A stretch of 53,089 nt of DNA from Dietzia sp. NCCP-2495. GTDB taxonomy: Bacteria > Actinomycetota > Actinomycetes > Mycobacteriales > Mycobacteriaceae. The number at the start of each line of letters is the position of its first letter. Positions within the stretch are counted from its first letter, which is position 1. The notes beneath the pieces were generated by a model, which saw only the letters and a list, made by a program, of their open reading frames with translations, searched no databases and was not told where the DNA came from. The translations under genes were made by a program, and so were the position numbers. Below are positions 1-53,089 of the stretch, piece by piece. The DNA is taken from assembly GCF_026011735.1 (NCBI RefSeq), contig NZ_BRVN01000021.1, positions 1-53,089 of the forward strand, written 5' to 3'.

Positions 1-171
1 GGACGGACGCCACTGGAAACACAGGAGCAGCTGGCCAAAGAAAAAGACCGCGACGCCGAACTCATGGCACTCGGCTATCGCGTTCTTCACTGGCGATGGC
101 GAGACATCATGCAACCGGATCGACTCTCAGCTCGCATCAGGAAAGTCCTGTACGGCGTCGCATGCTCATGA
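1..171 (+). CDS. DUF559-type endonuclease-like protein, C-terminal fragment
   Basis: An open frame enters from the left edge and ends at TGA 169-171, leaving 56 residues. The visible part includes ELMALGYRVLHWRWRDIM followed by a helix rich in Arg and Leu. This is the typical C-terminal end of DUF559 proteins (Vsr-like endonuclease fold), often found in actinobacterial AbiEi-like or orphan proteins: a charged helix, then an 'LGYRVLxWxWxD' strand. The N-terminal part, where the acidic catalytic residues or a DNA-binding domain would be, lies outside the window, so activity cannot be judged. The gene converges on the DUF3017 gene across a repeat-rich gap. Confidence 0.65.
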   Translation, partial: GRTPLETQEQLAKEKDRDAELMALGYRVLHWRWRDIMQPDRLSARIRKVLYGVACS

Positions 172-205
172 CAGCGGGCGCCCCATGCTCGTGACAGCGG
201 GCGCC
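161..205 (+). repeat. 23-bp tandem duplication at the gene end
   Basis: CATGCTCATGACAGCGGGCG and CATGCTCGTGACAGCGGGCG, each followed by CC, lie 23 bp apart. The first copy contains the stop codon of the DUF559 fragment. One base differs within the 22 bp compared. It looks like a recent small duplication at the 3' end of the gene. Confidence 0.7.
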
Positions 206-258
206 GCACGTACCAGCGCAGAGGACTCTGTTGCACGAATGATTCGCTGCGCCTATCG

Positions 259-300
259 GATTTCACTGCGCCTATGGAATTCCATGGGCGTAGTGGAATC
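259..300. repeat. 42-bp near-perfect palindrome
   Basis: The two 21-base arms run from GATTTCACTG (259-268) inwards and outwards again to TAGTGGAATC (291-300), centred on GGAATTCC (276-283). The only three non-Watson-Crick positions (263/296, 268/291, 273/286) are all T opposite G, so a rightward transcript would pair along its full length using G-U wobbles. A related half (GATTCGCTGCGCCTATCGGA, 241-260) lies directly upstream. No coding gene is evident in 172-417; that gap holds only this palindrome and the flanking tandem repeats. Confidence 0.75.
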
Positions 301-334
301 GTATGGGCCTCGATGCGCCTTAGATCGACCCGAG

Positions 335-386
335 CCTGACATTCGAGCACGAAGCTCGAGCACGAAGCTCGAGCCCGAAGCTCGAG
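335..386 (+). repeat. 13-bp tandem repeat, four units
   Basis: CACGAAGCTCGAG occurs at 348-360 and 361-373, CCCGAAGCTCGAG at 374-386, and a diverged unit CCTGACATTCGAG at 335-347. Each unit contains the palindrome AGCTCGAG or part of it. The array sits in the gap between convergent genes. Confidence 0.75.
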
Positions 387-417
387 CCCGACACGCCAGC
401 TCCCGCATCCAGCCCCG

Positions 418-765
418 CTATCCAGTCCCCAGCGAGTCGACCGACGTGGCCAGCCAGACGATCACCACGCCGATGCCGGTGAAGAACACCACGTCGAAGC
501 CCTTGGTCCGCACGGCCAGCAACCGGGCCCGCTCGTAAGACAGCGAGGCCCGGAGCATCGCTGCCCCGAGCGCCACCACTCCGAGGAGGAACGCTCCACG
601 GCGCCAGCGGTCGACAAACACGAATCCCAGGGAGACCGCCAGGCCGATGAGCACCAGCGCGAGCGGCCACTGGGCACGCACCTGCGCCCAGGTCAGCCGC
701 GCGGGCCGAGTGCGGGCGGGCCGGGCGTCGGTCGGCCGGGGCCGGTCAGGGTAGGGCTGCGTCAT
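418..765 (-). CDS. DUF3017 membrane protein
   Basis: A 115-residue protein with a Pro/Arg-rich cytoplasmic N-terminus (about 1-28) and three predicted membrane segments: WPLALVLIGLAVSLGFVFV (about 33-51), a second rich in Gly/Leu/Ala (about 56-75) and a third near FDVVFFTGIGVVIVWL (about 90-108). Size, topology and position immediately behind folD are typical of the DUF3017 family of Mycobacteriales. It starts 6 nt after the folD stop codon, so the two are almost certainly co-transcribed. The family has no established function; the linkage to folD is conserved but unexplained. Confidence 0.85.
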   Translation of the reverse strand: MTQPYPDRPRPTDARPARTRPARLTWAQVRAQWPLALVLIGLAVSLGFVFVDRWRRGAFLLGVVALGAAMLRASLSYERARLLAVRTKGFDVVFFTGIGVVIVWLATSVDSLGTG

Positions 766-771
766 GCGGAC

Positions 772-1629
772 TCACGCCTCGGCGGCCATCCGCTCGCAGC
801 GCTCGACGACGTTGGCCAGCAGGAACGCACGTGTCAGCGGGCCCACGCCGCCGGGATTCGGCGAGACGGCGCCGGCCACGTCCCAGACGTCGGGATGCAC
901 GTCGCCGGCGAGCTTGCCGTCGAGACGGGAGACGCCCACGTCGAGCACTGCGGCTCCGGGGGCGACCATGTCCGGGGTGAGCATGTGCGGCACGCCGGCG
1001 GCGGCGATGATCACGTCGGCGCGGCGGGTCTCGGCGGCCAGATCGCGGGTGCCGGTGTGGCAGAGCGTCACGGTGGAGTTCTCGCTGCGGCGGGTGAGCA
1101 TGAGCCCGATGGGCCGGCCAACGGTCACGCCGCGTCCCACCACCACGACGTGCGCGCCGTTGAGGTCCACGTCGAAGCGCCGCAGCAGCGCGATACACCC
1201 GTTCGGGGTGCAGGGCAGCGGCGCGGGCTCGTTCAGGACGAGCTTGCCGAGGTTGGTCGGGTGGAGTCCGTCGGCGTCCTTGGCCGGGTCGATCCGCGCG
1301 AGAATCGCGTTCTCGTCGAGGTGCTTCGGCAGCGGCAACTGCACGATGTAGCCGGTGCAGGCGGGGTCGGCGTTGAGCTCGTCGATCACGGCCTCGAGTT
1401 CGGCCTGGGTGGTCTCGGCGGGCAGGTCGCGCCTGATGGAGGCGATGCCGACCTGCTCACAATCCTTGTGCTTCATCTTGACGTAGCTGCGACTGCCGGG
1501 GTCGTCGCCGACCAGAACGGTTCCGAGCCCGGGGGTGATCCCCTTGGCCCGGAGCGCGGTCACGCGCTCGGTGAGGTCGGCGACTATTTCGTCGCGGGTC
1601 AGTTTGCCGTCCAGCTTGATCGCGGTCAC
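772..1629 (-). CDS. folD: bifunctional methylenetetrahydrofolate dehydrogenase / methenyltetrahydrofolate cyclohydrolase
   Basis: FolD interconverts 5,10-methylene-THF, 5,10-methenyl-THF and 10-formyl-THF using NADP in the cytosol, supplying one-carbon units for purines and fMet. The 285-residue product matches the family length. Visible signatures are YVKMK (Tyr49 and catalytic Lys53), QLPLPKH, PCTPNG, the NADP loop GRGVTVGRP, and the C-terminal [12 protein letters not shown]. The frame stays open much further upstream, but that extension overlaps the divergent methyltransferase gene and has no FolD homology, so the GTG at 1629 ([10 protein letters not shown]) is chosen. It is transcribed ahead of the DUF3017 gene. 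The loop reads GRGVTVG where many homologues have GRSxxVG. Confidence 0.95.
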
Positions 1630-1680
1630 GCGGTTCAGTATCCCACTCCGGGCCGGGTGCGTCGGTAGCGCACTGCGAGA

Positions 1681-2313
1681 ATGCCGGACATGAGCGGAGC
1701 GGGCGAGGACAGGGCCGGAGTGGGCAGCGACGGGGCCACCGGGGCAACCACGGGTGCAGACGAAGTCGCTGCCACCGGGGCGACCACGGGTACAGACGGC
1801 GACGACGCAACCGAGACCGACACCGGGGCCTCCACCGGCGCGGCGGTCCGAGTGCTGTTCGACCGTCCCTGCATTCCGCCCAACACGGGCAACGCGATCC
1901 GCATGTCGGCGGGGGCGGGCTGCGAGCTGCATCTCGCGGGTCCGCTGGGGTTCGAGCTCTCGGAGCCGCATCTGGTGCGGGCGGGCCTGGATTACCACGA
2001 CCTCGCGCATGTGGAGGTCCACGAGAATCTCGAGGCGGCGTATGCCCGGCTCCTGCCCGCGCGCGTCTGGGCGTTCTCCGCGCGGGCCGAGGCGGACCTG
2101 TTCGACGTGCGGTTCGAGCCGGGTGACGTGTTGTTGTTCGGCCCCGAGCCGACGGGCCTGGCCGAGGATGTTCTCGCCGATCCGCGCGTGACCGGCACGG
2201 TTCGGATCCCGATGCTTCCGGGCCGTCGCTCGATGAATCTCTCCAATGCAGCGGCGGTGGCCGTGTACGAGGCGTGGCGTCAGCTGGACGGGTTGGGCAG
2301 GTCGGACAGCTGA
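1681..2313 (+). CDS. SpoU/TrmL-type tRNA 2'-O-methyltransferase with low-complexity N-terminus
   Basis: From residue 56 onward this is a compact SPOUT (trefoil-knot) SAM-dependent methyltransferase of the TrmL kind, expected to 2'-O-methylate the wobble nucleotide of tRNA-Leu. Diagnostic motifs are [31 protein letters not shown] (usually LLFGxExxGL) and [19 protein letters not shown] near the C-terminus. Residues 1-55 are an Ala/Gly/Thr/Asp-rich tail produced by a repeated DNA segment and have no counterpart in the family. Translation may therefore begin further in, for example at the GTG of Val58 just before LFDRP, although ATGs at 1681 and 1690 are available. It is divergent from folD with a 51-bp gap. 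Target specificity is inferred from family resemblance only. Confidence 0.8.
1735..1798 (+). repeat. 28-bp direct repeat inside the methyltransferase N-terminus
   Basis: Two 28-bp segments beginning GCCACCGGGG lie at 1735-1762 and 1771-1798, 36 bp apart and differing at two positions. The period is a multiple of three, so the duplication stays in frame and produces the repeated TGATTG motif of the unconserved tail. Confidence 0.8.
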
Positions 2314-2399
2314 CGCGAGCGTCACGGAAGGCGCAGGCCGTACAGGCGCCGCGAGCGAATCCACCCCGCCGCAAATGTGATTTCCTGACACCAATGCCT

Positions 2400-2424
2400 T
2401 AAAGTTTCGGCATGCCGAAACTTT
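2400..2424 (+). promoter_or_regulatory. 24-bp perfect palindrome over -10 and start codon; probable MntR operator with leaderless promoter
   Basis: AAAGTTTCGGCA (2401-2412) is followed directly by its exact reverse complement (2413-2424). The mntA ATG (2412-2414) sits at its centre. TAAAGT at 2400-2405 fits the actinobacterial -10 pattern TANNNT and would place the transcription start at about 2412, the ATG itself, so the mRNA is probably leaderless; no Shine-Dalgarno sequence is visible upstream. No good -35 hexamer is seen. Assignment to MntR is inferred from the DtxR-family gene at the end of the same operon. Confidence 0.65.
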
Positions 2425-3608
2425 GCCCGCTCGGGACCCGTAACCGGCCGGGTGCCCACGCCTCGGCAGGCGCTCACCGCCTGGCGTCGGCCGCCGCCGC
2501 CGTCCTGGCGATGTCGGTGGTCGCCGCGTGCGGGATACCTGGCCCGGGCAGCGGGCCCACGGTTGTGGACGACGACGACAACACCGCCCTCACGTACACA
2601 GCAGAACGCGACTCCTCGGGCCGCGGCCCGGAGCAGACGGCGCTGGGCGAGGACGCTCCCGGCGGGCCTTCCGGCCACACCAGCGGCGACCGCGTCTCCA
2701 CCGGCCACACCTCCAGCGGCCACACCTCCAGCGGTCACGCCTCCAGCGGCCACGCCTCAGGCGACCGCACTTCCAGCGACCGCACCTCGGGTGACCGCCT
2801 CGTCGTAGCCACCACGTTCACCGTCCTGGCGGACATGGTTCGTGTCGTGGGCGGCGACCGGGTGATCGCGGAGTCCATCACCACCCCGGGCGCGGACGTT
2901 CACTACTACGAGCCCACCGCGGGCGATCTGCGAAGAGTCGAGGGAGCGGACCTCGTGGTGAGCAACGGGCTCGGGATGGACGCCTGGCTCCTGCGATTCC
3001 TCGACGGCACGGATGTTCCGCACGTCGTGACCAGCGAGGGCATCGACCCGCTCCCCGTCCGTGCCGGCAAGGCAACTGGCAGACCCAATCCGCATGCGTG
3101 GATGTCTCCGGTCGAGGGCGCCAGCTACATCCGCACGATCGCCCACGCCCTCTCCGAACTCGACCCCGCCGGCGCCGACGAGTACGCGGCCAACGCCGAT
3201 GCCTACATCGCCCGGCTCGGAGAGCTGGCCCAGCGCGCGAAGGCCGAGGTGGCGGCGATCCCGGCGGAGCACCGCGTCCTGGTGACCTGCGAGGGGGCGT
3301 TCTCGTATCTGGCCCGTGATCTCGGGCTCGACGAGCTGTACCTGTGGGCGGTCAACAGCGAGAACCAGGGTCTGCCACAGCAGGTGTCCGGACTGATCGA
3401 CGAGGTGCGTCGCCGGGACGTGCCTGCCGTGTTCTGCGAATCGACGGTCTCCGGCGACGCCATGACGCAGGTCGCGAGCGAGACCGGCAGCCGCTTCGAG
3501 GGCACGTTGTACGTCGACTCGCTCTCCGCCGCGAACGGGCCCGTACCCACGTACCTGGATCTGCTCGACCACGATCTGAGGACCATCACCAGGGAGCTGA
3601 CCTCATGA
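2412..3608 (+). CDS. manganese ABC transporter substrate-binding lipoprotein with His-repeat linker
   Basis: A 398-residue cluster A-I (ZnuA/MntA/PsaA class) binding protein that captures a divalent metal outside the membrane for the ATPase and permease encoded next. A lipoprotein signal peptide ends in the lipobox VVAAC (Cys about 38). Then comes a low-complexity linker (about 87-129) with five regularly spaced His residues, followed by the binding domain. Visible ligands are His in GADVHYYEP, His in PNPHAWMSP, Glu in CEGAF and Asp in LYVDSLS. The third ligand is Glu rather than the His of zinc-type proteins, favouring Mn (or Fe). The ATG at 2412 is the only start that keeps the whole signal peptide. 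Its stop overlaps the ATPase start (ATGA). Confidence 0.88.
2671..2798 (+). repeat. 15-bp tandem repeats encoding SGHTS-type units
   Basis: Units resembling CACACCTCCAGCGGC repeat about every 15 bp (for example 2706-2720 and 2721-2735) and decay into GAC-containing variants downstream. They encode [15 protein letters not shown] pentads within the linker of the metal-binding lipoprotein. The period preserves frame, so copy number can change without breaking the gene. Confidence 0.7.
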
Positions 3609-4459
3609 CCACGCAGCCACTTCCCTACTCCCCGCACACCGGCCCGCCGGCGGCCGTGGTCAACGACCTGACCGTGGACCGCGGCCCGGTGCGTGCGCTC
3701 GATGCCGTCTCGCTGGCGGTCCCGGTCGGCGAGATCACGGTACTCCTGGGCCCCAATGGTTCCGGCAAGTCGACCCTGCTCGAGTCGCTGCTCGGGCTGG
3801 TCACCCCGACCTCCGGTTCCGTGCAGTTGCTCGGGATGTCGGTGACGCAGGCGCTACGCAGTGGCCGGGTGGCCGCCGTTCCGCAGGCGGACGCCGTGGA
3901 CCCGCGGTTCCCCATCACCGCCACCCAGGTGGTCCTGCAGGGTCGGCGGCGGTTCACCGGCCCGTGGCGGCGCCCCTCGTCCAACGATCGCGCAGCCGTG
4001 GCCGCAGCACTCGACCGGGTGGGGCTGGAGGAGGTCGCCACCCGCCGGATCGGCGAGCTCTCCGGAGGACAACGCCGCCGCGTGATGCTGGCCCGCGCCC
4101 TCGCGCAGGAGGCCGATCTGCTGCTGCTCGACGAGCCGTTCAACGGTATGGACGCCGGCAGCGAGGAGGTCTACATCGACGTGCTGCGCGAACTCACCGC
4201 CGACGGTCGAGCGGCCCTCATCTCGACGCATCACCTGGGGACGGTTCAGCGTCTGGCGGACTCGGTCGGGCTGCTCAACGGTCGACTCATCGCGCACGGT
4301 CCGGTCGCCGAGACCACCACGCCGCAGATCCTGTCGACTTTCCTCGGCGCTCGCCTCGCCCCCACCAACACCGCCCACACCAGCACCGCCCACACCGGCA
4401 ACCGTCCCGCCAGCGTCGCTTCCACCAGCACCGCCCCCACCGAGGAGGCCTTCCCGTGA
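3605..4459 (+). CDS. manganese ABC transporter ATP-binding protein
   Basis: A 284-residue ABC ATPase that powers metal import. It has Walker A GPNGSGKST (about residues 51-59), Q-loop region VPQADAVDPRFP, signature LSGGQRRRV, Walker B LLLLDEPF and the switch His in STHH. The start ATG lies within the stop of the binding-protein gene (ATGA), giving translational coupling; the frame stays open upstream only because it shadows that gene. The last 35 residues or so are a Thr/Ala/His-rich tail (TAHTSTAHTG) made by another short in-frame repeat and absent from typical family members. It ends in a GTGA overlap with the permease gene. Confidence 0.9.
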   Translation: MTTQPLPYSPHTGPPAAVVNDLTVDRGPVRALDAVSLAVPVGEITVLLGPNGSGKSTLLESLLGLVTPTSGSVQLLGMSVTQALRSGRVAAVPQADAVDPRFPITATQVVLQGRRRFTGPWRRPSSNDRAAVAAALDRVGLEEVATRRIGELSGGQRRRVMLARALAQEADLLLLDEPFNGMDAGSEEVYIDVLRELTADGRAALISTHHLGTVQRLADSVGLLNGRLIAHGPVAETTTPQILSTFLGARLAPTNTAHTSTAHTGNRPASVASTSTAPTEEAFP

Positions 4460-5325
4460 TCGATCTCCTCACCGAGCCCCTGACGTACTCGTTCATGCGC
4501 CGGGCGTTCCTGGTGGTGGCCGCATCCGGCATCGCCGGCGCCTTATTGAGCTGCTGGCTGGTCCACATGGGCTGGTCGTTGATGGGCGACGCGGTGTCGC
4601 ACGCGGTGCTGCCGGGCGTGGTGATCGCGGCGATGATCGACATCCCGTTCGCGGTCGGCGCACTGCTCGCGGCCCTGATCGCCGTCGGCATGATCGGCGG
4701 TGTCAGAGAGGCGGGCACGGTCCGCGAGGATGCGGCGATGGGCATCGTGTTCACGGCCCTGTTCTCCCTGGGGCTGATCCTCATCGCCCGGTTTCCCAGC
4801 GGGCAGGACCTGCACTCGATCCTCTTCGGCAGCGTGTTGGGTGTCCGCGATTCCGACCTCGTCCAGGTCCTCGCCGTGTCGGCGTTCACGGTGATCGTCC
4901 TGCTGGCCTTCCGCCGCGACCTTGTCATGCTGGCCTTCGACCGTCTCCAGGCCCACACGTTGGGACTGCGCACGCGCACCCTCACCGCTCTGCTCCTGGC
5001 CACCCTGGCCACGGCGACGGTCGCGGGTGTCCAGTCGGTGGGTGTGATCCTCGTGGTGGCGACCCTCATCGTGCCCGGCGCGACTGCACAGTTGGTGGCC
5101 GGGACGATGCGGGGGACGATGATCGTCGCCGTCGTCGTCGCCCTGGCCGGTGGGGTCTCCGGCCTGTACGTCGGCTACTACGCGGACCTCCCACCCGGGC
5201 CGGTGGTGGTTCTCACCCAGGCGGCGTTGTTCCTGGTCGCGCAGTTGTTCGCGCCGCGGCGCGGGGTGGTCCCGCGGGCGGTGGCGGCCTCGCGCGCACG
5301 GCGATCGGGGATGATGGTGGCATGA
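4456..5325 (+). CDS. manganese ABC transporter permease
   Basis: A 289-residue integral membrane protein of the ABC-3 (ZnuB/MntB) family, with about eight hydrophobic segments. Family landmarks are the N-terminal LLSCWLVHMGWSLMGDAVSHAVLPGVV and later SVGVILVVATLIVPGATAQL. It forms the metal-conducting channel with the two preceding gene products. The GTG start (4456) overlaps the ATPase stop and has a good ribosome binding site, GAGGAGG, a few bases upstream inside the ATPase gene. The C-terminus is Arg-rich and cytoplasmic. It ends in an ATGA overlap with the regulator gene. Confidence 0.9.
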   Translation: MIDLLTEPLTYSFMRRAFLVVAASGIAGALLSCWLVHMGWSLMGDAVSHAVLPGVVIAAMIDIPFAVGALLAALIAVGMIGGVREAGTVREDAAMGIVFTALFSLGLILIARFPSGQDLHSILFGSVLGVRDSDLVQVLAVSAFTVIVLLAFRRDLVMLAFDRLQAHTLGLRTRTLTALLLATLATATVAGVQSVGVILVVATLIVPGATAQLVAGTMRGTMIVAVVVALAGGVSGLYVGYYADLPPGPVVVLTQAALFLVAQLFAPRRGVVPRAVAASRARRSGMMVA

Positions 5326-6011
5326 CCCACGACCAGCCCACGAGCCTGGCCGACCTCACCCCCACCACGCAGGCGTATCTCATGGCCGCGCACGCGCTGG
5401 GTGCCGGCGGCGAATCCGTGACGTCTGGGGCGATCGCGGAGCGGTTGGGAGCGTCACCGTCGTCGGTGAGCGAGGGCGTGCGCAAGCTCGTGGCCCTCGG
5501 TCTGGCCGAGCACCGCCCCTATGCGCCTGTCGAGCTGACGGAGTCGGGGCGGTCGTTCGCGGTGGCGATGGTGCGTCGGCATCGGATCATCGAGACCTTC
5601 CTCGCGCAGTGCCTGGACTACCCGTGGGACGAGGTGCATGCGGAGGCCGATGCGCTCGAGCACGTGGTCTCGGACCGGTTCGTCGACGCGCTCGACGTGT
5701 TCCTCGATCACCCGCGTCGTGATCCGCACGGCGATCCGATCCCCACGCGCGACGGGCAGGTCGACCGGCTCGGCGACATCCCGCTCGACGAGGTGCCCGA
5801 GGGGTCGATGGGCGTGGTGACCCGCGTGTCGGACCGCGACAACACCGTCCTGCGTCACCTCGCCGACATCGGTCTGCGGCCGGACTCCGCGGTGCGTGTG
5901 GTGTCGCGGCAGGTCGAGTTGGGGATCATCGCGGTGGCGCTAGGCGGTGAGACCGTGCAGGTGGGCACGCCGGTCGCCGCGGCGGTCCGCGTCCGGGTCG
6001 ACGAGGCCTGA
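5322..6011 (+). CDS. mntR: DtxR/MntR-family metal-dependent repressor
   Basis: A 229-residue DtxR-family regulator. An N-terminal winged helix (about 10-70, with LGASPSSVSEGVRKLVALGLAEH as recognition region) is followed by the metal-binding and dimerisation helices (RRHRIIETFL ... WDEVHAEADALEHVVSD, with His/Glu ligands) and a C-terminal FeoA/SH3-like domain (about 150-229). Its place as last gene of a Mn uptake operon, joined by an ATGA overlap, argues for the manganese branch (MntR) rather than the iron branch (IdeR). It probably autoregulates the operon through the palindrome at 2401-2424. Its 3' end overlaps the convergent membrane-protein gene by 72 bp. Confidence 0.85.
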   Translation: MTHDQPTSLADLTPTTQAYLMAAHALGAGGESVTSGAIAERLGASPSSVSEGVRKLVALGLAEHRPYAPVELTESGRSFAVAMVRRHRIIETFLAQCLDYPWDEVHAEADALEHVVSDRFVDALDVFLDHPRRDPHGDPIPTRDGQVDRLGDIPLDEVPEGSMGVVTRVSDRDNTVLRHLADIGLRPDSAVRVVSRQVELGIIAVALGGETVQVGTPVAAAVRVRVDEA

Positions 6012-6557
6012 CACCGCCTGGGATGACCGTCCGGGCCACGATGACGACGACGACTGCGACACCGCCGGAATCTCCAGCGGCAGCGGTCGCTCGGGGTTCG
6101 TCGCGGGCGTGCCCGGTCGGGTGCTGCGGTTCGTGCCGGTCGCACAGGTACGCCGGTCTAGTCTCTCGTTGCGGGCCGCGTTGGCGGCTCGGGCGGCCGG
6201 GACCCGCAGTCCGAGGGCGAGGAGCACGGCCAGCATGAGCGCCCCGTCGATCATCGCTGCGGCGGGCGCACCGGTGACGTCGTGGCGCAGGAGCAGGACG
6301 GCGGTCATCGTCATGGATGCCTTGTGGAAGAGCACGACCAGCCACAACACGCCCGCTCCGGGTGGCGCGGCGCCGAGGTAGGCGGACAGGGCGGCAAAGA
6401 CGAGCAGCCCGTAGGCCTGCCAGTAGCCGGTGAGTTGGTATTCGGGCGTGATCTCCGGCGCCTCGAGACCGGCGTGGAACCCCAGGGCCAGCGCTGCGAC
6501 GGCGGTGGTGAACAGCAGCGTCCGGTACAGCAGCAGTTGGACTCGATCGGTGGCCAT
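5940..6557 (-). CDS. small integral membrane protein, unknown function
   Basis: A 205-residue frame from ATG 6557. Predicted membrane segments are LLFTTAVAALALGFHAG (about 12-28), GLLVFAALSAYLGAAPP (about 43-60), VLWLVVLFHKASMTMTAVLLL (about 64-84) and MIDGALMLAVLLALGL (about 94-110). The second half is hydrophilic, Arg/Asn/Pro/Ser-rich and probably cytoplasmic; its last 24 codons run antisense through mntR. I do not recognise the family; the four-helix first half is reminiscent of DoxX-like or other small membrane proteins. The upstream extension to a further start lacks hydrophobic character. The true end may be shorter if the overlap reflects loss of an earlier stop. Confidence 0.6.
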   Translation of the reverse strand: MATDRVQLLLYRTLLFTTAVAALALGFHAGLEAPEITPEYQLTGYWQAYGLLVFAALSAYLGAAPPGAGVLWLVVLFHKASMTMTAVLLLRHDVTGAPAAAMIDGALMLAVLLALGLRVPAARAANAARNERLDRRTCATGTNRSTRPGTPATNPERPLPLEIPAVSQSSSSSWPGRSSQAVSGLVDPDADRRGDRRAHLHGLTA

Positions 6558-6642
6558 GGTCGGTATCGTCGCCCGCCACCGCCGCTGGGCACATCGGGGA
6601 GAACCCCGGGTTTGCACCTGATTTGGCGTCTCGGGGCCGTGG

Positions 6643-6681
6643 CGCACCCGTGCCCGACCTCCCTTGCCGCACCCGTGCCCG
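6643..6681 (+). repeat. 14-bp direct repeat
   Basis: CGCACCCGTGCCCG occurs at 6643-6656 and 6668-6681, spaced 25 bp, directly beyond the stop codon of the GlcD-type gene. The 126-bp gap 6558-6683 otherwise shows nothing recognisable. Confidence 0.7.
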
Positions 6682-6683
6682 GT

Positions 6684-8060
6684 CTACAGCATCACGCCCG
6701 GGTTGAGGATGCCCTGCGGATCCAGCGCGGTCTTGATGCGGCGGCTGAGTTCCATCACGTCGTCGCCGAGTTGGTTCGGCAGCCACGGCGCCTTGAGGCG
6801 TCCCACACCGTGTTCGCCGGTGATGGTCCCGCCCATGCCGATCGCCAGGTCCATCACCTCGCCGAAGGCCTGCTGGGCGCGGTCGGCCCGCGCCGGGTCG
6901 TCGTCCTCCAACACGATGATCGGATGGGTGTTGCCGTCCCCCGCGTGAGCGACCAGCGCGATCGTCACCTCCAGCCGGGCGGAGATCTCCTCGATGCCGG
7001 CGACCAACTGCGGCAGGGCCGGGAGCGGGACGCCCACGTCCTCGAGGAGCAGTGAGCCGGTCTTGCCGAGGCTGGTGAACGCGGCCCGGCGGGCGATGGT
7101 GAACTGTTCGCCCTCGTCGGGGTCGTCGGTGGAGAAGACCTCGGAGGCGCCGTTGGCCCGGAACGCCTCGGCCATGAACTCCGTCTCGGCTGCACGGTCG
7201 GCGCCGGTGAGGTCGGATTGGGCGAGCAGCATCGCCCCGGCGGTCGTGTCCAGGCCCATCCGCAGGTCGGCCTCGACGGCTCGGATCGAGACGGTGTCCA
7301 TGAACTCGAGCATGGCGGGCCGGAGGCGACTGGTGATGGCGAGGACCGCTTCGCTGCAGGACACCACGTCGGGGAAGATGCCCACGACGGTCGAGCGGGG
7401 TGGTTGGGCGGGCAGGAGCCGGATGATGATCTCGGTGACGATGCCGAGCGTGCCCTCGCTGCCGACGAACAGTTTGGTCAGGCTGAGGCCTGCCGTGTCC
7501 TTGAGCCGGGGGCCGCCGAGTCGCACTGCTGTGCCGTCGGCCAGGACCACGGTCAGGCCGAGGACGTAGTCGGTGGTGACGCCGTATTTCACGCAGCACA
7601 GGCCGCCGGCGTTGGTGGCGATGTTTCCACCGATCGAGCAGATCTCGTAGGAGGAGGGATCCGGCGGATACCAGAGCCCGTGCTCGGCGACGGCCGCCTT
7701 GACCTCGGCGTTGTAGAGCCCCGGCTGGACGGTCGCGGTGCGGGTCACGGGGTCCACGGCGATGTCTCGCATCAGCTCGGTCGACAGCACGATCCCACCC
7801 TCGACAGCCGTAGCGCCTCCGGAGAGTCCGGATCCGGCACCACGCGGAACGACCGGGACCGCGTGCTCGCTCGCCCAGCGCATCACCTCCTGGACGTCCT
7901 CGGTGCTCCGGGCGCGGACCACGCCGATCGGCATGCCCGGGTCCGGTGCTTTGGCCCAGTCCTGGCGGTAGCCCTGGAGCAGGTCCGGATCGGTGAGCAG
8001 CGGGGTCTGGCCCAGTCGGGTACGCAGGTCGTCGATCGCGTCGGCGGTGGTCTCGCTCAT
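6684..8060 (-). CDS. FAD-linked oxidase, GlcD / D-lactate dehydrogenase family
   Basis: A 458-residue flavoprotein of the VAO/PCMH superfamily that oxidises a 2-hydroxy acid (glycolate, D-lactate or D-2-hydroxyglutarate) to the 2-oxo acid. The N-terminal FAD-binding half shows PRGAGSGLSGGA and CSIGGNIATNAGG. The C-terminal oxidase half shows HAGDGNTHP with likely substrate- and metal-binding His, GEHGVGRLK, and the terminal ALDPQGILNPG. Length and motif order match the GlcD group. No GlcE/GlcF subunits or transporter lie nearby, so the substrate cannot be fixed from context. It stands alone, with a 68-bp gap after dnaE2. Confidence 0.9.
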   Translation of the reverse strand: MSETTADAIDDLRTRLGQTPLLTDPDLLQGYRQDWAKAPDPGMPIGVVRARSTEDVQEVMRWASEHAVPVVPRGAGSGLSGGATAVEGGIVLSTELMRDIAVDPVTRTATVQPGLYNAEVKAAVAEHGLWYPPDPSSYEICSIGGNIATNAGGLCCVKYGVTTDYVLGLTVVLADGTAVRLGGPRLKDTAGLSLTKLFVGSEGTLGIVTEIIIRLLPAQPPRSTVVGIFPDVVSCSEAVLAITSRLRPAMLEFMDTVSIRAVEADLRMGLDTTAGAMLLAQSDLTGADRAAETEFMAEAFRANGASEVFSTDDPDEGEQFTIARRAAFTSLGKTGSLLLEDVGVPLPALPQLVAGIEEISARLEVTIALVAHAGDGNTHPIIVLEDDDPARADRAQQAFGEVMDLAIGMGGTITGEHGVGRLKAPWLPNQLGDDVMELSRRIKTALDPQGILNPGVML

Positions 8061-8128
8061 GGGGCCCGAACCTACGCCGGTGCGTCCGGCGCGGCAGCCG
8101 CATCGACGGGATCTGCACCCGTGTCGGG

Positions 8129-11100
8129 TCAGCGGAAGTCACGACTGCGTCCGATCGCCAGGCCGAGGTGGAGCCGCTCGACCTTGTCCGCCACCACGCT
8201 GACCGCGCCGGAGCTGTTCTCGACGGTGCCGCGGATGATCAGTGCCGGCGACGAGGAGACGACGGGCCGGTACCGCGCCCAGAGTCCGACGGAGCAGACG
8301 ATGTTGGTCATGCCGGTCTCGTCCTCGAGGCTGAGGAACGTCACGCCCTCGGCGGTGGCGGGGCGCTGCCGGTGGGTGACGGCGCCGGCCACGTGGACCC
8401 GGCTGCCGTCGGGGACGTGGGCGAGCCCGGCGGTGGTGCACACCCCGCGGGAATCGAGCCAGGGCCGGGCGTGGACGGTCGGGTACTCCTCGGGGCTGAT
8501 GCCGGTGGCGGCGAGGTCGGCGGAGGTGAGTTCGAGGATGCTCATCCCGGGCAGGGCCGGGGCGTCGACCTGGCTGAGGCCGGGCAACATGCCGGGCTTC
8601 TCGCGTGCGGCGGTGGCCGCCGACCACAGCGCCGCTCTCCGCCCGCCGGTGCCGAGGCAGTCGAGGGCGCCCGCGGTGGCCAGGGCTTCCATCTGTCTGA
8701 CGGTCAGGCCGGTGCGGCCGGAGAGGTCGCCGGCGGAGGTGTAGGGGCCATGCGTGTCGCGTTCGTCGGCGATGGCGGCGGCCAGGTCGGACCCGATCGC
8801 CCGGACCGATTCCAGGCCGAGCCGCACTTCGGTGCCCTGGTTCTCGCAGGTGGCGCCGCCGAGTGAGCGGTTGACGCACGGGCGGTGCACGGTGACGCCG
8901 TGGCGACGGGCGTCGGCGACGAGGGATTGCGGCGAGTAGAAACCCATGGGTTGGCTGCGCAACAGGGCGGCGCAGAAGATCGCCGGGTGGTGGCATTTGA
9001 ACCATGCGGAGTAGTAGACGATCGCGGCGAAGGACTGCGAGTGGCTCTCGGGGAAGCCGTAGTTGGCGAAGGCGCACATCTTCTCCCAGATCCGCTCGGC
9101 CACCTCGGGTCCGGTGTCGGGGGTTCCGGGTGGACTGTCGCCGATGCCGTGGAGTTCGCGCATGCCGGAGAAGAACCGTTCGCGCAGGCGCGCCATCTTC
9201 TCGGGTGAGCGTTTGGCGCCCATCGCGCGGCGGAGTTGGTCGGCCTCGGCTCCGGTGAACCCGGCGATCGCAGTGGCGATCTGCATGAGCTGTTCCTGGA
9301 AGAGCGGGATGCCGAGGGTCCGGCCGAGGACGGGCTCGAGCGCCGGGTGGTCGAACACCGGCTTCTCGAGTCCGTTGCGTCGCCGGATGTAGGGGTGCAC
9401 GGAGCCGCCCTGGATGGGGCCGGGCCGGATGAGCGCGACCTCCACCACGAGGTCGTAGAACGTGCGGGGTTTGAGCCTGGGCAGCGTGGCCATCTGAGCG
9501 CGTGACTCGACCTGGAACACGCCCACCGAGTCGCCGCGGCACAGCATCTCGTAGATCGCGGGGTCGGCGAGGTCGAGCCTGGACAGGTCCACCTCGAGGT
9601 CCTTGTGCTCTGCGGCGAGGTCGATCGCGTGGTGCAGCGCGGTGAGCATGCCGAGTCCGAGCAGGTCGAATTTCACCAGGCCGACCGCGGCGCAGTCGTC
9701 CTTGTCCCATTGCAGGACGGTCCGCCCGGGCATCCGTGCCCATTCGACGGGCACCACGTCGGCGACGGGCCGGTCGCAGATGACCATGCCGCCGGAGTGG
9801 ATGCCGAGGTGTCTGGGCAGGCCGACCATCTGGCGCGCGAGCCCGAGCACGTCCTCCGGGACGGTGTTTTCGGCGGTCTCCCGTTCGTGTTTCTTCAGAC
9901 CTGACCAGCGGTCGACGCTCTTGGACCAGGCGTCCTGCTGCCCGGTGGAGTAGCCCAGTGCGCGGGCCACGTCGCGCACGGCCGAGCGTCCGCGGTAGGT
10001 GATGACGTTGGCCACCTGGGCGGCGTGATCTCGTCCGTAGCGGGCGTAGACGTACTGGATGGCCTCCTCCCGGCGCCCGGATTCGATGTCCACGTCGATG
10101 TCGGGCGGGCCGTCGCGTTCCGGGGACAGGAACCGCTCGAACAGCAGCTGCGCGCCCACCGGGTCGACGTTGGTGATCCCCAGCGCGTAGCAGACCGCGG
10201 AGTTGGCGGCCGAGCCCCGGCCCTGGCAGAGGATCCCTTCCCGTCGGCAGAACTCGACGATGTCGTGGACCACGAGGAAGTATCCGGGGAAGCCGAGTTC
10301 GCTGATGACGGTCAGTTCGCGGTCGATCTGCGCGTACGCCTGCGGGTGCGTCTCGCGACTGCCGTAGCGGCGGGCGGCGCCGGCGTAGGCGTGTTCGGCG
10401 AGCATGCTGTCCTCCGTGTGGCCTTCGGGCACGTCGAACGGCGGGAGTTTCGGTGCGATGAGGGCGAGGTCGAAGGCGCATTCCCGACCGATCCTGTCGG
10501 CGGCGGCGACGGCGTCGGGCCACCGGTCGAACATCTCGGCCATCTCGTCGCCGGAGCGCAGGTAGGCGCCCCCTGCGGCGGGGAGGTGGGCGGCGTGGGT
10601 TTCCAGCGCGTCGCGGGCGCCGAGTGCCGCCATGACCGAGGCCAGGCGCGAGTCCGTGGGGTCGGCGCAGTGGGCGGCGGTGGTGGCGACGACGACGAGG
10701 CCTGCCGCCTCCGCCAGTCCCGCCAACGCGTCGCAGCGCTCGGTGTCCTCGGGGACGCCGTGGCAGGTCAGTTCGACGATCACCCGGTCCTGCCCGAAGA
10801 GGTCGACGAGCTGGCCGAGGGCCGTGCGGGCCGCCGGGATGTCGTACTCGGCCGCCGCCGGGCCGTTCTTCTCGAGTGCGCGGCGCACCCGCCCGTTGCG
10901 GCAGCCGGTGAGGATGTACCAGTGACCGCCTGCGGCCTCGGCGAGTTCGGCGATCTCGTATCGGGGTGCACCCTTGGCCCCTCCGCGCAGATGGGCGCGG
11001 GCGATCGCGCGGGAGAGCCTCCTGTAGCCCTCGCCTCCCCTCGCCAGGACCAGGAGGTGTTCGCCGCCGGGGAGTGTGAGTTCGGCGCCGAACACTGTGG

Positions 11101-11452
11101 CCAGGCCGAGTTCGGTGGCGGCTTCGGCGAAGCGGACGACTCCGTACAACCCGTCGTGGTCGGTGATCGCGAGAGCGGTGAGTCCCAGTTCGGCGGCGGT
11201 CTCCGCCATCGCCTCGGGCGATGAGGCTCCGTCGAGGAAGCTGAACGCGGTGTGCGCGTGGAGTTCCGCGTACGGCACGGTCGACGCCGCCGTCCGCAGC
11301 GGCGGGGGCGTGTACTCGGATCGCTGCCGTGACCAGGCGGGGGCGTCGTTGCCGTCACCGGGGTGCGGGTGCTCGGGTCCGCGCGGGGCGGGCCGCCCGG
11401 AGAGCACTCGTTCGAGCTCGGACCAGCTCTCGGGTCCGTGGTACCAGTTCAT
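8129..11452 (-). CDS. dnaE2: error-prone DNA polymerase III alpha subunit DnaE2 (ImuC)
   Basis: A 1107-residue C-family polymerase that performs SOS-induced mutagenic translesion synthesis with ImuA' and ImuB. The PHP domain begins about residue 60 with HAHTAFSFLDGAS and ITDHDGLYG. The catalytic palm carries PPDIDVDIES (about 450) and VKFDLLGLGML (about 590), supplying the three active-site aspartates. The C-terminal part has the helix-hairpin-helix and OB regions (SLEDETGMTNIV). It is shorter than replicative DnaE1, as usual for DnaE2. It starts 21 nt after the sucrase/ferredoxin-like gene on the same strand, so it may be co-transcribed with it; I see no LexA box directly upstream. Confidence 0.95.
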   Translation of the reverse strand: MNWYHGPESWSELERVLSGRPAPRGPEHPHPGDGNDAPAWSRQRSEYTPPPLRTAASTVPYAELHAHTAFSFLDGASSPEAMAETAAELGLTALAITDHDGLYGVVRFAEAATELGLATVFGAELTLPGGEHLLVLARGGEGYRRLSRAIARAHLRGGAKGAPRYEIAELAEAAGGHWYILTGCRNGRVRRALEKNGPAAAEYDIPAARTALGQLVDLFGQDRVIVELTCHGVPEDTERCDALAGLAEAAGLVVVATTAAHCADPTDSRLASVMAALGARDALETHAAHLPAAGGAYLRSGDEMAEMFDRWPDAVAAADRIGRECAFDLALIAPKLPPFDVPEGHTEDSMLAEHAYAGAARRYGSRETHPQAYAQIDRELTVISELGFPGYFLVVHDIVEFCRREGILCQGRGSAANSAVCYALGITNVDPVGAQLLFERFLSPERDGPPDIDVDIESGRREEAIQYVYARYGRDHAAQVANVITYRGRSAVRDVARALGYSTGQQDAWSKSVDRWSGLKKHERETAENTVPEDVLGLARQMVGLPRHLGIHSGGMVICDRPVADVVPVEWARMPGRTVLQWDKDDCAAVGLVKFDLLGLGMLTALHHAIDLAAEHKDLEVDLSRLDLADPAIYEMLCRGDSVGVFQVESRAQMATLPRLKPRTFYDLVVEVALIRPGPIQGGSVHPYIRRRNGLEKPVFDHPALEPVLGRTLGIPLFQEQLMQIATAIAGFTGAEADQLRRAMGAKRSPEKMARLRERFFSGMRELHGIGDSPPGTPDTGPEVAERIWEKMCAFANYGFPESHSQSFAAIVYYSAWFKCHHPAIFCAALLRSQPMGFYSPQSLVADARRHGVTVHRPCVNRSLGGATCENQGTEVRLGLESVRAIGSDLAAAIADERDTHGPYTSAGDLSGRTGLTVRQMEALATAGALDCLGTGGRRAALWSAATAAREKPGMLPGLSQVDAPALPGMSILELTSADLAATGISPEEYPTVHARPWLDSRGVCTTAGLAHVPDGSRVHVAGAVTHRQRPATAEGVTFLSLEDETGMTNIVCSVGLWARYRPVVSSSPALIIRGTVENSSGAVSVVADKVERLHLGLAIGRSRDFR

Positions 11453-11473
11453 CCGGCACCACCCGGGCTGTGG

Positions 11474-12415
11474 TCAGAGTTCGGTGACCGACTCCACGAA
11501 CCAGGCCTTGGCGCCGGTGGGCGGCTTGCGGCAGCTCTGCTTGCGGTCCGGGAGCGGCCGGGTGTCGGTCTCGACGCGCCAGGCACGACCGTCGGTGTGG
11601 CGGACCACCGCGACGCGGGAGTTCTCGGGGTCGATCTCCACGCGGAGATCGTCGATCCCGGCATCCACGCCGGAGTCTCGAACCGCGACCTCGGCGACCT
11701 GCCCGGCCGGCGGCCATGTGCTGCGCCCCCGCAGGTGCTCGGTGACGACCTCGCCTTCCAGTTCGCCCTCGACGATCCGGACTGCGAGATCGATGCCGGC
11801 GGGTCCGTAGGTGTAGCCGGTGCCGGGGAGCAGCAGCACGGGAGCGAAGCGGTGTCCCCCGGTGTGCGAGCACTCCCACACCAGCGCGTCGGGGTCGAGA
11901 TCGAGCAGCCGCCCTCCCAGCTGCTTCTCGAGCACGGCCGCGATGGGCCGACCCCGCACGGCACAGCACTGGTCACGCTTGGCGTGGGTGCACACCAGCG
12001 GTAGCGGTGCCGAGACCTCGCGGGTGCCCGGTACGTGCCCGTCCGGCGAGAGGTCCAGGTCGAGGATGTCCTCGGGACGCGCGACGCGGCCGGCCCGAAC
12101 GGTGCGCCGTCCCGGTCTGGTGTCGCAGATGTAGAAGCGGTGACTGTCGATGAGCTGCCCCTCGCGGCCTGGTCTCCGGATGAAGAGCATGCGGGATCCA
12201 CAGTCCGCCACGTGCTTCTTGATGCGTTCGGACAGATCTTCGCCGAGGGCCTGACCGTCGAATATGTCGCGACCCCAGTGTCCGGGGATCTCCAGCAGGA
12301 TCCACGAGATCTCGTGGGCTGCGGTCCCCGCCGGTGGTTCGTCGGCCGACTGGAAGGAACACCAGTCCGAGTATGCGGAGGAATCGTTGACTGCCACGCT
12401 TCCATCGTGCCCCAC
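11474..12415 (-). CDS. sucrase/ferredoxin-like (Suc_Fer) protein
   Basis: A 313-residue member of the sucrase/ferredoxin-like family, thioredoxin-fold proteins expected to hold a [2Fe-2S] cluster. The core region has CTHAKRDQCCAVRGRP (about 140-156) followed by VWECSHTGGHRFAPVLLLPGTGY, the usual Cys/His set, and RPGREG in the N-terminal half. The biochemical role is unknown for most of the family; the name comes from a weak historical annotation. The start could be ATG 12415 or a GTG six codons further in. It lies between imuB and dnaE2 on the same strand as both, separated from dnaE2 by 21 nt, making a common transcript with the polymerase plausible. Any functional tie to mutagenesis is inference. 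Confidence 0.85.
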   Translation of the reverse strand: MGHDGSVAVNDSSAYSDWCSFQSADEPPAGTAAHEISWILLEIPGHWGRDIFDGQALGEDLSERIKKHVADCGSRMLFIRRPGREGQLIDSHRFYICDTRPGRRTVRAGRVARPEDILDLDLSPDGHVPGTREVSAPLPLVCTHAKRDQCCAVRGRPIAAVLEKQLGGRLLDLDPDALVWECSHTGGHRFAPVLLLPGTGYTYGPAGIDLAVRIVEGELEGEVVTEHLRGRSTWPPAGQVAEVAVRDSGVDAGIDDLRVEIDPENSRVAVVRHTDGRAWRVETDTRPLPDRKQSCRKPPTGAKAWFVESVTEL

Positions 12416-12483
12416 CGATCAAGGATGCGTAACAGTAGCCACCTCGTGGGGCAAAAGTGATTAAAAGGATCTAGCCTGGAGGC

Positions 12484-13125
12484 ATGAGTACCCGACATCG
12501 CCGCTTCGTTGCCGCCGCCGCCCTGGCCACCGCCACCGCCCTGGCGATGGCCGGGTGCGGTGCCGATTCCTCTCCCGAGGCCACACCTGACCAGACCACG
12601 TCGGCGGGCACCTCGTCCGCTGCTCTGGCCCAGAACCTGACGCCGGATGAGACCGATGCCGCCGACCCGTCGGCCGGCCCGTCTGATCCGGAGCCCAAGA
12701 GCGCGACGCCGGACACTCCGGAGTCCGAGCGACCGGCGCTGGTCGTCTCCGAGATCCGCATGGGCGATTACCAGGGCAAGGACCGGGTGGTCTTCGAACT
12801 CGACGGCACCGGCGTCCCGAGTTACACGGTGGATTACGCGGACGCTCCCGTCCAGCAGGGCAGCGGCTTCCCGGTCGAGGTGGACGGGGATTCCTTCCTC
12901 CAGGTGATGATTGGCGGCCAGGTCCTGCCGACCGAGACCGATATGACCGAGATCCCCGTGGGGCTCGTCACCGGTGACGGCGCCTCCGGGGTGAACGGGG
13001 TGTACTTCGCCGGGCAATTCGAGGGACTGGCCCAGTCCGTGATCGGACTGGACGGCACGGACCGTGACTTCTCCGCCTTCACGCTGCAGAACCCCACCCG
13101 ACTGGTGATCGACATCGCTCGCTGA
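12484..13125 (+). CDS. AMIN-like domain lipoprotein
   Basis: A 213-residue predicted lipoprotein. The signal peptide ends in the lipobox AMAGC (Cys24). A Ser/Thr/Asp/Pro-rich linker (about 28-83) follows, then a beta-rich domain beginning VVSEIRMGDYQGKDRVVFELDG and closing with NPTRLVIDIAR. This pattern is that of the AMIN-like domain of actinobacterial lipoproteins, related to peptidoglycan- or polysaccharide-binding AMIN modules. A clear ribosome binding site, CTGGAGG, lies immediately upstream of ATG 12484. It is transcribed against its neighbours, divergent from the Suc_Fer gene and convergent with imuB, and so is probably an independent insertion between mutasome genes. Confidence 0.85.
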   Translation: MSTRHRRFVAAAALATATALAMAGCGADSSPEATPDQTTSAGTSSAALAQNLTPDETDAADPSAGPSDPEPKSATPDTPESERPALVVSEIRMGDYQGKDRVVFELDGTGVPSYTVDYADAPVQQGSGFPVEVDGDSFLQVMIGGQVLPTETDMTEIPVGLVTGDGASGVNGVYFAGQFEGLAQSVIGLDGTDRDFSAFTLQNPTRLVIDIAR

Positions 13126-13160
13126 CCTCGGGGGACGGACACAGCTCGCGTCGTGCGCGG

Positions 13161-14813
13161 TCATTCGTAGACCCCTTCCACGGTCCAGCCTCCGGGTGAG
13201 TCCCCGAGCGGGCGGCACAGCAACAATGCGGCCGCCCTCTCGGGGACGACCTGCATCCGGGCCCGGGGCCTGCGGGGATCGGGCCCCTCCGCGGGCTCCC
13301 ACCACGCTTCGTCGATCGGCCACGGCCTCGACCAGCCGAGCAGCGAGCAGCGCTGCCCGCCCACCTCGACGACCGAGGGCCTGCCACTGAGCAGACCCCG
13401 CGGCGTCACCCGGACGTCCGCTCCGGCGTCGGTACGTAACAGGACTCCCCCCGCCACCGGGACGCGCGCCCGGACGCCGGCCCCGGGATCGCGACTCTCA
13501 CGGATCTCCAACAGATAGCCCGGTCCCGGCCACACCACGGACGGCGACGGTGCGGGGAGCGCCCCCGGCCACGGCCCCTGCGTCACGGGCTCCGAGGGCG
13601 CGTCTCCGTAGGGCACCGCACGCACCCGGTCGGCCGGGCCGCGCCCTCCCGTCTCCACCGGAACCTGTACCGACTCCGGTCCGAGCAATCCCTGCACGCG
13701 CACGAGTGCGCGGTGGACCCTGGCCTCGGCAAGGCCCGCCTCGCCCCACAGCCCTTCCTGCACACGGCCGGCCGGGACCACCTCCACGGGCTCGAGGACC
13801 AGTGCGGTGACCGCACCTCCTTCCCCACCGGCGATCGCCGTACCGGTGAGCCATCCCTCGAGCTGCCACCGCAGCCGGTCGGCGGTGCCCTCCGGGGTCA
13901 GCGGCGCGGAGCACCGCCACACCCGGTTGACCTCCTGCCCGCCCTCGACCCGCGCCGTGATGGACAGCCGCAGGCAGGACACCCCTGCGGCCGCGAGCTG
14001 TTCATGCAGTTCGCCGGCCAGGCGTCGACCGAGGAATGCCGCCTCGTCGACCCGCTCGAGCGGCGGATCACACCGGTGCTCGATCGCGGATCCGGTGGGT
14101 ACGGCGGTCACCGATGGCGGACGCCAGGGCACCGCTCGGGCGATGCGGTGGGCGACGGCGCCCACCTCACCGAATCGCGAGGTGACATCTCTGCTGGTGA
14201 GCTCGGCGAAGTCGCCGATCGTCCGTACACCGAGCCGGCGCAGGAGCCCCACCAGTTCGGACAGCACCTCCGGGTCACCCAGAGCGGGTTCCACCACGAG
14301 CGCCCCGACAGACAGGCCGGCCAGATATCCGGCGTCCCCACCGGGCTCGAGCAGCGCCGAGCCGCGCGCACAGAGCACCGCGGTGGGCAGCTCATCGGCC
14401 AGGCCGACCTGGCATTCGACGCCGGCGGCCGCGACCGCGTCCACCACCTGGGTCACGACCTCCTCCACACCGCCGTGGAAACGCAGTGCACCGTCCGCGG
14501 AGAACACGAACAGACCTGGCCGCAGCACCTCGATGCCCGGGACCACCGCGTCCAGCGCCTGGACGACGGGTTCGAACCACGCGGCATCGCGTGCCGGGTC
14601 CGCTGTGACCACCACGAGCTCGGGACAGCGGAACTGGGCTTCCCGCCGACGTAGGCCACGCCGGACCCCGACCGCGCGCGCGACGGCATTGCAGGCGAGC
14701 ACCCCCCTGGGTCCGATGACCGCCAGTGGCAGGTGCAGACCGTGCCCCTCTGCCCGGGCCGCCGCGACCGCCGGCCAGTCCGGGCACCACACCGCCATGA
14801 CCCGGGCGCTCAT
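13161..14813 (-). CDS. imuB: ImuB, Y-family polymerase-like mutasome subunit
   Basis: A 550-residue Y-family-like protein that bridges DnaE2, ImuA' and the beta clamp in the mutasome. It begins VMAVWCPDWPAVAAAR and continues through palm-, finger- and little-finger-like parts (LRRLGVRTIGDFAELTSRDVTSRFG is the helix-hairpin-helix). The second carboxylate motif (SxDE of active Y-family enzymes) is replaced by LFVFSADGALRFHGG, so the protein should lack polymerase activity, as for known ImuB. The C-terminal block SRPWPIDEAWWEP is typical. ATG 14813 overlaps the imuA' stop (ATGA); longer upstream reading is imuA' in another frame. It converges on the AMIN-like lipoprotein gene. Confidence 0.92.
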   Translation of the reverse strand: MSARVMAVWCPDWPAVAAARAEGHGLHLPLAVIGPRGVLACNAVARAVGVRRGLRRREAQFRCPELVVVTADPARDAAWFEPVVQALDAVVPGIEVLRPGLFVFSADGALRFHGGVEEVVTQVVDAVAAAGVECQVGLADELPTAVLCARGSALLEPGGDAGYLAGLSVGALVVEPALGDPEVLSELVGLLRRLGVRTIGDFAELTSRDVTSRFGEVGAVAHRIARAVPWRPPSVTAVPTGSAIEHRCDPPLERVDEAAFLGRRLAGELHEQLAAAGVSCLRLSITARVEGGQEVNRVWRCSAPLTPEGTADRLRWQLEGWLTGTAIAGGEGGAVTALVLEPVEVVPAGRVQEGLWGEAGLAEARVHRALVRVQGLLGPESVQVPVETGGRGPADRVRAVPYGDAPSEPVTQGPWPGALPAPSPSVVWPGPGYLLEIRESRDPGAGVRARVPVAGGVLLRTDAGADVRVTPRGLLSGRPSVVEVGGQRCSLLGWSRPWPIDEAWWEPAEGPDPRRPRARMQVVPERAAALLLCRPLGDSPGGWTVEGVYE

Positions 14814-15691
14814 CCCGCCGCCACCCATTCCGCGGTTCTCGGAGGGGCCGCACGACCCGAGCAGCGCACCAGCGTGGAGACCGACACCAATCGACCCGCG
14901 CCCGCGCCCAGTCCGCCGTAGCGACAATGCCGACCGGCCAGGGTGAGCTCGGTGCCCGGCCATCCGGGACCGACGAGAAGCACCGCGCCCGCGGACCGGA
15001 CACGACCCGCGAGCACACGAGCGCGCGAGGGGGCCACCCCCGCGACATCGGGCCCCAGCAGGACGAGGTCCAGTCCGTCGATCAGCACGGAGACGACCGC
15101 CGCAGGATCCGGCCCGGGATCCGGGACCAGCGCCAGACAGTCCAGCCGGCCACCCTGTTCGGCCACCGCCGCCACCCCGAGTTCCGGCCAGCCCACGACC
15201 GCACACCGGACCCCGGCCGCCGTGGCCGCGGCCAGCAGACCGATGCGGAGGGTGGCACTCCCCGCGACCGCCGTGACCCGACCCGCGGGCAGCACGCCGC
15301 CCGGCAGCAGCCCGGCCACCGATGCTGGCACGGGGACCCCGGGCACCGCGGGGGTGGCCGGTACCGCCGACGGCGCAGCCCCCTCAGGAGACGCAGCAGA
15401 CGCAGGGGCCGCGGCAGCCCCCGACTGCCCGGACGCAGGAACCGGGCCCGCCGAGATCACCGCCGCCCCCGGGACCGCCGAAGCGCCGACGGAGGACCCC
15501 GTTGCGCCAGGAGTCCCTCCACCCCCGGGCGATGGGAGAGCCGTGACACCCGGGCGCGACCGGGCAGCAGCCGGAAGTCCCCCACCGGGCATGGAGGCCA
15601 ATCGACGCCGCAGTTCAGCAACCCGATCAGCCGTATCAAGCTCCGACAGATCCACACCTGAACGGTCGACAGCAGAACCTCGCAGTACCAT
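14810..15691 (-). CDS. imuA: ImuA' mutasome protein
   Basis: A 293-residue RecA-like-fold protein, partner of ImuB in SOS mutagenesis. The N-terminal helix VAELRRRLASMPGG is followed by an Ala/Pro/Gly-rich linker (about 40-125). The conserved core carries LLPGGVLPAGRVTAVAGSAT, AVVGWPELGVAAVAEQGG, RLDCLALVPDPG and DLVLLGPDVAGVAPSRARVL. It has no canonical Walker A, as usual for ImuA'. ATG 15691 is chosen because GGGAGG lies just upstream and because the LexA box at 15736-15751 is then 44 bp ahead. The gene is translationally coupled to imuB and divergent from the lactate dehydrogenase gene. Confidence 0.88.
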   Translation of the reverse strand: MVLRGSAVDRSGVDLSELDTADRVAELRRRLASMPGGGLPAAARSRPGVTALPSPGGGGTPGATGSSVGASAVPGAAVISAGPVPASGQSGAAAAPASAASPEGAAPSAVPATPAVPGVPVPASVAGLLPGGVLPAGRVTAVAGSATLRIGLLAAATAAGVRCAVVGWPELGVAAVAEQGGRLDCLALVPDPGPDPAAVVSVLIDGLDLVLLGPDVAGVAPSRARVLAGRVRSAGAVLLVGPGWPGTELTLAGRHCRYGGLGAGAGRLVSVSTLVRCSGRAAPPRTAEWVAAG

Positions 15692-15735
15692 CACCACAAC
15701 CTCCCGCCACGAGCGACACGCCGCCAACGCGTAAA

Positions 15736-15751
15736 TCGAACCGTTTTTCGA
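15736..15751 (-). promoter_or_regulatory. LexA (SOS) box upstream of imuA'
   Basis: TCGAACCGTTTTTCGA matches the mycobacterial/Gram-positive LexA operator TCGAAC-N4-GTTCGA at 11 of 12 specified bases. It lies 44 bp upstream of the imuA' ATG on the correct side and in a non-coding stretch, so LexA-controlled DNA-damage induction of imuA'-imuB is likely. The rest of the 265-bp gap to ldh shows no gene. Confidence 0.8.
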
Positions 15752-15767
15752 TGACGACGAATAGTGA

Positions 15768-16910
<1,143 letters not shown>

Positions 16911-16911
16911 G

Positions 16912-17058
16912 TCAGGGAGCTCCGGGCGGATCGCTGGCCGGGAACGACTCCTCGCCCCACTCGTCGGCCAACTCGTCCTTCGAGTTCGGGCGATTGTCCC
17001 GCTCGTCCTTCTCTTCCAACTTGCTCTCGGCGTGGTCAGAGTTCTGCGGATTCGACAT
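16912..17058 (-). CDS. 48-residue acidic hydrophilic protein with FPASDPPG tail
   Basis: A tiny protein, MSNPQNSDHAESKLEEKDER at its start, rich in Asp, Glu, Asn and Ser, without a membrane segment. The C-terminal EESFPASDPPG is a short motif seen at the ends of many small bacterial hypothetical proteins. A strong ribosome binding site (GCAGGAGGGG on the coding strand) lies just upstream of ATG 17058, which supports a real gene despite its size. It converges on ldh with a single base between stop codons. Function is unknown; intrinsically disordered and stress-linked roles have been guessed for such proteins, but nothing here proves that. Confidence 0.75.
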   Translation of the reverse strand: MSNPQNSDHAESKLEEKDERDNRPNSKDELADEWGEESFPASDPPGAP

Positions 17059-17272
17059 GCACCACTCCCCTCCTGCCGCACCGGGGCGTGCGACGTGGTC
17101 CACGGTACCGGTCAGTGCGGTGGCTTCAACCGAATGGACGCGGGTCGGATTCAGGAAGCGTTCAGCGAACGGAAGAAGCTGGTGGGACGTTCGGCGGCCC
17201 GGCTCGATCCGGGGATTCGGGGGCAGTCCGACGCGATCAGGTGAACGATGGGACCGAGAGAGGGAGACGATC

Positions 17273-17674
17273 GTGCACACCACCGATTACACCGACACCC
17301 TGATCCTTCCCGCGCCAGACACCAAGGCGCAGACGGCGACGGCCCCGCCGGCCGGTAAAGGATCGATCGCCGAGCTGCAGTACGAGCGGCTCTCGGCCAG
17401 CGACTACGTCTGGACCAGCGACGACCTGATCTTCGATGTGCACTGCCAGCGCAAGGCGATCACCGAAGCCGACCGGCCCGCTGCACGCGCGCAGTTCTTC
17501 TCCAAAGGACAACCGTGCCTGCGCACCTCGCCGCTGGCCAAAACCTACGGGTGGGCGTTGCACTTCGATTCCGCCGGGCGGATCGCGCTGCTGCCCATGG
17601 GCTCTGAGCGCGTGGCCGAACTGGAAGCCGATCCGGCAGTGACGGTCAGAGCCGCGATGAAGAGCTCGCGCTGA
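17273..17674 (+). CDS. DUF6157 family protein
   Basis: A 133-residue soluble protein. It carries the family hallmarks DYTDTLILPAPDT at the N-terminus, SIAELQYERLSASDYVWTSDDLIFDVHCQR in the middle (written here as SIAELQYERLS then SDDLIFDVHCQR), and FFSKGQPCLRTSPLAKTYGW followed by GRIALLPMGSE. Cys residues at VHCQR and GQPCLR are conserved-looking. No enzymatic function is established for DUF6157. GTG 17273 is chosen because AGGGAG sits about eight bases upstream and the fold begins directly after it; there is no in-frame alternative close by. It appears monocistronic, with a hairpin immediately after the stop. The 214-bp gap before it (17059-17272) contains nothing else I can identify. Confidence 0.85.
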   Translation: MHTTDYTDTLILPAPDTKAQTATAPPAGKGSIAELQYERLSASDYVWTSDDLIFDVHCQRKAITEADRPAARAQFFSKGQPCLRTSPLAKTYGWALHFDSAGRIALLPMGSERVAELEADPAVTVRAAMKSSR

Positions 17675-17690
17675 CCCGATGCGGATCGGG
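17675..17690 (+). terminator. hairpin after the DUF6157 gene
   Basis: CCCGAT-GCGG-ATCGGG starts at the base after the stop codon: six paired bases around a four-base loop. An outer pairing of AAGAGC with GCTCTT could extend it. There is no T-run, so intrinsic termination would be weak. Confidence 0.5.
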
Positions 17691-17741
17691 ACGGGCTCTT
17701 CTGGCGGACGATTACCAGGTTGCCGGGTTGCCGGGTTCAGC

Positions 17742-17775
17742 TTCTAACCTGGCTCTGGTTCTAACCTGGTTCTGG
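17742..17775 (+). repeat. 17-bp tandem repeat
   Basis: TTCTAACCTGGCTCTGG (17742-17758) is followed directly by TTCTAACCTGGTTCTGG (17759-17775). A third, decayed unit runs into the stop of the GDSL gene. A nearby GTTGCCGG duplication precedes it. Confidence 0.75.
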
Positions 17776-17777
17776 CT

Positions 17778-18413
17778 CTAGCCGGGCTCGGCGTCTGGGA
17801 GAGCGCGCAGCCAGTCCAGGACCGGGCGGGTGATCGCCTCCGCGAACTGCGCGTATCCGCCTGGACCGGGGTGCGCGCCGTCCCCCGCGGCCACCTCGCG
17901 CATCCACGCCCCACCGGGCCGCAGCGCATCGAAGGTCGGCACGAACGGCACACCCGCCTCGGCGCACACGGACGCGATCGCCTCCGCGCGGGCCACGGTG
18001 CGCGCATTGACCTCGTCCCACAGGACCGGCGGCGGGCCGACCACCAGGAACCGCCCCCGCGGTGCCCGGTCGATCATGCCGCGCAGCGCCGCGACCGTTC
18101 CCTGCTCATCGACCCGTTCGACCTCGACACCGGGCTCGGCCCCCGCGACACGCATGACGTCGTTGACCCCGAACTCGGCGATCACGGCGGTGGTCGGGAA
18201 CGCGGCCCGACGCCGGTCGACCTCATCCCAGCGGGCCAGGATCATCTCGGAGGTGTCCCCGCCGATCCCCGCGACCGTGGCGTGGAGGTGCAGATCCTCG
18301 TCGGCGGCTGCCTCCACCAGGAGCGCGGTCCAGCCGCGGCCGGTCTCGTCGCCGTAACCGGCCACGAACGAGTCACCGATGATGCACACGGGCAGGTCGC
18401 GGGGTTCGCTCAC
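17778..18413 (-). CDS. GDSL-type (SGNH) hydrolase
   Basis: A 211-residue SGNH-fold esterase/lipase. Block I is IGDSFVAGYGDETGRGW near the N-terminus (nucleophile Ser about 14), block II is GIGGDTS, block III is FGVNDV (Asn of the oxyanion hole), and block V is DGAHPGPGGYAQF with the catalytic Asp-x-x-His pair. No signal peptide is present from GTG 18413, so the enzyme should be cytosolic; a longer frame upstream does not add a convincing leader. Substrate cannot be inferred. It has no obvious operon partner and ends within a short tandem repeat. Confidence 0.9.
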   Translation of the reverse strand: MSEPRDLPVCIIGDSFVAGYGDETGRGWTALLVEAAADEDLHLHATVAGIGGDTSEMILARWDEVDRRRAAFPTTAVIAEFGVNDVMRVAGAEPGVEVERVDEQGTVAALRGMIDRAPRGRFLVVGPPPVLWDEVNARTVARAEAIASVCAEAGVPFVPTFDALRPGGAWMREVAAGDGAHPGPGGYAQFAEAITRPVLDWLRALPDAEPG

Positions 18414-18626
18414 GACGTCACAGTAGCGTCGTCGACAGGAATTCGTGCACGGCAACTCGGCCAATGAGTCACATTGCGCTCCGCGGCGGCGAGCGGTCAC
18501 AAATGCGACGAAACCCATTCCGAGACCTCGGAGAACGTGAGCGGGTGGGACCACTCGCCGGGGACGCGGCGGATACGTGCGGAGCAGGCCGGGCGGGCCG
18601 GGCAACTGGTCGGCCTCACCTCAGCG

Positions 18627-18645
18627 CCCCGGCCCCGGGCCGGGG
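18627..18645 (-). terminator. GC-rich hairpin after the response-regulator gene
   Basis: CCCCGGCC-CCG-GGCCGGGG forms an eight-pair stem with a three-base loop, 13 bases beyond the regulator stop on the minus strand. No T-run follows. The remaining gap (18414-18657) has no gene. Confidence 0.5.
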
Positions 18646-18657
18646 TCTCCGAGACGG

Positions 18658-19410
18658 TCAGTCGAGGTGGCGGGACTGCGCCCAGCGGGTCAGCGCGTGG
18701 CGATTGGACTGCTGGGTCTTGCGCAGCACGTTCGACGCGTGGGTCTCCACCGTCTTGACCGAGATGAACAGCTCCTCGGCGATCTCCTTGTACGTGTACC
18801 CACGCGCGAGCAGCCGGAGGACCTCCTTCTCACGCGGGGTGAGCGAGTCGACCTCGGGATCGTGTACGGGCTCCCCGCGATCCTCGGGACCGGGTGCGGC
18901 ACGGGCGAAGGCGTCGAGCACGAAACCGGCCAGGCGAGGGGAGAACACGGCGTCGCCCTCAGCGACGCGGCGGACGGCGTCGGCGAGCTCGTCGCCGGAG
19001 ATGGTCTTGGTGACGTACCCGCGTGCGCCGGCGCGGATCACGGCGATCACGTCCTCCGCGGCATCCGAGACGCTCAGCGCGAGGAAGGTCGGGACGTGGG
19101 CGGCCTCGTCGCCGGAACCGGCGGACTCGAGCACCGAGCGGAGGACTGCGACACCGCCGCCGTCGGGCATGTGTACGTCGAGCAGGACCACGTCGGGCTG
19201 CACGCGCGCGATCCCGGCCACCGCCTCGGCGACCGATCCGGCTTCGCCCGCGACCTCGATCGACGGCTGTCCGCCCAGCTCGGCGCGAACGCCACTGCGG
19301 AACACCGCGTGGTCGTCGACCAGGAAGACCCGGCACACCCGGCCACCGGCAGCACCGCCAGCAGCACCCTCGGACGCATCCGCACCGCCGACCACAGACT
19401 CATCCGTCAT
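18658..19410 (-). CDS. NarL/LuxR-type response regulator
   Basis: A 250-residue two-component regulator. The receiver domain (about 26-150) has the acidic pair in FLVDDHAVFR, the phosphoacceptor Asp in VVLLDVHMPDGGG and the conserved Lys in GYVTKTIS. The LuxR-type helix-turn-helix (about 190-250) reads LTPREKEVLRLLARGYTYKEIA and then FISVKTVETHASNVLRKT. It starts 12 nt after the stop of the kinase gene on the same strand, so the pair forms an operon with the kinase first. The likely target is the divergent PspC operon, whose promoter region holds nested GGGGTCG inverted repeats. The stimulus is probably envelope stress, inferred from the PspC domains. Confidence 0.92.
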   Translation of the reverse strand: MTDESVVGGADASEGAAGGAAGGRVCRVFLVDDHAVFRSGVRAELGGQPSIEVAGEAGSVAEAVAGIARVQPDVVLLDVHMPDGGGVAVLRSVLESAGSGDEAAHVPTFLALSVSDAAEDVIAVIRAGARGYVTKTISGDELADAVRRVAEGDAVFSPRLAGFVLDAFARAAPGPEDRGEPVHDPEVDSLTPREKEVLRLLARGYTYKEIAEELFISVKTVETHASNVLRKTQQSNRHALTRWAQSRHLD

Positions 19411-19422
19411 CGCGCACCTGCA

Positions 19423-20778
19423 TCATTCGCCCTCCAGCGGCATCTCGATCCCGATCTCGGTCCCGCGTCCGAGCGTACTGCGCACCGTGACGCTGCCCCC
19501 GCGACTGGTCACGCGATGCCGGATCGACTGCGCGAGACCGTGCCGGTCATCGCCGACCGTCTCGGGGTCAAAGCCGGCGCCACGGTCGCGGACGAACGCG
19601 GACAGCACGCGCCCGTCGATCTCGACGTACACGTCGGCGGTGTCGACGCCGGCGTGCTTGGCGACGTTGACCAGTGCCTCGCGGATGGCGCCGAGCACCG
19701 CGTCCTCGGCGTGGCCAACGGCCCGGTCTCCGCCCACCACGACCTGGTCGACGCGGAGTCCGTAGTCGTCCTCGACATCGGCGACCAGCACCCCGACAGC
19801 CCCGGCGACGCTGGTGGCGCCGGACGACATGCGGGCCTCGGCGCCGAACAGCCACTGCCGCAGCTCGCGTTCCTGCCGGCGGGCCAGTCGGGAGACCTGG
19901 ACCTGGTCGTCGGCGCGCTTCTGGATGAGCGCGAGGGTCTGCAGGACGGAATCGTGCAGTTGGGAGGCGATGTTGCTGCGCTCGGACTCGCGGATCCGCG
20001 CGGCGCGTTCCTCCTCGAGCGAGTGCCACATCCTCAGTCCGACGGGGACGGAGAGCAACACCACGCCGACGAGGGTCGCCACCACCGCGAGGAGGGAGGA
20101 CCGCAGGGCGGCGAGCTCGACCTGTCCCAGGACCACCACGGCGAGGCCGACGACAACGAGGGTTGCACCGGCCGTGACGCGGGCCCAGTCGAAGGCCGAC
20201 CGTGGCGAGGTCTTTCCCCCGCGGTCGTACTGCTGCCAGACGAGCCCCGCACCGAGCGCCACCACCAGGACGGGGACCACAACGTTAAGTCCCGTCGCGG
20301 TGGTCAGCATGAACGAGAGCACGGCGCCCAGAATCGCCACCACGAGCAGCGCCTTGCCCCTCCGGTGCTCGCGGGGATCCACGGGCTTCGAGGCTGCAGC
20401 TGCACCTGCGCCAGAGCCTGCGCCTGCGCTTGGACCCGCGCCGACACCGGAACCGCCGCGAGGGCCGGGGCCGCCGACAGGTGCGGCCGGGAGCATCACC
20501 CAGAGCACGGAGTACATGGCCACGCCGGCTCCGGCGAGGCTGGCGAGCAGGACCATGACCAGCCGCACGTGCGTGACGCTCACCCCGAGGTGCTCGGCCA
20601 CGCCCGCGCAGACGCCACCCAGGACGGACCCGTTCGGGGACCGCGTCAGGCGCGGGTACCACCGGAACCTCGCCGGCGGCCCGACGGGAAGCCGCACGGT
20701 CGGGGCCTCGGCGGGCAGCGGACCGTGCGCTCCGACCCGGGGTGCGGGGTCGGTCGCGTTCTCACTCATAGAAGCCAT
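19423..20778 (-). CDS. PspC-domain sensor histidine kinase
   Basis: A 451-residue membrane kinase. An N-terminal PspC domain (about 38-105: RSPNGSVLGGVCAGVAEHLG, then a hydrophobic helix) is followed by a Gly/Ala/Ser-rich low-complexity linker (about 105-140). Four further membrane segments follow (about 145-260), then the dimerisation helix with the phosphoacceptor in ASQLHDSVLQTLALI, and a HATPase domain (EALVNVAKHAG, DRGAGFDPETVGDDRHGL). It phosphorylates the regulator encoded next. ATG 20778 is used; ATG 20769 three codons in is equally plausible, and neither has a strong ribosome binding site. It is divergent from another PspC-domain protein, an arrangement suggesting a self-contained envelope-stress module. 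Confidence 0.9.
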   Translation of the reverse strand: MASMSENATDPAPRVGAHGPLPAEAPTVRLPVGPPARFRWYPRLTRSPNGSVLGGVCAGVAEHLGVSVTHVRLVMVLLASLAGAGVAMYSVLWVMLPAAPVGGPGPRGGSGVGAGPSAGAGSGAGAAAASKPVDPREHRRGKALLVVAILGAVLSFMLTTATGLNVVVPVLVVALGAGLVWQQYDRGGKTSPRSAFDWARVTAGATLVVVGLAVVVLGQVELAALRSSLLAVVATLVGVVLLSVPVGLRMWHSLEEERAARIRESERSNIASQLHDSVLQTLALIQKRADDQVQVSRLARRQERELRQWLFGAEARMSSGATSVAGAVGVLVADVEDDYGLRVDQVVVGGDRAVGHAEDAVLGAIREALVNVAKHAGVDTADVYVEIDGRVLSAFVRDRGAGFDPETVGDDRHGLAQSIRHRVTSRGGSVTVRSTLGRGTEIGIEMPLEGE

Positions 20779-20788
20779 GGTCACAGAT

Positions 20789-20834
20789 GACCCCCGGGTC
20801 CGCATCAGGGGTCGACCCCGAGATTTCCGGGGTC
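20789..20834. promoter_or_regulatory. nested GGGGTCG inverted repeats between divergent PspC genes
   Basis: Three symmetrical elements follow one another: GACCCCCGGGTC (20789-20800), the perfect GGGGTCGACCCC (20808-20819), and GACCCCG-N7-CGGGGTC (20814-20834), which shares a half-site with the second. They lie in the 114-bp gap between the kinase gene and the PspC operon. I infer operator sites for the cognate LuxR-type regulator; the site specificity is not proven. Confidence 0.55.
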
Positions 20835-20892
20835 GAAATATCAGGGTTGCTCCCCGATGTGCTGAGAGCGGGGACAGACCACGATAAGAGCC

Positions 20893-22209
20893 ATGTCCAG
20901 CACCAGTACCCAAGACCTGTCCGAGGAGCTGCGCTCCCTGTGGCGGACGCGCCCGGTCCGGACCCCGGATGATTCCAAGATCGCCGGCGTCGCCGGGGGC
21001 TTCGGCCGTCGCTACAACATCGACCCGGTCATCATCCGCGTCGCCTTTGTCATCACCGCCCTCTGGGGTGGCGCCGGCATCTTCCTCTACGCCCTCATGT
21101 GGCTGCTCCTGCGCACCGCCGGAGACGAGGCCTCCAAGGGCGAGGCGCTTATCGGGCGGGGCCGGGCGTCCGGCTCCAAGGTGGGGGCGATCGCGCTCGT
21201 CGTCGTCGTCCTCATCTCCGCACCCACCTTCGGCGGTTCCGGTCAGGGCTTCCTCGTAGGCGCCGGCTTCCTGGCCACCGCGGCGATGCTCGCCGGCTGG
21301 TACGGGCTGCACCGCCGCACACCCCAGCCGCCGGCCGGGTGGGAGGCGGTCTCCGCGATGCGGCCCGGCACGCCCGGTCCGGGCGCGTGGCGCCCCGGCC
21401 AGCAGGGACCGTGGCACCCCGGCTTCGGTGCGGGCTTCGGTGCTGGCTCGGCACCGGGCGCAGCTGCTGGCACCGGTACGCACGGCGACGGCGCCTCCGC
21501 CGCGGCCGACGCGCAGGCCCCGGGTGCTGACGCGGACGCCCCGTACGGCCCGCCGACCCCACCGACCTGGGACCCGCTCGGTGCCGCCCCGTTCGCGTGG
21601 GACCTGCCCGAGCCCGGCATCCGCATCTCGGACGAGCAGCCGGCCAGGAAGAAGTCGCGGCTGACCAAGATCACGCTCGGCCTGGCGATCATCGCCGCAG
21701 CCGTGGCCACCGGCCTGGCACAGCTACCCGGTACGACCTGGCTCGACACGACCCGCATCGCGGCGATCGCTCTGGCCGTGGTGGCCGGCGGACTGCTCAT
21801 CGGCGCCGTCACCCGTCGCGGTCACGGACTGCTGATCGTCGCCGGACCGCTCGCCGGATTCGTGCTGCTGTCCTCATTCGTGCAGACGAACGCCGCCGAC
21901 TGGCAGAACTACACCCAGCACCAGTTCGAGATCAGCTCACCCACCCAGCTGGAGACGCCGCTGACCAACGAGTTCGGCAGCCTCAACATCGACATGACAG
22001 GCCTGGAGCTGGATCGCGATCGCACCTACACGATCAAGAACGAGGTCGGCGAGGTCCGCGTGACTGTTCCCGAGGGGATGGCCGTGGACGCGAACTGCAC
22101 GACCGAGATCGGCTCCGTCGACTGCCCTGAGCTCTCGACGAACGACGACGGCCCTGTCCTCACCCTGGATATCTCCAGCGAAATCGGAAGTGTCAAGGTG
22201 ACCCGATGA
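20893..22209 (+). CDS. PspC-domain membrane protein with LiaF-like C-terminal domain
   Basis: A 438-residue protein. The N-terminal PspC domain (about 22-80) includes DDSKIAGVAGGFGRRYNIDP and a long hydrophobic helix (VIIRVAFVITALWGGAGIFLY). Two further hydrophobic segments follow, then a Gly/Ala/Pro-rich cytoplasmic linker (about 155-235). Three more membrane helices (about 260-345) lead to a C-terminal beta-rich domain with NEFGSLNIDMTGLEL, NEVGEVRVTVPEGMAV and SSEIGSVKVTR, the repeated strand pattern of cell-wall-active-antibiotic-response (LiaF-like) domains. It probably senses or buffers membrane stress together with the divergent kinase. The linker composition varies from the better conserved ends. 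Its stop overlaps the next gene (ATGA). Confidence 0.85.
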   Translation: MSSTSTQDLSEELRSLWRTRPVRTPDDSKIAGVAGGFGRRYNIDPVIIRVAFVITALWGGAGIFLYALMWLLLRTAGDEASKGEALIGRGRASGSKVGAIALVVVVLISAPTFGGSGQGFLVGAGFLATAAMLAGWYGLHRRTPQPPAGWEAVSAMRPGTPGPGAWRPGQQGPWHPGFGAGFGAGSAPGAAAGTGTHGDGASAAADAQAPGADADAPYGPPTPPTWDPLGAAPFAWDLPEPGIRISDEQPARKKSRLTKITLGLAIIAAAVATGLAQLPGTTWLDTTRIAAIALAVVAGGLLIGAVTRRGHGLLIVAGPLAGFVLLSSFVQTNAADWQNYTQHQFEISSPTQLETPLTNEFGSLNIDMTGLELDRDRTYTIKNEVGEVRVTVPEGMAVDANCTTEIGSVDCPELSTNDDGPVLTLDISSEIGSVKVTR

Positions 22210-22706
22210 ACGCGCTCAACACCCCGGCCGCAGATGGCGGCATCGGCGGCAACCAGAACGACCCGGGTGCCAGCAGCGCCCCGACGGAGGATCTGAGCGG
22301 CACGTGGCGCGAGACCCCGACGGCGGGGTTCGGCACCGGCCCGACGGCGCAGTTCGGCGCCTCCACGGCGTCCACGTTCGGCACCGGCCCGACCACGGCG
22401 ATCCCCGAGCAGCCGCTGTATGAGCCGCTGCCGTACGGCACCGGGTTCGCGTCCTCCCAGCCGCTGGGCTTCGGGGTCGGACCGTCGGACACGGGGATCG
22501 CGCTGGCGAGTGCGGCCGGCAGCACGGTCGCGATGCCGGAGAAGAAGAAGTCCGGCTCCCCCACCCTGGCCGTCGCGGGAGTGCTCTCCCTGGGTGTGGC
22601 TGTGTGGGCGATCCTCGGCGGACCGGTCATCACGCCGACCGTGCTGCTGGCTGGCGGCCTGGTCCTGATGGTGCTCGTCGGACTGGTGATGGTGATCCGG
22701 CGCTGA
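22206..22706 (+). CDS. small membrane protein with FGTGPT repeats
   Basis: A 166-residue protein translationally coupled to the PspC gene (ATGA overlap). The N-terminal two thirds are hydrophilic and repetitive, with FGTGPTAQ and FGTGPTTA about 21 residues apart and a related GFGVGPSD. The C-terminus has two hydrophobic segments (about 120-138 and 143-162) ending in the positively charged IRR. No family is recognised. Location suggests an accessory of the PspC envelope-stress module; similar small two-helix proteins often follow PspC genes in related genomes, to the best of my knowledge. A strong terminator closes the operon 41 bases downstream. Confidence 0.75.
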   Translation: MNALNTPAADGGIGGNQNDPGASSAPTEDLSGTWRETPTAGFGTGPTAQFGASTASTFGTGPTTAIPEQPLYEPLPYGTGFASSQPLGFGVGPSDTGIALASAAGSTVAMPEKKKSGSPTLAVAGVLSLGVAVWAILGGPVITPTVLLAGGLVLMVLVGLVMVIRR

Positions 22707-22747
22707 GTCACCGGCGACGCGGAGCTGGAGTCGCCGGAGACAAGGAG

Positions 22748-22786
22748 GGGCCCAGAGCTACACGCAGACGCGGTAGCTCTGGGCCC
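22748..22786 (+). terminator. strong intrinsic terminator
   Basis: GGGCCCAGAGCTAC (22748-22761) pairs perfectly over 14 bases with GTAGCTCTGGGCCC (22773-22786) around an 11-base loop and is followed by TTT. It lies between the convergent PspC operon and guaA, with the T-run on the PspC side. Confidence 0.85.
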
Positions 22787-22792
22787 TTTCCG

Positions 22793-24466
22793 TCACTCCC
22801 ACTCGATGGTCCCCGGCGGCTTGCTGGTGACGTCCAGCACGACCCGGTTGACGTCGGGCACCTCGTTGGTGATGCGATTGGAGATCAAGGCCAGCGTCTC
22901 GTACGGCACGCGGGTCCAGTCAGCGGTCATGGCGTCCTCCGAGCTGACCGGACGCAGCACGATCGGGTGACCGTAGGTACGACCGTCGCCCTGGACGCCC
23001 ACCGAGCGGACGTCGGCGAGCAGCACGACCGGGCACTGCCAGACCGTCTCGTCGAGACCCGCGGCGGTCATCTCCTCGCGGGCGATCGCATCCGCCGCAC
23101 GCAGCGTGTCGAGACGCTCCTTGGACACGGCACCGACGATGCGGATCCCCAGGCCCGGGCCGGGGAACGGGTGGCGGCCGACGATCGACTCGGGCAGACC
23201 GAGCTCGCGGCCCACGGCCCGGACCTCGTCCTTGAACAGCAGGCGCAGGGGCTCGACGAGGGTGAACTCCACGTCGTCGGGCAGGCCGCCGACATTGTGG
23301 TGGCTCTTGATGGTGGCGGTGCCGGAGCCGCCGCCGGACTCCACGACATCCGGGTAGAGGGTGCCCTGGACGAGGAAGTCCACGGAGCCGGAGCCGCCGC
23401 CGGTGGAGGCCTCAGAGCCGCCGCCGGACGAGGCGTCGGAGCCGCCGGACGAGCCGCCGTCGGACGAGCCCTGGACCTCGAGGGCCTTGGCCACCGCGCG
23501 CTCGAAAGAGCGGATGAACTCGCGGCCAATGATCTTGCGCTTGGTCTCCGGATCGGTGACACCGTCGAGGTGCCCGAGGAACACGTCCGCGTCGTCGAGC
23601 GTGATGAGCGGGGCGCCGATCGCGGAGGCGAAATCGGTCTCGACCTGCTCACGCTCGCCGGCGCGCAGCAGACCGTGGTCGACGAACACGCAGGTGAGAC
23701 GATCACCGATCGCGCGCTGCACCAGCGCGGCGGCCACCGCGGAGTCCACGCCGCCGGACAAGCCGCAGATCGCGCGCCCCTCCCCGATCTGCTCGCGCAC
23801 GGAGGCGATGAGCTGTTCGGCGATGTTCGACGCGGTCCACGACGGCTCGAGCCCGGCGACCTCGGTGAGGAATCGGGTGAGCACCTGCTGACCGTGCGGC
23901 GAGTGGAGCACCTCGGGGTGGTACTGGACGCCGGCCAAGCGACGCTCGGTGCACTCGAACGCGGCCACCGGGGCGCCGGCCGACGTGGCGGTCACCTCGA
24001 ATCCCTCCGGGGCGGCGGTCACGGCGTCACCGTGGCTCATCCACACCGGGTGGTGCTCGGGCAGCCCGGCGTGGAGCTGCCCACCGGACACCGTGACGTC
24101 GGTCCGGCCGTACTCGCGGTTCCCGGTCTCGGAGACCTCGCCACCCAGCGCGCGGGCCATGACCTGGAAGCCGTAGCAGATGCCGAACATCGGCAGGCCC
24201 AACTCGAACACCTCGGGATCGAGCGACGGCGCGTCCTCGGTGTACACGCTGGACGGTCCCCCGGAGAGGACGAGCGCCACCGGGTTCTTGGCCTTGATCT
24301 CCGCGGCGGTCGCCGTGTGCGGGATCACCTCGGAGTACAGGTGCGCCTCGCGGACGCGACGCGCGATGAGCTGCGCGTACTGGGCGCCGAAGTCGACGAC
24401 GAGGACGGGGCGCGGAGCCGCCGCCTCTGCGGTGAGCTGGGAGTTGGTCTGTGCGTTCTCGGCCAC
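22793..24466 (-). CDS. guaA: GMP synthase (glutamine-hydrolysing) with Gly/Ser insertion
   Basis: A 557-residue enzyme that aminates XMP to GMP using ATP and glutamine. The class I glutaminase domain has [12 protein letters not shown] (nucleophile Cys) and GVQYHPEV. The ATP pyrophosphatase domain has the P-loop [10 protein letters not shown]. The dimerisation domain ends [30 protein letters not shown] 24466 ([10 protein letters not shown]) is preferred over a frame open 15 codons further. Residues about 333-361 are an inserted Gly/Ser stretch (for example [18 protein letters not shown]) between EVQ and [16 protein letters not shown]; this is not present in typical GuaA. The rest is well conserved, so the enzyme should be active. 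It lies downstream of the choD-like gene on the same strand. Confidence 0.95.
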
Positions 24467-24535
24467 GCACCCGAGTCTATGCGCCGCGGCGTCGTCGTCG
24501 TATTCGACCACGGCACCGCACTCCCCAGACCCGAA

Positions 24536-24605
24536 AATCCGCTACCCCCCGCCCGGATCCGCTACCCGTCCTGGGGTAGCGGATGTCGAGGGAGAGTAGC
24601 GGATT
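24536..24605. repeat. 70-bp palindromic repeat element, intergenic copy
   Basis: Four copies of the 9-bp core ATCCGCTAC, two direct (24537, 24557) then two inverted (starting 24576 and 24596), make an outer stem (AATCCGCTAC/GTAGCGGATT) and an inner stem (ATCCGCTACCC/GGGTAGCGGAT) around a six-base loop, 24568-24573. The second copy at 42235-42306 has the same core spacing base for base. This copy lies in the 163-bp gap between the choD-like gene and guaA. The rest of that gap shows no gene. Confidence 0.9.
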
Positions 24606-24629
24606 CCGGGGAGGGCGGGAACGAGCGCG

Positions 24630-26393
24630 TCAGCTCACGCCGACGATCGGCAGGCACAGCGCGCCCGGCGCCGCCTCGGGCACGAACGGCGACTTCGGCG
24701 GCACCGGCTGGATGCGCACATACGCCTGGCCCTGCGCCGGACGCGGATCGGCCTCGCCCTTGTTGGGCCACAGGGACATGGCGCGCTCAGCCTGCGCGGT
24801 GATGGTCAGCGCTGGGTTGACGCCGAGGTTCGCCGAGATCGCGGAGCCGTCCACGACGTGCATGGTCGGGTAGTTCCACACGCGGTGGTACGGGTCCACG
24901 ACGCCGCGCTCGGGCGAGTCTGAGATGGGGCAGCCGCCCAGGAAGTGCGCGGTCATGGGCATGTTGAACAGGTCGCCCACGGTGCCGCCGGCGATGCCGT
25001 CGATCTTGTCGGCTATCCGGCGCGTGGCCTCGTTGCCCTTGGGGATCCAGGTGGGGTTGGGCTCACCGTGTCCCTGCCTACTGGAGACGTAGCGGAACGG
25101 GCCGAAGCGCTTGACGAAGGTCTGCAGTGAGTTGTCCAGGTTCTGCATGACCAGCACGATCACGGTGCGCTGGCTCCACTTGCGGTAGTTCACCAACTTC
25201 AGGGCGCTGGTCGGCCGGCGCAGGACCTCGAGCAGGAACAGCAGCCAGCGGGGCATGGTGTCACTGCCGTCGGTGAGGAGGGTCTGCAGCGCGGCGATGG
25301 CGTTGGAGCCCTTGCCGTAGCGGACCGGCTCGATGTGGGTGTCGGGCGTGGGGTGGAAGGACGAGGTGATGGCCACGCCCTCAGAGAAGTCACGCTCGGG
25401 GATGTACTTGTCGCCCGCCGCGCCGAGGATGGACTCGGAGTTGGTCCGGGTGAGCTTGCCGAGCGCGGAGGACATGCGCGGCAGCGAGCCGTCGTCCTTC
25501 GCGTAGTGCAGCAGGTGCTGGGTGCCCCACGTGCCAGCGGCCACGATCACCTGCTTGGCGGTGATGGTGGTGGCCCGCTTACCGCGCTTGCTCCACGCCC
25601 CGGTGCGCTCGACGGTGACCTCCCACGAGCCGTCCTCGCGCTCGCGCAGGCCGGAGACCGTGGTGCGGTCAAGGATGCGGGCGCCGGCGCGCTCGGCCAG
25701 GCCGAGGTAATTCTTGACCAGCGTGTTCTTGGCGCCGTGGCGGCAGCCGGTCATGCACTCGCCGCACTCGATGCATGCCGTGCGGTCCGGGCCGACACCG
25801 CCGAAGAAGGGATCGGGGACGGTCTCGCCGGGCGCACCCTGGCCGCCGGTCTTCTCGCCGAAGTACACGCCGACCGGCGTGTAGACGAAGGTGTCCTCCG
25901 CGCCCATGTCCCGCGCGACCTCCTTCATCACCATGTCGGAGTGCGTGTGGGTGGGATTGGTGACCACGCCGAGCATGCGACGGCCCTGGTCGTAGAACGG
26001 GGACAGCTCGGAGTCCCAGTCGGTGATGTGTGCCCACTGCTCGTCGTTGAAGAACGGCGGGTTGGGCTTGTACAGCGTGTTGGCGTAGTTCAGCGAGCCA
26101 CCGCCCACGCCGGCGCCGGCCATGACCAGCACGTCGTTGAGCATGTGCACGCGCTGCAGGCCGAACAGGCCGATCTTGGGTGCCCACACGAACTTGTTGA
26201 GCCGCCAGGAGGTCTTGGCGAAGTCGGCGTCGGCGAACCGGCGACCGGCCTCCACGACCGTGACCGCGTAGCCCTTCTCCGTCAGCCGCAGCGCGGAGAC
26301 ACTGCCGCCGAATCCGGAGCCGACGACCAACACGTCCGTGTCGGTCGGCAAGGGTGCCGCGGTGGTCGTGTGCGGCTGCCTGGACGACGTCAT
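24630..26393 (-). CDS. choD: GMC-type FAD oxidoreductase, cholesterol-oxidase-like (ChoD family)
   Basis: A 587-residue flavoprotein. The N-terminal FAD dinucleotide-binding motif is VLVVGSGFGGSVSALRLTEKG, the GMC-type motif is AGAGVGGGSLNYANTLY, and a Cys-rich stretch CIECGECMTGCRHGAKNTL follows. The C-terminal part has TAHFLGGCPISDSPERGVVD and VVDGSAISANLGVNPALTI. It is homologous to M. tuberculosis ChoD, annotated as cholesterol oxidase although its steroid activity is debated; sterol or other hydroxylipid oxidation is the likely reaction. GGGGGAG precedes ATG 26393. Position beside guaB3/guaB matches the mycobacterial order. The 216-bp gap upstream holds the guaB3 terminator and, presumably, its promoter, which I could not place. 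Confidence 0.85.
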   Translation of the reverse strand: MTSSRQPHTTTAAPLPTDTDVLVVGSGFGGSVSALRLTEKGYAVTVVEAGRRFADADFAKTSWRLNKFVWAPKIGLFGLQRVHMLNDVLVMAGAGVGGGSLNYANTLYKPNPPFFNDEQWAHITDWDSELSPFYDQGRRMLGVVTNPTHTHSDMVMKEVARDMGAEDTFVYTPVGVYFGEKTGGQGAPGETVPDPFFGGVGPDRTACIECGECMTGCRHGAKNTLVKNYLGLAERAGARILDRTTVSGLREREDGSWEVTVERTGAWSKRGKRATTITAKQVIVAAGTWGTQHLLHYAKDDGSLPRMSSALGKLTRTNSESILGAAGDKYIPERDFSEGVAITSSFHPTPDTHIEPVRYGKGSNAIAALQTLLTDGSDTMPRWLLFLLEVLRRPTSALKLVNYRKWSQRTVIVLVMQNLDNSLQTFVKRFGPFRYVSSRQGHGEPNPTWIPKGNEATRRIADKIDGIAGGTVGDLFNMPMTAHFLGGCPISDSPERGVVDPYHRVWNYPTMHVVDGSAISANLGVNPALTITAQAERAMSLWPNKGEADPRPAQGQAYVRIQPVPPKSPFVPEAAPGALCLPIVGVS

Positions 26394-26565
26394 GACGAAA
26401 CTCCCCCGTGTGGGCCAATGATGCGGGTCACATTACCCGAGCGCCCAAGAACTTACCCGACAGTAGTACCGCTTATGTAAGTCAACTAGACCGCTGGCCG
26501 ACTCCGGGGCCGGGCCGGGGCGGGGGCACGGGCCGCTCCGGGCCTCTCCCCCGAAATGCCCCGCA

Positions 26566-26590
26566 CCCCGCAGCGACGTGCGCTGCGGGG
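26566..26590 (-). terminator. hairpin after guaB3
   Basis: CCCCGCAGCG (26566-26575) and CGCTGCGGGG (26581-26590) form a ten-pair stem with a five-base loop, about 20 bases past the guaB3 stop on the minus strand. No strong T-run follows. Confidence 0.7.
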
Positions 26591-26609
26591 CGCGTGACAC
26601 AGGCGAAAC

Positions 26610-27749
26610 TCAGCTCCGCACGGACAGGTCCACCTTCTGGAAGCCCTTCACGTCGGTGTAGCCGCACTTGGCCATCGCCCGGCGCAGGCCGCCCATGAGG
26701 TTGCGCGTGCCGTCGGGCTGGCTGGTCGGCCCCTCGAGCAGTTCGGTGAGCGGCGCGAGCGCGGTCTCGTCGTGCGTCTCGGCGACGAGACCGCGGGGCA
26801 TGTTGGGGTGCGCGGAGACGGAGTCCCAGTACACGCCCTTGCCGGGCGATTCGAGGGCGCCGGCGAGCAGCGGTCCCAGGACCACGGCGTCGGCCCCGCA
26901 CGCCACGGCGCGGGCGATGTCGCCGGAGGTGTAGATGTCGCCGTCGGCGAGCACGTGGACGTAGCGTCCACCGGTCTCGTCGAGGTAGTCGCGCCGCGCG
27001 GCGGCGGCGTCGGCGATGGCGGTGGCCATGTGGATCTCCACGCCGAGGACCGAGCCGGTGGTGGTGACGCCCTCGGCTCCGCCGAAGCCGACGATCACGC
27101 CGGCCGCGCCGGTGCGCATGAGGTGCAGCGCCGTCTTGTAGTCGACGACGCCACCGGCGATCACGGGAACGTCCAGTGAGCCGATGAACTCCTTGAGGTT
27201 CAGCGGCTCGTCCTCGCCGGAGACGTGCTCGGCGGAGATGATCGTGCCCTGGATGACCAGCATGTCGATGCCGGCCTTGATCAGCCCCGGCGTGAGCTCC
27301 CGCGCGCGCTGCGGCGAGACGCGCACGGCGACGGTCTGCCCCTCGTCGCGGATCGTGCGCACGGCGGCGGCGAGGTACTCCTCGTTGATGGGCGCCCTGT
27401 GCAGTTCCTGGAGCCGCGCCACGGCGCGGATACCGGTCAGGTCCTCCAGCGCGATGTCGCGGAGCTCGGCGATGGCCGCCTCGGGGTCGGCGTGGCGGGC
27501 CCACAGGCCCTCACCGTTGAGCACGGCCAGTCCGCCCTGGTTGTTGATCTCGATGGCCGACGACGGCGAGACGATCGCGTCCGTCGGATGGGTCATCACC
27601 GGGATTTCCATCTGATAGGCGTCGATCTGCCAGGCCGTGGACACCTCCTTGGAGCTGCGGGTGCGTCGGGCCGGGACGAGGTCGATCTCCCCCAGTCCGT
27701 ACATCCGACGGGCCTCGCGGCCCATTCCGATCTCTACGACATCACGCAC
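26610..27749 (-). CDS. guaB3: GuaB3 family IMP dehydrogenase-related protein
   Basis: A 379-residue TIM-barrel protein of the IMPDH/GMPR superfamily without CBS domains. Core motifs are VIAGGVVDYKTALHLMRTGAAGVIVG, GRYVHVLADGDIYTSGDIARAVACGADAVVLG (each family-typical, read here in pieces), and NLMGGLRRAMAKCGYTD. At the catalytic loop, where IMPDH has GSICTTR, this protein has EGVTTTGSV, so the nucleophilic Cys is absent at that position. The role of GuaB3 proteins is unsettled; some cyanobacterial members have been reported as GMP reductases. It starts 7 nt after the guaB stop, so the two form an operon, ending in a hairpin. Confidence 0.88.
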   Translation of the reverse strand: MRDVVEIGMGREARRMYGLGEIDLVPARRTRSSKEVSTAWQIDAYQMEIPVMTHPTDAIVSPSSAIEINNQGGLAVLNGEGLWARHADPEAAIAELRDIALEDLTGIRAVARLQELHRAPINEEYLAAAVRTIRDEGQTVAVRVSPQRARELTPGLIKAGIDMLVIQGTIISAEHVSGEDEPLNLKEFIGSLDVPVIAGGVVDYKTALHLMRTGAAGVIVGFGGAEGVTTTGSVLGVEIHMATAIADAAAARRDYLDETGGRYVHVLADGDIYTSGDIARAVACGADAVVLGPLLAGALESPGKGVYWDSVSAHPNMPRGLVAETHDETALAPLTELLEGPTSQPDGTRNLMGGLRRAMAKCGYTDVKGFQKVDLSVRS

Positions 27750-27756
27750 GGTTCGA

Positions 27757-29855
<2,099 letters not shown>

Positions 29856-29870
29856 GCTGAACGCTCCGGC

Positions 29871-29930
29871 GCACGACCAGCCGAAGCGCGGCCAGCCGCA
29901 GCACGACCAGCCGCAGCGCGACCAGCCAGC
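29871..29930 (+). repeat. 15-bp tandem repeat, four units
   Basis: GCACGACCAGCCGAA, GCGCGGCCAGCCGCA, GCACGACCAGCCGCA and GCGCGACCAGCCAGC follow head to tail directly after the DUF5319 gene. Units 1 and 3, and 2 and 4, are most alike, suggesting duplication of a 30-bp pair. Confidence 0.85.
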
Positions 29931-29943
29931 GCCCCAGAACGCA

Positions 29944-29987
29944 GACACCGGGCCCACACCTCCGAAAGGCGGTGTGGGCCCGGTGTC
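29944..29987. terminator. 17-bp-stem hairpin between convergent genes
   Basis: GACACCGGGCCCACACC (29944-29960) pairs perfectly with GGTGTGGGCCCGGTGTC (29971-29987). The loop TCCGAAAGGC can close two further pairs on a GAAA tetraloop. It is likely a bidirectional terminator for the DUF5319 and rsdA genes; neither side has a long T-run. Confidence 0.85.
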
Positions 29988-29991
29988 GTGT

Positions 29992-30015
29992 ATGCCGACC
30001 TCAGGGAGTCGGCAT
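29992..30015. terminator. second hairpin before rsdA end
   Basis: ATGCCGAC and GTCGGCAT form eight pairs around an eight-base loop, four bases right of the larger hairpin and 27 bases from the rsdA stop codon. It probably serves leftward transcription from rsdA. Confidence 0.6.
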
Positions 30016-30042
30016 CAGGTCATCGACCTCAGCGTGGCGGCG

Positions 30043-31089
30043 TCAGTTCGTCGGCGAGGTCGACTTGCCCGAGTTGCTCGGCGCCACGTCCTTCGCCGGT
30101 CCCTCCGGCTGCGACTGCGCCGTCGTGGTGGGCACCTGGGTTGTGACGGTGACCCGCGTCGGCGACGTCTGCGTCTGCGTTTCCTGGTTCAGGGTGTCGG
30201 CCGGGATCCCCGTCGTGGGCGCCAGGAAGTCCTGGAGCCGCTGGGTGTCGACCGGGATCTGCAGGGTCGTGCTGATCCCCAGGCCGTCCATCGGCAGCGG
30301 GATTACAGGCATGCCCGGGGCCGGCGGCGGGATGAGGTTCGACGGCAGCGGGACGGGCACTCCGGGGACCAGGGTGGCCTGGCCCGGCTGCGGCGCGGGC
30401 GCCGGACCGGGATCGGGTGCCGGTGCGGGCGACGGGACGGCGGTCGGGGTGACCCGTGACAGGTCTCGCAGGATCGCGTCACGACGCTTCATCAACTCCA
30501 CCCGTTCAGCGGCGTTGGTCACCTCGTCGAGTCGCTGGCTGACCTGTTCCAGGAGTCGCTCGGCCTCGCTGTGGTCCCCCTCGCGGGCCGCGTCATCCGC
30601 AGCCGCGAGGTACTCACTGAGATCGTTGACGAGCTCCACCTCGCCCGCGCGGTCGGAGAAGATCGTCTTGGAGACTCCCCAGAGCGGATCGCCGGGCATC
30701 GCGCTGTGCGCGGCCACGGACAGTCCGCCGACGATCATCGCGGCCACCGCGGCGGCGCCGGTCACGGCCTGCCACAGGGCGGGCCGCGTTCCGTGATGGT
30801 GGTCGCCACGCCGCGTCCAGACCCGACGCGGACGCAGCTGCGTCACGTTGGAGGCCATCGCGACCTCGATCTCCTCGGCGCTCGGGAGCGGCGGCATGGC
30901 CGCGGCGTCCGTCTCGGCGCGCCAGTCGGCGAGGAGGGCGACCAAGGGGTCGTCGCTGTCGGTCAGTTCACCGCTACCGAGAAGGTCCAGGAGTTCATCG
31001 TCGCGTGCGACCTCAGCCCGGTCGACATCCTGTGCGTCGAGCGAGGCGACATCGTCCCAGCCCTGCTGGCCGAAATCGTCGTCATTCAT
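30043..31089 (-). CDS. rsdA: anti-sigma-D factor RsdA
   Basis: A 348-residue membrane-anchored anti-sigma factor. The cytoplasmic N-terminus carries the sigma-binding segment DDELLDLLGSGE ... DPLVALLADWRAE (about 28-62). One membrane helix lies at about 107-127 (AVTGAAAVAAMIVGGLSVAA). Outside is an alpha-helical region (about 150-205), then a long Pro-rich and Thr/Ser-rich tail. The tail probably spans the cell wall and could be a site of regulated proteolysis, as described for RsdA-SigD in mycobacteria. ATG 31089 overlaps the sigD stop (ATGA), the coupling expected for a sigma/anti-sigma pair; a GTG two codons earlier is possible. Confidence 0.88.
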   Translation of the reverse strand: MNDDDFGQQGWDDVASLDAQDVDRAEVARDDELLDLLGSGELTDSDDPLVALLADWRAETDAAAMPPLPSAEEIEVAMASNVTQLRPRRVWTRRGDHHHGTRPALWQAVTGAAAVAAMIVGGLSVAAHSAMPGDPLWGVSKTIFSDRAGEVELVNDLSEYLAAADDAAREGDHSEAERLLEQVSQRLDEVTNAAERVELMKRRDAILRDLSRVTPTAVPSPAPAPDPGPAPAPQPGQATLVPGVPVPLPSNLIPPPAPGMPVIPLPMDGLGISTTLQIPVDTQRLQDFLAPTTGIPADTLNQETQTQTSPTRVTVTTQVPTTTAQSQPEGPAKDVAPSNSGKSTSPTN

Positions 31090-31667
31090 CGCCACCGCTC
31101 CTCTCCGTCCTTCTCGATCGTTGCCCGGAGCTGCTTCATCGCCCGGTGTTGGGCGACGCGCACGGCTCCGGCCGTGCTGTCGACGATCTCCGCCGTCTCT
31201 TCGGCGGAGAGTCCGACCACCACGCGTAGCCGGACGATCTCCCGTTGCTTCTCCGGCAGGGTCTGAAGCAGTGCTCGCACCGCATCTGAGACCTCACCTT
31301 CGAGGAGGTGATCCTCCGGCCCCGTGTCGTCTGAGAGCACCTCGGGGAGGTACTCCACGGGATCGGACTTGTTCCGAGCGTTGCCCCTGTGGGCGTCCGC
31401 GACCTTGTGAGACGCGATCCCGTACACGAATGCCATGAAGGGTCGTCCCTGGTCTCGGTATCCCGGCAGTGCCGAGAGAACCGCGATCAGGACCTCCTGG
31501 GCGACATCGTCAGCAGACAGGTTGGCTCTCTCCGAGCCGCCGACGCGGGAGCGGCAGTACCGCACCACGCCCGGCTGTACGAGTTCAAGCACACGCGACG
31601 CGGCGGTGCGGTCTCCCTTGACCGCTGCGGCGACGGCGAGTTCCAACTCGTCTGCTGTACCTGTCAT
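31086..31667 (-). CDS. sigD: ECF RNA polymerase sigma factor SigD
   Basis: A 193-residue group IV sigma factor. Region 2 spans about 25-95 (ADDVAQEVLIAVLSALPGYRDQG, then PFMAFVYGIASHKVADAHR). Region 4 spans about 130-185 (LPEKQREIVRLRVVVGLSAE, then TAGAVRVAQHRAMKQLR). Operon position with rsdA identifies it as SigD of Mycobacteriales, involved in stationary-phase and stress expression. ATG 31667 has no strong ribosome binding site visible. Three direct repeats with a 22-bp period lie 53-107 bp upstream and may be regulator sites. Confidence 0.92.
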   Translation of the reverse strand: MTGTADELELAVAAAVKGDRTAASRVLELVQPGVVRYCRSRVGGSERANLSADDVAQEVLIAVLSALPGYRDQGRPFMAFVYGIASHKVADAHRGNARNKSDPVEYLPEVLSDDTGPEDHLLEGEVSDAVRALLQTLPEKQREIVRLRVVVGLSAEETAEIVDSTAGAVRVAQHRAMKQLRATIEKDGEERWR

Positions 31668-31719
31668 CGAAATCGTGAGCCCGTTCGTTACACGAGGGTG
31701 TTACGGGGCGCAACCTTCC

Positions 31720-31774
31720 TGTCGGGGGTGAGATACCTGATTGTCGGGGGTGGAATGCCCGCATGTCGGAGGTC
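31720..31774 (-). repeat. three 22-bp-phased direct repeats upstream of sigD
   Basis: TGTCGGGGGTG at 31720-31730 and 31742-31752, and TGTCGGAGGTC at 31764-31774, are spaced exactly 22 bp, about two helical turns, so all three lie on one face of the DNA. They are 53-107 bp upstream of the sigD start, in a 383-bp gap (31668-32050) that otherwise holds two hairpins and no gene I can support. Confidence 0.6.
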
Positions 31775-31883
31775 AGACGCGCGGGCGTCACGAGAACGTC
31801 ACGAGCACCTGTCCGGGCAAGACGGTGGTCCGATTACGCGTCTGGCCCGGGACTGGCGCCGGGACGTCTACTCCCCCGATGTG

Positions 31884-31908
31884 CCCCGCGCCCATGTTAG
31901 GCGCGGGG
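31884..31908. terminator. hairpin between groEL and sigD
   Basis: CCCCGCGCC and GGCGCGGGG form a nine-pair stem with loop CATGTTA. It is about 140 bases beyond the groEL stop and over 200 bases upstream of sigD, and may prevent groEL transcripts reading into sigD. Confidence 0.6.
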
Positions 31909-31992
31909 CCGGAGTGTCCTAGGTTCACTTATGAGTGCCAAGCGTAACTGGTCGCTTTGCCACTCGACGACATTCCGGCCCGCGACGGCACC

Positions 31993-32028
31993 GGGCCCCG
32001 CCCTCCGGTTGACCGGTGGACGGGGCCC
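31993..32028 (-). terminator. groEL terminator hairpin
   Basis: GGGCCCCG (31993-32000) pairs with CGGGGCCC (32021-32028), and the interior folds again through CCGGT/ACCGG. It begins about 22 bases past the groEL stop codon on the minus strand. No T-run follows. Confidence 0.7.
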
Positions 32029-32050
32029 GAACGCGGTGTGCGTTAATGCA

Positions 32051-33673
<1,623 letters not shown>

Positions 33674-33797
33674 TTACGGACTCCTCGGAGGAAGTGGAAA
33701 TTCGAATCGTGCGGGTCAGGCGGTGGTCAGACACCACCGCCCCGGCGGGCCGGAGTTCAGGCCGGCGCCGTCGGGGCGGGGTGGACGCGGCTCAACG

Positions 33798-34085
33798 TCA
33801 GTCGATGATCGCCAGGACGTCGCGTGAGGAGAGGATCAGGTACTCCTTGCCCTCGTACTTGATCTCGGTGCCGCCGTACTTCGAGTAGATGACCTTGTCC
33901 CCGGCCTTGATGTCCATGGGGATACGGTCGCCGTCCTCGTCGAAGCGGCCCTCGCCGACCGCGACGACGGTGCCCTCCTGGGGCTTCTCCTTGGCGGTGT
34001 CCGGAATAACGAGGCCGGACGCCGTGGTGGTCTCGGCAACGGTGGCCTCGACGAGAATCTTGTCCTCAAGCGGCTTGATCGCCAC
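33798..34085 (-). CDS. groES: co-chaperonin GroES
   Basis: A 95-residue co-chaperonin that caps GroEL. It runs from [20 protein letters not shown] through the mobile loop ([17 protein letters not shown]) to [21 protein letters not shown]. Length and sequence are standard. Start is GTG 34085, with GGAGGAT ideally placed upstream. Expression should be heat-inducible and controlled by HrcA through the CIRCE element about 95 bp upstream, which lies over the predicted sigma-A-type promoter. Confidence 0.97.
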
Positions 34086-34179
34086 GATGGATCCTCCGTG
34101 TGTAGATGACGAATGTGTTCAGGGGGGCGGGGCTCCGGTGAACGCGTCGTCGCGGGTGACGCTGCCGGCTCCATGCCTA

Positions 34180-34211
34180 TTGGCACTCTATATGCGCGAG
34201 TGCCAGCACTC
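34180..34211. promoter_or_regulatory. CIRCE operator (HrcA site) with an extra half-site
   Basis: TTGGCACTC-N9-GAGTGCCAG (34180-34206) matches the CIRCE consensus TTAGCACTC-N9-GAGTGCTAA. A third half-site follows, so that GAGTGC-CA-GCACTC (34198-34211) forms a second, tighter inverted repeat. Confidence 0.9.
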
Positions 34212-34213
34212 AA
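34185..34213 (-). promoter_or_regulatory. groES-groEL promoter
   Basis: On the minus strand, TTGAGT (34213-34208) and TAGAGT (34190-34185) are separated by 17 bases and resemble -35 and -10 hexamers. The CIRCE half-sites overlap both, consistent with repression by steric exclusion. The leader to the groES GTG would be about 93 nt. Confidence 0.7.
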
Positions 34214-34316
34214 GTGTCTCGGGTGCACGATTCGCGCGCGTTCGCGGCTGGCGAACACGCGCCCTCCCCCAGCCGCGACGCCGTTGCCCCGCCACGCGAC
34301 GAGCACGCGCCTCACC

Positions 34317-34453
34317 CCGGTGCCGTTCCCGATGACGCCGGTGCCGTTCCCAGTGTTGGTGACGGGAATGGGGACGACGACGACACCGTCCCGCCGTTGC
34401 CCAGCCCGGCGCGCATCCTTTCCCCTCCGCTGAGCGCGCATCCTTTCCCCTCC
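34317..34453 (+). repeat. two families of direct repeats upstream of the YdcF-like gene
   Basis: CCGGTGCCGTTCCC occurs at 34317-34330 and 34338-34351 (period 21). GCGCGCATCCTTTCCCCTCC occurs exactly at 34409-34428 and 34434-34453 (period 25). They fill most of the 281-bp gap between the groES promoter and the next gene, which otherwise shows no coding capacity I trust. Confidence 0.8.
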
Positions 34454-34494
34454 CCTAAGCCACCGTTCAGGCTGCCTCCGTACGGTGTCCCTTC

Positions 34495-35076
34495 GTGAGA
34501 CCGAGAAGCAGGCGCGGCGCGACGATTCTGATGATCGTCGCGCTGCTCGTGCTCGCCCTGGTTCTCGCTGGCCTCGAGGCGGCGCGGGCGGTCCTGTTCC
34601 CGCGGGTCGATTCTCCGGAGCGCGTCGATGCGATCGTGGTGGTCGCGGGCGCGCCGGACGACCGCTACGTCTACGCCCGCCACCTGGCCGAGGAGGGCGT
34701 CGCCGACCACATCCTGGTGTCCCAACCCGGCGGCACCGGAAAGTACGCGGACATGATCGCCGCTTACTGCGCAGCCTCTCCGGTGGTCGCACGAGACGGG
34801 CGGCAGATCGACGTGGACTGCTTCACTCCCGACATCGATACGACCGAGGGCGAGACCACTGCGGCCACCCGCATCGCGCGCGAGAAGGGCTACCAGTCAC
34901 TGCTTGCCGTGACCTACTGGGGCCACGTCTCCCGCGTGCGGATGTACTTCGAGCATTGCTTCGACGGCGACGTCTACGTCACCGACACACCCCGCCCGCT
35001 CTCGAGATCACGCAAGCACGCCCTGCTGCACGAGACCGGCGGCTACGTGAAGGCCTTCATCAAGCCCGCCTGCTGA
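34495..35076 (+). CDS. YdcF/SanA-like (DUF218) membrane-anchored protein
   Basis: A 193-residue protein with one N-terminal membrane helix (ILMIVALLVLALVLAGLEAA, about 11-30), followed by a DUF218 Rossmann-like domain. Visible family features are DAIVVVAGAPDDRYVYARHL, the Thr/Glu-rich DTTEGETTAATRIAREKGYQ and TYWGHVSRVRMYFEHCF. Related proteins SanA and ElyC influence envelope integrity and vancomycin resistance in E. coli, but the biochemical activity of the family is not defined. GTG 34495 starts the frame; the ribosome binding site is poor. It stands alone, transcribed rightward between two leftward operons. Confidence 0.8.
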   Translation: MRPRSRRGATILMIVALLVLALVLAGLEAARAVLFPRVDSPERVDAIVVVAGAPDDRYVYARHLAEEGVADHILVSQPGGTGKYADMIAAYCAASPVVARDGRQIDVDCFTPDIDTTEGETTAATRIAREKGYQSLLAVTYWGHVSRVRMYFEHCFDGDVYVTDTPRPLSRSRKHALLHETGGYVKAFIKPAC

Positions 35077-35181
35077 CCGCGGCGCCACCGCTCCACACAC
35101 CGTGGCCCCTCCGCTCCGCCACCTGCCGCTCCACCCGCCTCCGCACCGAGCTCGCGTACCAAACCGGCGTACCCGAGAACT

Positions 35182-35254
35182 TCGTCGACACCACTGCGAA
35201 GCTTGTCGCCCTCAGTGCGAGGATCTGACCGGTTCTTCGCAGTGATGTCGACAA
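35182..35254. repeat. 20-bp inverted repeat with 33-bp spacer
   Basis: TCGTCGACACCACTGCGAAG (35182-35201) matches the reverse complement of CTTCGCAGTGATGTCGACAA (35235-35254) at 18 of 20 positions. The two mismatches become G-U wobbles in a leftward transcript, so it could form a hairpin downstream of tsaD. The 313-bp gap 35077-35389 also has a near-duplicate CTCTCCCTGCTGCCGAA/CTCTCCCCGCTGCCGAA and no supported gene. Confidence 0.75.
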
Positions 35255-35389
35255 GAACCAAGCGAGCTCTCCCTGCTGCCGAAGTGCGCTCTCCCCGCTG
35301 CCGAACGATGACTGCGCCACGGCACTGACTCGCGACTCCATGCGGAAGTCAGCGATTCAATCCGAATCCGCACTCCCCGAGACGGCTCG

Positions 35390-36427
35390 TCAGACCACCT
35401 GCGTCGTCTCGACCGGCAACCCGGGATCCGCGGCGACGGTCAGCGCACTCGGCGCCACCCCGTCTGCCAGGAGCGCGGACGCCACGCCCACGACCATCGC
35501 GCCGTTGTCGGTGCACAGTCGGGGTCGCGGCACGCGCAGCGTGATGCCCGCCGCCGCACACCGCTCCCCCGCGAGCTCGCGGAGTCGGGAGTTGGCGGCC
35601 ACTCCGCCGCCGATGAGCAGGGTGTCCACGCCGAGGTCGGTGCAGGCGCGGACGGCCTTCATGGTCAGCACGTCGGCCACGGCTTCCTGGAAGGAGGCGG
35701 CCACGTCGGCCACGTCGAGCTGCTCGCCGTGGCGCTCGGCTGCTTCGATCCGGCGGGCCACCGAGGTCTTGAGGCCGGAGAATGAGAAGTCGTGCCGGGC
35801 GTCGCGCTGCCCGGTCATCCCGCGCGGGAACGCGATCGCACGGGGATCGCCGGTCGCCGCGAGCCGGTCGATCACCGGGCCGCCCGGGTAGCCGAGGCCG
35901 AGGAGCCGCGCCACCTTGTCGTAGGCCTCGCCGGCGGCGTCGTCGACGGTCGAGCCCAGTTCCACAACCGGCTCGGTGAGCGAGCGGACGTGCAGTAGCT
36001 GGGTGTGGCCGCCGGAGACCAGCAGGGCAACGCACTCGGGTAGGGGGCCGCCGTCGAATCCGGCCACGGCTACGTGTCCGACCAGGTGGTTCACGGCGTA
36101 GAACGGCACTCCCCACGCGGCGGCGTAGGCCTTGGCGCCGGAGGAGCCGACGAGCAGCGCGCCCGACAGCCCGGGCCCGATGGTCGTGGCCACGGCGTCG
36201 GGACGGACAACTCCGGCCTCGGCGAGCGCGGCGCGGACGGTCGGCACGAGCGCCTCGAGGTGCGCACGCGAGGCGATCTCGGGCACCACCCCACCAAAGC
36301 GCGCGTGCTCGGACATCGACGACGCCACCACGTCAGCCAGCAGCTCGGCCCGGCCGTCGTCGTGGATCCGCGCCACGGCTACGCCGGTCTCGTCGCACGA
36401 ACTCTCGATCCCCATGACGGTCTTCAC
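35390..36427 (-). CDS. tsaD: tRNA N6-adenosine threonylcarbamoyltransferase TsaD
   Basis: A 345-residue ASKHA-fold enzyme that transfers the threonylcarbamoyl group to A37 of ANN-decoding tRNAs, the last step of t6A synthesis. Visible are [15 protein letters not shown], the metal-binding HLVGHV region after [39 protein letters not shown] (read in pieces) and [15 protein letters not shown], then [10 protein letters not shown]. Length is standard. The GTG start (36427) overlaps the rimI stop (GTGA). It works with TsaB and TsaE encoded upstream in the same run. Confidence 0.96.
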
Positions 36428-37044
36428 GAGCCGGCCACCTCTCCGGAGTTGTCGCGTGTGCCGGCCCCCGCCGCACCGCCCGCCCTCGCCTCAGCAATGG
36501 GAACCGTCTTGGTCCACGACGGCGCCGCCGTCTTCTGCGGCAACGGCTTCAGCGGCAGCGTCTTCCCGGGCCGCGTCATGAGATACGCGTCGGCATTGCT
36601 CGGCCGGTAGTACCGCGGACGCAGGCCGACTATTTCGAACCCGTGCGCCTCGTACATAGTCCGGGCGGGCATGTTGTCGGTCCGCACGTCGAGCAGCACG
36701 GGCGCGCCCTCGCGGTCCACCACATCGAGCATCTGCCGCAGCAGCGTCCGCCCGATCCCGAGACCCTGCGTCCGCTCGCTCACGCCGATGGTGTGCACCT
36801 CGAACTCGCGGTCGCTGCCGGTCCCCAGCGTGGCGAGCACGGCGTATCCGACCAGTTCGCCGTTCAGGCGTGCGGCGAAGCAGTGGTTGTGGCGTGAGCC
36901 GATCTCGGACAGGAACGCCGCCGCTGACCACGGTCCGTCGGGGCCGAACAGTTCGAGGTCCAGCGCGGCGCAGGCCATCGCGTCGTCCGCGGTGAGGGCG
37001 TCGTACACCACGCTCGCGGCCGTGGTGCGGTCCGCCGGGCTCAT
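36424..37044 (-). CDS. rimI: ribosomal-protein-alanine N-acetyltransferase RimI-like
   Basis: A 206-residue GNAT acetyltransferase. The acetyl-CoA motif is [20 protein letters not shown], preceded by [11 protein letters not shown] and followed by [23 protein letters not shown], the usual RimI order. RimI acetylates the N-terminus of ribosomal protein S18 and possibly other proteins. The first 150 residues or so cover the family; the last 50 ([18 protein letters not shown], then Gly/Ala-rich) are an extra tail. It is coupled to tsaB by ATGA and to tsaD by GTGA, the usual tsaB-rimI-tsaD cluster. Confidence 0.92.
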
Positions 37045-37763
37045 CGCTGCACCCCGGTCAGTGCTGCCGACGGTTCGACGGGCTTGGGTGGTACCGCGTC
37101 GGGTCTGCGCAGGTACAGCGGCACGAGGGGCGCGGGGTCGGTGCCGGCGAGCAGGTCGGCTGCGGCCACCGCGACGAGTCCGGCCGGGTCGGGCGAGGTA
37201 AGTGCGCCCGCCCCCGCCGCGCCCGTCCCGTCGCCCACCGCGGGGATCTCGGCGATCTTGGCGGGCTCGCCCACGACGCGCGCGCCGGTCACGTCGATCT
37301 CGGCGGCGGGTCCCACGATCGGGCCCGAGGTCCGCACGCCCTCACCGTTGTAGCGGGCGTGGTACGCCTCGCGTCGCCGGGCATCGGTGACGACGACGAC
37401 GTCGCCATCCACCCCCGCTGCGCGGGCCCGGGCAGCCACGGCGTCGAGCGAACAGACGCCGTGGACGGGTGCGCCGATCGCGTCGGCGAAGGCGGCGGCG
37501 GTGGCCATGCCCACGCGCAGTCCCGTGAAGGGGCCGGGCCCCACACCCACCACCACGGCGTCCAGCTCGGTGGGCGTGATGCCGACGGTGGACAGGCACT
37601 CGAGGATGTGCGGGGTGAGCAGTTCGGCGTGGGCGCGGGCGTCGTCGGTGACGCGGGTGGCCAGGGTCTCGATCCTCGGGCCATCTCCCGGGCCTGCGGG
37701 TTCCAGGCGGCAGACACCGGCGGTGACGTGAGGGGTAGAAGTATCGACGGAAAGGACCAGCAC
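37041..37763 (-). CDS. tsaB: tRNA threonylcarbamoyladenosine biosynthesis protein TsaB
   Basis: A 240-residue TsaD paralogue without catalytic residues that scaffolds the TsaB-TsaD-TsaE complex. Conserved parts are VLSVDTSTPHVTAGV at the N-terminus, VGVGPGPFTGLRVGMATAAAFADA and VVTDARRREAYHARYN. It begins at GTG 37763. The C-terminal portion is more variable and Pro-rich. Its stop overlaps rimI. A 46-bp gap separates it from the upstream tsaE gene on the same strand, so one transcript is likely. Confidence 0.93.
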   Translation of the reverse strand: MLVLSVDTSTPHVTAGVCRLEPAGPGDGPRIETLATRVTDDARAHAELLTPHILECLSTVGITPTELDAVVVGVGPGPFTGLRVGMATAAAFADAIGAPVHGVCSLDAVAARARAAGVDGDVVVVTDARRREAYHARYNGEGVRTSGPIVGPAAEIDVTGARVVGEPAKIAEIPAVGDGTGAAGAGALTSPDPAGLVAVAAADLLAGTDPAPLVPLYLRRPDAVPPKPVEPSAALTGVQR

Positions 37764-37809
37764 GAGGTCAGCGTACCGCTGCGCAGGCGGGATCCCCGCC
37801 CTCAGCCTG

Positions 37810-38295
37810 TCAGCCGGCGCGGTACCAGGAGGCGGAGCGGACCTCGGTGTCGTCGCCGCGGCGCATCTCGACCACGAGCGGTGCCTCGACGAGGGACTCC
37901 ACGAATCCGGCGCCCCACTCCACCACCACCACGTCGTGCTCCAGCGCGGAGTCCAGGTCGAGTGACTCGAGCTCGTCTGCCAGGTCGCGGCGGGTGGGCT
38001 GCTCGGCGTCGGGGTCTGCGCCCAGGAGTCGGTAGGCGTCCACGTGGACCAGGCCCGGGCCGCCGGGGGTTTCGGGGGCGTGACGGCGGGCTATGACGAA
38101 GGTCGGCGACGTGACCCGGCCGCGTACGCCGAGGCCGGCGGCGATGCCGGTGGTCAGCGCGGTTTTTCCGGCGCCAAGGGGTCCGTCGAGCACCACCACG
38201 TCGCCGGCCGTGAGCAGGCCGGCGAGCTCGGCGCCGAGCGCACGCGTGTCCTCGACGGTGGCCAGCTCGCGCCGACCCGGCACCTCGAGCGTCAC
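37810..38295 (-). CDS. tsaE: tRNA threonylcarbamoyladenosine biosynthesis ATPase TsaE
   Basis: A 161-residue P-loop ATPase required for t6A synthesis. Walker A is DGPLGAGKTALT (about residues 38-49), followed by VTSPTFVIARRH, the substrate-side HVDAYRL, and VVVVEWGAGF as Walker B region. GTG 38295 is used because it overlaps the stop of the upstream hydrolase gene (GTGA) and precedes the conserved VPGRRELATVEDT; the longer open frame is a shadow of that gene. It stands between the hydrolase and tsaB in the leftward run. Confidence 0.94.
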   Translation of the reverse strand: MTLEVPGRRELATVEDTRALGAELAGLLTAGDVVVLDGPLGAGKTALTTGIAAGLGVRGRVTSPTFVIARRHAPETPGGPGLVHVDAYRLLGADPDAEQPTRRDLADELESLDLDSALEHDVVVVEWGAGFVESLVEAPLVVEMRRGDDTEVRSASWYRAG

Positions 38296-39737
38296 GATGC
38301 CTTCGCGTCCCGGGCGGTGGAGCCGGCCTTGCCGGAAGCAGCCTTGCCGGGTGCGGTCTTGCGGGAAGCAGCCCTGCCGGACTTGGCAGCGCCGGATACG
38401 CCAGCTCCGCCCTTCTCGGCCTCGCGCTGGCGCTCGCGCCACTCGACAATCGCGTCGGCGACCAGGTCGCCCAGCACCTCGGACACGAGCGCGGGATCCT
38501 CGAGCATCACCATGTGACCGGCCCCGGGCACCACCACGAATTCGGAGTCGGGCAGCTCGTCGACGATGTCGACGGAGCGGTCGAGCGGGGTGAGCAGGTC
38601 GCGGTCGCCGCACAACACGGTCGTGCGGACGTCGCGGAGAATCTCCATCGCCCCGGACACGTCGACATCGGAGAGCGCCTCGAAGAAGTTCGCGATGGTG
38701 AGCACGTCGGTGGCGGCGATGACCTTGTCGGTGAAGCGCGCGAGGGTCGGGCTGACCGTGGCCGGATCACCGAACGAGCCGCCGTAGACGAGCGGCGAGA
38801 TGATCGCGCCGAGTGCCTTGCGACCGGAGGTGAACACGCCGGGTGTGCGGGTGGCCAGGCTGGCGAGGTTGGACAGTGCCTTGCTCTCGAGCACCGCGCC
38901 GAGCCCCGACTCGGTCAGGTCCGACTTTGCGGTGGCCACCAGCCCCGCCCCCAGGACGCGCTCGGCCACCAACTCGCGATGCTGCAACACGAACGACTGG
39001 ACGGTCATGCCGCCCATCGAGTGGCCGATCACCACGACCGGCCCGGTGGGCGCGGTCGCCGTGATGACGGTCGCCAGGTCGCGGCCCAACTGCTCGATGG
39101 TCGAGTTCTCGCGGGTGCTCTTGCCGCTCGACCCGTGGCCACGCTGGTCGTAGAAGACCATGCGGATCTCCGAGCCGAACCGATCGGCCAGGTGCCGGCG
39201 CTGGAAGTGCCACGTGTCCATGGTCAGCGTGTAGCCGTGGGCAAACACGACGGTCATGGGCGCGTCGACGGGCCCGGCCTCGCGCACGGCGAGCGGGACG
39301 CCGTCGGTGGCCGCCACCATCGAACCGCGGTCCACGCCGAGCTCGTACATGTCCTCGCCGGCCCACGGGTCCTTGGCCCGCCGACCCGGCATGAGAGTCG
39401 CGGCGGAACCGAAGCTCGCGGCGGCGAGTGCGGTCAGCGCTGAACCGACCCCGCCGGGTGTGCGGACCTGGTCATTGACCACCTCGATTGACGCCGGATC
39501 GCCGCCAACGGTCTCCGGCGCCTGGACCTCGATCGGCTCAGCGGGCGTTGAGCGTGTGGGGCGTCTCGGGAAACGGAACCGCGGGCGGCCTGAGCCGTCC
39601 GCCTCGGCGTCCAAGTCGAACCGACCCTCGTCCTGACGAGCCCCGTTCTTACGAGCCGCGTCACTGCGAGCCGCGTCCTGAGGCCCCTTGGCCCTGCTCT
39701 TGCGAGGACCCTTGCCCTTGCGTGACCTGTCCGTCAC
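38292..39737 (-). CDS. alpha/beta hydrolase with basic N- and C-terminal tails
   Basis: A 481-residue protein. The N-terminus (about 1-75) is very basic (SRKGKGPRKSRAKG). The hydrolase fold occupies about 130-430, with VVFAHGYTLTMDTWHFQRR, the nucleophile elbow GHSMGG (Ser about 240), CGDRDLLTP (Asp about 378) and PGAGHMVM (His about 407), so the triad is complete. The C-terminus is an Ala/Lys/Gly-rich tail with repeats such as PGKAASGKAG, reminiscent of nucleic-acid-binding or wall-interacting tails. Substrate is unknown. It is coupled to alr upstream and tsaE downstream by GTGA overlaps, a position kept in many Mycobacteriales. GTG 39737 is preferred on that basis. Confidence 0.85.
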   Translation of the reverse strand: MTDRSRKGKGPRKSRAKGPQDAARSDAARKNGARQDEGRFDLDAEADGSGRPRFRFPRRPTRSTPAEPIEVQAPETVGGDPASIEVVNDQVRTPGGVGSALTALAAASFGSAATLMPGRRAKDPWAGEDMYELGVDRGSMVAATDGVPLAVREAGPVDAPMTVVFAHGYTLTMDTWHFQRRHLADRFGSEIRMVFYDQRGHGSSGKSTRENSTIEQLGRDLATVITATAPTGPVVVIGHSMGGMTVQSFVLQHRELVAERVLGAGLVATAKSDLTESGLGAVLESKALSNLASLATRTPGVFTSGRKALGAIISPLVYGGSFGDPATVSPTLARFTDKVIAATDVLTIANFFEALSDVDVSGAMEILRDVRTTVLCGDRDLLTPLDRSVDIVDELPDSEFVVVPGAGHMVMLEDPALVSEVLGDLVADAIVEWRERQREAEKGGAGVSGAAKSGRAASRKTAPGKAASGKAGSTARDAKAS

Positions 39738-40903
39738 TTCGCACTCCCCTTGTCGCCGCCGGCGTGGCGTCCCAGCACATGCCGGCGCGCTCTCCCCCGC
39801 ACAGCGGTAACGACCTCGTAGTGGATGGTGCCCAGCTTGTCGGCCCACTCGGCGGCCGTGGGGCCGCCGTTCGTACCGTCGCCGAACAATACTGCTGTAT
39901 CGCCGGCGCGAATGGTGGGGTCAGGTGTCGGTCCGAGGTCGACGACGAACTGGTCCATGCAGACCCGGCCCACGTTCGGATACCGGACGCCGCCGATTTC
40001 AACGTCGATCTGGCCGGACAGTATCCGCCACACGCCGTCGGCATATCCCGCTGAGATTAGTGCCACTGTCGTGTCGTGAGGCGCGTGCCAGGTGTGCCCG
40101 TAGCTGACACCCTGACCTGCGGACAGTCTCTTGATCATGAGGATGTCCGCGGTGAACGACATGACCGGGCGCAGGTCCACATCCAGGTCGCCCACCGGGT
40201 CGAGGCCGTAGAGGGCGATGCCGGGGCGGACCATCTCGAAGCCGTCGTCCGGCCGGGTGAGCGTGGCCGCGGAGTTGGCGTGGTGGTTGACCGGGCAGGC
40301 GAGGCCCGCGGCCCGGGCCTGCTCCACGGCCTCGTGCAGGCGCGCGACCTGCTGGTCGATCACCGGGTTGCCGGGGTCATCGGCGTGCGCGAAATGCGCC
40401 ATGAGGCCCGTGACCTCGATCAACCCGCCCGCCTCGGCCGCGACCAGTCGCGTGAGGACCTCCGGCCAATCTTCTGGGGTGATGCCCGAGCGGGCCAGGC
40501 CGGTGTCGATCTTGGGGGTCACGCGCGCCCGCAGGCCGGTGCGGCGCGCGGCCTGGATCACCGTGTCCAGGTGGGCTGGGCTGGGGACCGCCAGGTCGAC
40601 ATCGGCTTCGAGCGCCGCGCGGACGTCGTCGGACGGGAGGTAGATCCACGCCAGGATCTCGGCGGTGATGCCGGCCTCGCGCAGTTCGAGCGCCTCGGCG
40701 ATCGTGGTGACGCCCAGCGCGTCCGCGCCGCCGCGAAGGGCGGCCAGCGAGACGGCGACGGCGCCGTGGCCATACGCATCGGCCTTGACCACGGCCATGA
40801 CCCGCGCCCCCTGTGCAGCATCGACCAGGACGCGAGCGTTGTGCTCGACTGCGTCCAGGTCGATCTCCGCACGGCAGGGAGCCGGGGGGACATTTGGTGC
40901 CAT
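39734..40903 (-). CDS. alr: alanine racemase
   Basis: A 389-residue fold-type III PLP enzyme making D-alanine for peptidoglycan. The PLP Lys lies in AVVKADAYGHGA. The opposing catalytic Tyr is probably that of ISAGYADGVWR. ATPKIDTGL-like sequence VTPKIDTGLARSGI, NHHANSAAT and the C-terminal VCMDQFVVDLG follow. ATG 40903 (MAPNVPPAPCRAEIDLDAVE) is preferred over a more distal upstream start that overlaps nnr. It is the second step, after nnr, in the leftward run and is coupled to the alpha/beta hydrolase gene. Confidence 0.95.
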   Translation of the reverse strand: MAPNVPPAPCRAEIDLDAVEHNARVLVDAAQGARVMAVVKADAYGHGAVAVSLAALRGGADALGVTTIAEALELREAGITAEILAWIYLPSDDVRAALEADVDLAVPSPAHLDTVIQAARRTGLRARVTPKIDTGLARSGITPEDWPEVLTRLVAAEAGGLIEVTGLMAHFAHADDPGNPVIDQQVARLHEAVEQARAAGLACPVNHHANSAATLTRPDDGFEMVRPGIALYGLDPVGDLDVDLRPVMSFTADILMIKRLSAGQGVSYGHTWHAPHDTTVALISAGYADGVWRILSGQIDVEIGGVRYPNVGRVCMDQFVVDLGPTPDPTIRAGDTAVLFGDGTNGGPTAAEWADKLGTIHYEVVTAVRGRARRHVLGRHAGGDKGSAK

Positions 40904-40940
40904 TCTGTCAATTCTGCCAAACGGGATAGCCGGGAGCGAT

Positions 40941-42671
40941 TCAGCGGGCGCGCAGGTCGGCGATCGCCCCAGGCAGCGCGGCCAGCAGATCCGACGCGCC
41001 GATCGGAGCACCGGGTCCGCCGGGGCCCAGATCACGACTGTGCGCGGCACGGTAGGCGGCACGGTGAGCGGCGTGCCCGTGGAGTATCGCGGCGGCCGCC
41101 GCCGGCCACGCGAGCGACGGGCTCGGTCCCGCGGGCGACCGACTCTGGTCCGCCTGTGACGAGCTCGTCCCGGCTTGTGACGTACTCGACCCCGTCGCGG
41201 CGTTGGCGATCAGCGCTCCTGCCACGCCAGCGAGCACGTCACCAGAGCCGGCCGTGGCCGCCCACGAGGAGCCGGCGTCCACCGCGTAGGTCACCTGGCC
41301 GTCGTCGATCAGCGTGACCCGGCCTTTGAGCAGGACCGTCGCCTCGATGCCCCGCTCCCTCAGACCCGCGACGTAGCGGCGGAGTGCGCCGGCCCGGTCT
41401 GCGCGGTCCCAGCCGCCGGTGAGCCGGTCGAACTCGCCGCCGTGTGGGGTGAGCAGGACCGGCGCGGTGGCACTGCGCAGCAGGACGGGGTGGGCGGCGA
41501 TGCAGGTCAGCGCGTCGGCGTCGAGGAGTGTCGGCCGGCCATGGGCCAGCACCGCGTCGATGTCGGCAATCCCATCCGGTCCCGTTCCCGCTCCGGGGCC
41601 CACGACCCACGCCTGCGCGGTGCCGGCCTCGGCGACCGACGGGTGGCACACCACCTCGGGACGCGCGGCGAGCACGCGGTCCGCGCCCGAGCCGACGTAG
41701 CGCACCATGCCCGACGTGGCGGCCACGGCTGCCGAGACGCTGAGCACCGCCGCTCCGGGGTACTTCTCGGATCCGGCGCGGATGGCCACTACGCCCTGGC
41801 TGTACTTGTCATCTGACGGGCCCGGCACAGGCCAGGCGCGCCCCACCTCCGCAAGGCTCGGGCGCAGGATCACCCCAGGCGCGGCGCTCTGCTCGGCGCG
41901 CAGCCCAACGCGTGTCTCGGCGTCCAGCGCAGCAATCGGCCCAGCGCCCGGCTCGGTGAGTCCGGTGTCCACCAGTTCCACGCGGCCGCAGGCGGGCGAG
42001 GCCAGCAGGTGCGCGCGACGGAGCAGTCCAAAAGTTACGGTCAGAGTGGCGGGCACATGCGGGGTGTGGATGGTGCCGGTGTCTGCGTCGACGCCGCTGG
42101 GCAGGTCCACGGCCACCCATGGCACTCCCGCCTCGGCCAGCGCGGTGACGATCTGCCCTGCAGGCTCGCGCAGTGGACCGCTCCCGCCGAGGCCGACGAT
42201 CCCGTCCACCGCCACATCCGGCATCCCCCGCCCGAAATCCGCTACTCCCCCTGCGGATCCGCTACCCCTAGACGGGTAGCGGATCCCCATTCCGGGTAGC
42301 GGATTTGCGGAGAATCCAGCCGCTGCGTCAACGGCCCGCCCTCCAGCGCGCCGCAGCGCAGCGAGCCCCCGTGCGTGTGCCCTCGCGGGATCGAGCAACA
42401 CGGCATCTACGCGGCAGCCCCGCTGGCGCAGCATCGCGCCGGCGTACAGGGCGTCCCCGCCGTTGTCGCCGCTGCCGACGAGCAGGAGCACCGACCCGCC
42501 GTACAGCCCGCCGGTGCGTTCCCGCAGCAGCGCCGCGGTGTGGTGGGCCAGGCCGGCGGCGGCCCGGCGCATGACGGCATCGGGATCGCCGGCCGCTGCG
42601 GCCGCCTCGATGAGCGGCCTCTCGGCGGACCGCACCGTTTCGACCGGATACGCGCGGCTGGTCACGGCCAC
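40941..42671 (-). CDS. nnr: bifunctional NAD(P)H-hydrate epimerase / ADP-dependent dehydratase with repeat-derived insertion
   Basis: A 576-residue NAD(P)HX repair enzyme. The N-terminal epimerase (about 1-240) has GSGDNGGDALYAGAMLRQRG, VDGIVGLGGSGPLR and VAVDLPSGVDADTG. The C-terminal dehydratase has PSDDKYSQGVVAIRAGS, LLDADALT, LLTPHGGEFDRLTG and the ATP/ADP site AGSGDVLAGVAGAL. Residues about 122-146 (starting NPLPGMGIRYPSRGSG) are encoded by a 72-bp palindromic element also found near 24.5 kb and are foreign to the family. A Ser/Gln/Pro-rich insertion (SSTSQAGTSSSQADQSRS) interrupts the dehydratase after GALIANAATG. The GTG start at 42671 or 42665 is ambiguous. Confidence 0.9.
   Translation of the reverse strand: MAVTSRAYPVETVRSAERPLIEAAAAAGDPDAVMRRAAAGLAHHTAALLRERTGGLYGGSVLLLVGSGDNGGDALYAGAMLRQRGCRVDAVLLDPARAHARGLAALRRAGGRAVDAAAGFSANPLPGMGIRYPSRGSGSAGGVADFGRGMPDVAVDGIVGLGGSGPLREPAGQIVTALAEAGVPWVAVDLPSGVDADTGTIHTPHVPATLTVTFGLLRRAHLLASPACGRVELVDTGLTEPGAGPIAALDAETRVGLRAEQSAAPGVILRPSLAEVGRAWPVPGPSDDKYSQGVVAIRAGSEKYPGAAVLSVSAAVAATSGMVRYVGSGADRVLAARPEVVCHPSVAEAGTAQAWVVGPGAGTGPDGIADIDAVLAHGRPTLLDADALTCIAAHPVLLRSATAPVLLTPHGGEFDRLTGGWDRADRAGALRRYVAGLRERGIEATVLLKGRVTLIDDGQVTYAVDAGSSWAATAGSGDVLAGVAGALIANAATGSSTSQAGTSSSQADQSRSPAGPSPSLAWPAAAAAILHGHAAHRAAYRAAHSRDLGPGGPGAPIGASDLLAALPGAIADLRAR
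42235..42306. repeat. 72-bp palindromic repeat element, copy inside nnr
   Basis: Core ATCCGCTAC at 42237 and 42257 and inverted GTAGCGGAT starting 42276 and 42296 have exactly the spacing of the copy at 24536-24605. Outer stem AAATCCGCTAC/GTAGCGGATTT has 11 pairs. Inner stem GGATCCGCTACCC/GGGTAGCGGATCC has 13 pairs around CTAGAC. The two stems are separated by nine bases on each side. The length is 24 codons, and the element is read in frame through nnr without a stop. Confidence 0.92.
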
Positions 42672-42715
42672 CGCCCCCAGGTCGCGTCGGTCGAATGCGC
42701 GCGGCTGGTCACGGC
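42651..42715 (+). repeat. 18-bp direct repeat across the nnr start
   Basis: CGCGCGGCTGGTCACGGC occurs at 42651-42668 and 42698-42715, 47 bp apart. The first copy encodes the first residues of Nnr; the second lies in the leader. A slip between copies would move the start region. Confidence 0.75.
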
Positions 42716-42799
42716 AACAGGCCCGTGCTCACCGAAGCCCATGCCCACCGACCCCGGCTCACCAAGGCCCCTGCCCACCAGAACCCCTCCCGCAGCGCC

Positions 42800-44659
<1,860 letters not shown>

Positions 44660-44733
44660 GGTTGCCGATTGTAACCACGCGGAGCGCACGCCCTACGGCC
44701 CTGATCCCGCGTGGAGGCGATACTGTGGGTTTC

Positions 44734-45606
44734 GTGGCCATAAAGACCAAGGAATTGCATGCGAAGGTGAGTCGTCGGGGCCCCTTTGGGGTGGATACCG
44801 GCGATCTCGGGTTCACGGGCACCCCGGGCGCGATCTTCGTGCCGCGGGGCGCCCCGTCACCCGCCCCGATCGTGGGGTGGGCGCACGACTGGACCAAGGG
44901 CCCGCAGCATTACACGGACACGCTCAAGCATCTCGCGTCGTGGGGTTTCGTGGTGGTGGCGCCGTCCACTGATCACGGTCCGCGGCCGAGCCATCAGCTG
45001 TTCGCCGATCACCTGTCGGCCGCGATCGAGAACACCCTGCAGTCGACGCTGGGTCGGGGCTCGGTGCGCGCGGATCCGCGGCGCATCGCCCTGGCCGGTC
45101 ATGGCCTGGGTGGCGGGGTGGCCGCGCTCCTGGCGTCGCAGCGCACGGATATCGATGCGGTGGCGATGGTCTTCCCGTCGGAGACGGTGCCGTCGGCGGC
45201 CGAGCGCGCGAGCCTGATCGACGCGCCAGGGCTGCTGGTCGAGGCGTCGGGCGGCACGTTCGCCGAGGACGCGCGGGATCTGCACGTGGCGTGGCGGGGT
45301 GAGTTGGTGCACCGTCGCCTGGAGAAGGCCATCGAGAAGGGCCTGGTGGAGCGGAAGTCCCTGGTGGTGGGTGTCGGCCTGGCCGATCCGGACAAGCGGA
45401 CGCACCGCGCGGTCCGTCCGCTGTTAGCGGGGTACTTGTTGGCGACGGTGGGTGACGACGACGACTACGCCGCGTTCGCCGATCCGGAGGCCAAGATCAA
45501 GGACACCGTGTCGGTCACGCGCGAGATGTTGGCCGAGGAGGCCGACGATCTCGTCCCGTCCGCTCCCCCGCTGCTCAGGCTTGCCAAGTCGTTCATCGGC
45601 GGCTGA
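44734..45606 (+). CDS. alpha/beta-hydrolase-fold (dienelactone-hydrolase-like) protein lacking the nucleophile Ser
   Basis: A 290-residue protein with an alpha/beta hydrolase layout: PGAIFVPRGAPSPAPIVGWAHDW near the N-terminus, LKHLASWGFVVVAPSTDHG, a nucleophile-elbow position reading LAGHGLGGGVAAL, and later VVGVGLADPDKRTHRAV. At the elbow the usual GxSxG (or Cys in dienelactone hydrolases) is G-H-G-L-G, so the nucleophile is missing and hydrolysis by the standard mechanism is unlikely. GTG 44734 is used, because TACTGT at 44721 would place a leaderless start there. GTG 44725, with GGAGG seven bases upstream, is the alternative. It is divergent from glmS, 74 bp apart, and convergent with glmM. 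Confidence 0.8.
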   Translation: MAIKTKELHAKVSRRGPFGVDTGDLGFTGTPGAIFVPRGAPSPAPIVGWAHDWTKGPQHYTDTLKHLASWGFVVVAPSTDHGPRPSHQLFADHLSAAIENTLQSTLGRGSVRADPRRIALAGHGLGGGVAALLASQRTDIDAVAMVFPSETVPSAAERASLIDAPGLLVEASGGTFAEDARDLHVAWRGELVHRRLEKAIEKGLVERKSLVVGVGLADPDKRTHRAVRPLLAGYLLATVGDDDDYAAFADPEAKIKDTVSVTREMLAEEADDLVPSAPPLLRLAKSFIGG

Positions 45607-45627
45607 GCCGCTCAGGCGGCTGAACCC

Positions 45628-46983
45628 TCAGACCGCTGCCACGATGTCGGCGAGTCGCTCGGCCACGCTGCGGGCCCGCTCGGGGTCCTGGGCCTCGACC
45701 ATCACGCGCACGAGCTGCTCCGTACCCGAGGGGCGCAGCAGCACGCGTCCGGTGTCGCCGAGCTTCGCCTCCTCGGCGGCCACCGCGTTCGACACGGCGT
45801 CCGAGGCGGCCACGGCGGCCTTGTCGCCGACGGGCACATTGATGAGCACCTGCGGCAGGACGGTCATCACGGCGGCAAGGTCGGCGAGGCTCGAGCCCGT
45901 CTCGGCCATGCGCGCCATGATCCGCAGGCCGGTGAGCACGCCGTCGCCGGTGGTGGCGTGGGCGGGCAGGACGAGGTGCCCGGACTGTTCGCCGCCGAGG
46001 CTGAACCCGCCCTCGCGGAGGCGTTCCAGGACGTAGCGGTCGCCGACCTTGGTCTCGGACATCTCGATGCCGGCCTCGCGCATGGCGACCTTGAGTCCGA
46101 GATTGCTCATGACGGTCGCCACCAGGGTGTTGCCGGCCAGTTCGCCGGAATCGCGCATGGCCAGGGCGAGGATCGCCATGATCTGGTCGCCGTCCACCAC
46201 GGTGCCGGCGGCGTCCACGGCGAGGCAGCGGTCGGCGTCGCCGTCGTGGGCCAGTCCGAGATCGGCGCCGTGTTCCACCACGGCGGCACGCACGTCGTCG
46301 AGGTGCGTGGAGCCGCACTTGTCGTTGATGTTGTAGCCGTCCGGCGTCGCGTGGATCTCGATCACCGTGGCTCCGGCTTCGCGGTACGCGCAAGGTCCGG
46401 CCTGGCTGGCGGCGCCGTTGGCGCAGTCCACCACCACCGTGAGGCCGTCGAGCTTGCCCGGCGTGGCGCCGAGCAGGTGCGAGACGTAGCCGTCCAGGGC
46501 ATCGGCGGAGGAGGCGTGGCTGATTCGGCCGATCGCGTCGCCGGTCGGGCCGGTGATGGAATCAGTGGTGATGGCGCCTTCGATGGCGTCCTCGATCGCG
46601 TCGCCGAGCTTGTGGCCGCCGGCGGCGAAGAACTTGATGCCGTTGTCCGGCATGGCGTTGTGTGAGGCGGAGATCATGGCGCCCAGTGCAGCACCGTGCT
46701 GGGCGGTGAGGTGGGCGACGGCCGGGGTGGGCAATTCGCCCACGAGCAGCACGTCGACGCCCTGGCTGGACAGGCCGGCGGCCAGCGCGGCCTCGAGCAT
46801 CTCGCCGGAGACGCGGGGGTCACGGCCCACCACGGCCAGCGGCCGGTTGGGTCCGGGGCGATGGTCGGCGTGTTCGGCTGCCAGGACGGCCGCGGCGGCG
46901 GCTCCGAGTCGTAGCGCCAGGTCCGCGGTGAGTTTCCGGTTGGCCAGTCCACGAACTCCGTCGGTGCCGAACAGTCTCGCCAT
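45628..46983 (-). CDS. glmM: phosphoglucosamine mutase
   Basis: A 451-residue alpha-phosphohexomutase converting glucosamine-6-P to glucosamine-1-P, the step after GlmS. It starts [21 protein letters not shown]. The phosphoserine loop is [15 protein letters not shown] (about residue 105), the metal-binding loop is [12 protein letters not shown], the sugar loop is [19 protein letters not shown] and the phosphate-binding loop is [13 protein letters not shown]. Every key residue is present. It follows rpsI on the same strand after 147 bp containing a terminator hairpin, so it may have its own promoter. Confidence 0.96.
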
Positions 46984-47070
46984 GTGGTGGATCCTCCGAT
47001 GATTGGTGTGTCAGTGGTCAGGCCTCGCACAGAATAGCCGCCAGGTTACGACACCGCGTCCGAGTAAATG

Positions 47071-47106
47071 CAGAGCAGGCCCCCGCTCGTGCGGGAGCCT
47101 GCTCTG
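47071..47106 (-). terminator. rplM-rpsI operon terminator
   Basis: CAGAGCAGGC (47071-47080) pairs with GCCTGCTCTG (47097-47106), with an inner CCCGC/GCGGG stem on a TCGT loop and one mismatch. On the minus strand the stem is followed by CATTTACTC. It begins 24 bases past the rpsI stop. Confidence 0.75.
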
Positions 47107-47130
47107 GTGAAGCGATCTCGGAAAGTGAGA

Positions 47131-47664
47131 TCAGCGCTTCGAGTACTGCGAGGCCTTACGGGCCTTCTTGAGGCCGGCCTTCTTGCGCTCGACGGCGCGG
47201 GCGTCACGGGTGAGGAAGCCGGCCTTCTTCAGGGCCGGGCGGTCCTCGCCCGAGTACTGGGTTAGGGCGCGGGCGATGGCCAGGCGCATGGCGCCGGCCT
47301 GACCCGAGGGGCCGCCACCGTGGAGCAGCGCCACGATGTCGAACTGCTCCTCGCGCTCGACGAGGACGAGCGGCGACTTCACGAGCTGCTGGTGCACCTT
47401 GTTCGGGAAGTAGTCGTCCATGGTGCGGCCGTTGAGGGTGAACTGGCCGGAGCCGGGAACCAGGCGCACGCGGGCGACGGCTTCCTTGCGGCGACCAACG
47501 GCCTGGGCCGGACCGTCGTGGACGATCGGGGCCACGTCGTCGGCGGCGAACTCGACGTCACCGGCGTAGTCGGCCTCGCTGTAGTCCTCGGCGACCTCGG
47601 CGGCGATGTCCGCCACCAGATCGTCGGCGGTCTCGGCCTCGGGGGTGATGTTCTCGTCGGTCAC
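47131..47664 (-). CDS. rpsI: 30S ribosomal protein S9 (uS9) with acidic N-terminal extension
   Basis: A 177-residue protein. The conserved S9 part begins about residue 55 with [19 protein letters not shown] and includes [36 protein letters not shown] and the basic C-terminal [18 protein letters not shown], whose last Arg reaches the P-site tRNA. The first 54 residues are strongly acidic (Asp/Glu/Ala), an extension common in actinobacterial S9. It starts at GTG 47664, overlapping the rplM stop (GTGA), the universal rplM-rpsI pairing. Confidence 0.97.
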
Positions 47665-48104
47665 TGGGCCACCTGCTTGATCTCGTAGGGCACGGGCTGC
47701 TGGGCGGCGTGCGGGTGCTCGGCACCGGCGTACACCTTCAGCTTCGAGGCAACGGAGCGGCCGAGCTTGTTGCTCGGCAGCATGCCCTTGATGGCCTTCT
47801 CGACGACGCGGTCCGGACGGGTGTCCATGGCCTCGCCGAGCGTGCGGGACTTGAGGCCACCGGGGAAGCCCGAGTGGCGGTAGTGGTTCACGCGCTCGCG
47901 CTTGTTCGACGAGATCGCGACCTTGTCAGCGTTGATGATGATGACGAAGTCGCCGGTGTCGGCGTTGGGGGCGAACTGCGGCTTGTGCTTGCCGCGGAGG
48001 ATGTTGGCGGCCTGGACGGCGAGTCGACCGAGCACCACATCAGTGGCGTCGATGACGTACCAGGCGCGTGTCACATCCCCGGCTTTGGGGGCGTACGTAG
48101 ACAC
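47661..48104 (-). CDS. rplM: 50S ribosomal protein L13 (uL13)
   Basis: A 147-residue protein, an early assembly component of the large subunit. It has [72 protein letters not shown] and [32 protein letters not shown] (seen in order), all standard. It heads the rplM-rpsI operon. The 201-bp gap to the tRNA gene must contain its promoter, which I could not define with confidence. Confidence 0.97.
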
Positions 48105-48305
48105 TGGCGATACCTCTGTCTATCTCGTGGGCTGCCGGCCGGTTGGGCGCTCTGGCCCTCGCACGGCGGCCGGTGGTGACCCGCGCGAGGGCGTCCGACA
48201 TGCCCCGCATGCGGGAATGACACGAACGCCGAGGGTCCACGTTACCGGTCCGGGCCTCCCCGTCCAAGTCGTCACCGGCGTCGGTTAGACTCACCGACGG
48301 TTCCC

Positions 48306-48381
48306 GCCCTCGTAGCTCAGTGGATAGAGCACGGCTCTCCTAAAGCCGGTGTCGCAGGTTCGATTCCTGCCGGGGGCACCA
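48306..48381 (+). tRNA. tRNA-Arg (anticodon CCT)
   Basis: A complete cloverleaf can be folded: acceptor GCCCTCG/CGGGGGC, D-arm GCTC/GAGC, anticodon stem CGGCT/AGCCG with loop CTCCTAA (anticodon CCT, reading AGG), and T-arm GCAGG-TTCGATT-CCTGC. The discriminator A is followed by encoded CCA (48379-48381). TAGACT at 48286-48291 may be the -10. The 137 bases from here to the siderophore ATPase gene (48382-48518) show nothing else. Confidence 0.96.
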
Positions 48382-48518
48382 CGTCGCCGTAGTGCGCTCC
48401 GCCCCGCCTATCCCCCACTACTGGTCCGTGCCCAGCGCGCCGTTGGGCGGCGACGGGCGACGATCGGAGCGACGACGCCGAGGACGACGACGACAAGGGC
48501 CGCCATTGCGACCCGACC

Positions 48519-49403
48519 TCACTCGCTCCGGGCGCGCCGATCGAGCGGGACCACTGTGGGTGTGCCCGCCACCGGGTCGGCCGCGATGACGCACGGCAGG
48601 CCGAAGACCTCCTCGACCAGCTCGGCGGTGAGCACGTCAGCCGGGGCGCCGGTGGCCACCACCCGACCATCCTTCATCACTACCAGGTGCGAGGCGTAGC
48701 GGGCGGCCTGGTTGAGGTCGTGGAGCACCGCGATCACCGCGCGCCCGGACTCGTGCTGGTCCCGGAGTAGGTCCAGCACGTCGTACTGGTGCGCGATGTC
48801 GAGGTACGTGGTGGGCTCGTCCAGCAGGAGGACGGGCGTCTCCTGCGCGAGCAGCATGGCGATCCACACGCGTTGACGCTGGCCGCCGGAGAGTTCGTCG
48901 ACGAACCGAGTCGACAGTTCGCTCACCCCGGTGGAGGCCATGGCGGCGGTCACCGCGGTGTCGTCGGCGCGGCTCCACTGGCGTAGTGGACTGTGGTGAG
49001 GGTGCCGGCCCCGGGCCACCAGGTCGTCAACCCGGATCCCCTCCGGGGTGACGGCACCCTGTGGCAGGAGCCCGATCCGGCGGGCGACCTCCCGGGTCCT
49101 GAGCCGGTGCAGGTCGTGCCCGTCGAGCAGGATACGCCCCTCCCCCGGAGCGATGACGCGGGCCAGCGCCTTGAGCAGCGTGGACTTGCCGCAGGCGTTG
49201 GGGCCCACGATCACTGTGAACGCGTCCTCGGGAAGCTCCAGGTCGAGCCCGCTGGCCACGACCCGGCGCTCGTAAGCGAGCTGGGCCCCCTCGACGGCGA
49301 GCACCGGAGCCACCGCGGACGCCTCCGTGCGAGCCGGGGCGTCCGTGCGCGCGGAATCACCGTCGAGGGAGGCGTCACGCGCCTGTGGGGAGGGGCGAGG
49401 CAT
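48519..49403 (-). CDS. iron-siderophore ABC transporter ATP-binding protein
   Basis: A 294-residue FepC/FhuC-type ATPase for ferric-siderophore import. After a variable N-terminus of about 35 residues it has Walker A VGPNACGKSTLLKAL, Q-loop LLPQGAVTPEG, signature LSGGQRQRVWIAMLLAQE and Walker B LLLDEPTTYLDIAHQYDVLDLL with the FhuC-typical TYLDI. ATG 49403 overlaps the last base of the binding-protein stop codon (TGATG), so the two are translationally coupled. It pairs with the two permeases encoded divergently. Confidence 0.93.
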   Translation of the reverse strand: MPRPSPQARDASLDGDSARTDAPARTEASAVAPVLAVEGAQLAYERRVVASGLDLELPEDAFTVIVGPNACGKSTLLKALARVIAPGEGRILLDGHDLHRLRTREVARRIGLLPQGAVTPEGIRVDDLVARGRHPHHSPLRQWSRADDTAVTAAMASTGVSELSTRFVDELSGGQRQRVWIAMLLAQETPVLLLDEPTTYLDIAHQYDVLDLLRDQHESGRAVIAVLHDLNQAARYASHLVVMKDGRVVATGAPADVLTAELVEEVFGLPCVIAADPVAGTPTVVPLDRRARSE

Positions 49404-50338
49404 CAGCCCAGGATCTCCTGGACGTCGTCGAGGATCTCGCCGGCACCCAGGACGCCGATGCCGACCATCCAGGTCTCGTCCTCGACCTCGTAGGCCTTCC
49501 CGGCCTTCACCGCAGGCAGGTCCCCCCACAGGCCGGTCACGGTAGCCATGGTCGTCGCCGACGGGTCGCCGCCGGGGTTGGTGAAGAACACGACCTCGCC
49601 GGTGATCTGCTCGTACAGCTCCGGGGAGAGCTCGGCCATGGAGTACTCGTTCCACTCGCGCTCGCCCAGGTCGAAGCCCATCTGGGACAAAATCGAGCCG
49701 GAGAACGTCTCGGGACCATAGAGGCGGAAGTTGTCCGGGCGGAACCGCACGATCGACAGGGTGGTGCCCTCCGCGCCCACCTGCTCACCGACCTCGGCGA
49801 TGCGGGTGTCGAGGTCGTCGATCAGCTCCTCCATCTCCTCGTCCTCGCCGAGGGCGGCGGCGGTGATCCGCGCCTGCTCCTGCCAGTCGGTGCCGGAGTT
49901 CTCGGAGTACACGGTGGGGGCGATGCCGGAGAGCTCGTCGTAGATGGCCTCGTGGCGGACCTTGGCGCCGATGATGAGGTCGGGGGCGAGCGCGGCGATC
50001 GCGTCGATGTCGGGTTCGGAGGTCAGGCCCACGACCTCGGCGTCGACGTCGCCGAGGTACGGCGGTGCGCCGGTGCCGGCGCCGGACTCGGTGATCCCGA
50101 CGGGTGTGTGGCCGAGCGCGACGAGCGCGTCGAGGTGCGGGGAGTCGAGGACGACGACCCTCTCGGGCGTCCCGTCGATCACGGTGTCGCCCATCGCGTG
50201 GGTGACGGTGTAGGCCTCCTCCGAGGTGGCCTCGGTGGAGTCGCTGCTGCTGGAGCACGCGGACAGGGCCAGAGCGGAGGCGATCGTCACGGCGATCAGG
50301 GCGGGCACCGAGCGGCGCCGGCGAGAGAGTCTGTTCAT
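49403..50338 (-). CDS. iron-siderophore-binding lipoprotein
   Basis: A 311-residue FepB/FecB-type (cluster A-II) periplasmic-binding-like protein. The signal peptide ends in the lipobox ALSAC (Cys about 28), followed by a Ser-rich linker. The N-lobe begins VTHAMGDTVIDGTPERVVVLD and includes LDALVALGHTPVGI and DLIIGAKVRHEAIYDELSGIAPTV (in order). The C-lobe has FRPDNFRLYGPETFSGSILSQMGF. ATG 50338 (NRLSRRRR) gives a proper leader; an ATG six codons earlier is less likely. It is divergent from the permease genes across a 63-bp gap with an iron box. Confidence 0.92.
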   Translation of the reverse strand: MNRLSRRRRSVPALIAVTIASALALSACSSSSDSTEATSEEAYTVTHAMGDTVIDGTPERVVVLDSPHLDALVALGHTPVGITESGAGTGAPPYLGDVDAEVVGLTSEPDIDAIAALAPDLIIGAKVRHEAIYDELSGIAPTVYSENSGTDWQEQARITAAALGEDEEMEELIDDLDTRIAEVGEQVGAEGTTLSIVRFRPDNFRLYGPETFSGSILSQMGFDLGEREWNEYSMAELSPELYEQITGEVVFFTNPGGDPSATTMATVTGLWGDLPAVKAGKAYEVEDETWMVGIGVLGAGEILDDVQEILG

Positions 50339-50356
50339 GGGTACAGATCCAACCAC

Positions 50357-50375
50357 ACAGGCAAGCCTGACCTAA
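50357..50375. promoter_or_regulatory. DtxR/IdeR-type iron box
   Basis: Read on the minus strand, TTAGGTCAGGCTTGCCTGT matches the DtxR/IdeR consensus TTAGGTTAGGCTAACCTAA at 14 of 19 positions. It lies midway between the divergent binding-protein and permease genes, so one site could control both directions in response to iron. Confidence 0.75.
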
Positions 50376-50395
50376 GTGCGAACCTGCTCTAGAGT
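50367..50395 (+). promoter_or_regulatory. promoter of the siderophore permease operon, probably leaderless
   Basis: CTGACC (50367-50372) and TAGAGT (50390-50395), 17 bases apart, resemble -35 and -10 hexamers. Transcription would start near 50402, the first base of the permease GTG. The iron box overlaps the -35. The -10-to-start spacing equals that at mntA. Confidence 0.6.
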
Positions 50396-50401
50396 TCCAC
50401 C

Positions 50402-51493
50402 GTGGCCCCACGACCTCTCCCCGACTCCGACGCCGCCGCACGGCCCGCGGTGCCCGGCACAGAGCCTGCGCCCCCGAGCACCCGGACACCCCGCCGCGGG
50501 ACCGGAGTGGTTCCCGGACTGATCGTGGCCGTGCTGGCCCTGGCGGCCGCCGTGGTGGCCAGCCTCGCGATCGGCGCCCGCCCGATCCCGCCCGCCGAGG
50601 TGGTGGGCGCCCTGCTCGGCCAGGGCACGCAGAGCGTGGTGGGGATCGTCGGCGAACTGCGGGCCAACCGGACCGTGCTCGGGCTGGTGTGCGGTGCGGC
50701 GCTCGGCGCGTCCGGGGCGCTCATGCAGGCCGTGACCCGCAATCCGATCGCCGACCCGGGAATCCTCGGCGTCAATGCCGGCGCCGCGCTCGGGGTGGTC
50801 GCCGGAGCGACGCTCACCGGCGGCCTCGGCCTGGCCTCCACGGTGTGGTTCGCACTGGCCGGCGCCGCTGTGGCGTCCGCGATCATCCTCCTGCTCAGCA
50901 CCTCGGCGCTCGCGGCGTCCTCACCCGTTCGGCTCACCCTGGCCGGGGTGGCGCTGGCGGCGGTGCTGTCCGGTCTCACCCAGACGTTCGTCGTGCTGGA
51001 CGAGACCGTCCTGCAGGCGTACAGCTTCTGGCAAGTCGGCTCGCTCACTGCGCGGTCGATCGACGAGGTCACCGGCGTGATCCCGCTCGTCGTCGCGGGC
51101 GCCGTGATCGCCCTGCTGCTCCTGCGCGGCCTGGACGCGCTCGCCCTGGGCGACGACTCGGCGGTGGCGCTGGGCGTGCGCCCCGGGTGGGTGCGGGTGT
51201 GGTCGCTCGTCGCCGTGGCACTGCTCGCAGGGACCGCCACTGCGCTGGCCGGGCCCATCAGCTTTGTGGGCCTGGTGGTGCCGCACCTCGTCCGTGGGCT
51301 CGTCGGCCCGAGCCTCATCCGGGTGGTCCCGCTGTCCATGGTGGTGGCGCCCGCGCTGTTGTTGGCGGCCGACGTGATCGGCCGGGTGATCGCGGGCGGG
51401 TCCGAGACCCCGGCGGGCGTCGTGATGGCGTTCATCGGCGCGCCGCTGCTGGTGGCGTACCTGGCCGCCGGCCGACGAGTGGGTGTCGCATGA
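50402..51493 (+). CDS. iron-siderophore ABC transporter permease (FecCD family)
   Basis: A 363-residue membrane protein with a 35-residue Pro-rich cytoplasmic N-terminus and about ten hydrophobic helices. FecCD landmarks are LRANRTVLGLVCGAALGASGALMQAVTRNPIADPGILGVNAGAALGV (in consecutive pieces), LTLAGVALAAVLSG, the ATPase-contact region LGDDSAVALGVRPG, and GPISFVGLVVPHLVRGLVGP. GTG 50402 is the likely leaderless start, because no Shine-Dalgarno precedes it and the -10 lies 12 bases upstream. It forms a heterodimeric channel with the next gene product, to which it is coupled by ATGA. Confidence 0.93.
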   Translation: MAPRPLPDSDAAARPAVPGTEPAPPSTRTPRRGTGVVPGLIVAVLALAAAVVASLAIGARPIPPAEVVGALLGQGTQSVVGIVGELRANRTVLGLVCGAALGASGALMQAVTRNPIADPGILGVNAGAALGVVAGATLTGGLGLASTVWFALAGAAVASAIILLLSTSALAASSPVRLTLAGVALAAVLSGLTQTFVVLDETVLQAYSFWQVGSLTARSIDEVTGVIPLVVAGAVIALLLLRGLDALALGDDSAVALGVRPGWVRVWSLVAVALLAGTATALAGPISFVGLVVPHLVRGLVGPSLIRVVPLSMVVAPALLLAADVIGRVIAGGSETPAGVVMAFIGAPLLVAYLAAGRRVGVA

Positions 51494-52548
51494 CGATAAC
51501 CGCACCGCGCCCCGCAACAGCCCTGCCCAGCGACGAACGCCTCCTCGCCGCCGGCCGATTCTCGGTGCGGCTGCACCTGCGCACCGCGTGGGTCACTGCG
51601 ATCCTCGCCGTCGTCGTCGTCATTCTCGTGGCCGCCTCGCTGGTGATCGGCGAGTTCATCATCTCGGTCCCCGACGCGGTGGCGACCCTGCTCGGCGACG
51701 CACCCGACCGCACCACCAACTTCTTCATCCACGAACGCCGCCTGCCCCGGGCGCTGGTCGCGCTGGCGGTGGGCGCGGCTCTGGCGACGTCGGGCGCGCT
51801 GTTCTGCGCGCTCACCCGCAATCCGCTGGCCAGCCCGGACATCATCGGCATCACCCAGGGCGCGTCGGCGGGCGGGGCGACGGTGATCCTCGTGCTGGGC
51901 GGCGGTATCGCGCAGGTCGCCACGGGCGCACTCGCGGGCGCGGCGCTCACCGCCGGGTTCATCCTGGCCCTGACGTGGTGGCGCGGGCTCAGCGGCGCCC
52001 GCCTGGTCCTGCTCGGCGTGGCCCTGGGCGCCCTGGCGATGGCGTACGTGGCGCACCTGCTCTCCCGTGGGTTCGTGGCCAGCGCGGTCACCGCCCAGAT
52101 CTGGCTCACGGGCTCACTGCAGGGCCGCGGGTGGTCCGAGCTGTGGCCGCTGGCGTGGGTGCTGCTCGTGGCCGCGGTGGTGATCTCCACGCAGTCGCGG
52201 AGCATGCGGGCTCTCGCGCTGGGCGACGACGTCGCGGTGGCCCTGGGCGTACGACTGCGTCGCACGCGGCTGGTCCTATTGGCGACGGCCACGGTCCTGG
52301 CCGGGGCGGCCGTGGCGACGGCCGGGCCGATCTCGTTCGTGGCGTTGGTGGCTCCGCACCTGTCGCGGCTCCTCACCCGCAGTGATCGGGTCCTGCCGGC
52401 GGCACTGCTGGGCGGGGTGCTGCTGCTGGCCTCCGACCTCGTGGCCCAGCACGCCTTCGCCCTGCCCCTCCCGGTGGGCGTGGTGACCGTGGTGCTCGGC
52501 GGACTCTTCTTCCTGGGCCTGCTGTGGCGCGAGGGGCGGCGTGGCTGA
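51490..52548 (+). CDS. iron-siderophore ABC transporter permease (FecCD family), second subunit
   Basis: A 352-residue FecCD permease with about ten membrane helices. It has ERRLPRALVALAVGAALATS, CALTRNPLASPDIIGITQGA, RLVLLGVALGALAMAYVAHLLS, the contact region LGDDVAVALGVRLRR, and TAGPISFVALVAPHLSRLL. ATG 51490 overlaps the first permease stop. With its partner it completes a FepBDGC-like importer whose ATPase and binding protein are transcribed the other way. No siderophore biosynthesis gene is visible, so the system probably imports a siderophore encoded elsewhere or a xenosiderophore. Confidence 0.93.
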   Translation: MTITAPRPATALPSDERLLAAGRFSVRLHLRTAWVTAILAVVVVILVAASLVIGEFIISVPDAVATLLGDAPDRTTNFFIHERRLPRALVALAVGAALATSGALFCALTRNPLASPDIIGITQGASAGGATVILVLGGGIAQVATGALAGAALTAGFILALTWWRGLSGARLVLLGVALGALAMAYVAHLLSRGFVASAVTAQIWLTGSLQGRGWSELWPLAWVLLVAAVVISTQSRSMRALALGDDVAVALGVRLRRTRLVLLATATVLAGAAVATAGPISFVALVAPHLSRLLTRSDRVLPAALLGGVLLLASDLVAQHAFALPLPVGVVTVVLGGLFFLGLLWREGRRG

Positions 52549-52625
52549 GGCTGCCGGTACAGGCGGAAGTCGGGCCCGCACCCGCCCGTGAAACCGGTCG
52601 TCAACGCAGCTGCGGTCAGTCGCAA

Positions 52626-53089
52626 CTACTCCTGGCACGCCGCCGATGGATCCCCGGCCTCGCACGTCTCCGATCCGGGTTCGCCAACAACCCCCGGTTC
52701 GACGCTTGGCGCAATTGGCTCCTGCGCCTCTGTCGGCTCGTCAACGATGGACGGATCCGGGGGCTCTGAGGTCTGCGCAGGAACGCCTGTCGGAAACTGG
52801 CATTCAGACACGTCCGCCACATGGTGATCGGTCTGCGGGCATACGTACGGGTACTTCGACAGTTGCTCACTGCGCAAAGCGGCACATTCCGGGTGGTAGC
52901 CGTACGATCCATCGCTCATCCAGCCGGTCTCCGTCCACGCTCCCCCGCCGTAGACACACTCGACGTGAGTCGGGCCGACGGGCGTCGGGCTGGCGGCCAG
53001 AGGGGGTGCGCTCTCTACGCTGGCAGTCCGCGTCGTCGACTCGGTCGACGTGGTCTTGCTCGTTGTGGTGGGCGTCGAACTGCTGGGGC
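52626..53089 (-). CDS. secreted-looking Thr/Pro-rich, Cys-containing protein, 5' end outside the window
   Basis: The frame is open from the right edge to TAG 52626-52628, giving 153 residues plus an unseen N-terminus. Visible in order: a Ser/Thr-rich linker (SSSTPTTTSKTTSTESTT), an Ala/Pro spacer, a Cys-containing region (THVECVYGGGAWTETGWM, then GYHPECAAL, YPYVCPQTD, VSECQFP), and an acidic Pro/Glu-rich tail with two more Cys. Paired Cys in a Trp/Tyr/Gly-rich segment after a Thr/Pro linker suggests an exported small domain stabilised by disulfides, as in extracellular parts of mycobacterial kinases or lipoproteins. An internal ATG at 52919 exists, but the reading clearly continues upstream. 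No family is recognised. It converges on the permease operon with 77 bp between. Confidence 0.7.
   Translation of the reverse strand, partial: PSSSTPTTTSKTTSTESTTRTASVESAPPLAASPTPVGPTHVECVYGGGAWTETGWMSDGSYGYHPECAALRSEQLSKYPYVCPQTDHHVADVSECQFPTGVPAQTSEPPDPSIVDEPTEAQEPIAPSVEPGVVGEPGSETCEAGDPSAACQE

Follow-up and report, generated by a model that had tools for sequence, protein, structure and literature searches.

The window analysed here, a stretch of 53,089 nucleotides of Dietzia sp. NCCP-2495 (contig NZ_BRVN01000021.1), contains two copies of a palindromic element built from four 9-bp cores (Table 1), raising the question of what these elements are and how they have been dispersed. The exact cores start at positions 24537, 24557, 24576 and 24596 in copy 1 and at 42237, 42257, 42276 and 42296 in copy 2, and no further exact core occurs elsewhere in the window. 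The layout at offsets 0, 20, 39 and 59, as given in a preliminary description of this DNA, thus holds for both copies, while the starts reported there were one to two bases early and the four-core element comprises 68 bp. A control pattern with the four cores reversed had no match in 537 kb of DNA even with 12 mismatches allowed (overlapping loci counted). Each copy is predicted to form one extended hairpin in which two stems are nested (z -5.9 to -8.4, either strand), so that the "double hairpin" originally proposed corresponds to two nested stems and not to two separate hairpins. An Rfam scan of the window identified one tRNA and nothing else.

Table 1. Palindromic elements and adjoining or host genes in the window
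Feature	Position	Strand	Description
Element copy 1	24537..24604	.	Four cores, palindromic, intergenic
Element copy 2	42237..42304	.	Four cores, palindromic, inside nnr in frame
nnr, bifunctional NAD(P)H-hydrate epimerase/dehydratase	40944..42671	-	YjeF_N + Carb_kinase; carries copy 2
guaA (GMP synthase)	22793..24511	-	Downstream neighbour of copy 1
GMC-type FAD oxidoreductase gene	24630..26393	-	3' end adjoins copy 1

Copy 1 lies in the gap between the GMC oxidoreductase gene and guaA, 25 bp from the stop codon of the former and 25 bp from the called start of the latter. Copy 2 lies within a gene, the reading frame of nnr running through it and encoding NPLPGMGIRYPSRGSGSAGGVADF. Pfam matches in nnr (PF03853, 1e-30; PF01256, 6e-40) include a YjeF_N match that spans the element (residues 32-219, 188 residues versus 166 profile positions), and alignment to PDB 2ax3 in two blocks, the first scoring only 3.6 bits, gives offsets that differ by 24 residues between the two sides of the element. 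One gene-finder prediction places the nnr start at 42224, downstream of copy 2.

As anticipated from the two copies, the element is present in many copies genome-wide. Approximately 30 elements are found in this genome (60 covariance-model matches, both strands counted), and the exact two-core pattern gives 43 matches compared with none for its reversed control. Covariance-model matches occur in 21 of the 23 Dietzia genomes, with copy numbers ranging from 0 to about 30 between species, while a search of 278 genomes from the rest of the family with the exact pattern gave no match. An element on a contig labelled Gordonia was considered as a sign of transfer and rejected; it lies at the gyrB-gyrA locus, differs by one base from the copy on contig C28 of G000 and has equal distances to its neighbours, and the contig is thus most likely mis-binned Dietzia DNA. 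The elements of this family, termed family A, are 68-72 bp in size, with two conserved nested stems and two cores per arm. Among 127 elements, 77 are located between convergent genes, 37 in tandem contexts (including window copy 2, which is actually inside nnr), none between divergent genes, four inside genes and nine at edges; the 114 convergent, tandem and divergent cases, in which orthologous loci are counted more than once, are referred to below as classified. The median distance from stop codons is 38-39 bp, and a few elements, window copy 2 included, sit in frame within genes. In the species G018, 39 of the 44 outer cores in the copies read are ATCGGCGAC, identical to those of the pair flanking an element-associated gene in this species, the outer core having been altered jointly in the dispersed copies and the gene-flanking pair.

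A RAYT-type (Y1) or other transposase had been suggested as something to look for. No RAYT-type enzyme was found: PF01797 is detected in none of the 23 Dietzia genomes, 15 of which are at least 90% complete, while the same search was positive in five of 14 control genomes. Instead, a different gene, of approximately 320 codons, is bracketed by an element pair in eight Dietzia genomes, comprising all eight subfamily A loci. In the genome under study this unit is localised outside the window, on contig C9, between a crp-like and a metallo-beta-lactamase-like gene (both named by eye). The encoded protein combines an AbiEi-like N-terminus with a C-terminal DUF559 (Vsr-like nuclease) domain; DUF559 proteins are known as proteins of unknown function and are at times annotated as AbiEi-family antitoxins. 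PADLOC AbiEi models match the N-terminal two thirds of all eight proteins scanned. In the C-terminal region, the catalytic-type residues E216, D248, E259, D261 and K265 are invariant across 16 paralogues, and PF04480 scored above the cut-off in two of 13 proteins and below it in four, and was not listed for seven. NCBIfam gave no matches for eight proteins, and a PDB sequence search returned one match at chance level. The predicted structure is of poor quality (mean pLDDT 44); in a fold search with this weak model, the catalytic domain of I-Bth0305I (3r3p) had the highest probability among the 50 matches listed (0.96, E 0.13), and none of the PDB fold matches reached E 0.001. The alpha-beta core and the invariant acidic residues and lysine suggest that the C-terminal domain is a putative PD-(D/E)XK/Vsr-like nuclease. 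No toxin partner gene (DUF1814) was seen by eye among the neighbours at the eight loci. Carriage of the gene by phages or plasmids was rejected: there was no match in phages, the seven matches in plasmid records (148 kb to 1.35 Mb) all share less than 60% identity, and none of the 62 stretches with the peptide pattern in viral contigs is a relative.

The elements are probably non-autonomous, REP/MITE-like palindromes dispersed in trans by the cognate AbiEi-DUF559 nuclease gene rather than by a RAYT. They bracket this gene, are dispersed through the genomes and co-vary with the gene-flanking pair, from which we infer mobilisation. The REP/MITE-like character first proposed is supported by the approximately 30 copies, the concerted core change, the in-frame copies and a site at which some relatives have the element and others lack it. 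The autonomous unit would consist of the gene for the AbiEi-like and DUF559/Vsr-like domains between two elements, the AbiEi-like part may recognise the cores, and the PD-(D/E)XK part may cut or nick the DNA or its extruded hairpin. Copies would persist where they are least harmful, namely 3' of genes, between convergent genes and sometimes in frame, the locations in which they are found, and once settled would probably serve as strong hairpins at 3' ends. Elements are more numerous in genomes with subfamily A than in those without (eight versus 15 genomes, Mann-Whitney p = 2.7e-4, uncorrected for phylogeny), the exceptions being G010 and G006 with approximately 21 and 17 elements, respectively, in which the subfamily A gene was not detected. 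G010 also lacks a crp match, so that the assembly may not contain the locus.

Paralogues of the gene are often bracketed by different palindromes of approximately 60-80 bp, one type per subfamily, in Dietzia as well as in other genera, and several of these palindrome families are likewise dispersed. Palindromes of at least 50 bp are found on both sides of 26, one side of 13 and neither side of 11 of the 50 Dietzia gene loci, and on both sides of eight, one side of 15 and neither side of seven of the 30 loci in other genera. With orthologous loci entered more than once in both counts, 79 long palindromes lie within 350 bp of the genes (54.8 kb) versus three farther out (177 kb), and the left and right flanks are similar beyond the 95% null level at 42 of 49 Dietzia loci and 23 of 30 loci in other genera; none exceeds the 99% level, which is set by orthologous pairs within the null. 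Flank similarity was rejected as a measure of coevolution, being weakly tied to protein identity between units (Spearman 0.21). Whether the Actinomycetota carry a widespread, undescribed REPtron-like class, in which an AbiEi-related DNA-binding domain joined to a Vsr-like nuclease, not an HUH enzyme, disperses nested-stem palindromes with a distinct palindrome for each paralogue, appears evenly balanced. If so, the dispersal of palindromic repeats would have arisen on at least two occasions, with enzymes unrelated to each other. The presence, in several genera, of a nuclease-like gene between copies of its own repeat family provides a direct candidate driver and suggests that an enzyme unrelated to RAYT can sustain a RAYT/REP life style; a widespread DUF559 protein thereby gains a testable function, and the enzyme-repeat pairs form a natural series in which specificity can be studied. 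An open-access literature search found no description of these elements, nor of a driver for palindromic repeats in these actinobacteria.

A hallmark of REPs is a 5' GTAG/GGAG foot outside the stem, whereas in Dietzia GTAG sits within the paired core and is absent from the variant core of G018 (GTCGCCGAT). The REP tetranucleotide is given as GT[AG]G in PMC6006769. The REP/REPIN and RAYT (TnpA-REP) systems, or REPtrons, as presented in PMC2817692, PMC3116915, PMC6006769 and PMC3733652, resemble the Dietzia system in that dispersed palindromes lie mostly 3' of genes, the enzyme gene is located between two copies, there is one element type per enzyme with several types per genome, element number follows gene presence, and element and enzyme change together. 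They differ in that the enzyme here is an AbiEi and DUF559 protein, with no Y1/HUH transposase found in the 23 Dietzia genomes, that the elements measure approximately 60-80 bp and, in family A, have two cores on each arm, and that copies number in the tens, compared with usually more than 100 REPs per genome. Like MITEs (PMC10969869), the elements are short, non-autonomous, palindromic and dispersed. The AbiEi antitoxins of AbiE type IV toxin-antitoxin systems, described in PMC7319586 as binding inverted repeats at their own promoters, are matched by the N-terminal two thirds of the Dietzia protein, which differs in being fused to a DUF559 nuclease-type domain. The in-frame copies may be likened to Rickettsia palindromic elements, palindromic repeats that are inserted in frame into coding genes; most Dietzia copies are intergenic and the host is another.

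The fold match to the I-Bth0305I catalytic domain, which we take to be Vsr-like, would also suit homing, in which it is the nuclease gene that moves, inserting at a palindromic recognition site and duplicating it, with solo elements as old or empty targets. The unit is missing at the crp site of relatives, where G021 and, in degraded form, G006 have a single element. Homing is nonetheless an unlikely explanation, accounting poorly for approximately 30 palindromes with the same cores at unrelated sites, for in-frame copies and for concerted change between species. The Dietzia gene differs from that of I-Bth0305I in having palindromes on both sides, and at the loci of eight genomes no instance of it within another gene was seen.

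Slightly more doubtful is that the elements are host-owned sites, selected as 3'-end regulatory sites, bidirectional terminators or nucleoid-protein sites, with the AbiEi-DUF559 protein a regulator using the adjacent copies as operators. The promoter binding of AbiEi antitoxins, the absence of divergent cases among the 114 classified elements, their proximity to stop codons, the covarying stems and the ordinary hairpins that occupy the crp site of several relatives are consistent with this. Against it, of the 14 copies of family B three fall between genes predicted to be divergent (ten are convergent and one tandem), copy number varies widely between species, copies occur in frame inside genes, and the second element lies on the downstream side of the gene, a position that requires no operator. 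A classical intrinsic terminator was rejected because the U-tract is missing, with TTTT following the stem at only 27 of 290 element ends; no terminator-like site was found around copy 1 (24300-24800). RNA-level selection was not decisively indicated by G-U versus A-C mismatches in tandem contexts (69 versus 48, p = 0.064).

The preliminary description held that selection had kept the cores and not the spacers. This is half right: the spacers do vary, but their two sides co-vary, with a mean of 7.13 of 11 positions complementary, a level reached in 0 of 2000 within-genome shuffles (mean 6.48; orthologous loci entered more than once); the excess is not significant in this genome alone (176 of 2000 shuffles), and the 10-bp centre has none (2.59 of 5 versus 2.65). 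Quasi-palindrome correction by template switching, a known mutational process, could keep the arms matched without selection while spacers vary freely between copies, and is very improbable as the explanation of the elements, leaving the exact cores, the shared family and the gene association unaccounted for, but may act in addition.

Both copies of the element that the preliminary description had placed in the window carry all four cores exactly, at offsets 0, 20, 39 and 59. Its expectation of many copies genome-wide also holds for the genome of the window (G000; 3.69 Mb, 64 contigs), where 43 exact two-core matches and 60 covariance-model matches were found, the latter counting both strands and corresponding to about 30 elements. 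The reversed two-core pattern, serving as control, gave no match in this genome.

Copies of the palindromic element in the window
Feature	Exact cores	Core sequences	Length and location
Element copy 1	24537, 24557, 24576, 24596	ATCCGCTAC / GTAGCGGAT	68 bp, between GMC oxidoreductase gene and guaA
Element copy 2	42237, 42257, 42276, 42296	ATCCGCTAC / GTAGCGGAT	68 bp, in frame within nnr

On either strand each window copy folds into a single long hairpin whose outer stem encloses an inner one (z -5.9 to -8.4). Conservation extends past the cores: among 54 distinct elements with both orientations pooled, a C lies two positions beyond the outer core in 98% and an A directly before that core in 86%, while core conservation is inflated in this set, which was retrieved via exact cores. 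A duplicated half element lengthens the array of cores at one locus (G000:C5:89974-90100; L065 near 4975).

Four-core stretches in the genome collection stem from records titled Dietzia in 27 of 28 cases. The remaining one lies at the gyrB-gyrA locus of a contig titled as a Gordonia MAG (L042, NZ_JAAYXO010000001.1), is one base off the element of G000 contig C28, and probably belongs to a mis-binned contig. The exact pattern is present in 17 of the 23 Dietzia genomes (G000-G022), and in 16 of 301 genomes of the family (the 23 Dietzia included), representing one of 31 genera. At E 0.01 the covariance model matches 21 of the 23, with 54 matches in G018 and 40-44 each in G004, G008, G009, G010, G015 and G020 (both strands counted), and none in G007 and G022. 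The palindromes (family A) are a real REP-like family, found in Dietzia alone so far.

The cores change in concert within a genome, as in G018, where the outer core reads ATCGGCGAC in 39 of 44 cases, paired with GTCGCCGAT, and the spacing is 20/19/20 in all 22 elements read. Other paired variants are ATCCGCTAT / ATAGCGGAT in G020 and, within the inner stem, ATCCGCCAC / GTGGCGGAT in two elements of G006. The element finder, which required paired cores but not paired spacers, kept 145 elements, 127 with 20/19/20 spacing; the other 18 were excluded from spacer and location counts. Across these 127, 7.13 of the 11 spacer positions are complementary across the arm versus 6.48 after shuffling within genomes, a value reached in none of 2000 shuffles; per genome, 0 (G008), 1 (G020), 39 (G015), 105 (G018), 176 (G000) and 866 (G013) of 2000 were as high. 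The 10-bp centre shows no excess complementarity (54 elements).

No REP-associated Y1 transposase (RAYT), the type of transposase that the preliminary description named for checking, was found in the 23 Dietzia genomes searched. Element pairs about 1.2-1.4 kb apart flank one gene in G000, G004, G008, G015, G018 and G020 (in the last missed by the gene finder and recovered by homology match), and G009 and G014 also hold an element-bracketed gene. The product, about 320 aa long, resembles AbiEi over its N-terminal two thirds (PADLOC AbiEi models, with 3.6e-15 for the copy in G004) and ends in a DUF559 domain. Among the 13 proteins scanned, PF04480 passes its cut-off in two (best 1.2e-6), falls short of it in four and is absent from the listing for seven. 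Residues E216, D248, E259, D261 and K265 are invariant across sixteen paralogues. The single-sequence structure model is poor overall (pLDDT 44), with a predicted alpha-beta-beta-beta-alpha-beta order in its better-modelled C-terminal part. The catalytic domain of the homing endonuclease I-Bth0305I has the highest probability among the 50 PDB matches listed (0.96; E 0.13, rank 3), none of which reaches E 0.001. The association of gene and elements, and the dispersal of the latter, are evident at the sequence level; the AbiEi-DUF559 gene is a strongly associated candidate mobiliser of family A, whose product would presumably be catalytic and would have moved the elements.

In the RAYT/REP system, as described in PMC2817692, the gene lies between two inverted REPs, gene and REPs coevolve, and copy number is tied to gene presence. 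All three features have Dietzia counterparts with an unrelated enzyme, whereas neither the enzyme that defines the system nor its GTAG foot has one. Word searches of PMC3733652 and PMC6006769 gave neither Dietzia nor actinobacteria, and those of the MITE review PMC10969869 gave neither of these nor DUF559 or AbiEi. No description of such a system was listed in searches of an open-access library with few subscription journals and preprints.

The unit of gene and flanking elements (A unit) of G000 sits next to a crp-like gene, for which a match was found in 19 genomes. G000, G004, G008, G009, G015 and G020 carry the A unit at this site, G021 one element, G006 a degraded element, G003, G012, G013 and G016 a different hairpin, and G002 one that is similar to a portion of a family B variant. 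No hairpin was seen in the gap of G007, G017 and G022; the neighbour differs in G005 and G019, and the G014 sequence reads N. As the site occurs with and without the A unit across genomes, the unit was either inserted or lost there. The G018 A unit lies elsewhere, has its own variant cores and adjoins a gene resembling, by eye, polyphosphate kinase 2. The different hairpin, containing AAGAGCGTTCCGCACAC, recurs at the 3' end of crp in species that lack the A unit (L316, L327, L325 and L326 in G003, G012, G013 and G016) and once elsewhere in G000 (L072:74-145), differs by one or two bases in L316 and L072, has its start in L323, and is perhaps another family.

Genomes with subfamily A (at least 60% identity to the G004 copy) hold 30, 21, 20, 20, 13, 21, 27 and 22 elements (covariance-model matches halved), and those without it 6, 4, 8, 15, 17.5, 0, 21, 4, 2, 10.5, 1, 2, 4, 9.5 and 0 (p = 2.7e-4, a statistic that ignores phylogeny, for assemblies 64-100% complete). 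G010 (21), G006 (17.5) and G005 (15) count against this correlation, although the A unit of G010 may be missing from the assembly, since no crp match was obtained there.

All 23 Dietzia genomes contain homologues of the gene at E 1e-5, some of which are weak or partial matches, as do 28 of 30 other genera at E 1e-10. Relatives of the candidate mobiliser are widespread in actinobacteria. Palindromes of at least 50 bp lie on both sides, one side or neither side of the gene at 26, 13 and 11 of 50 Dietzia loci and at 8, 15 and 7 of 30 other-genus loci, counts that include some contig-edge and orthologous loci. Long palindromes number 79 within 350 bp of the gene versus three farther out. Among the 79 of 80 loci with enough flank, left/right similarity exceeds the 95% null at 42 of 49 Dietzia and 23 of 30 other-genus loci, and the 99% null, inflated by orthologous pairs within it, at none. 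Scores reach 91, 74 and 111 in the Collinsella, Arthrobacter and Tsukamurella records, and just 32 at a second Arthrobacter locus, gene ends at the Arthrobacter loci being estimated. Each gene subfamily appears, from such flanks, to have its own palindrome.

Dispersal of the other palindrome families was searched with one query of 15 joined palindromes, the counts being matches listed. Besides the units, at least 19 sites were found for family B and at least one for C2 in G009, at least four, five and three for E, I and C1 in G020, and at least six for J in G047, of another genus; for C2 in G020, D in G009 and K in G047 the listing showed nothing beyond the units. All these numbers are probably underestimates, because the family A control recovered seven sites, besides the query itself, out of about 22. 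Raw match counts, not individually inspected and including unit flanks, give 22 places for the Collinsella palindrome in one 0.9-Mb record, 23 and 20 for that of Arthrobacter in two records and three for that of Tsukamurella in its own record. Another 14 listed family B sites of G009 recur every ~6.3 kb in arrays (C3, C4 and C1:363000-376100), pointing to a tandem-amplified 6.3-kb segment. G020 yielded no subfamily B gene but has family B-like palindromes at C1 1716506, 2521003 and 2895793, possibly orphans of a lost gene.

The 127 family A elements, located with our own simple gene finder, occupy 77 convergent gaps, 37 tandem gaps (including window copy 2, as the finder began nnr downstream of it), no divergent gap, nine contig edges and four gene interiors, against 102 tandem, 60 convergent and 58 divergent background gaps of at least 68 bp. 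The p-value for the absence of divergent placements (9e-16), like the other location p-values, is too small because orthologous copies were each counted and the background gaps belong to the very loci that are rich in elements. Within tandem gaps, elements lie a median of 39 bp from the upstream stop versus 92 bp from the next start, and are nearer the former in 27 of 37. Of 14 family B copies read, ten are convergent, one tandem and three were called divergent.

Exactly one stop-free frame occurs in 149 of 254 element strand readings and none in 27. The YjeF_N match of the product of nnr (NAD(P)H-hydrate epimerase/dehydratase) extends across copy 2, with 188 residues versus 166 profile positions, and the offset to PDB 2ax3 moves by 24 residues there, the first block scoring just 3.6 bits. 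At six in-gene copies elsewhere (L033, L038, L181, L185, L198 and L220, some of them orthologous) the same frame is used and yields similar peptides. The in-frame copies of L181, L198 and L220, from three species, sit at matching positions of a membrane-protein gene, and therefore probably represent an old insertion retained in frame.
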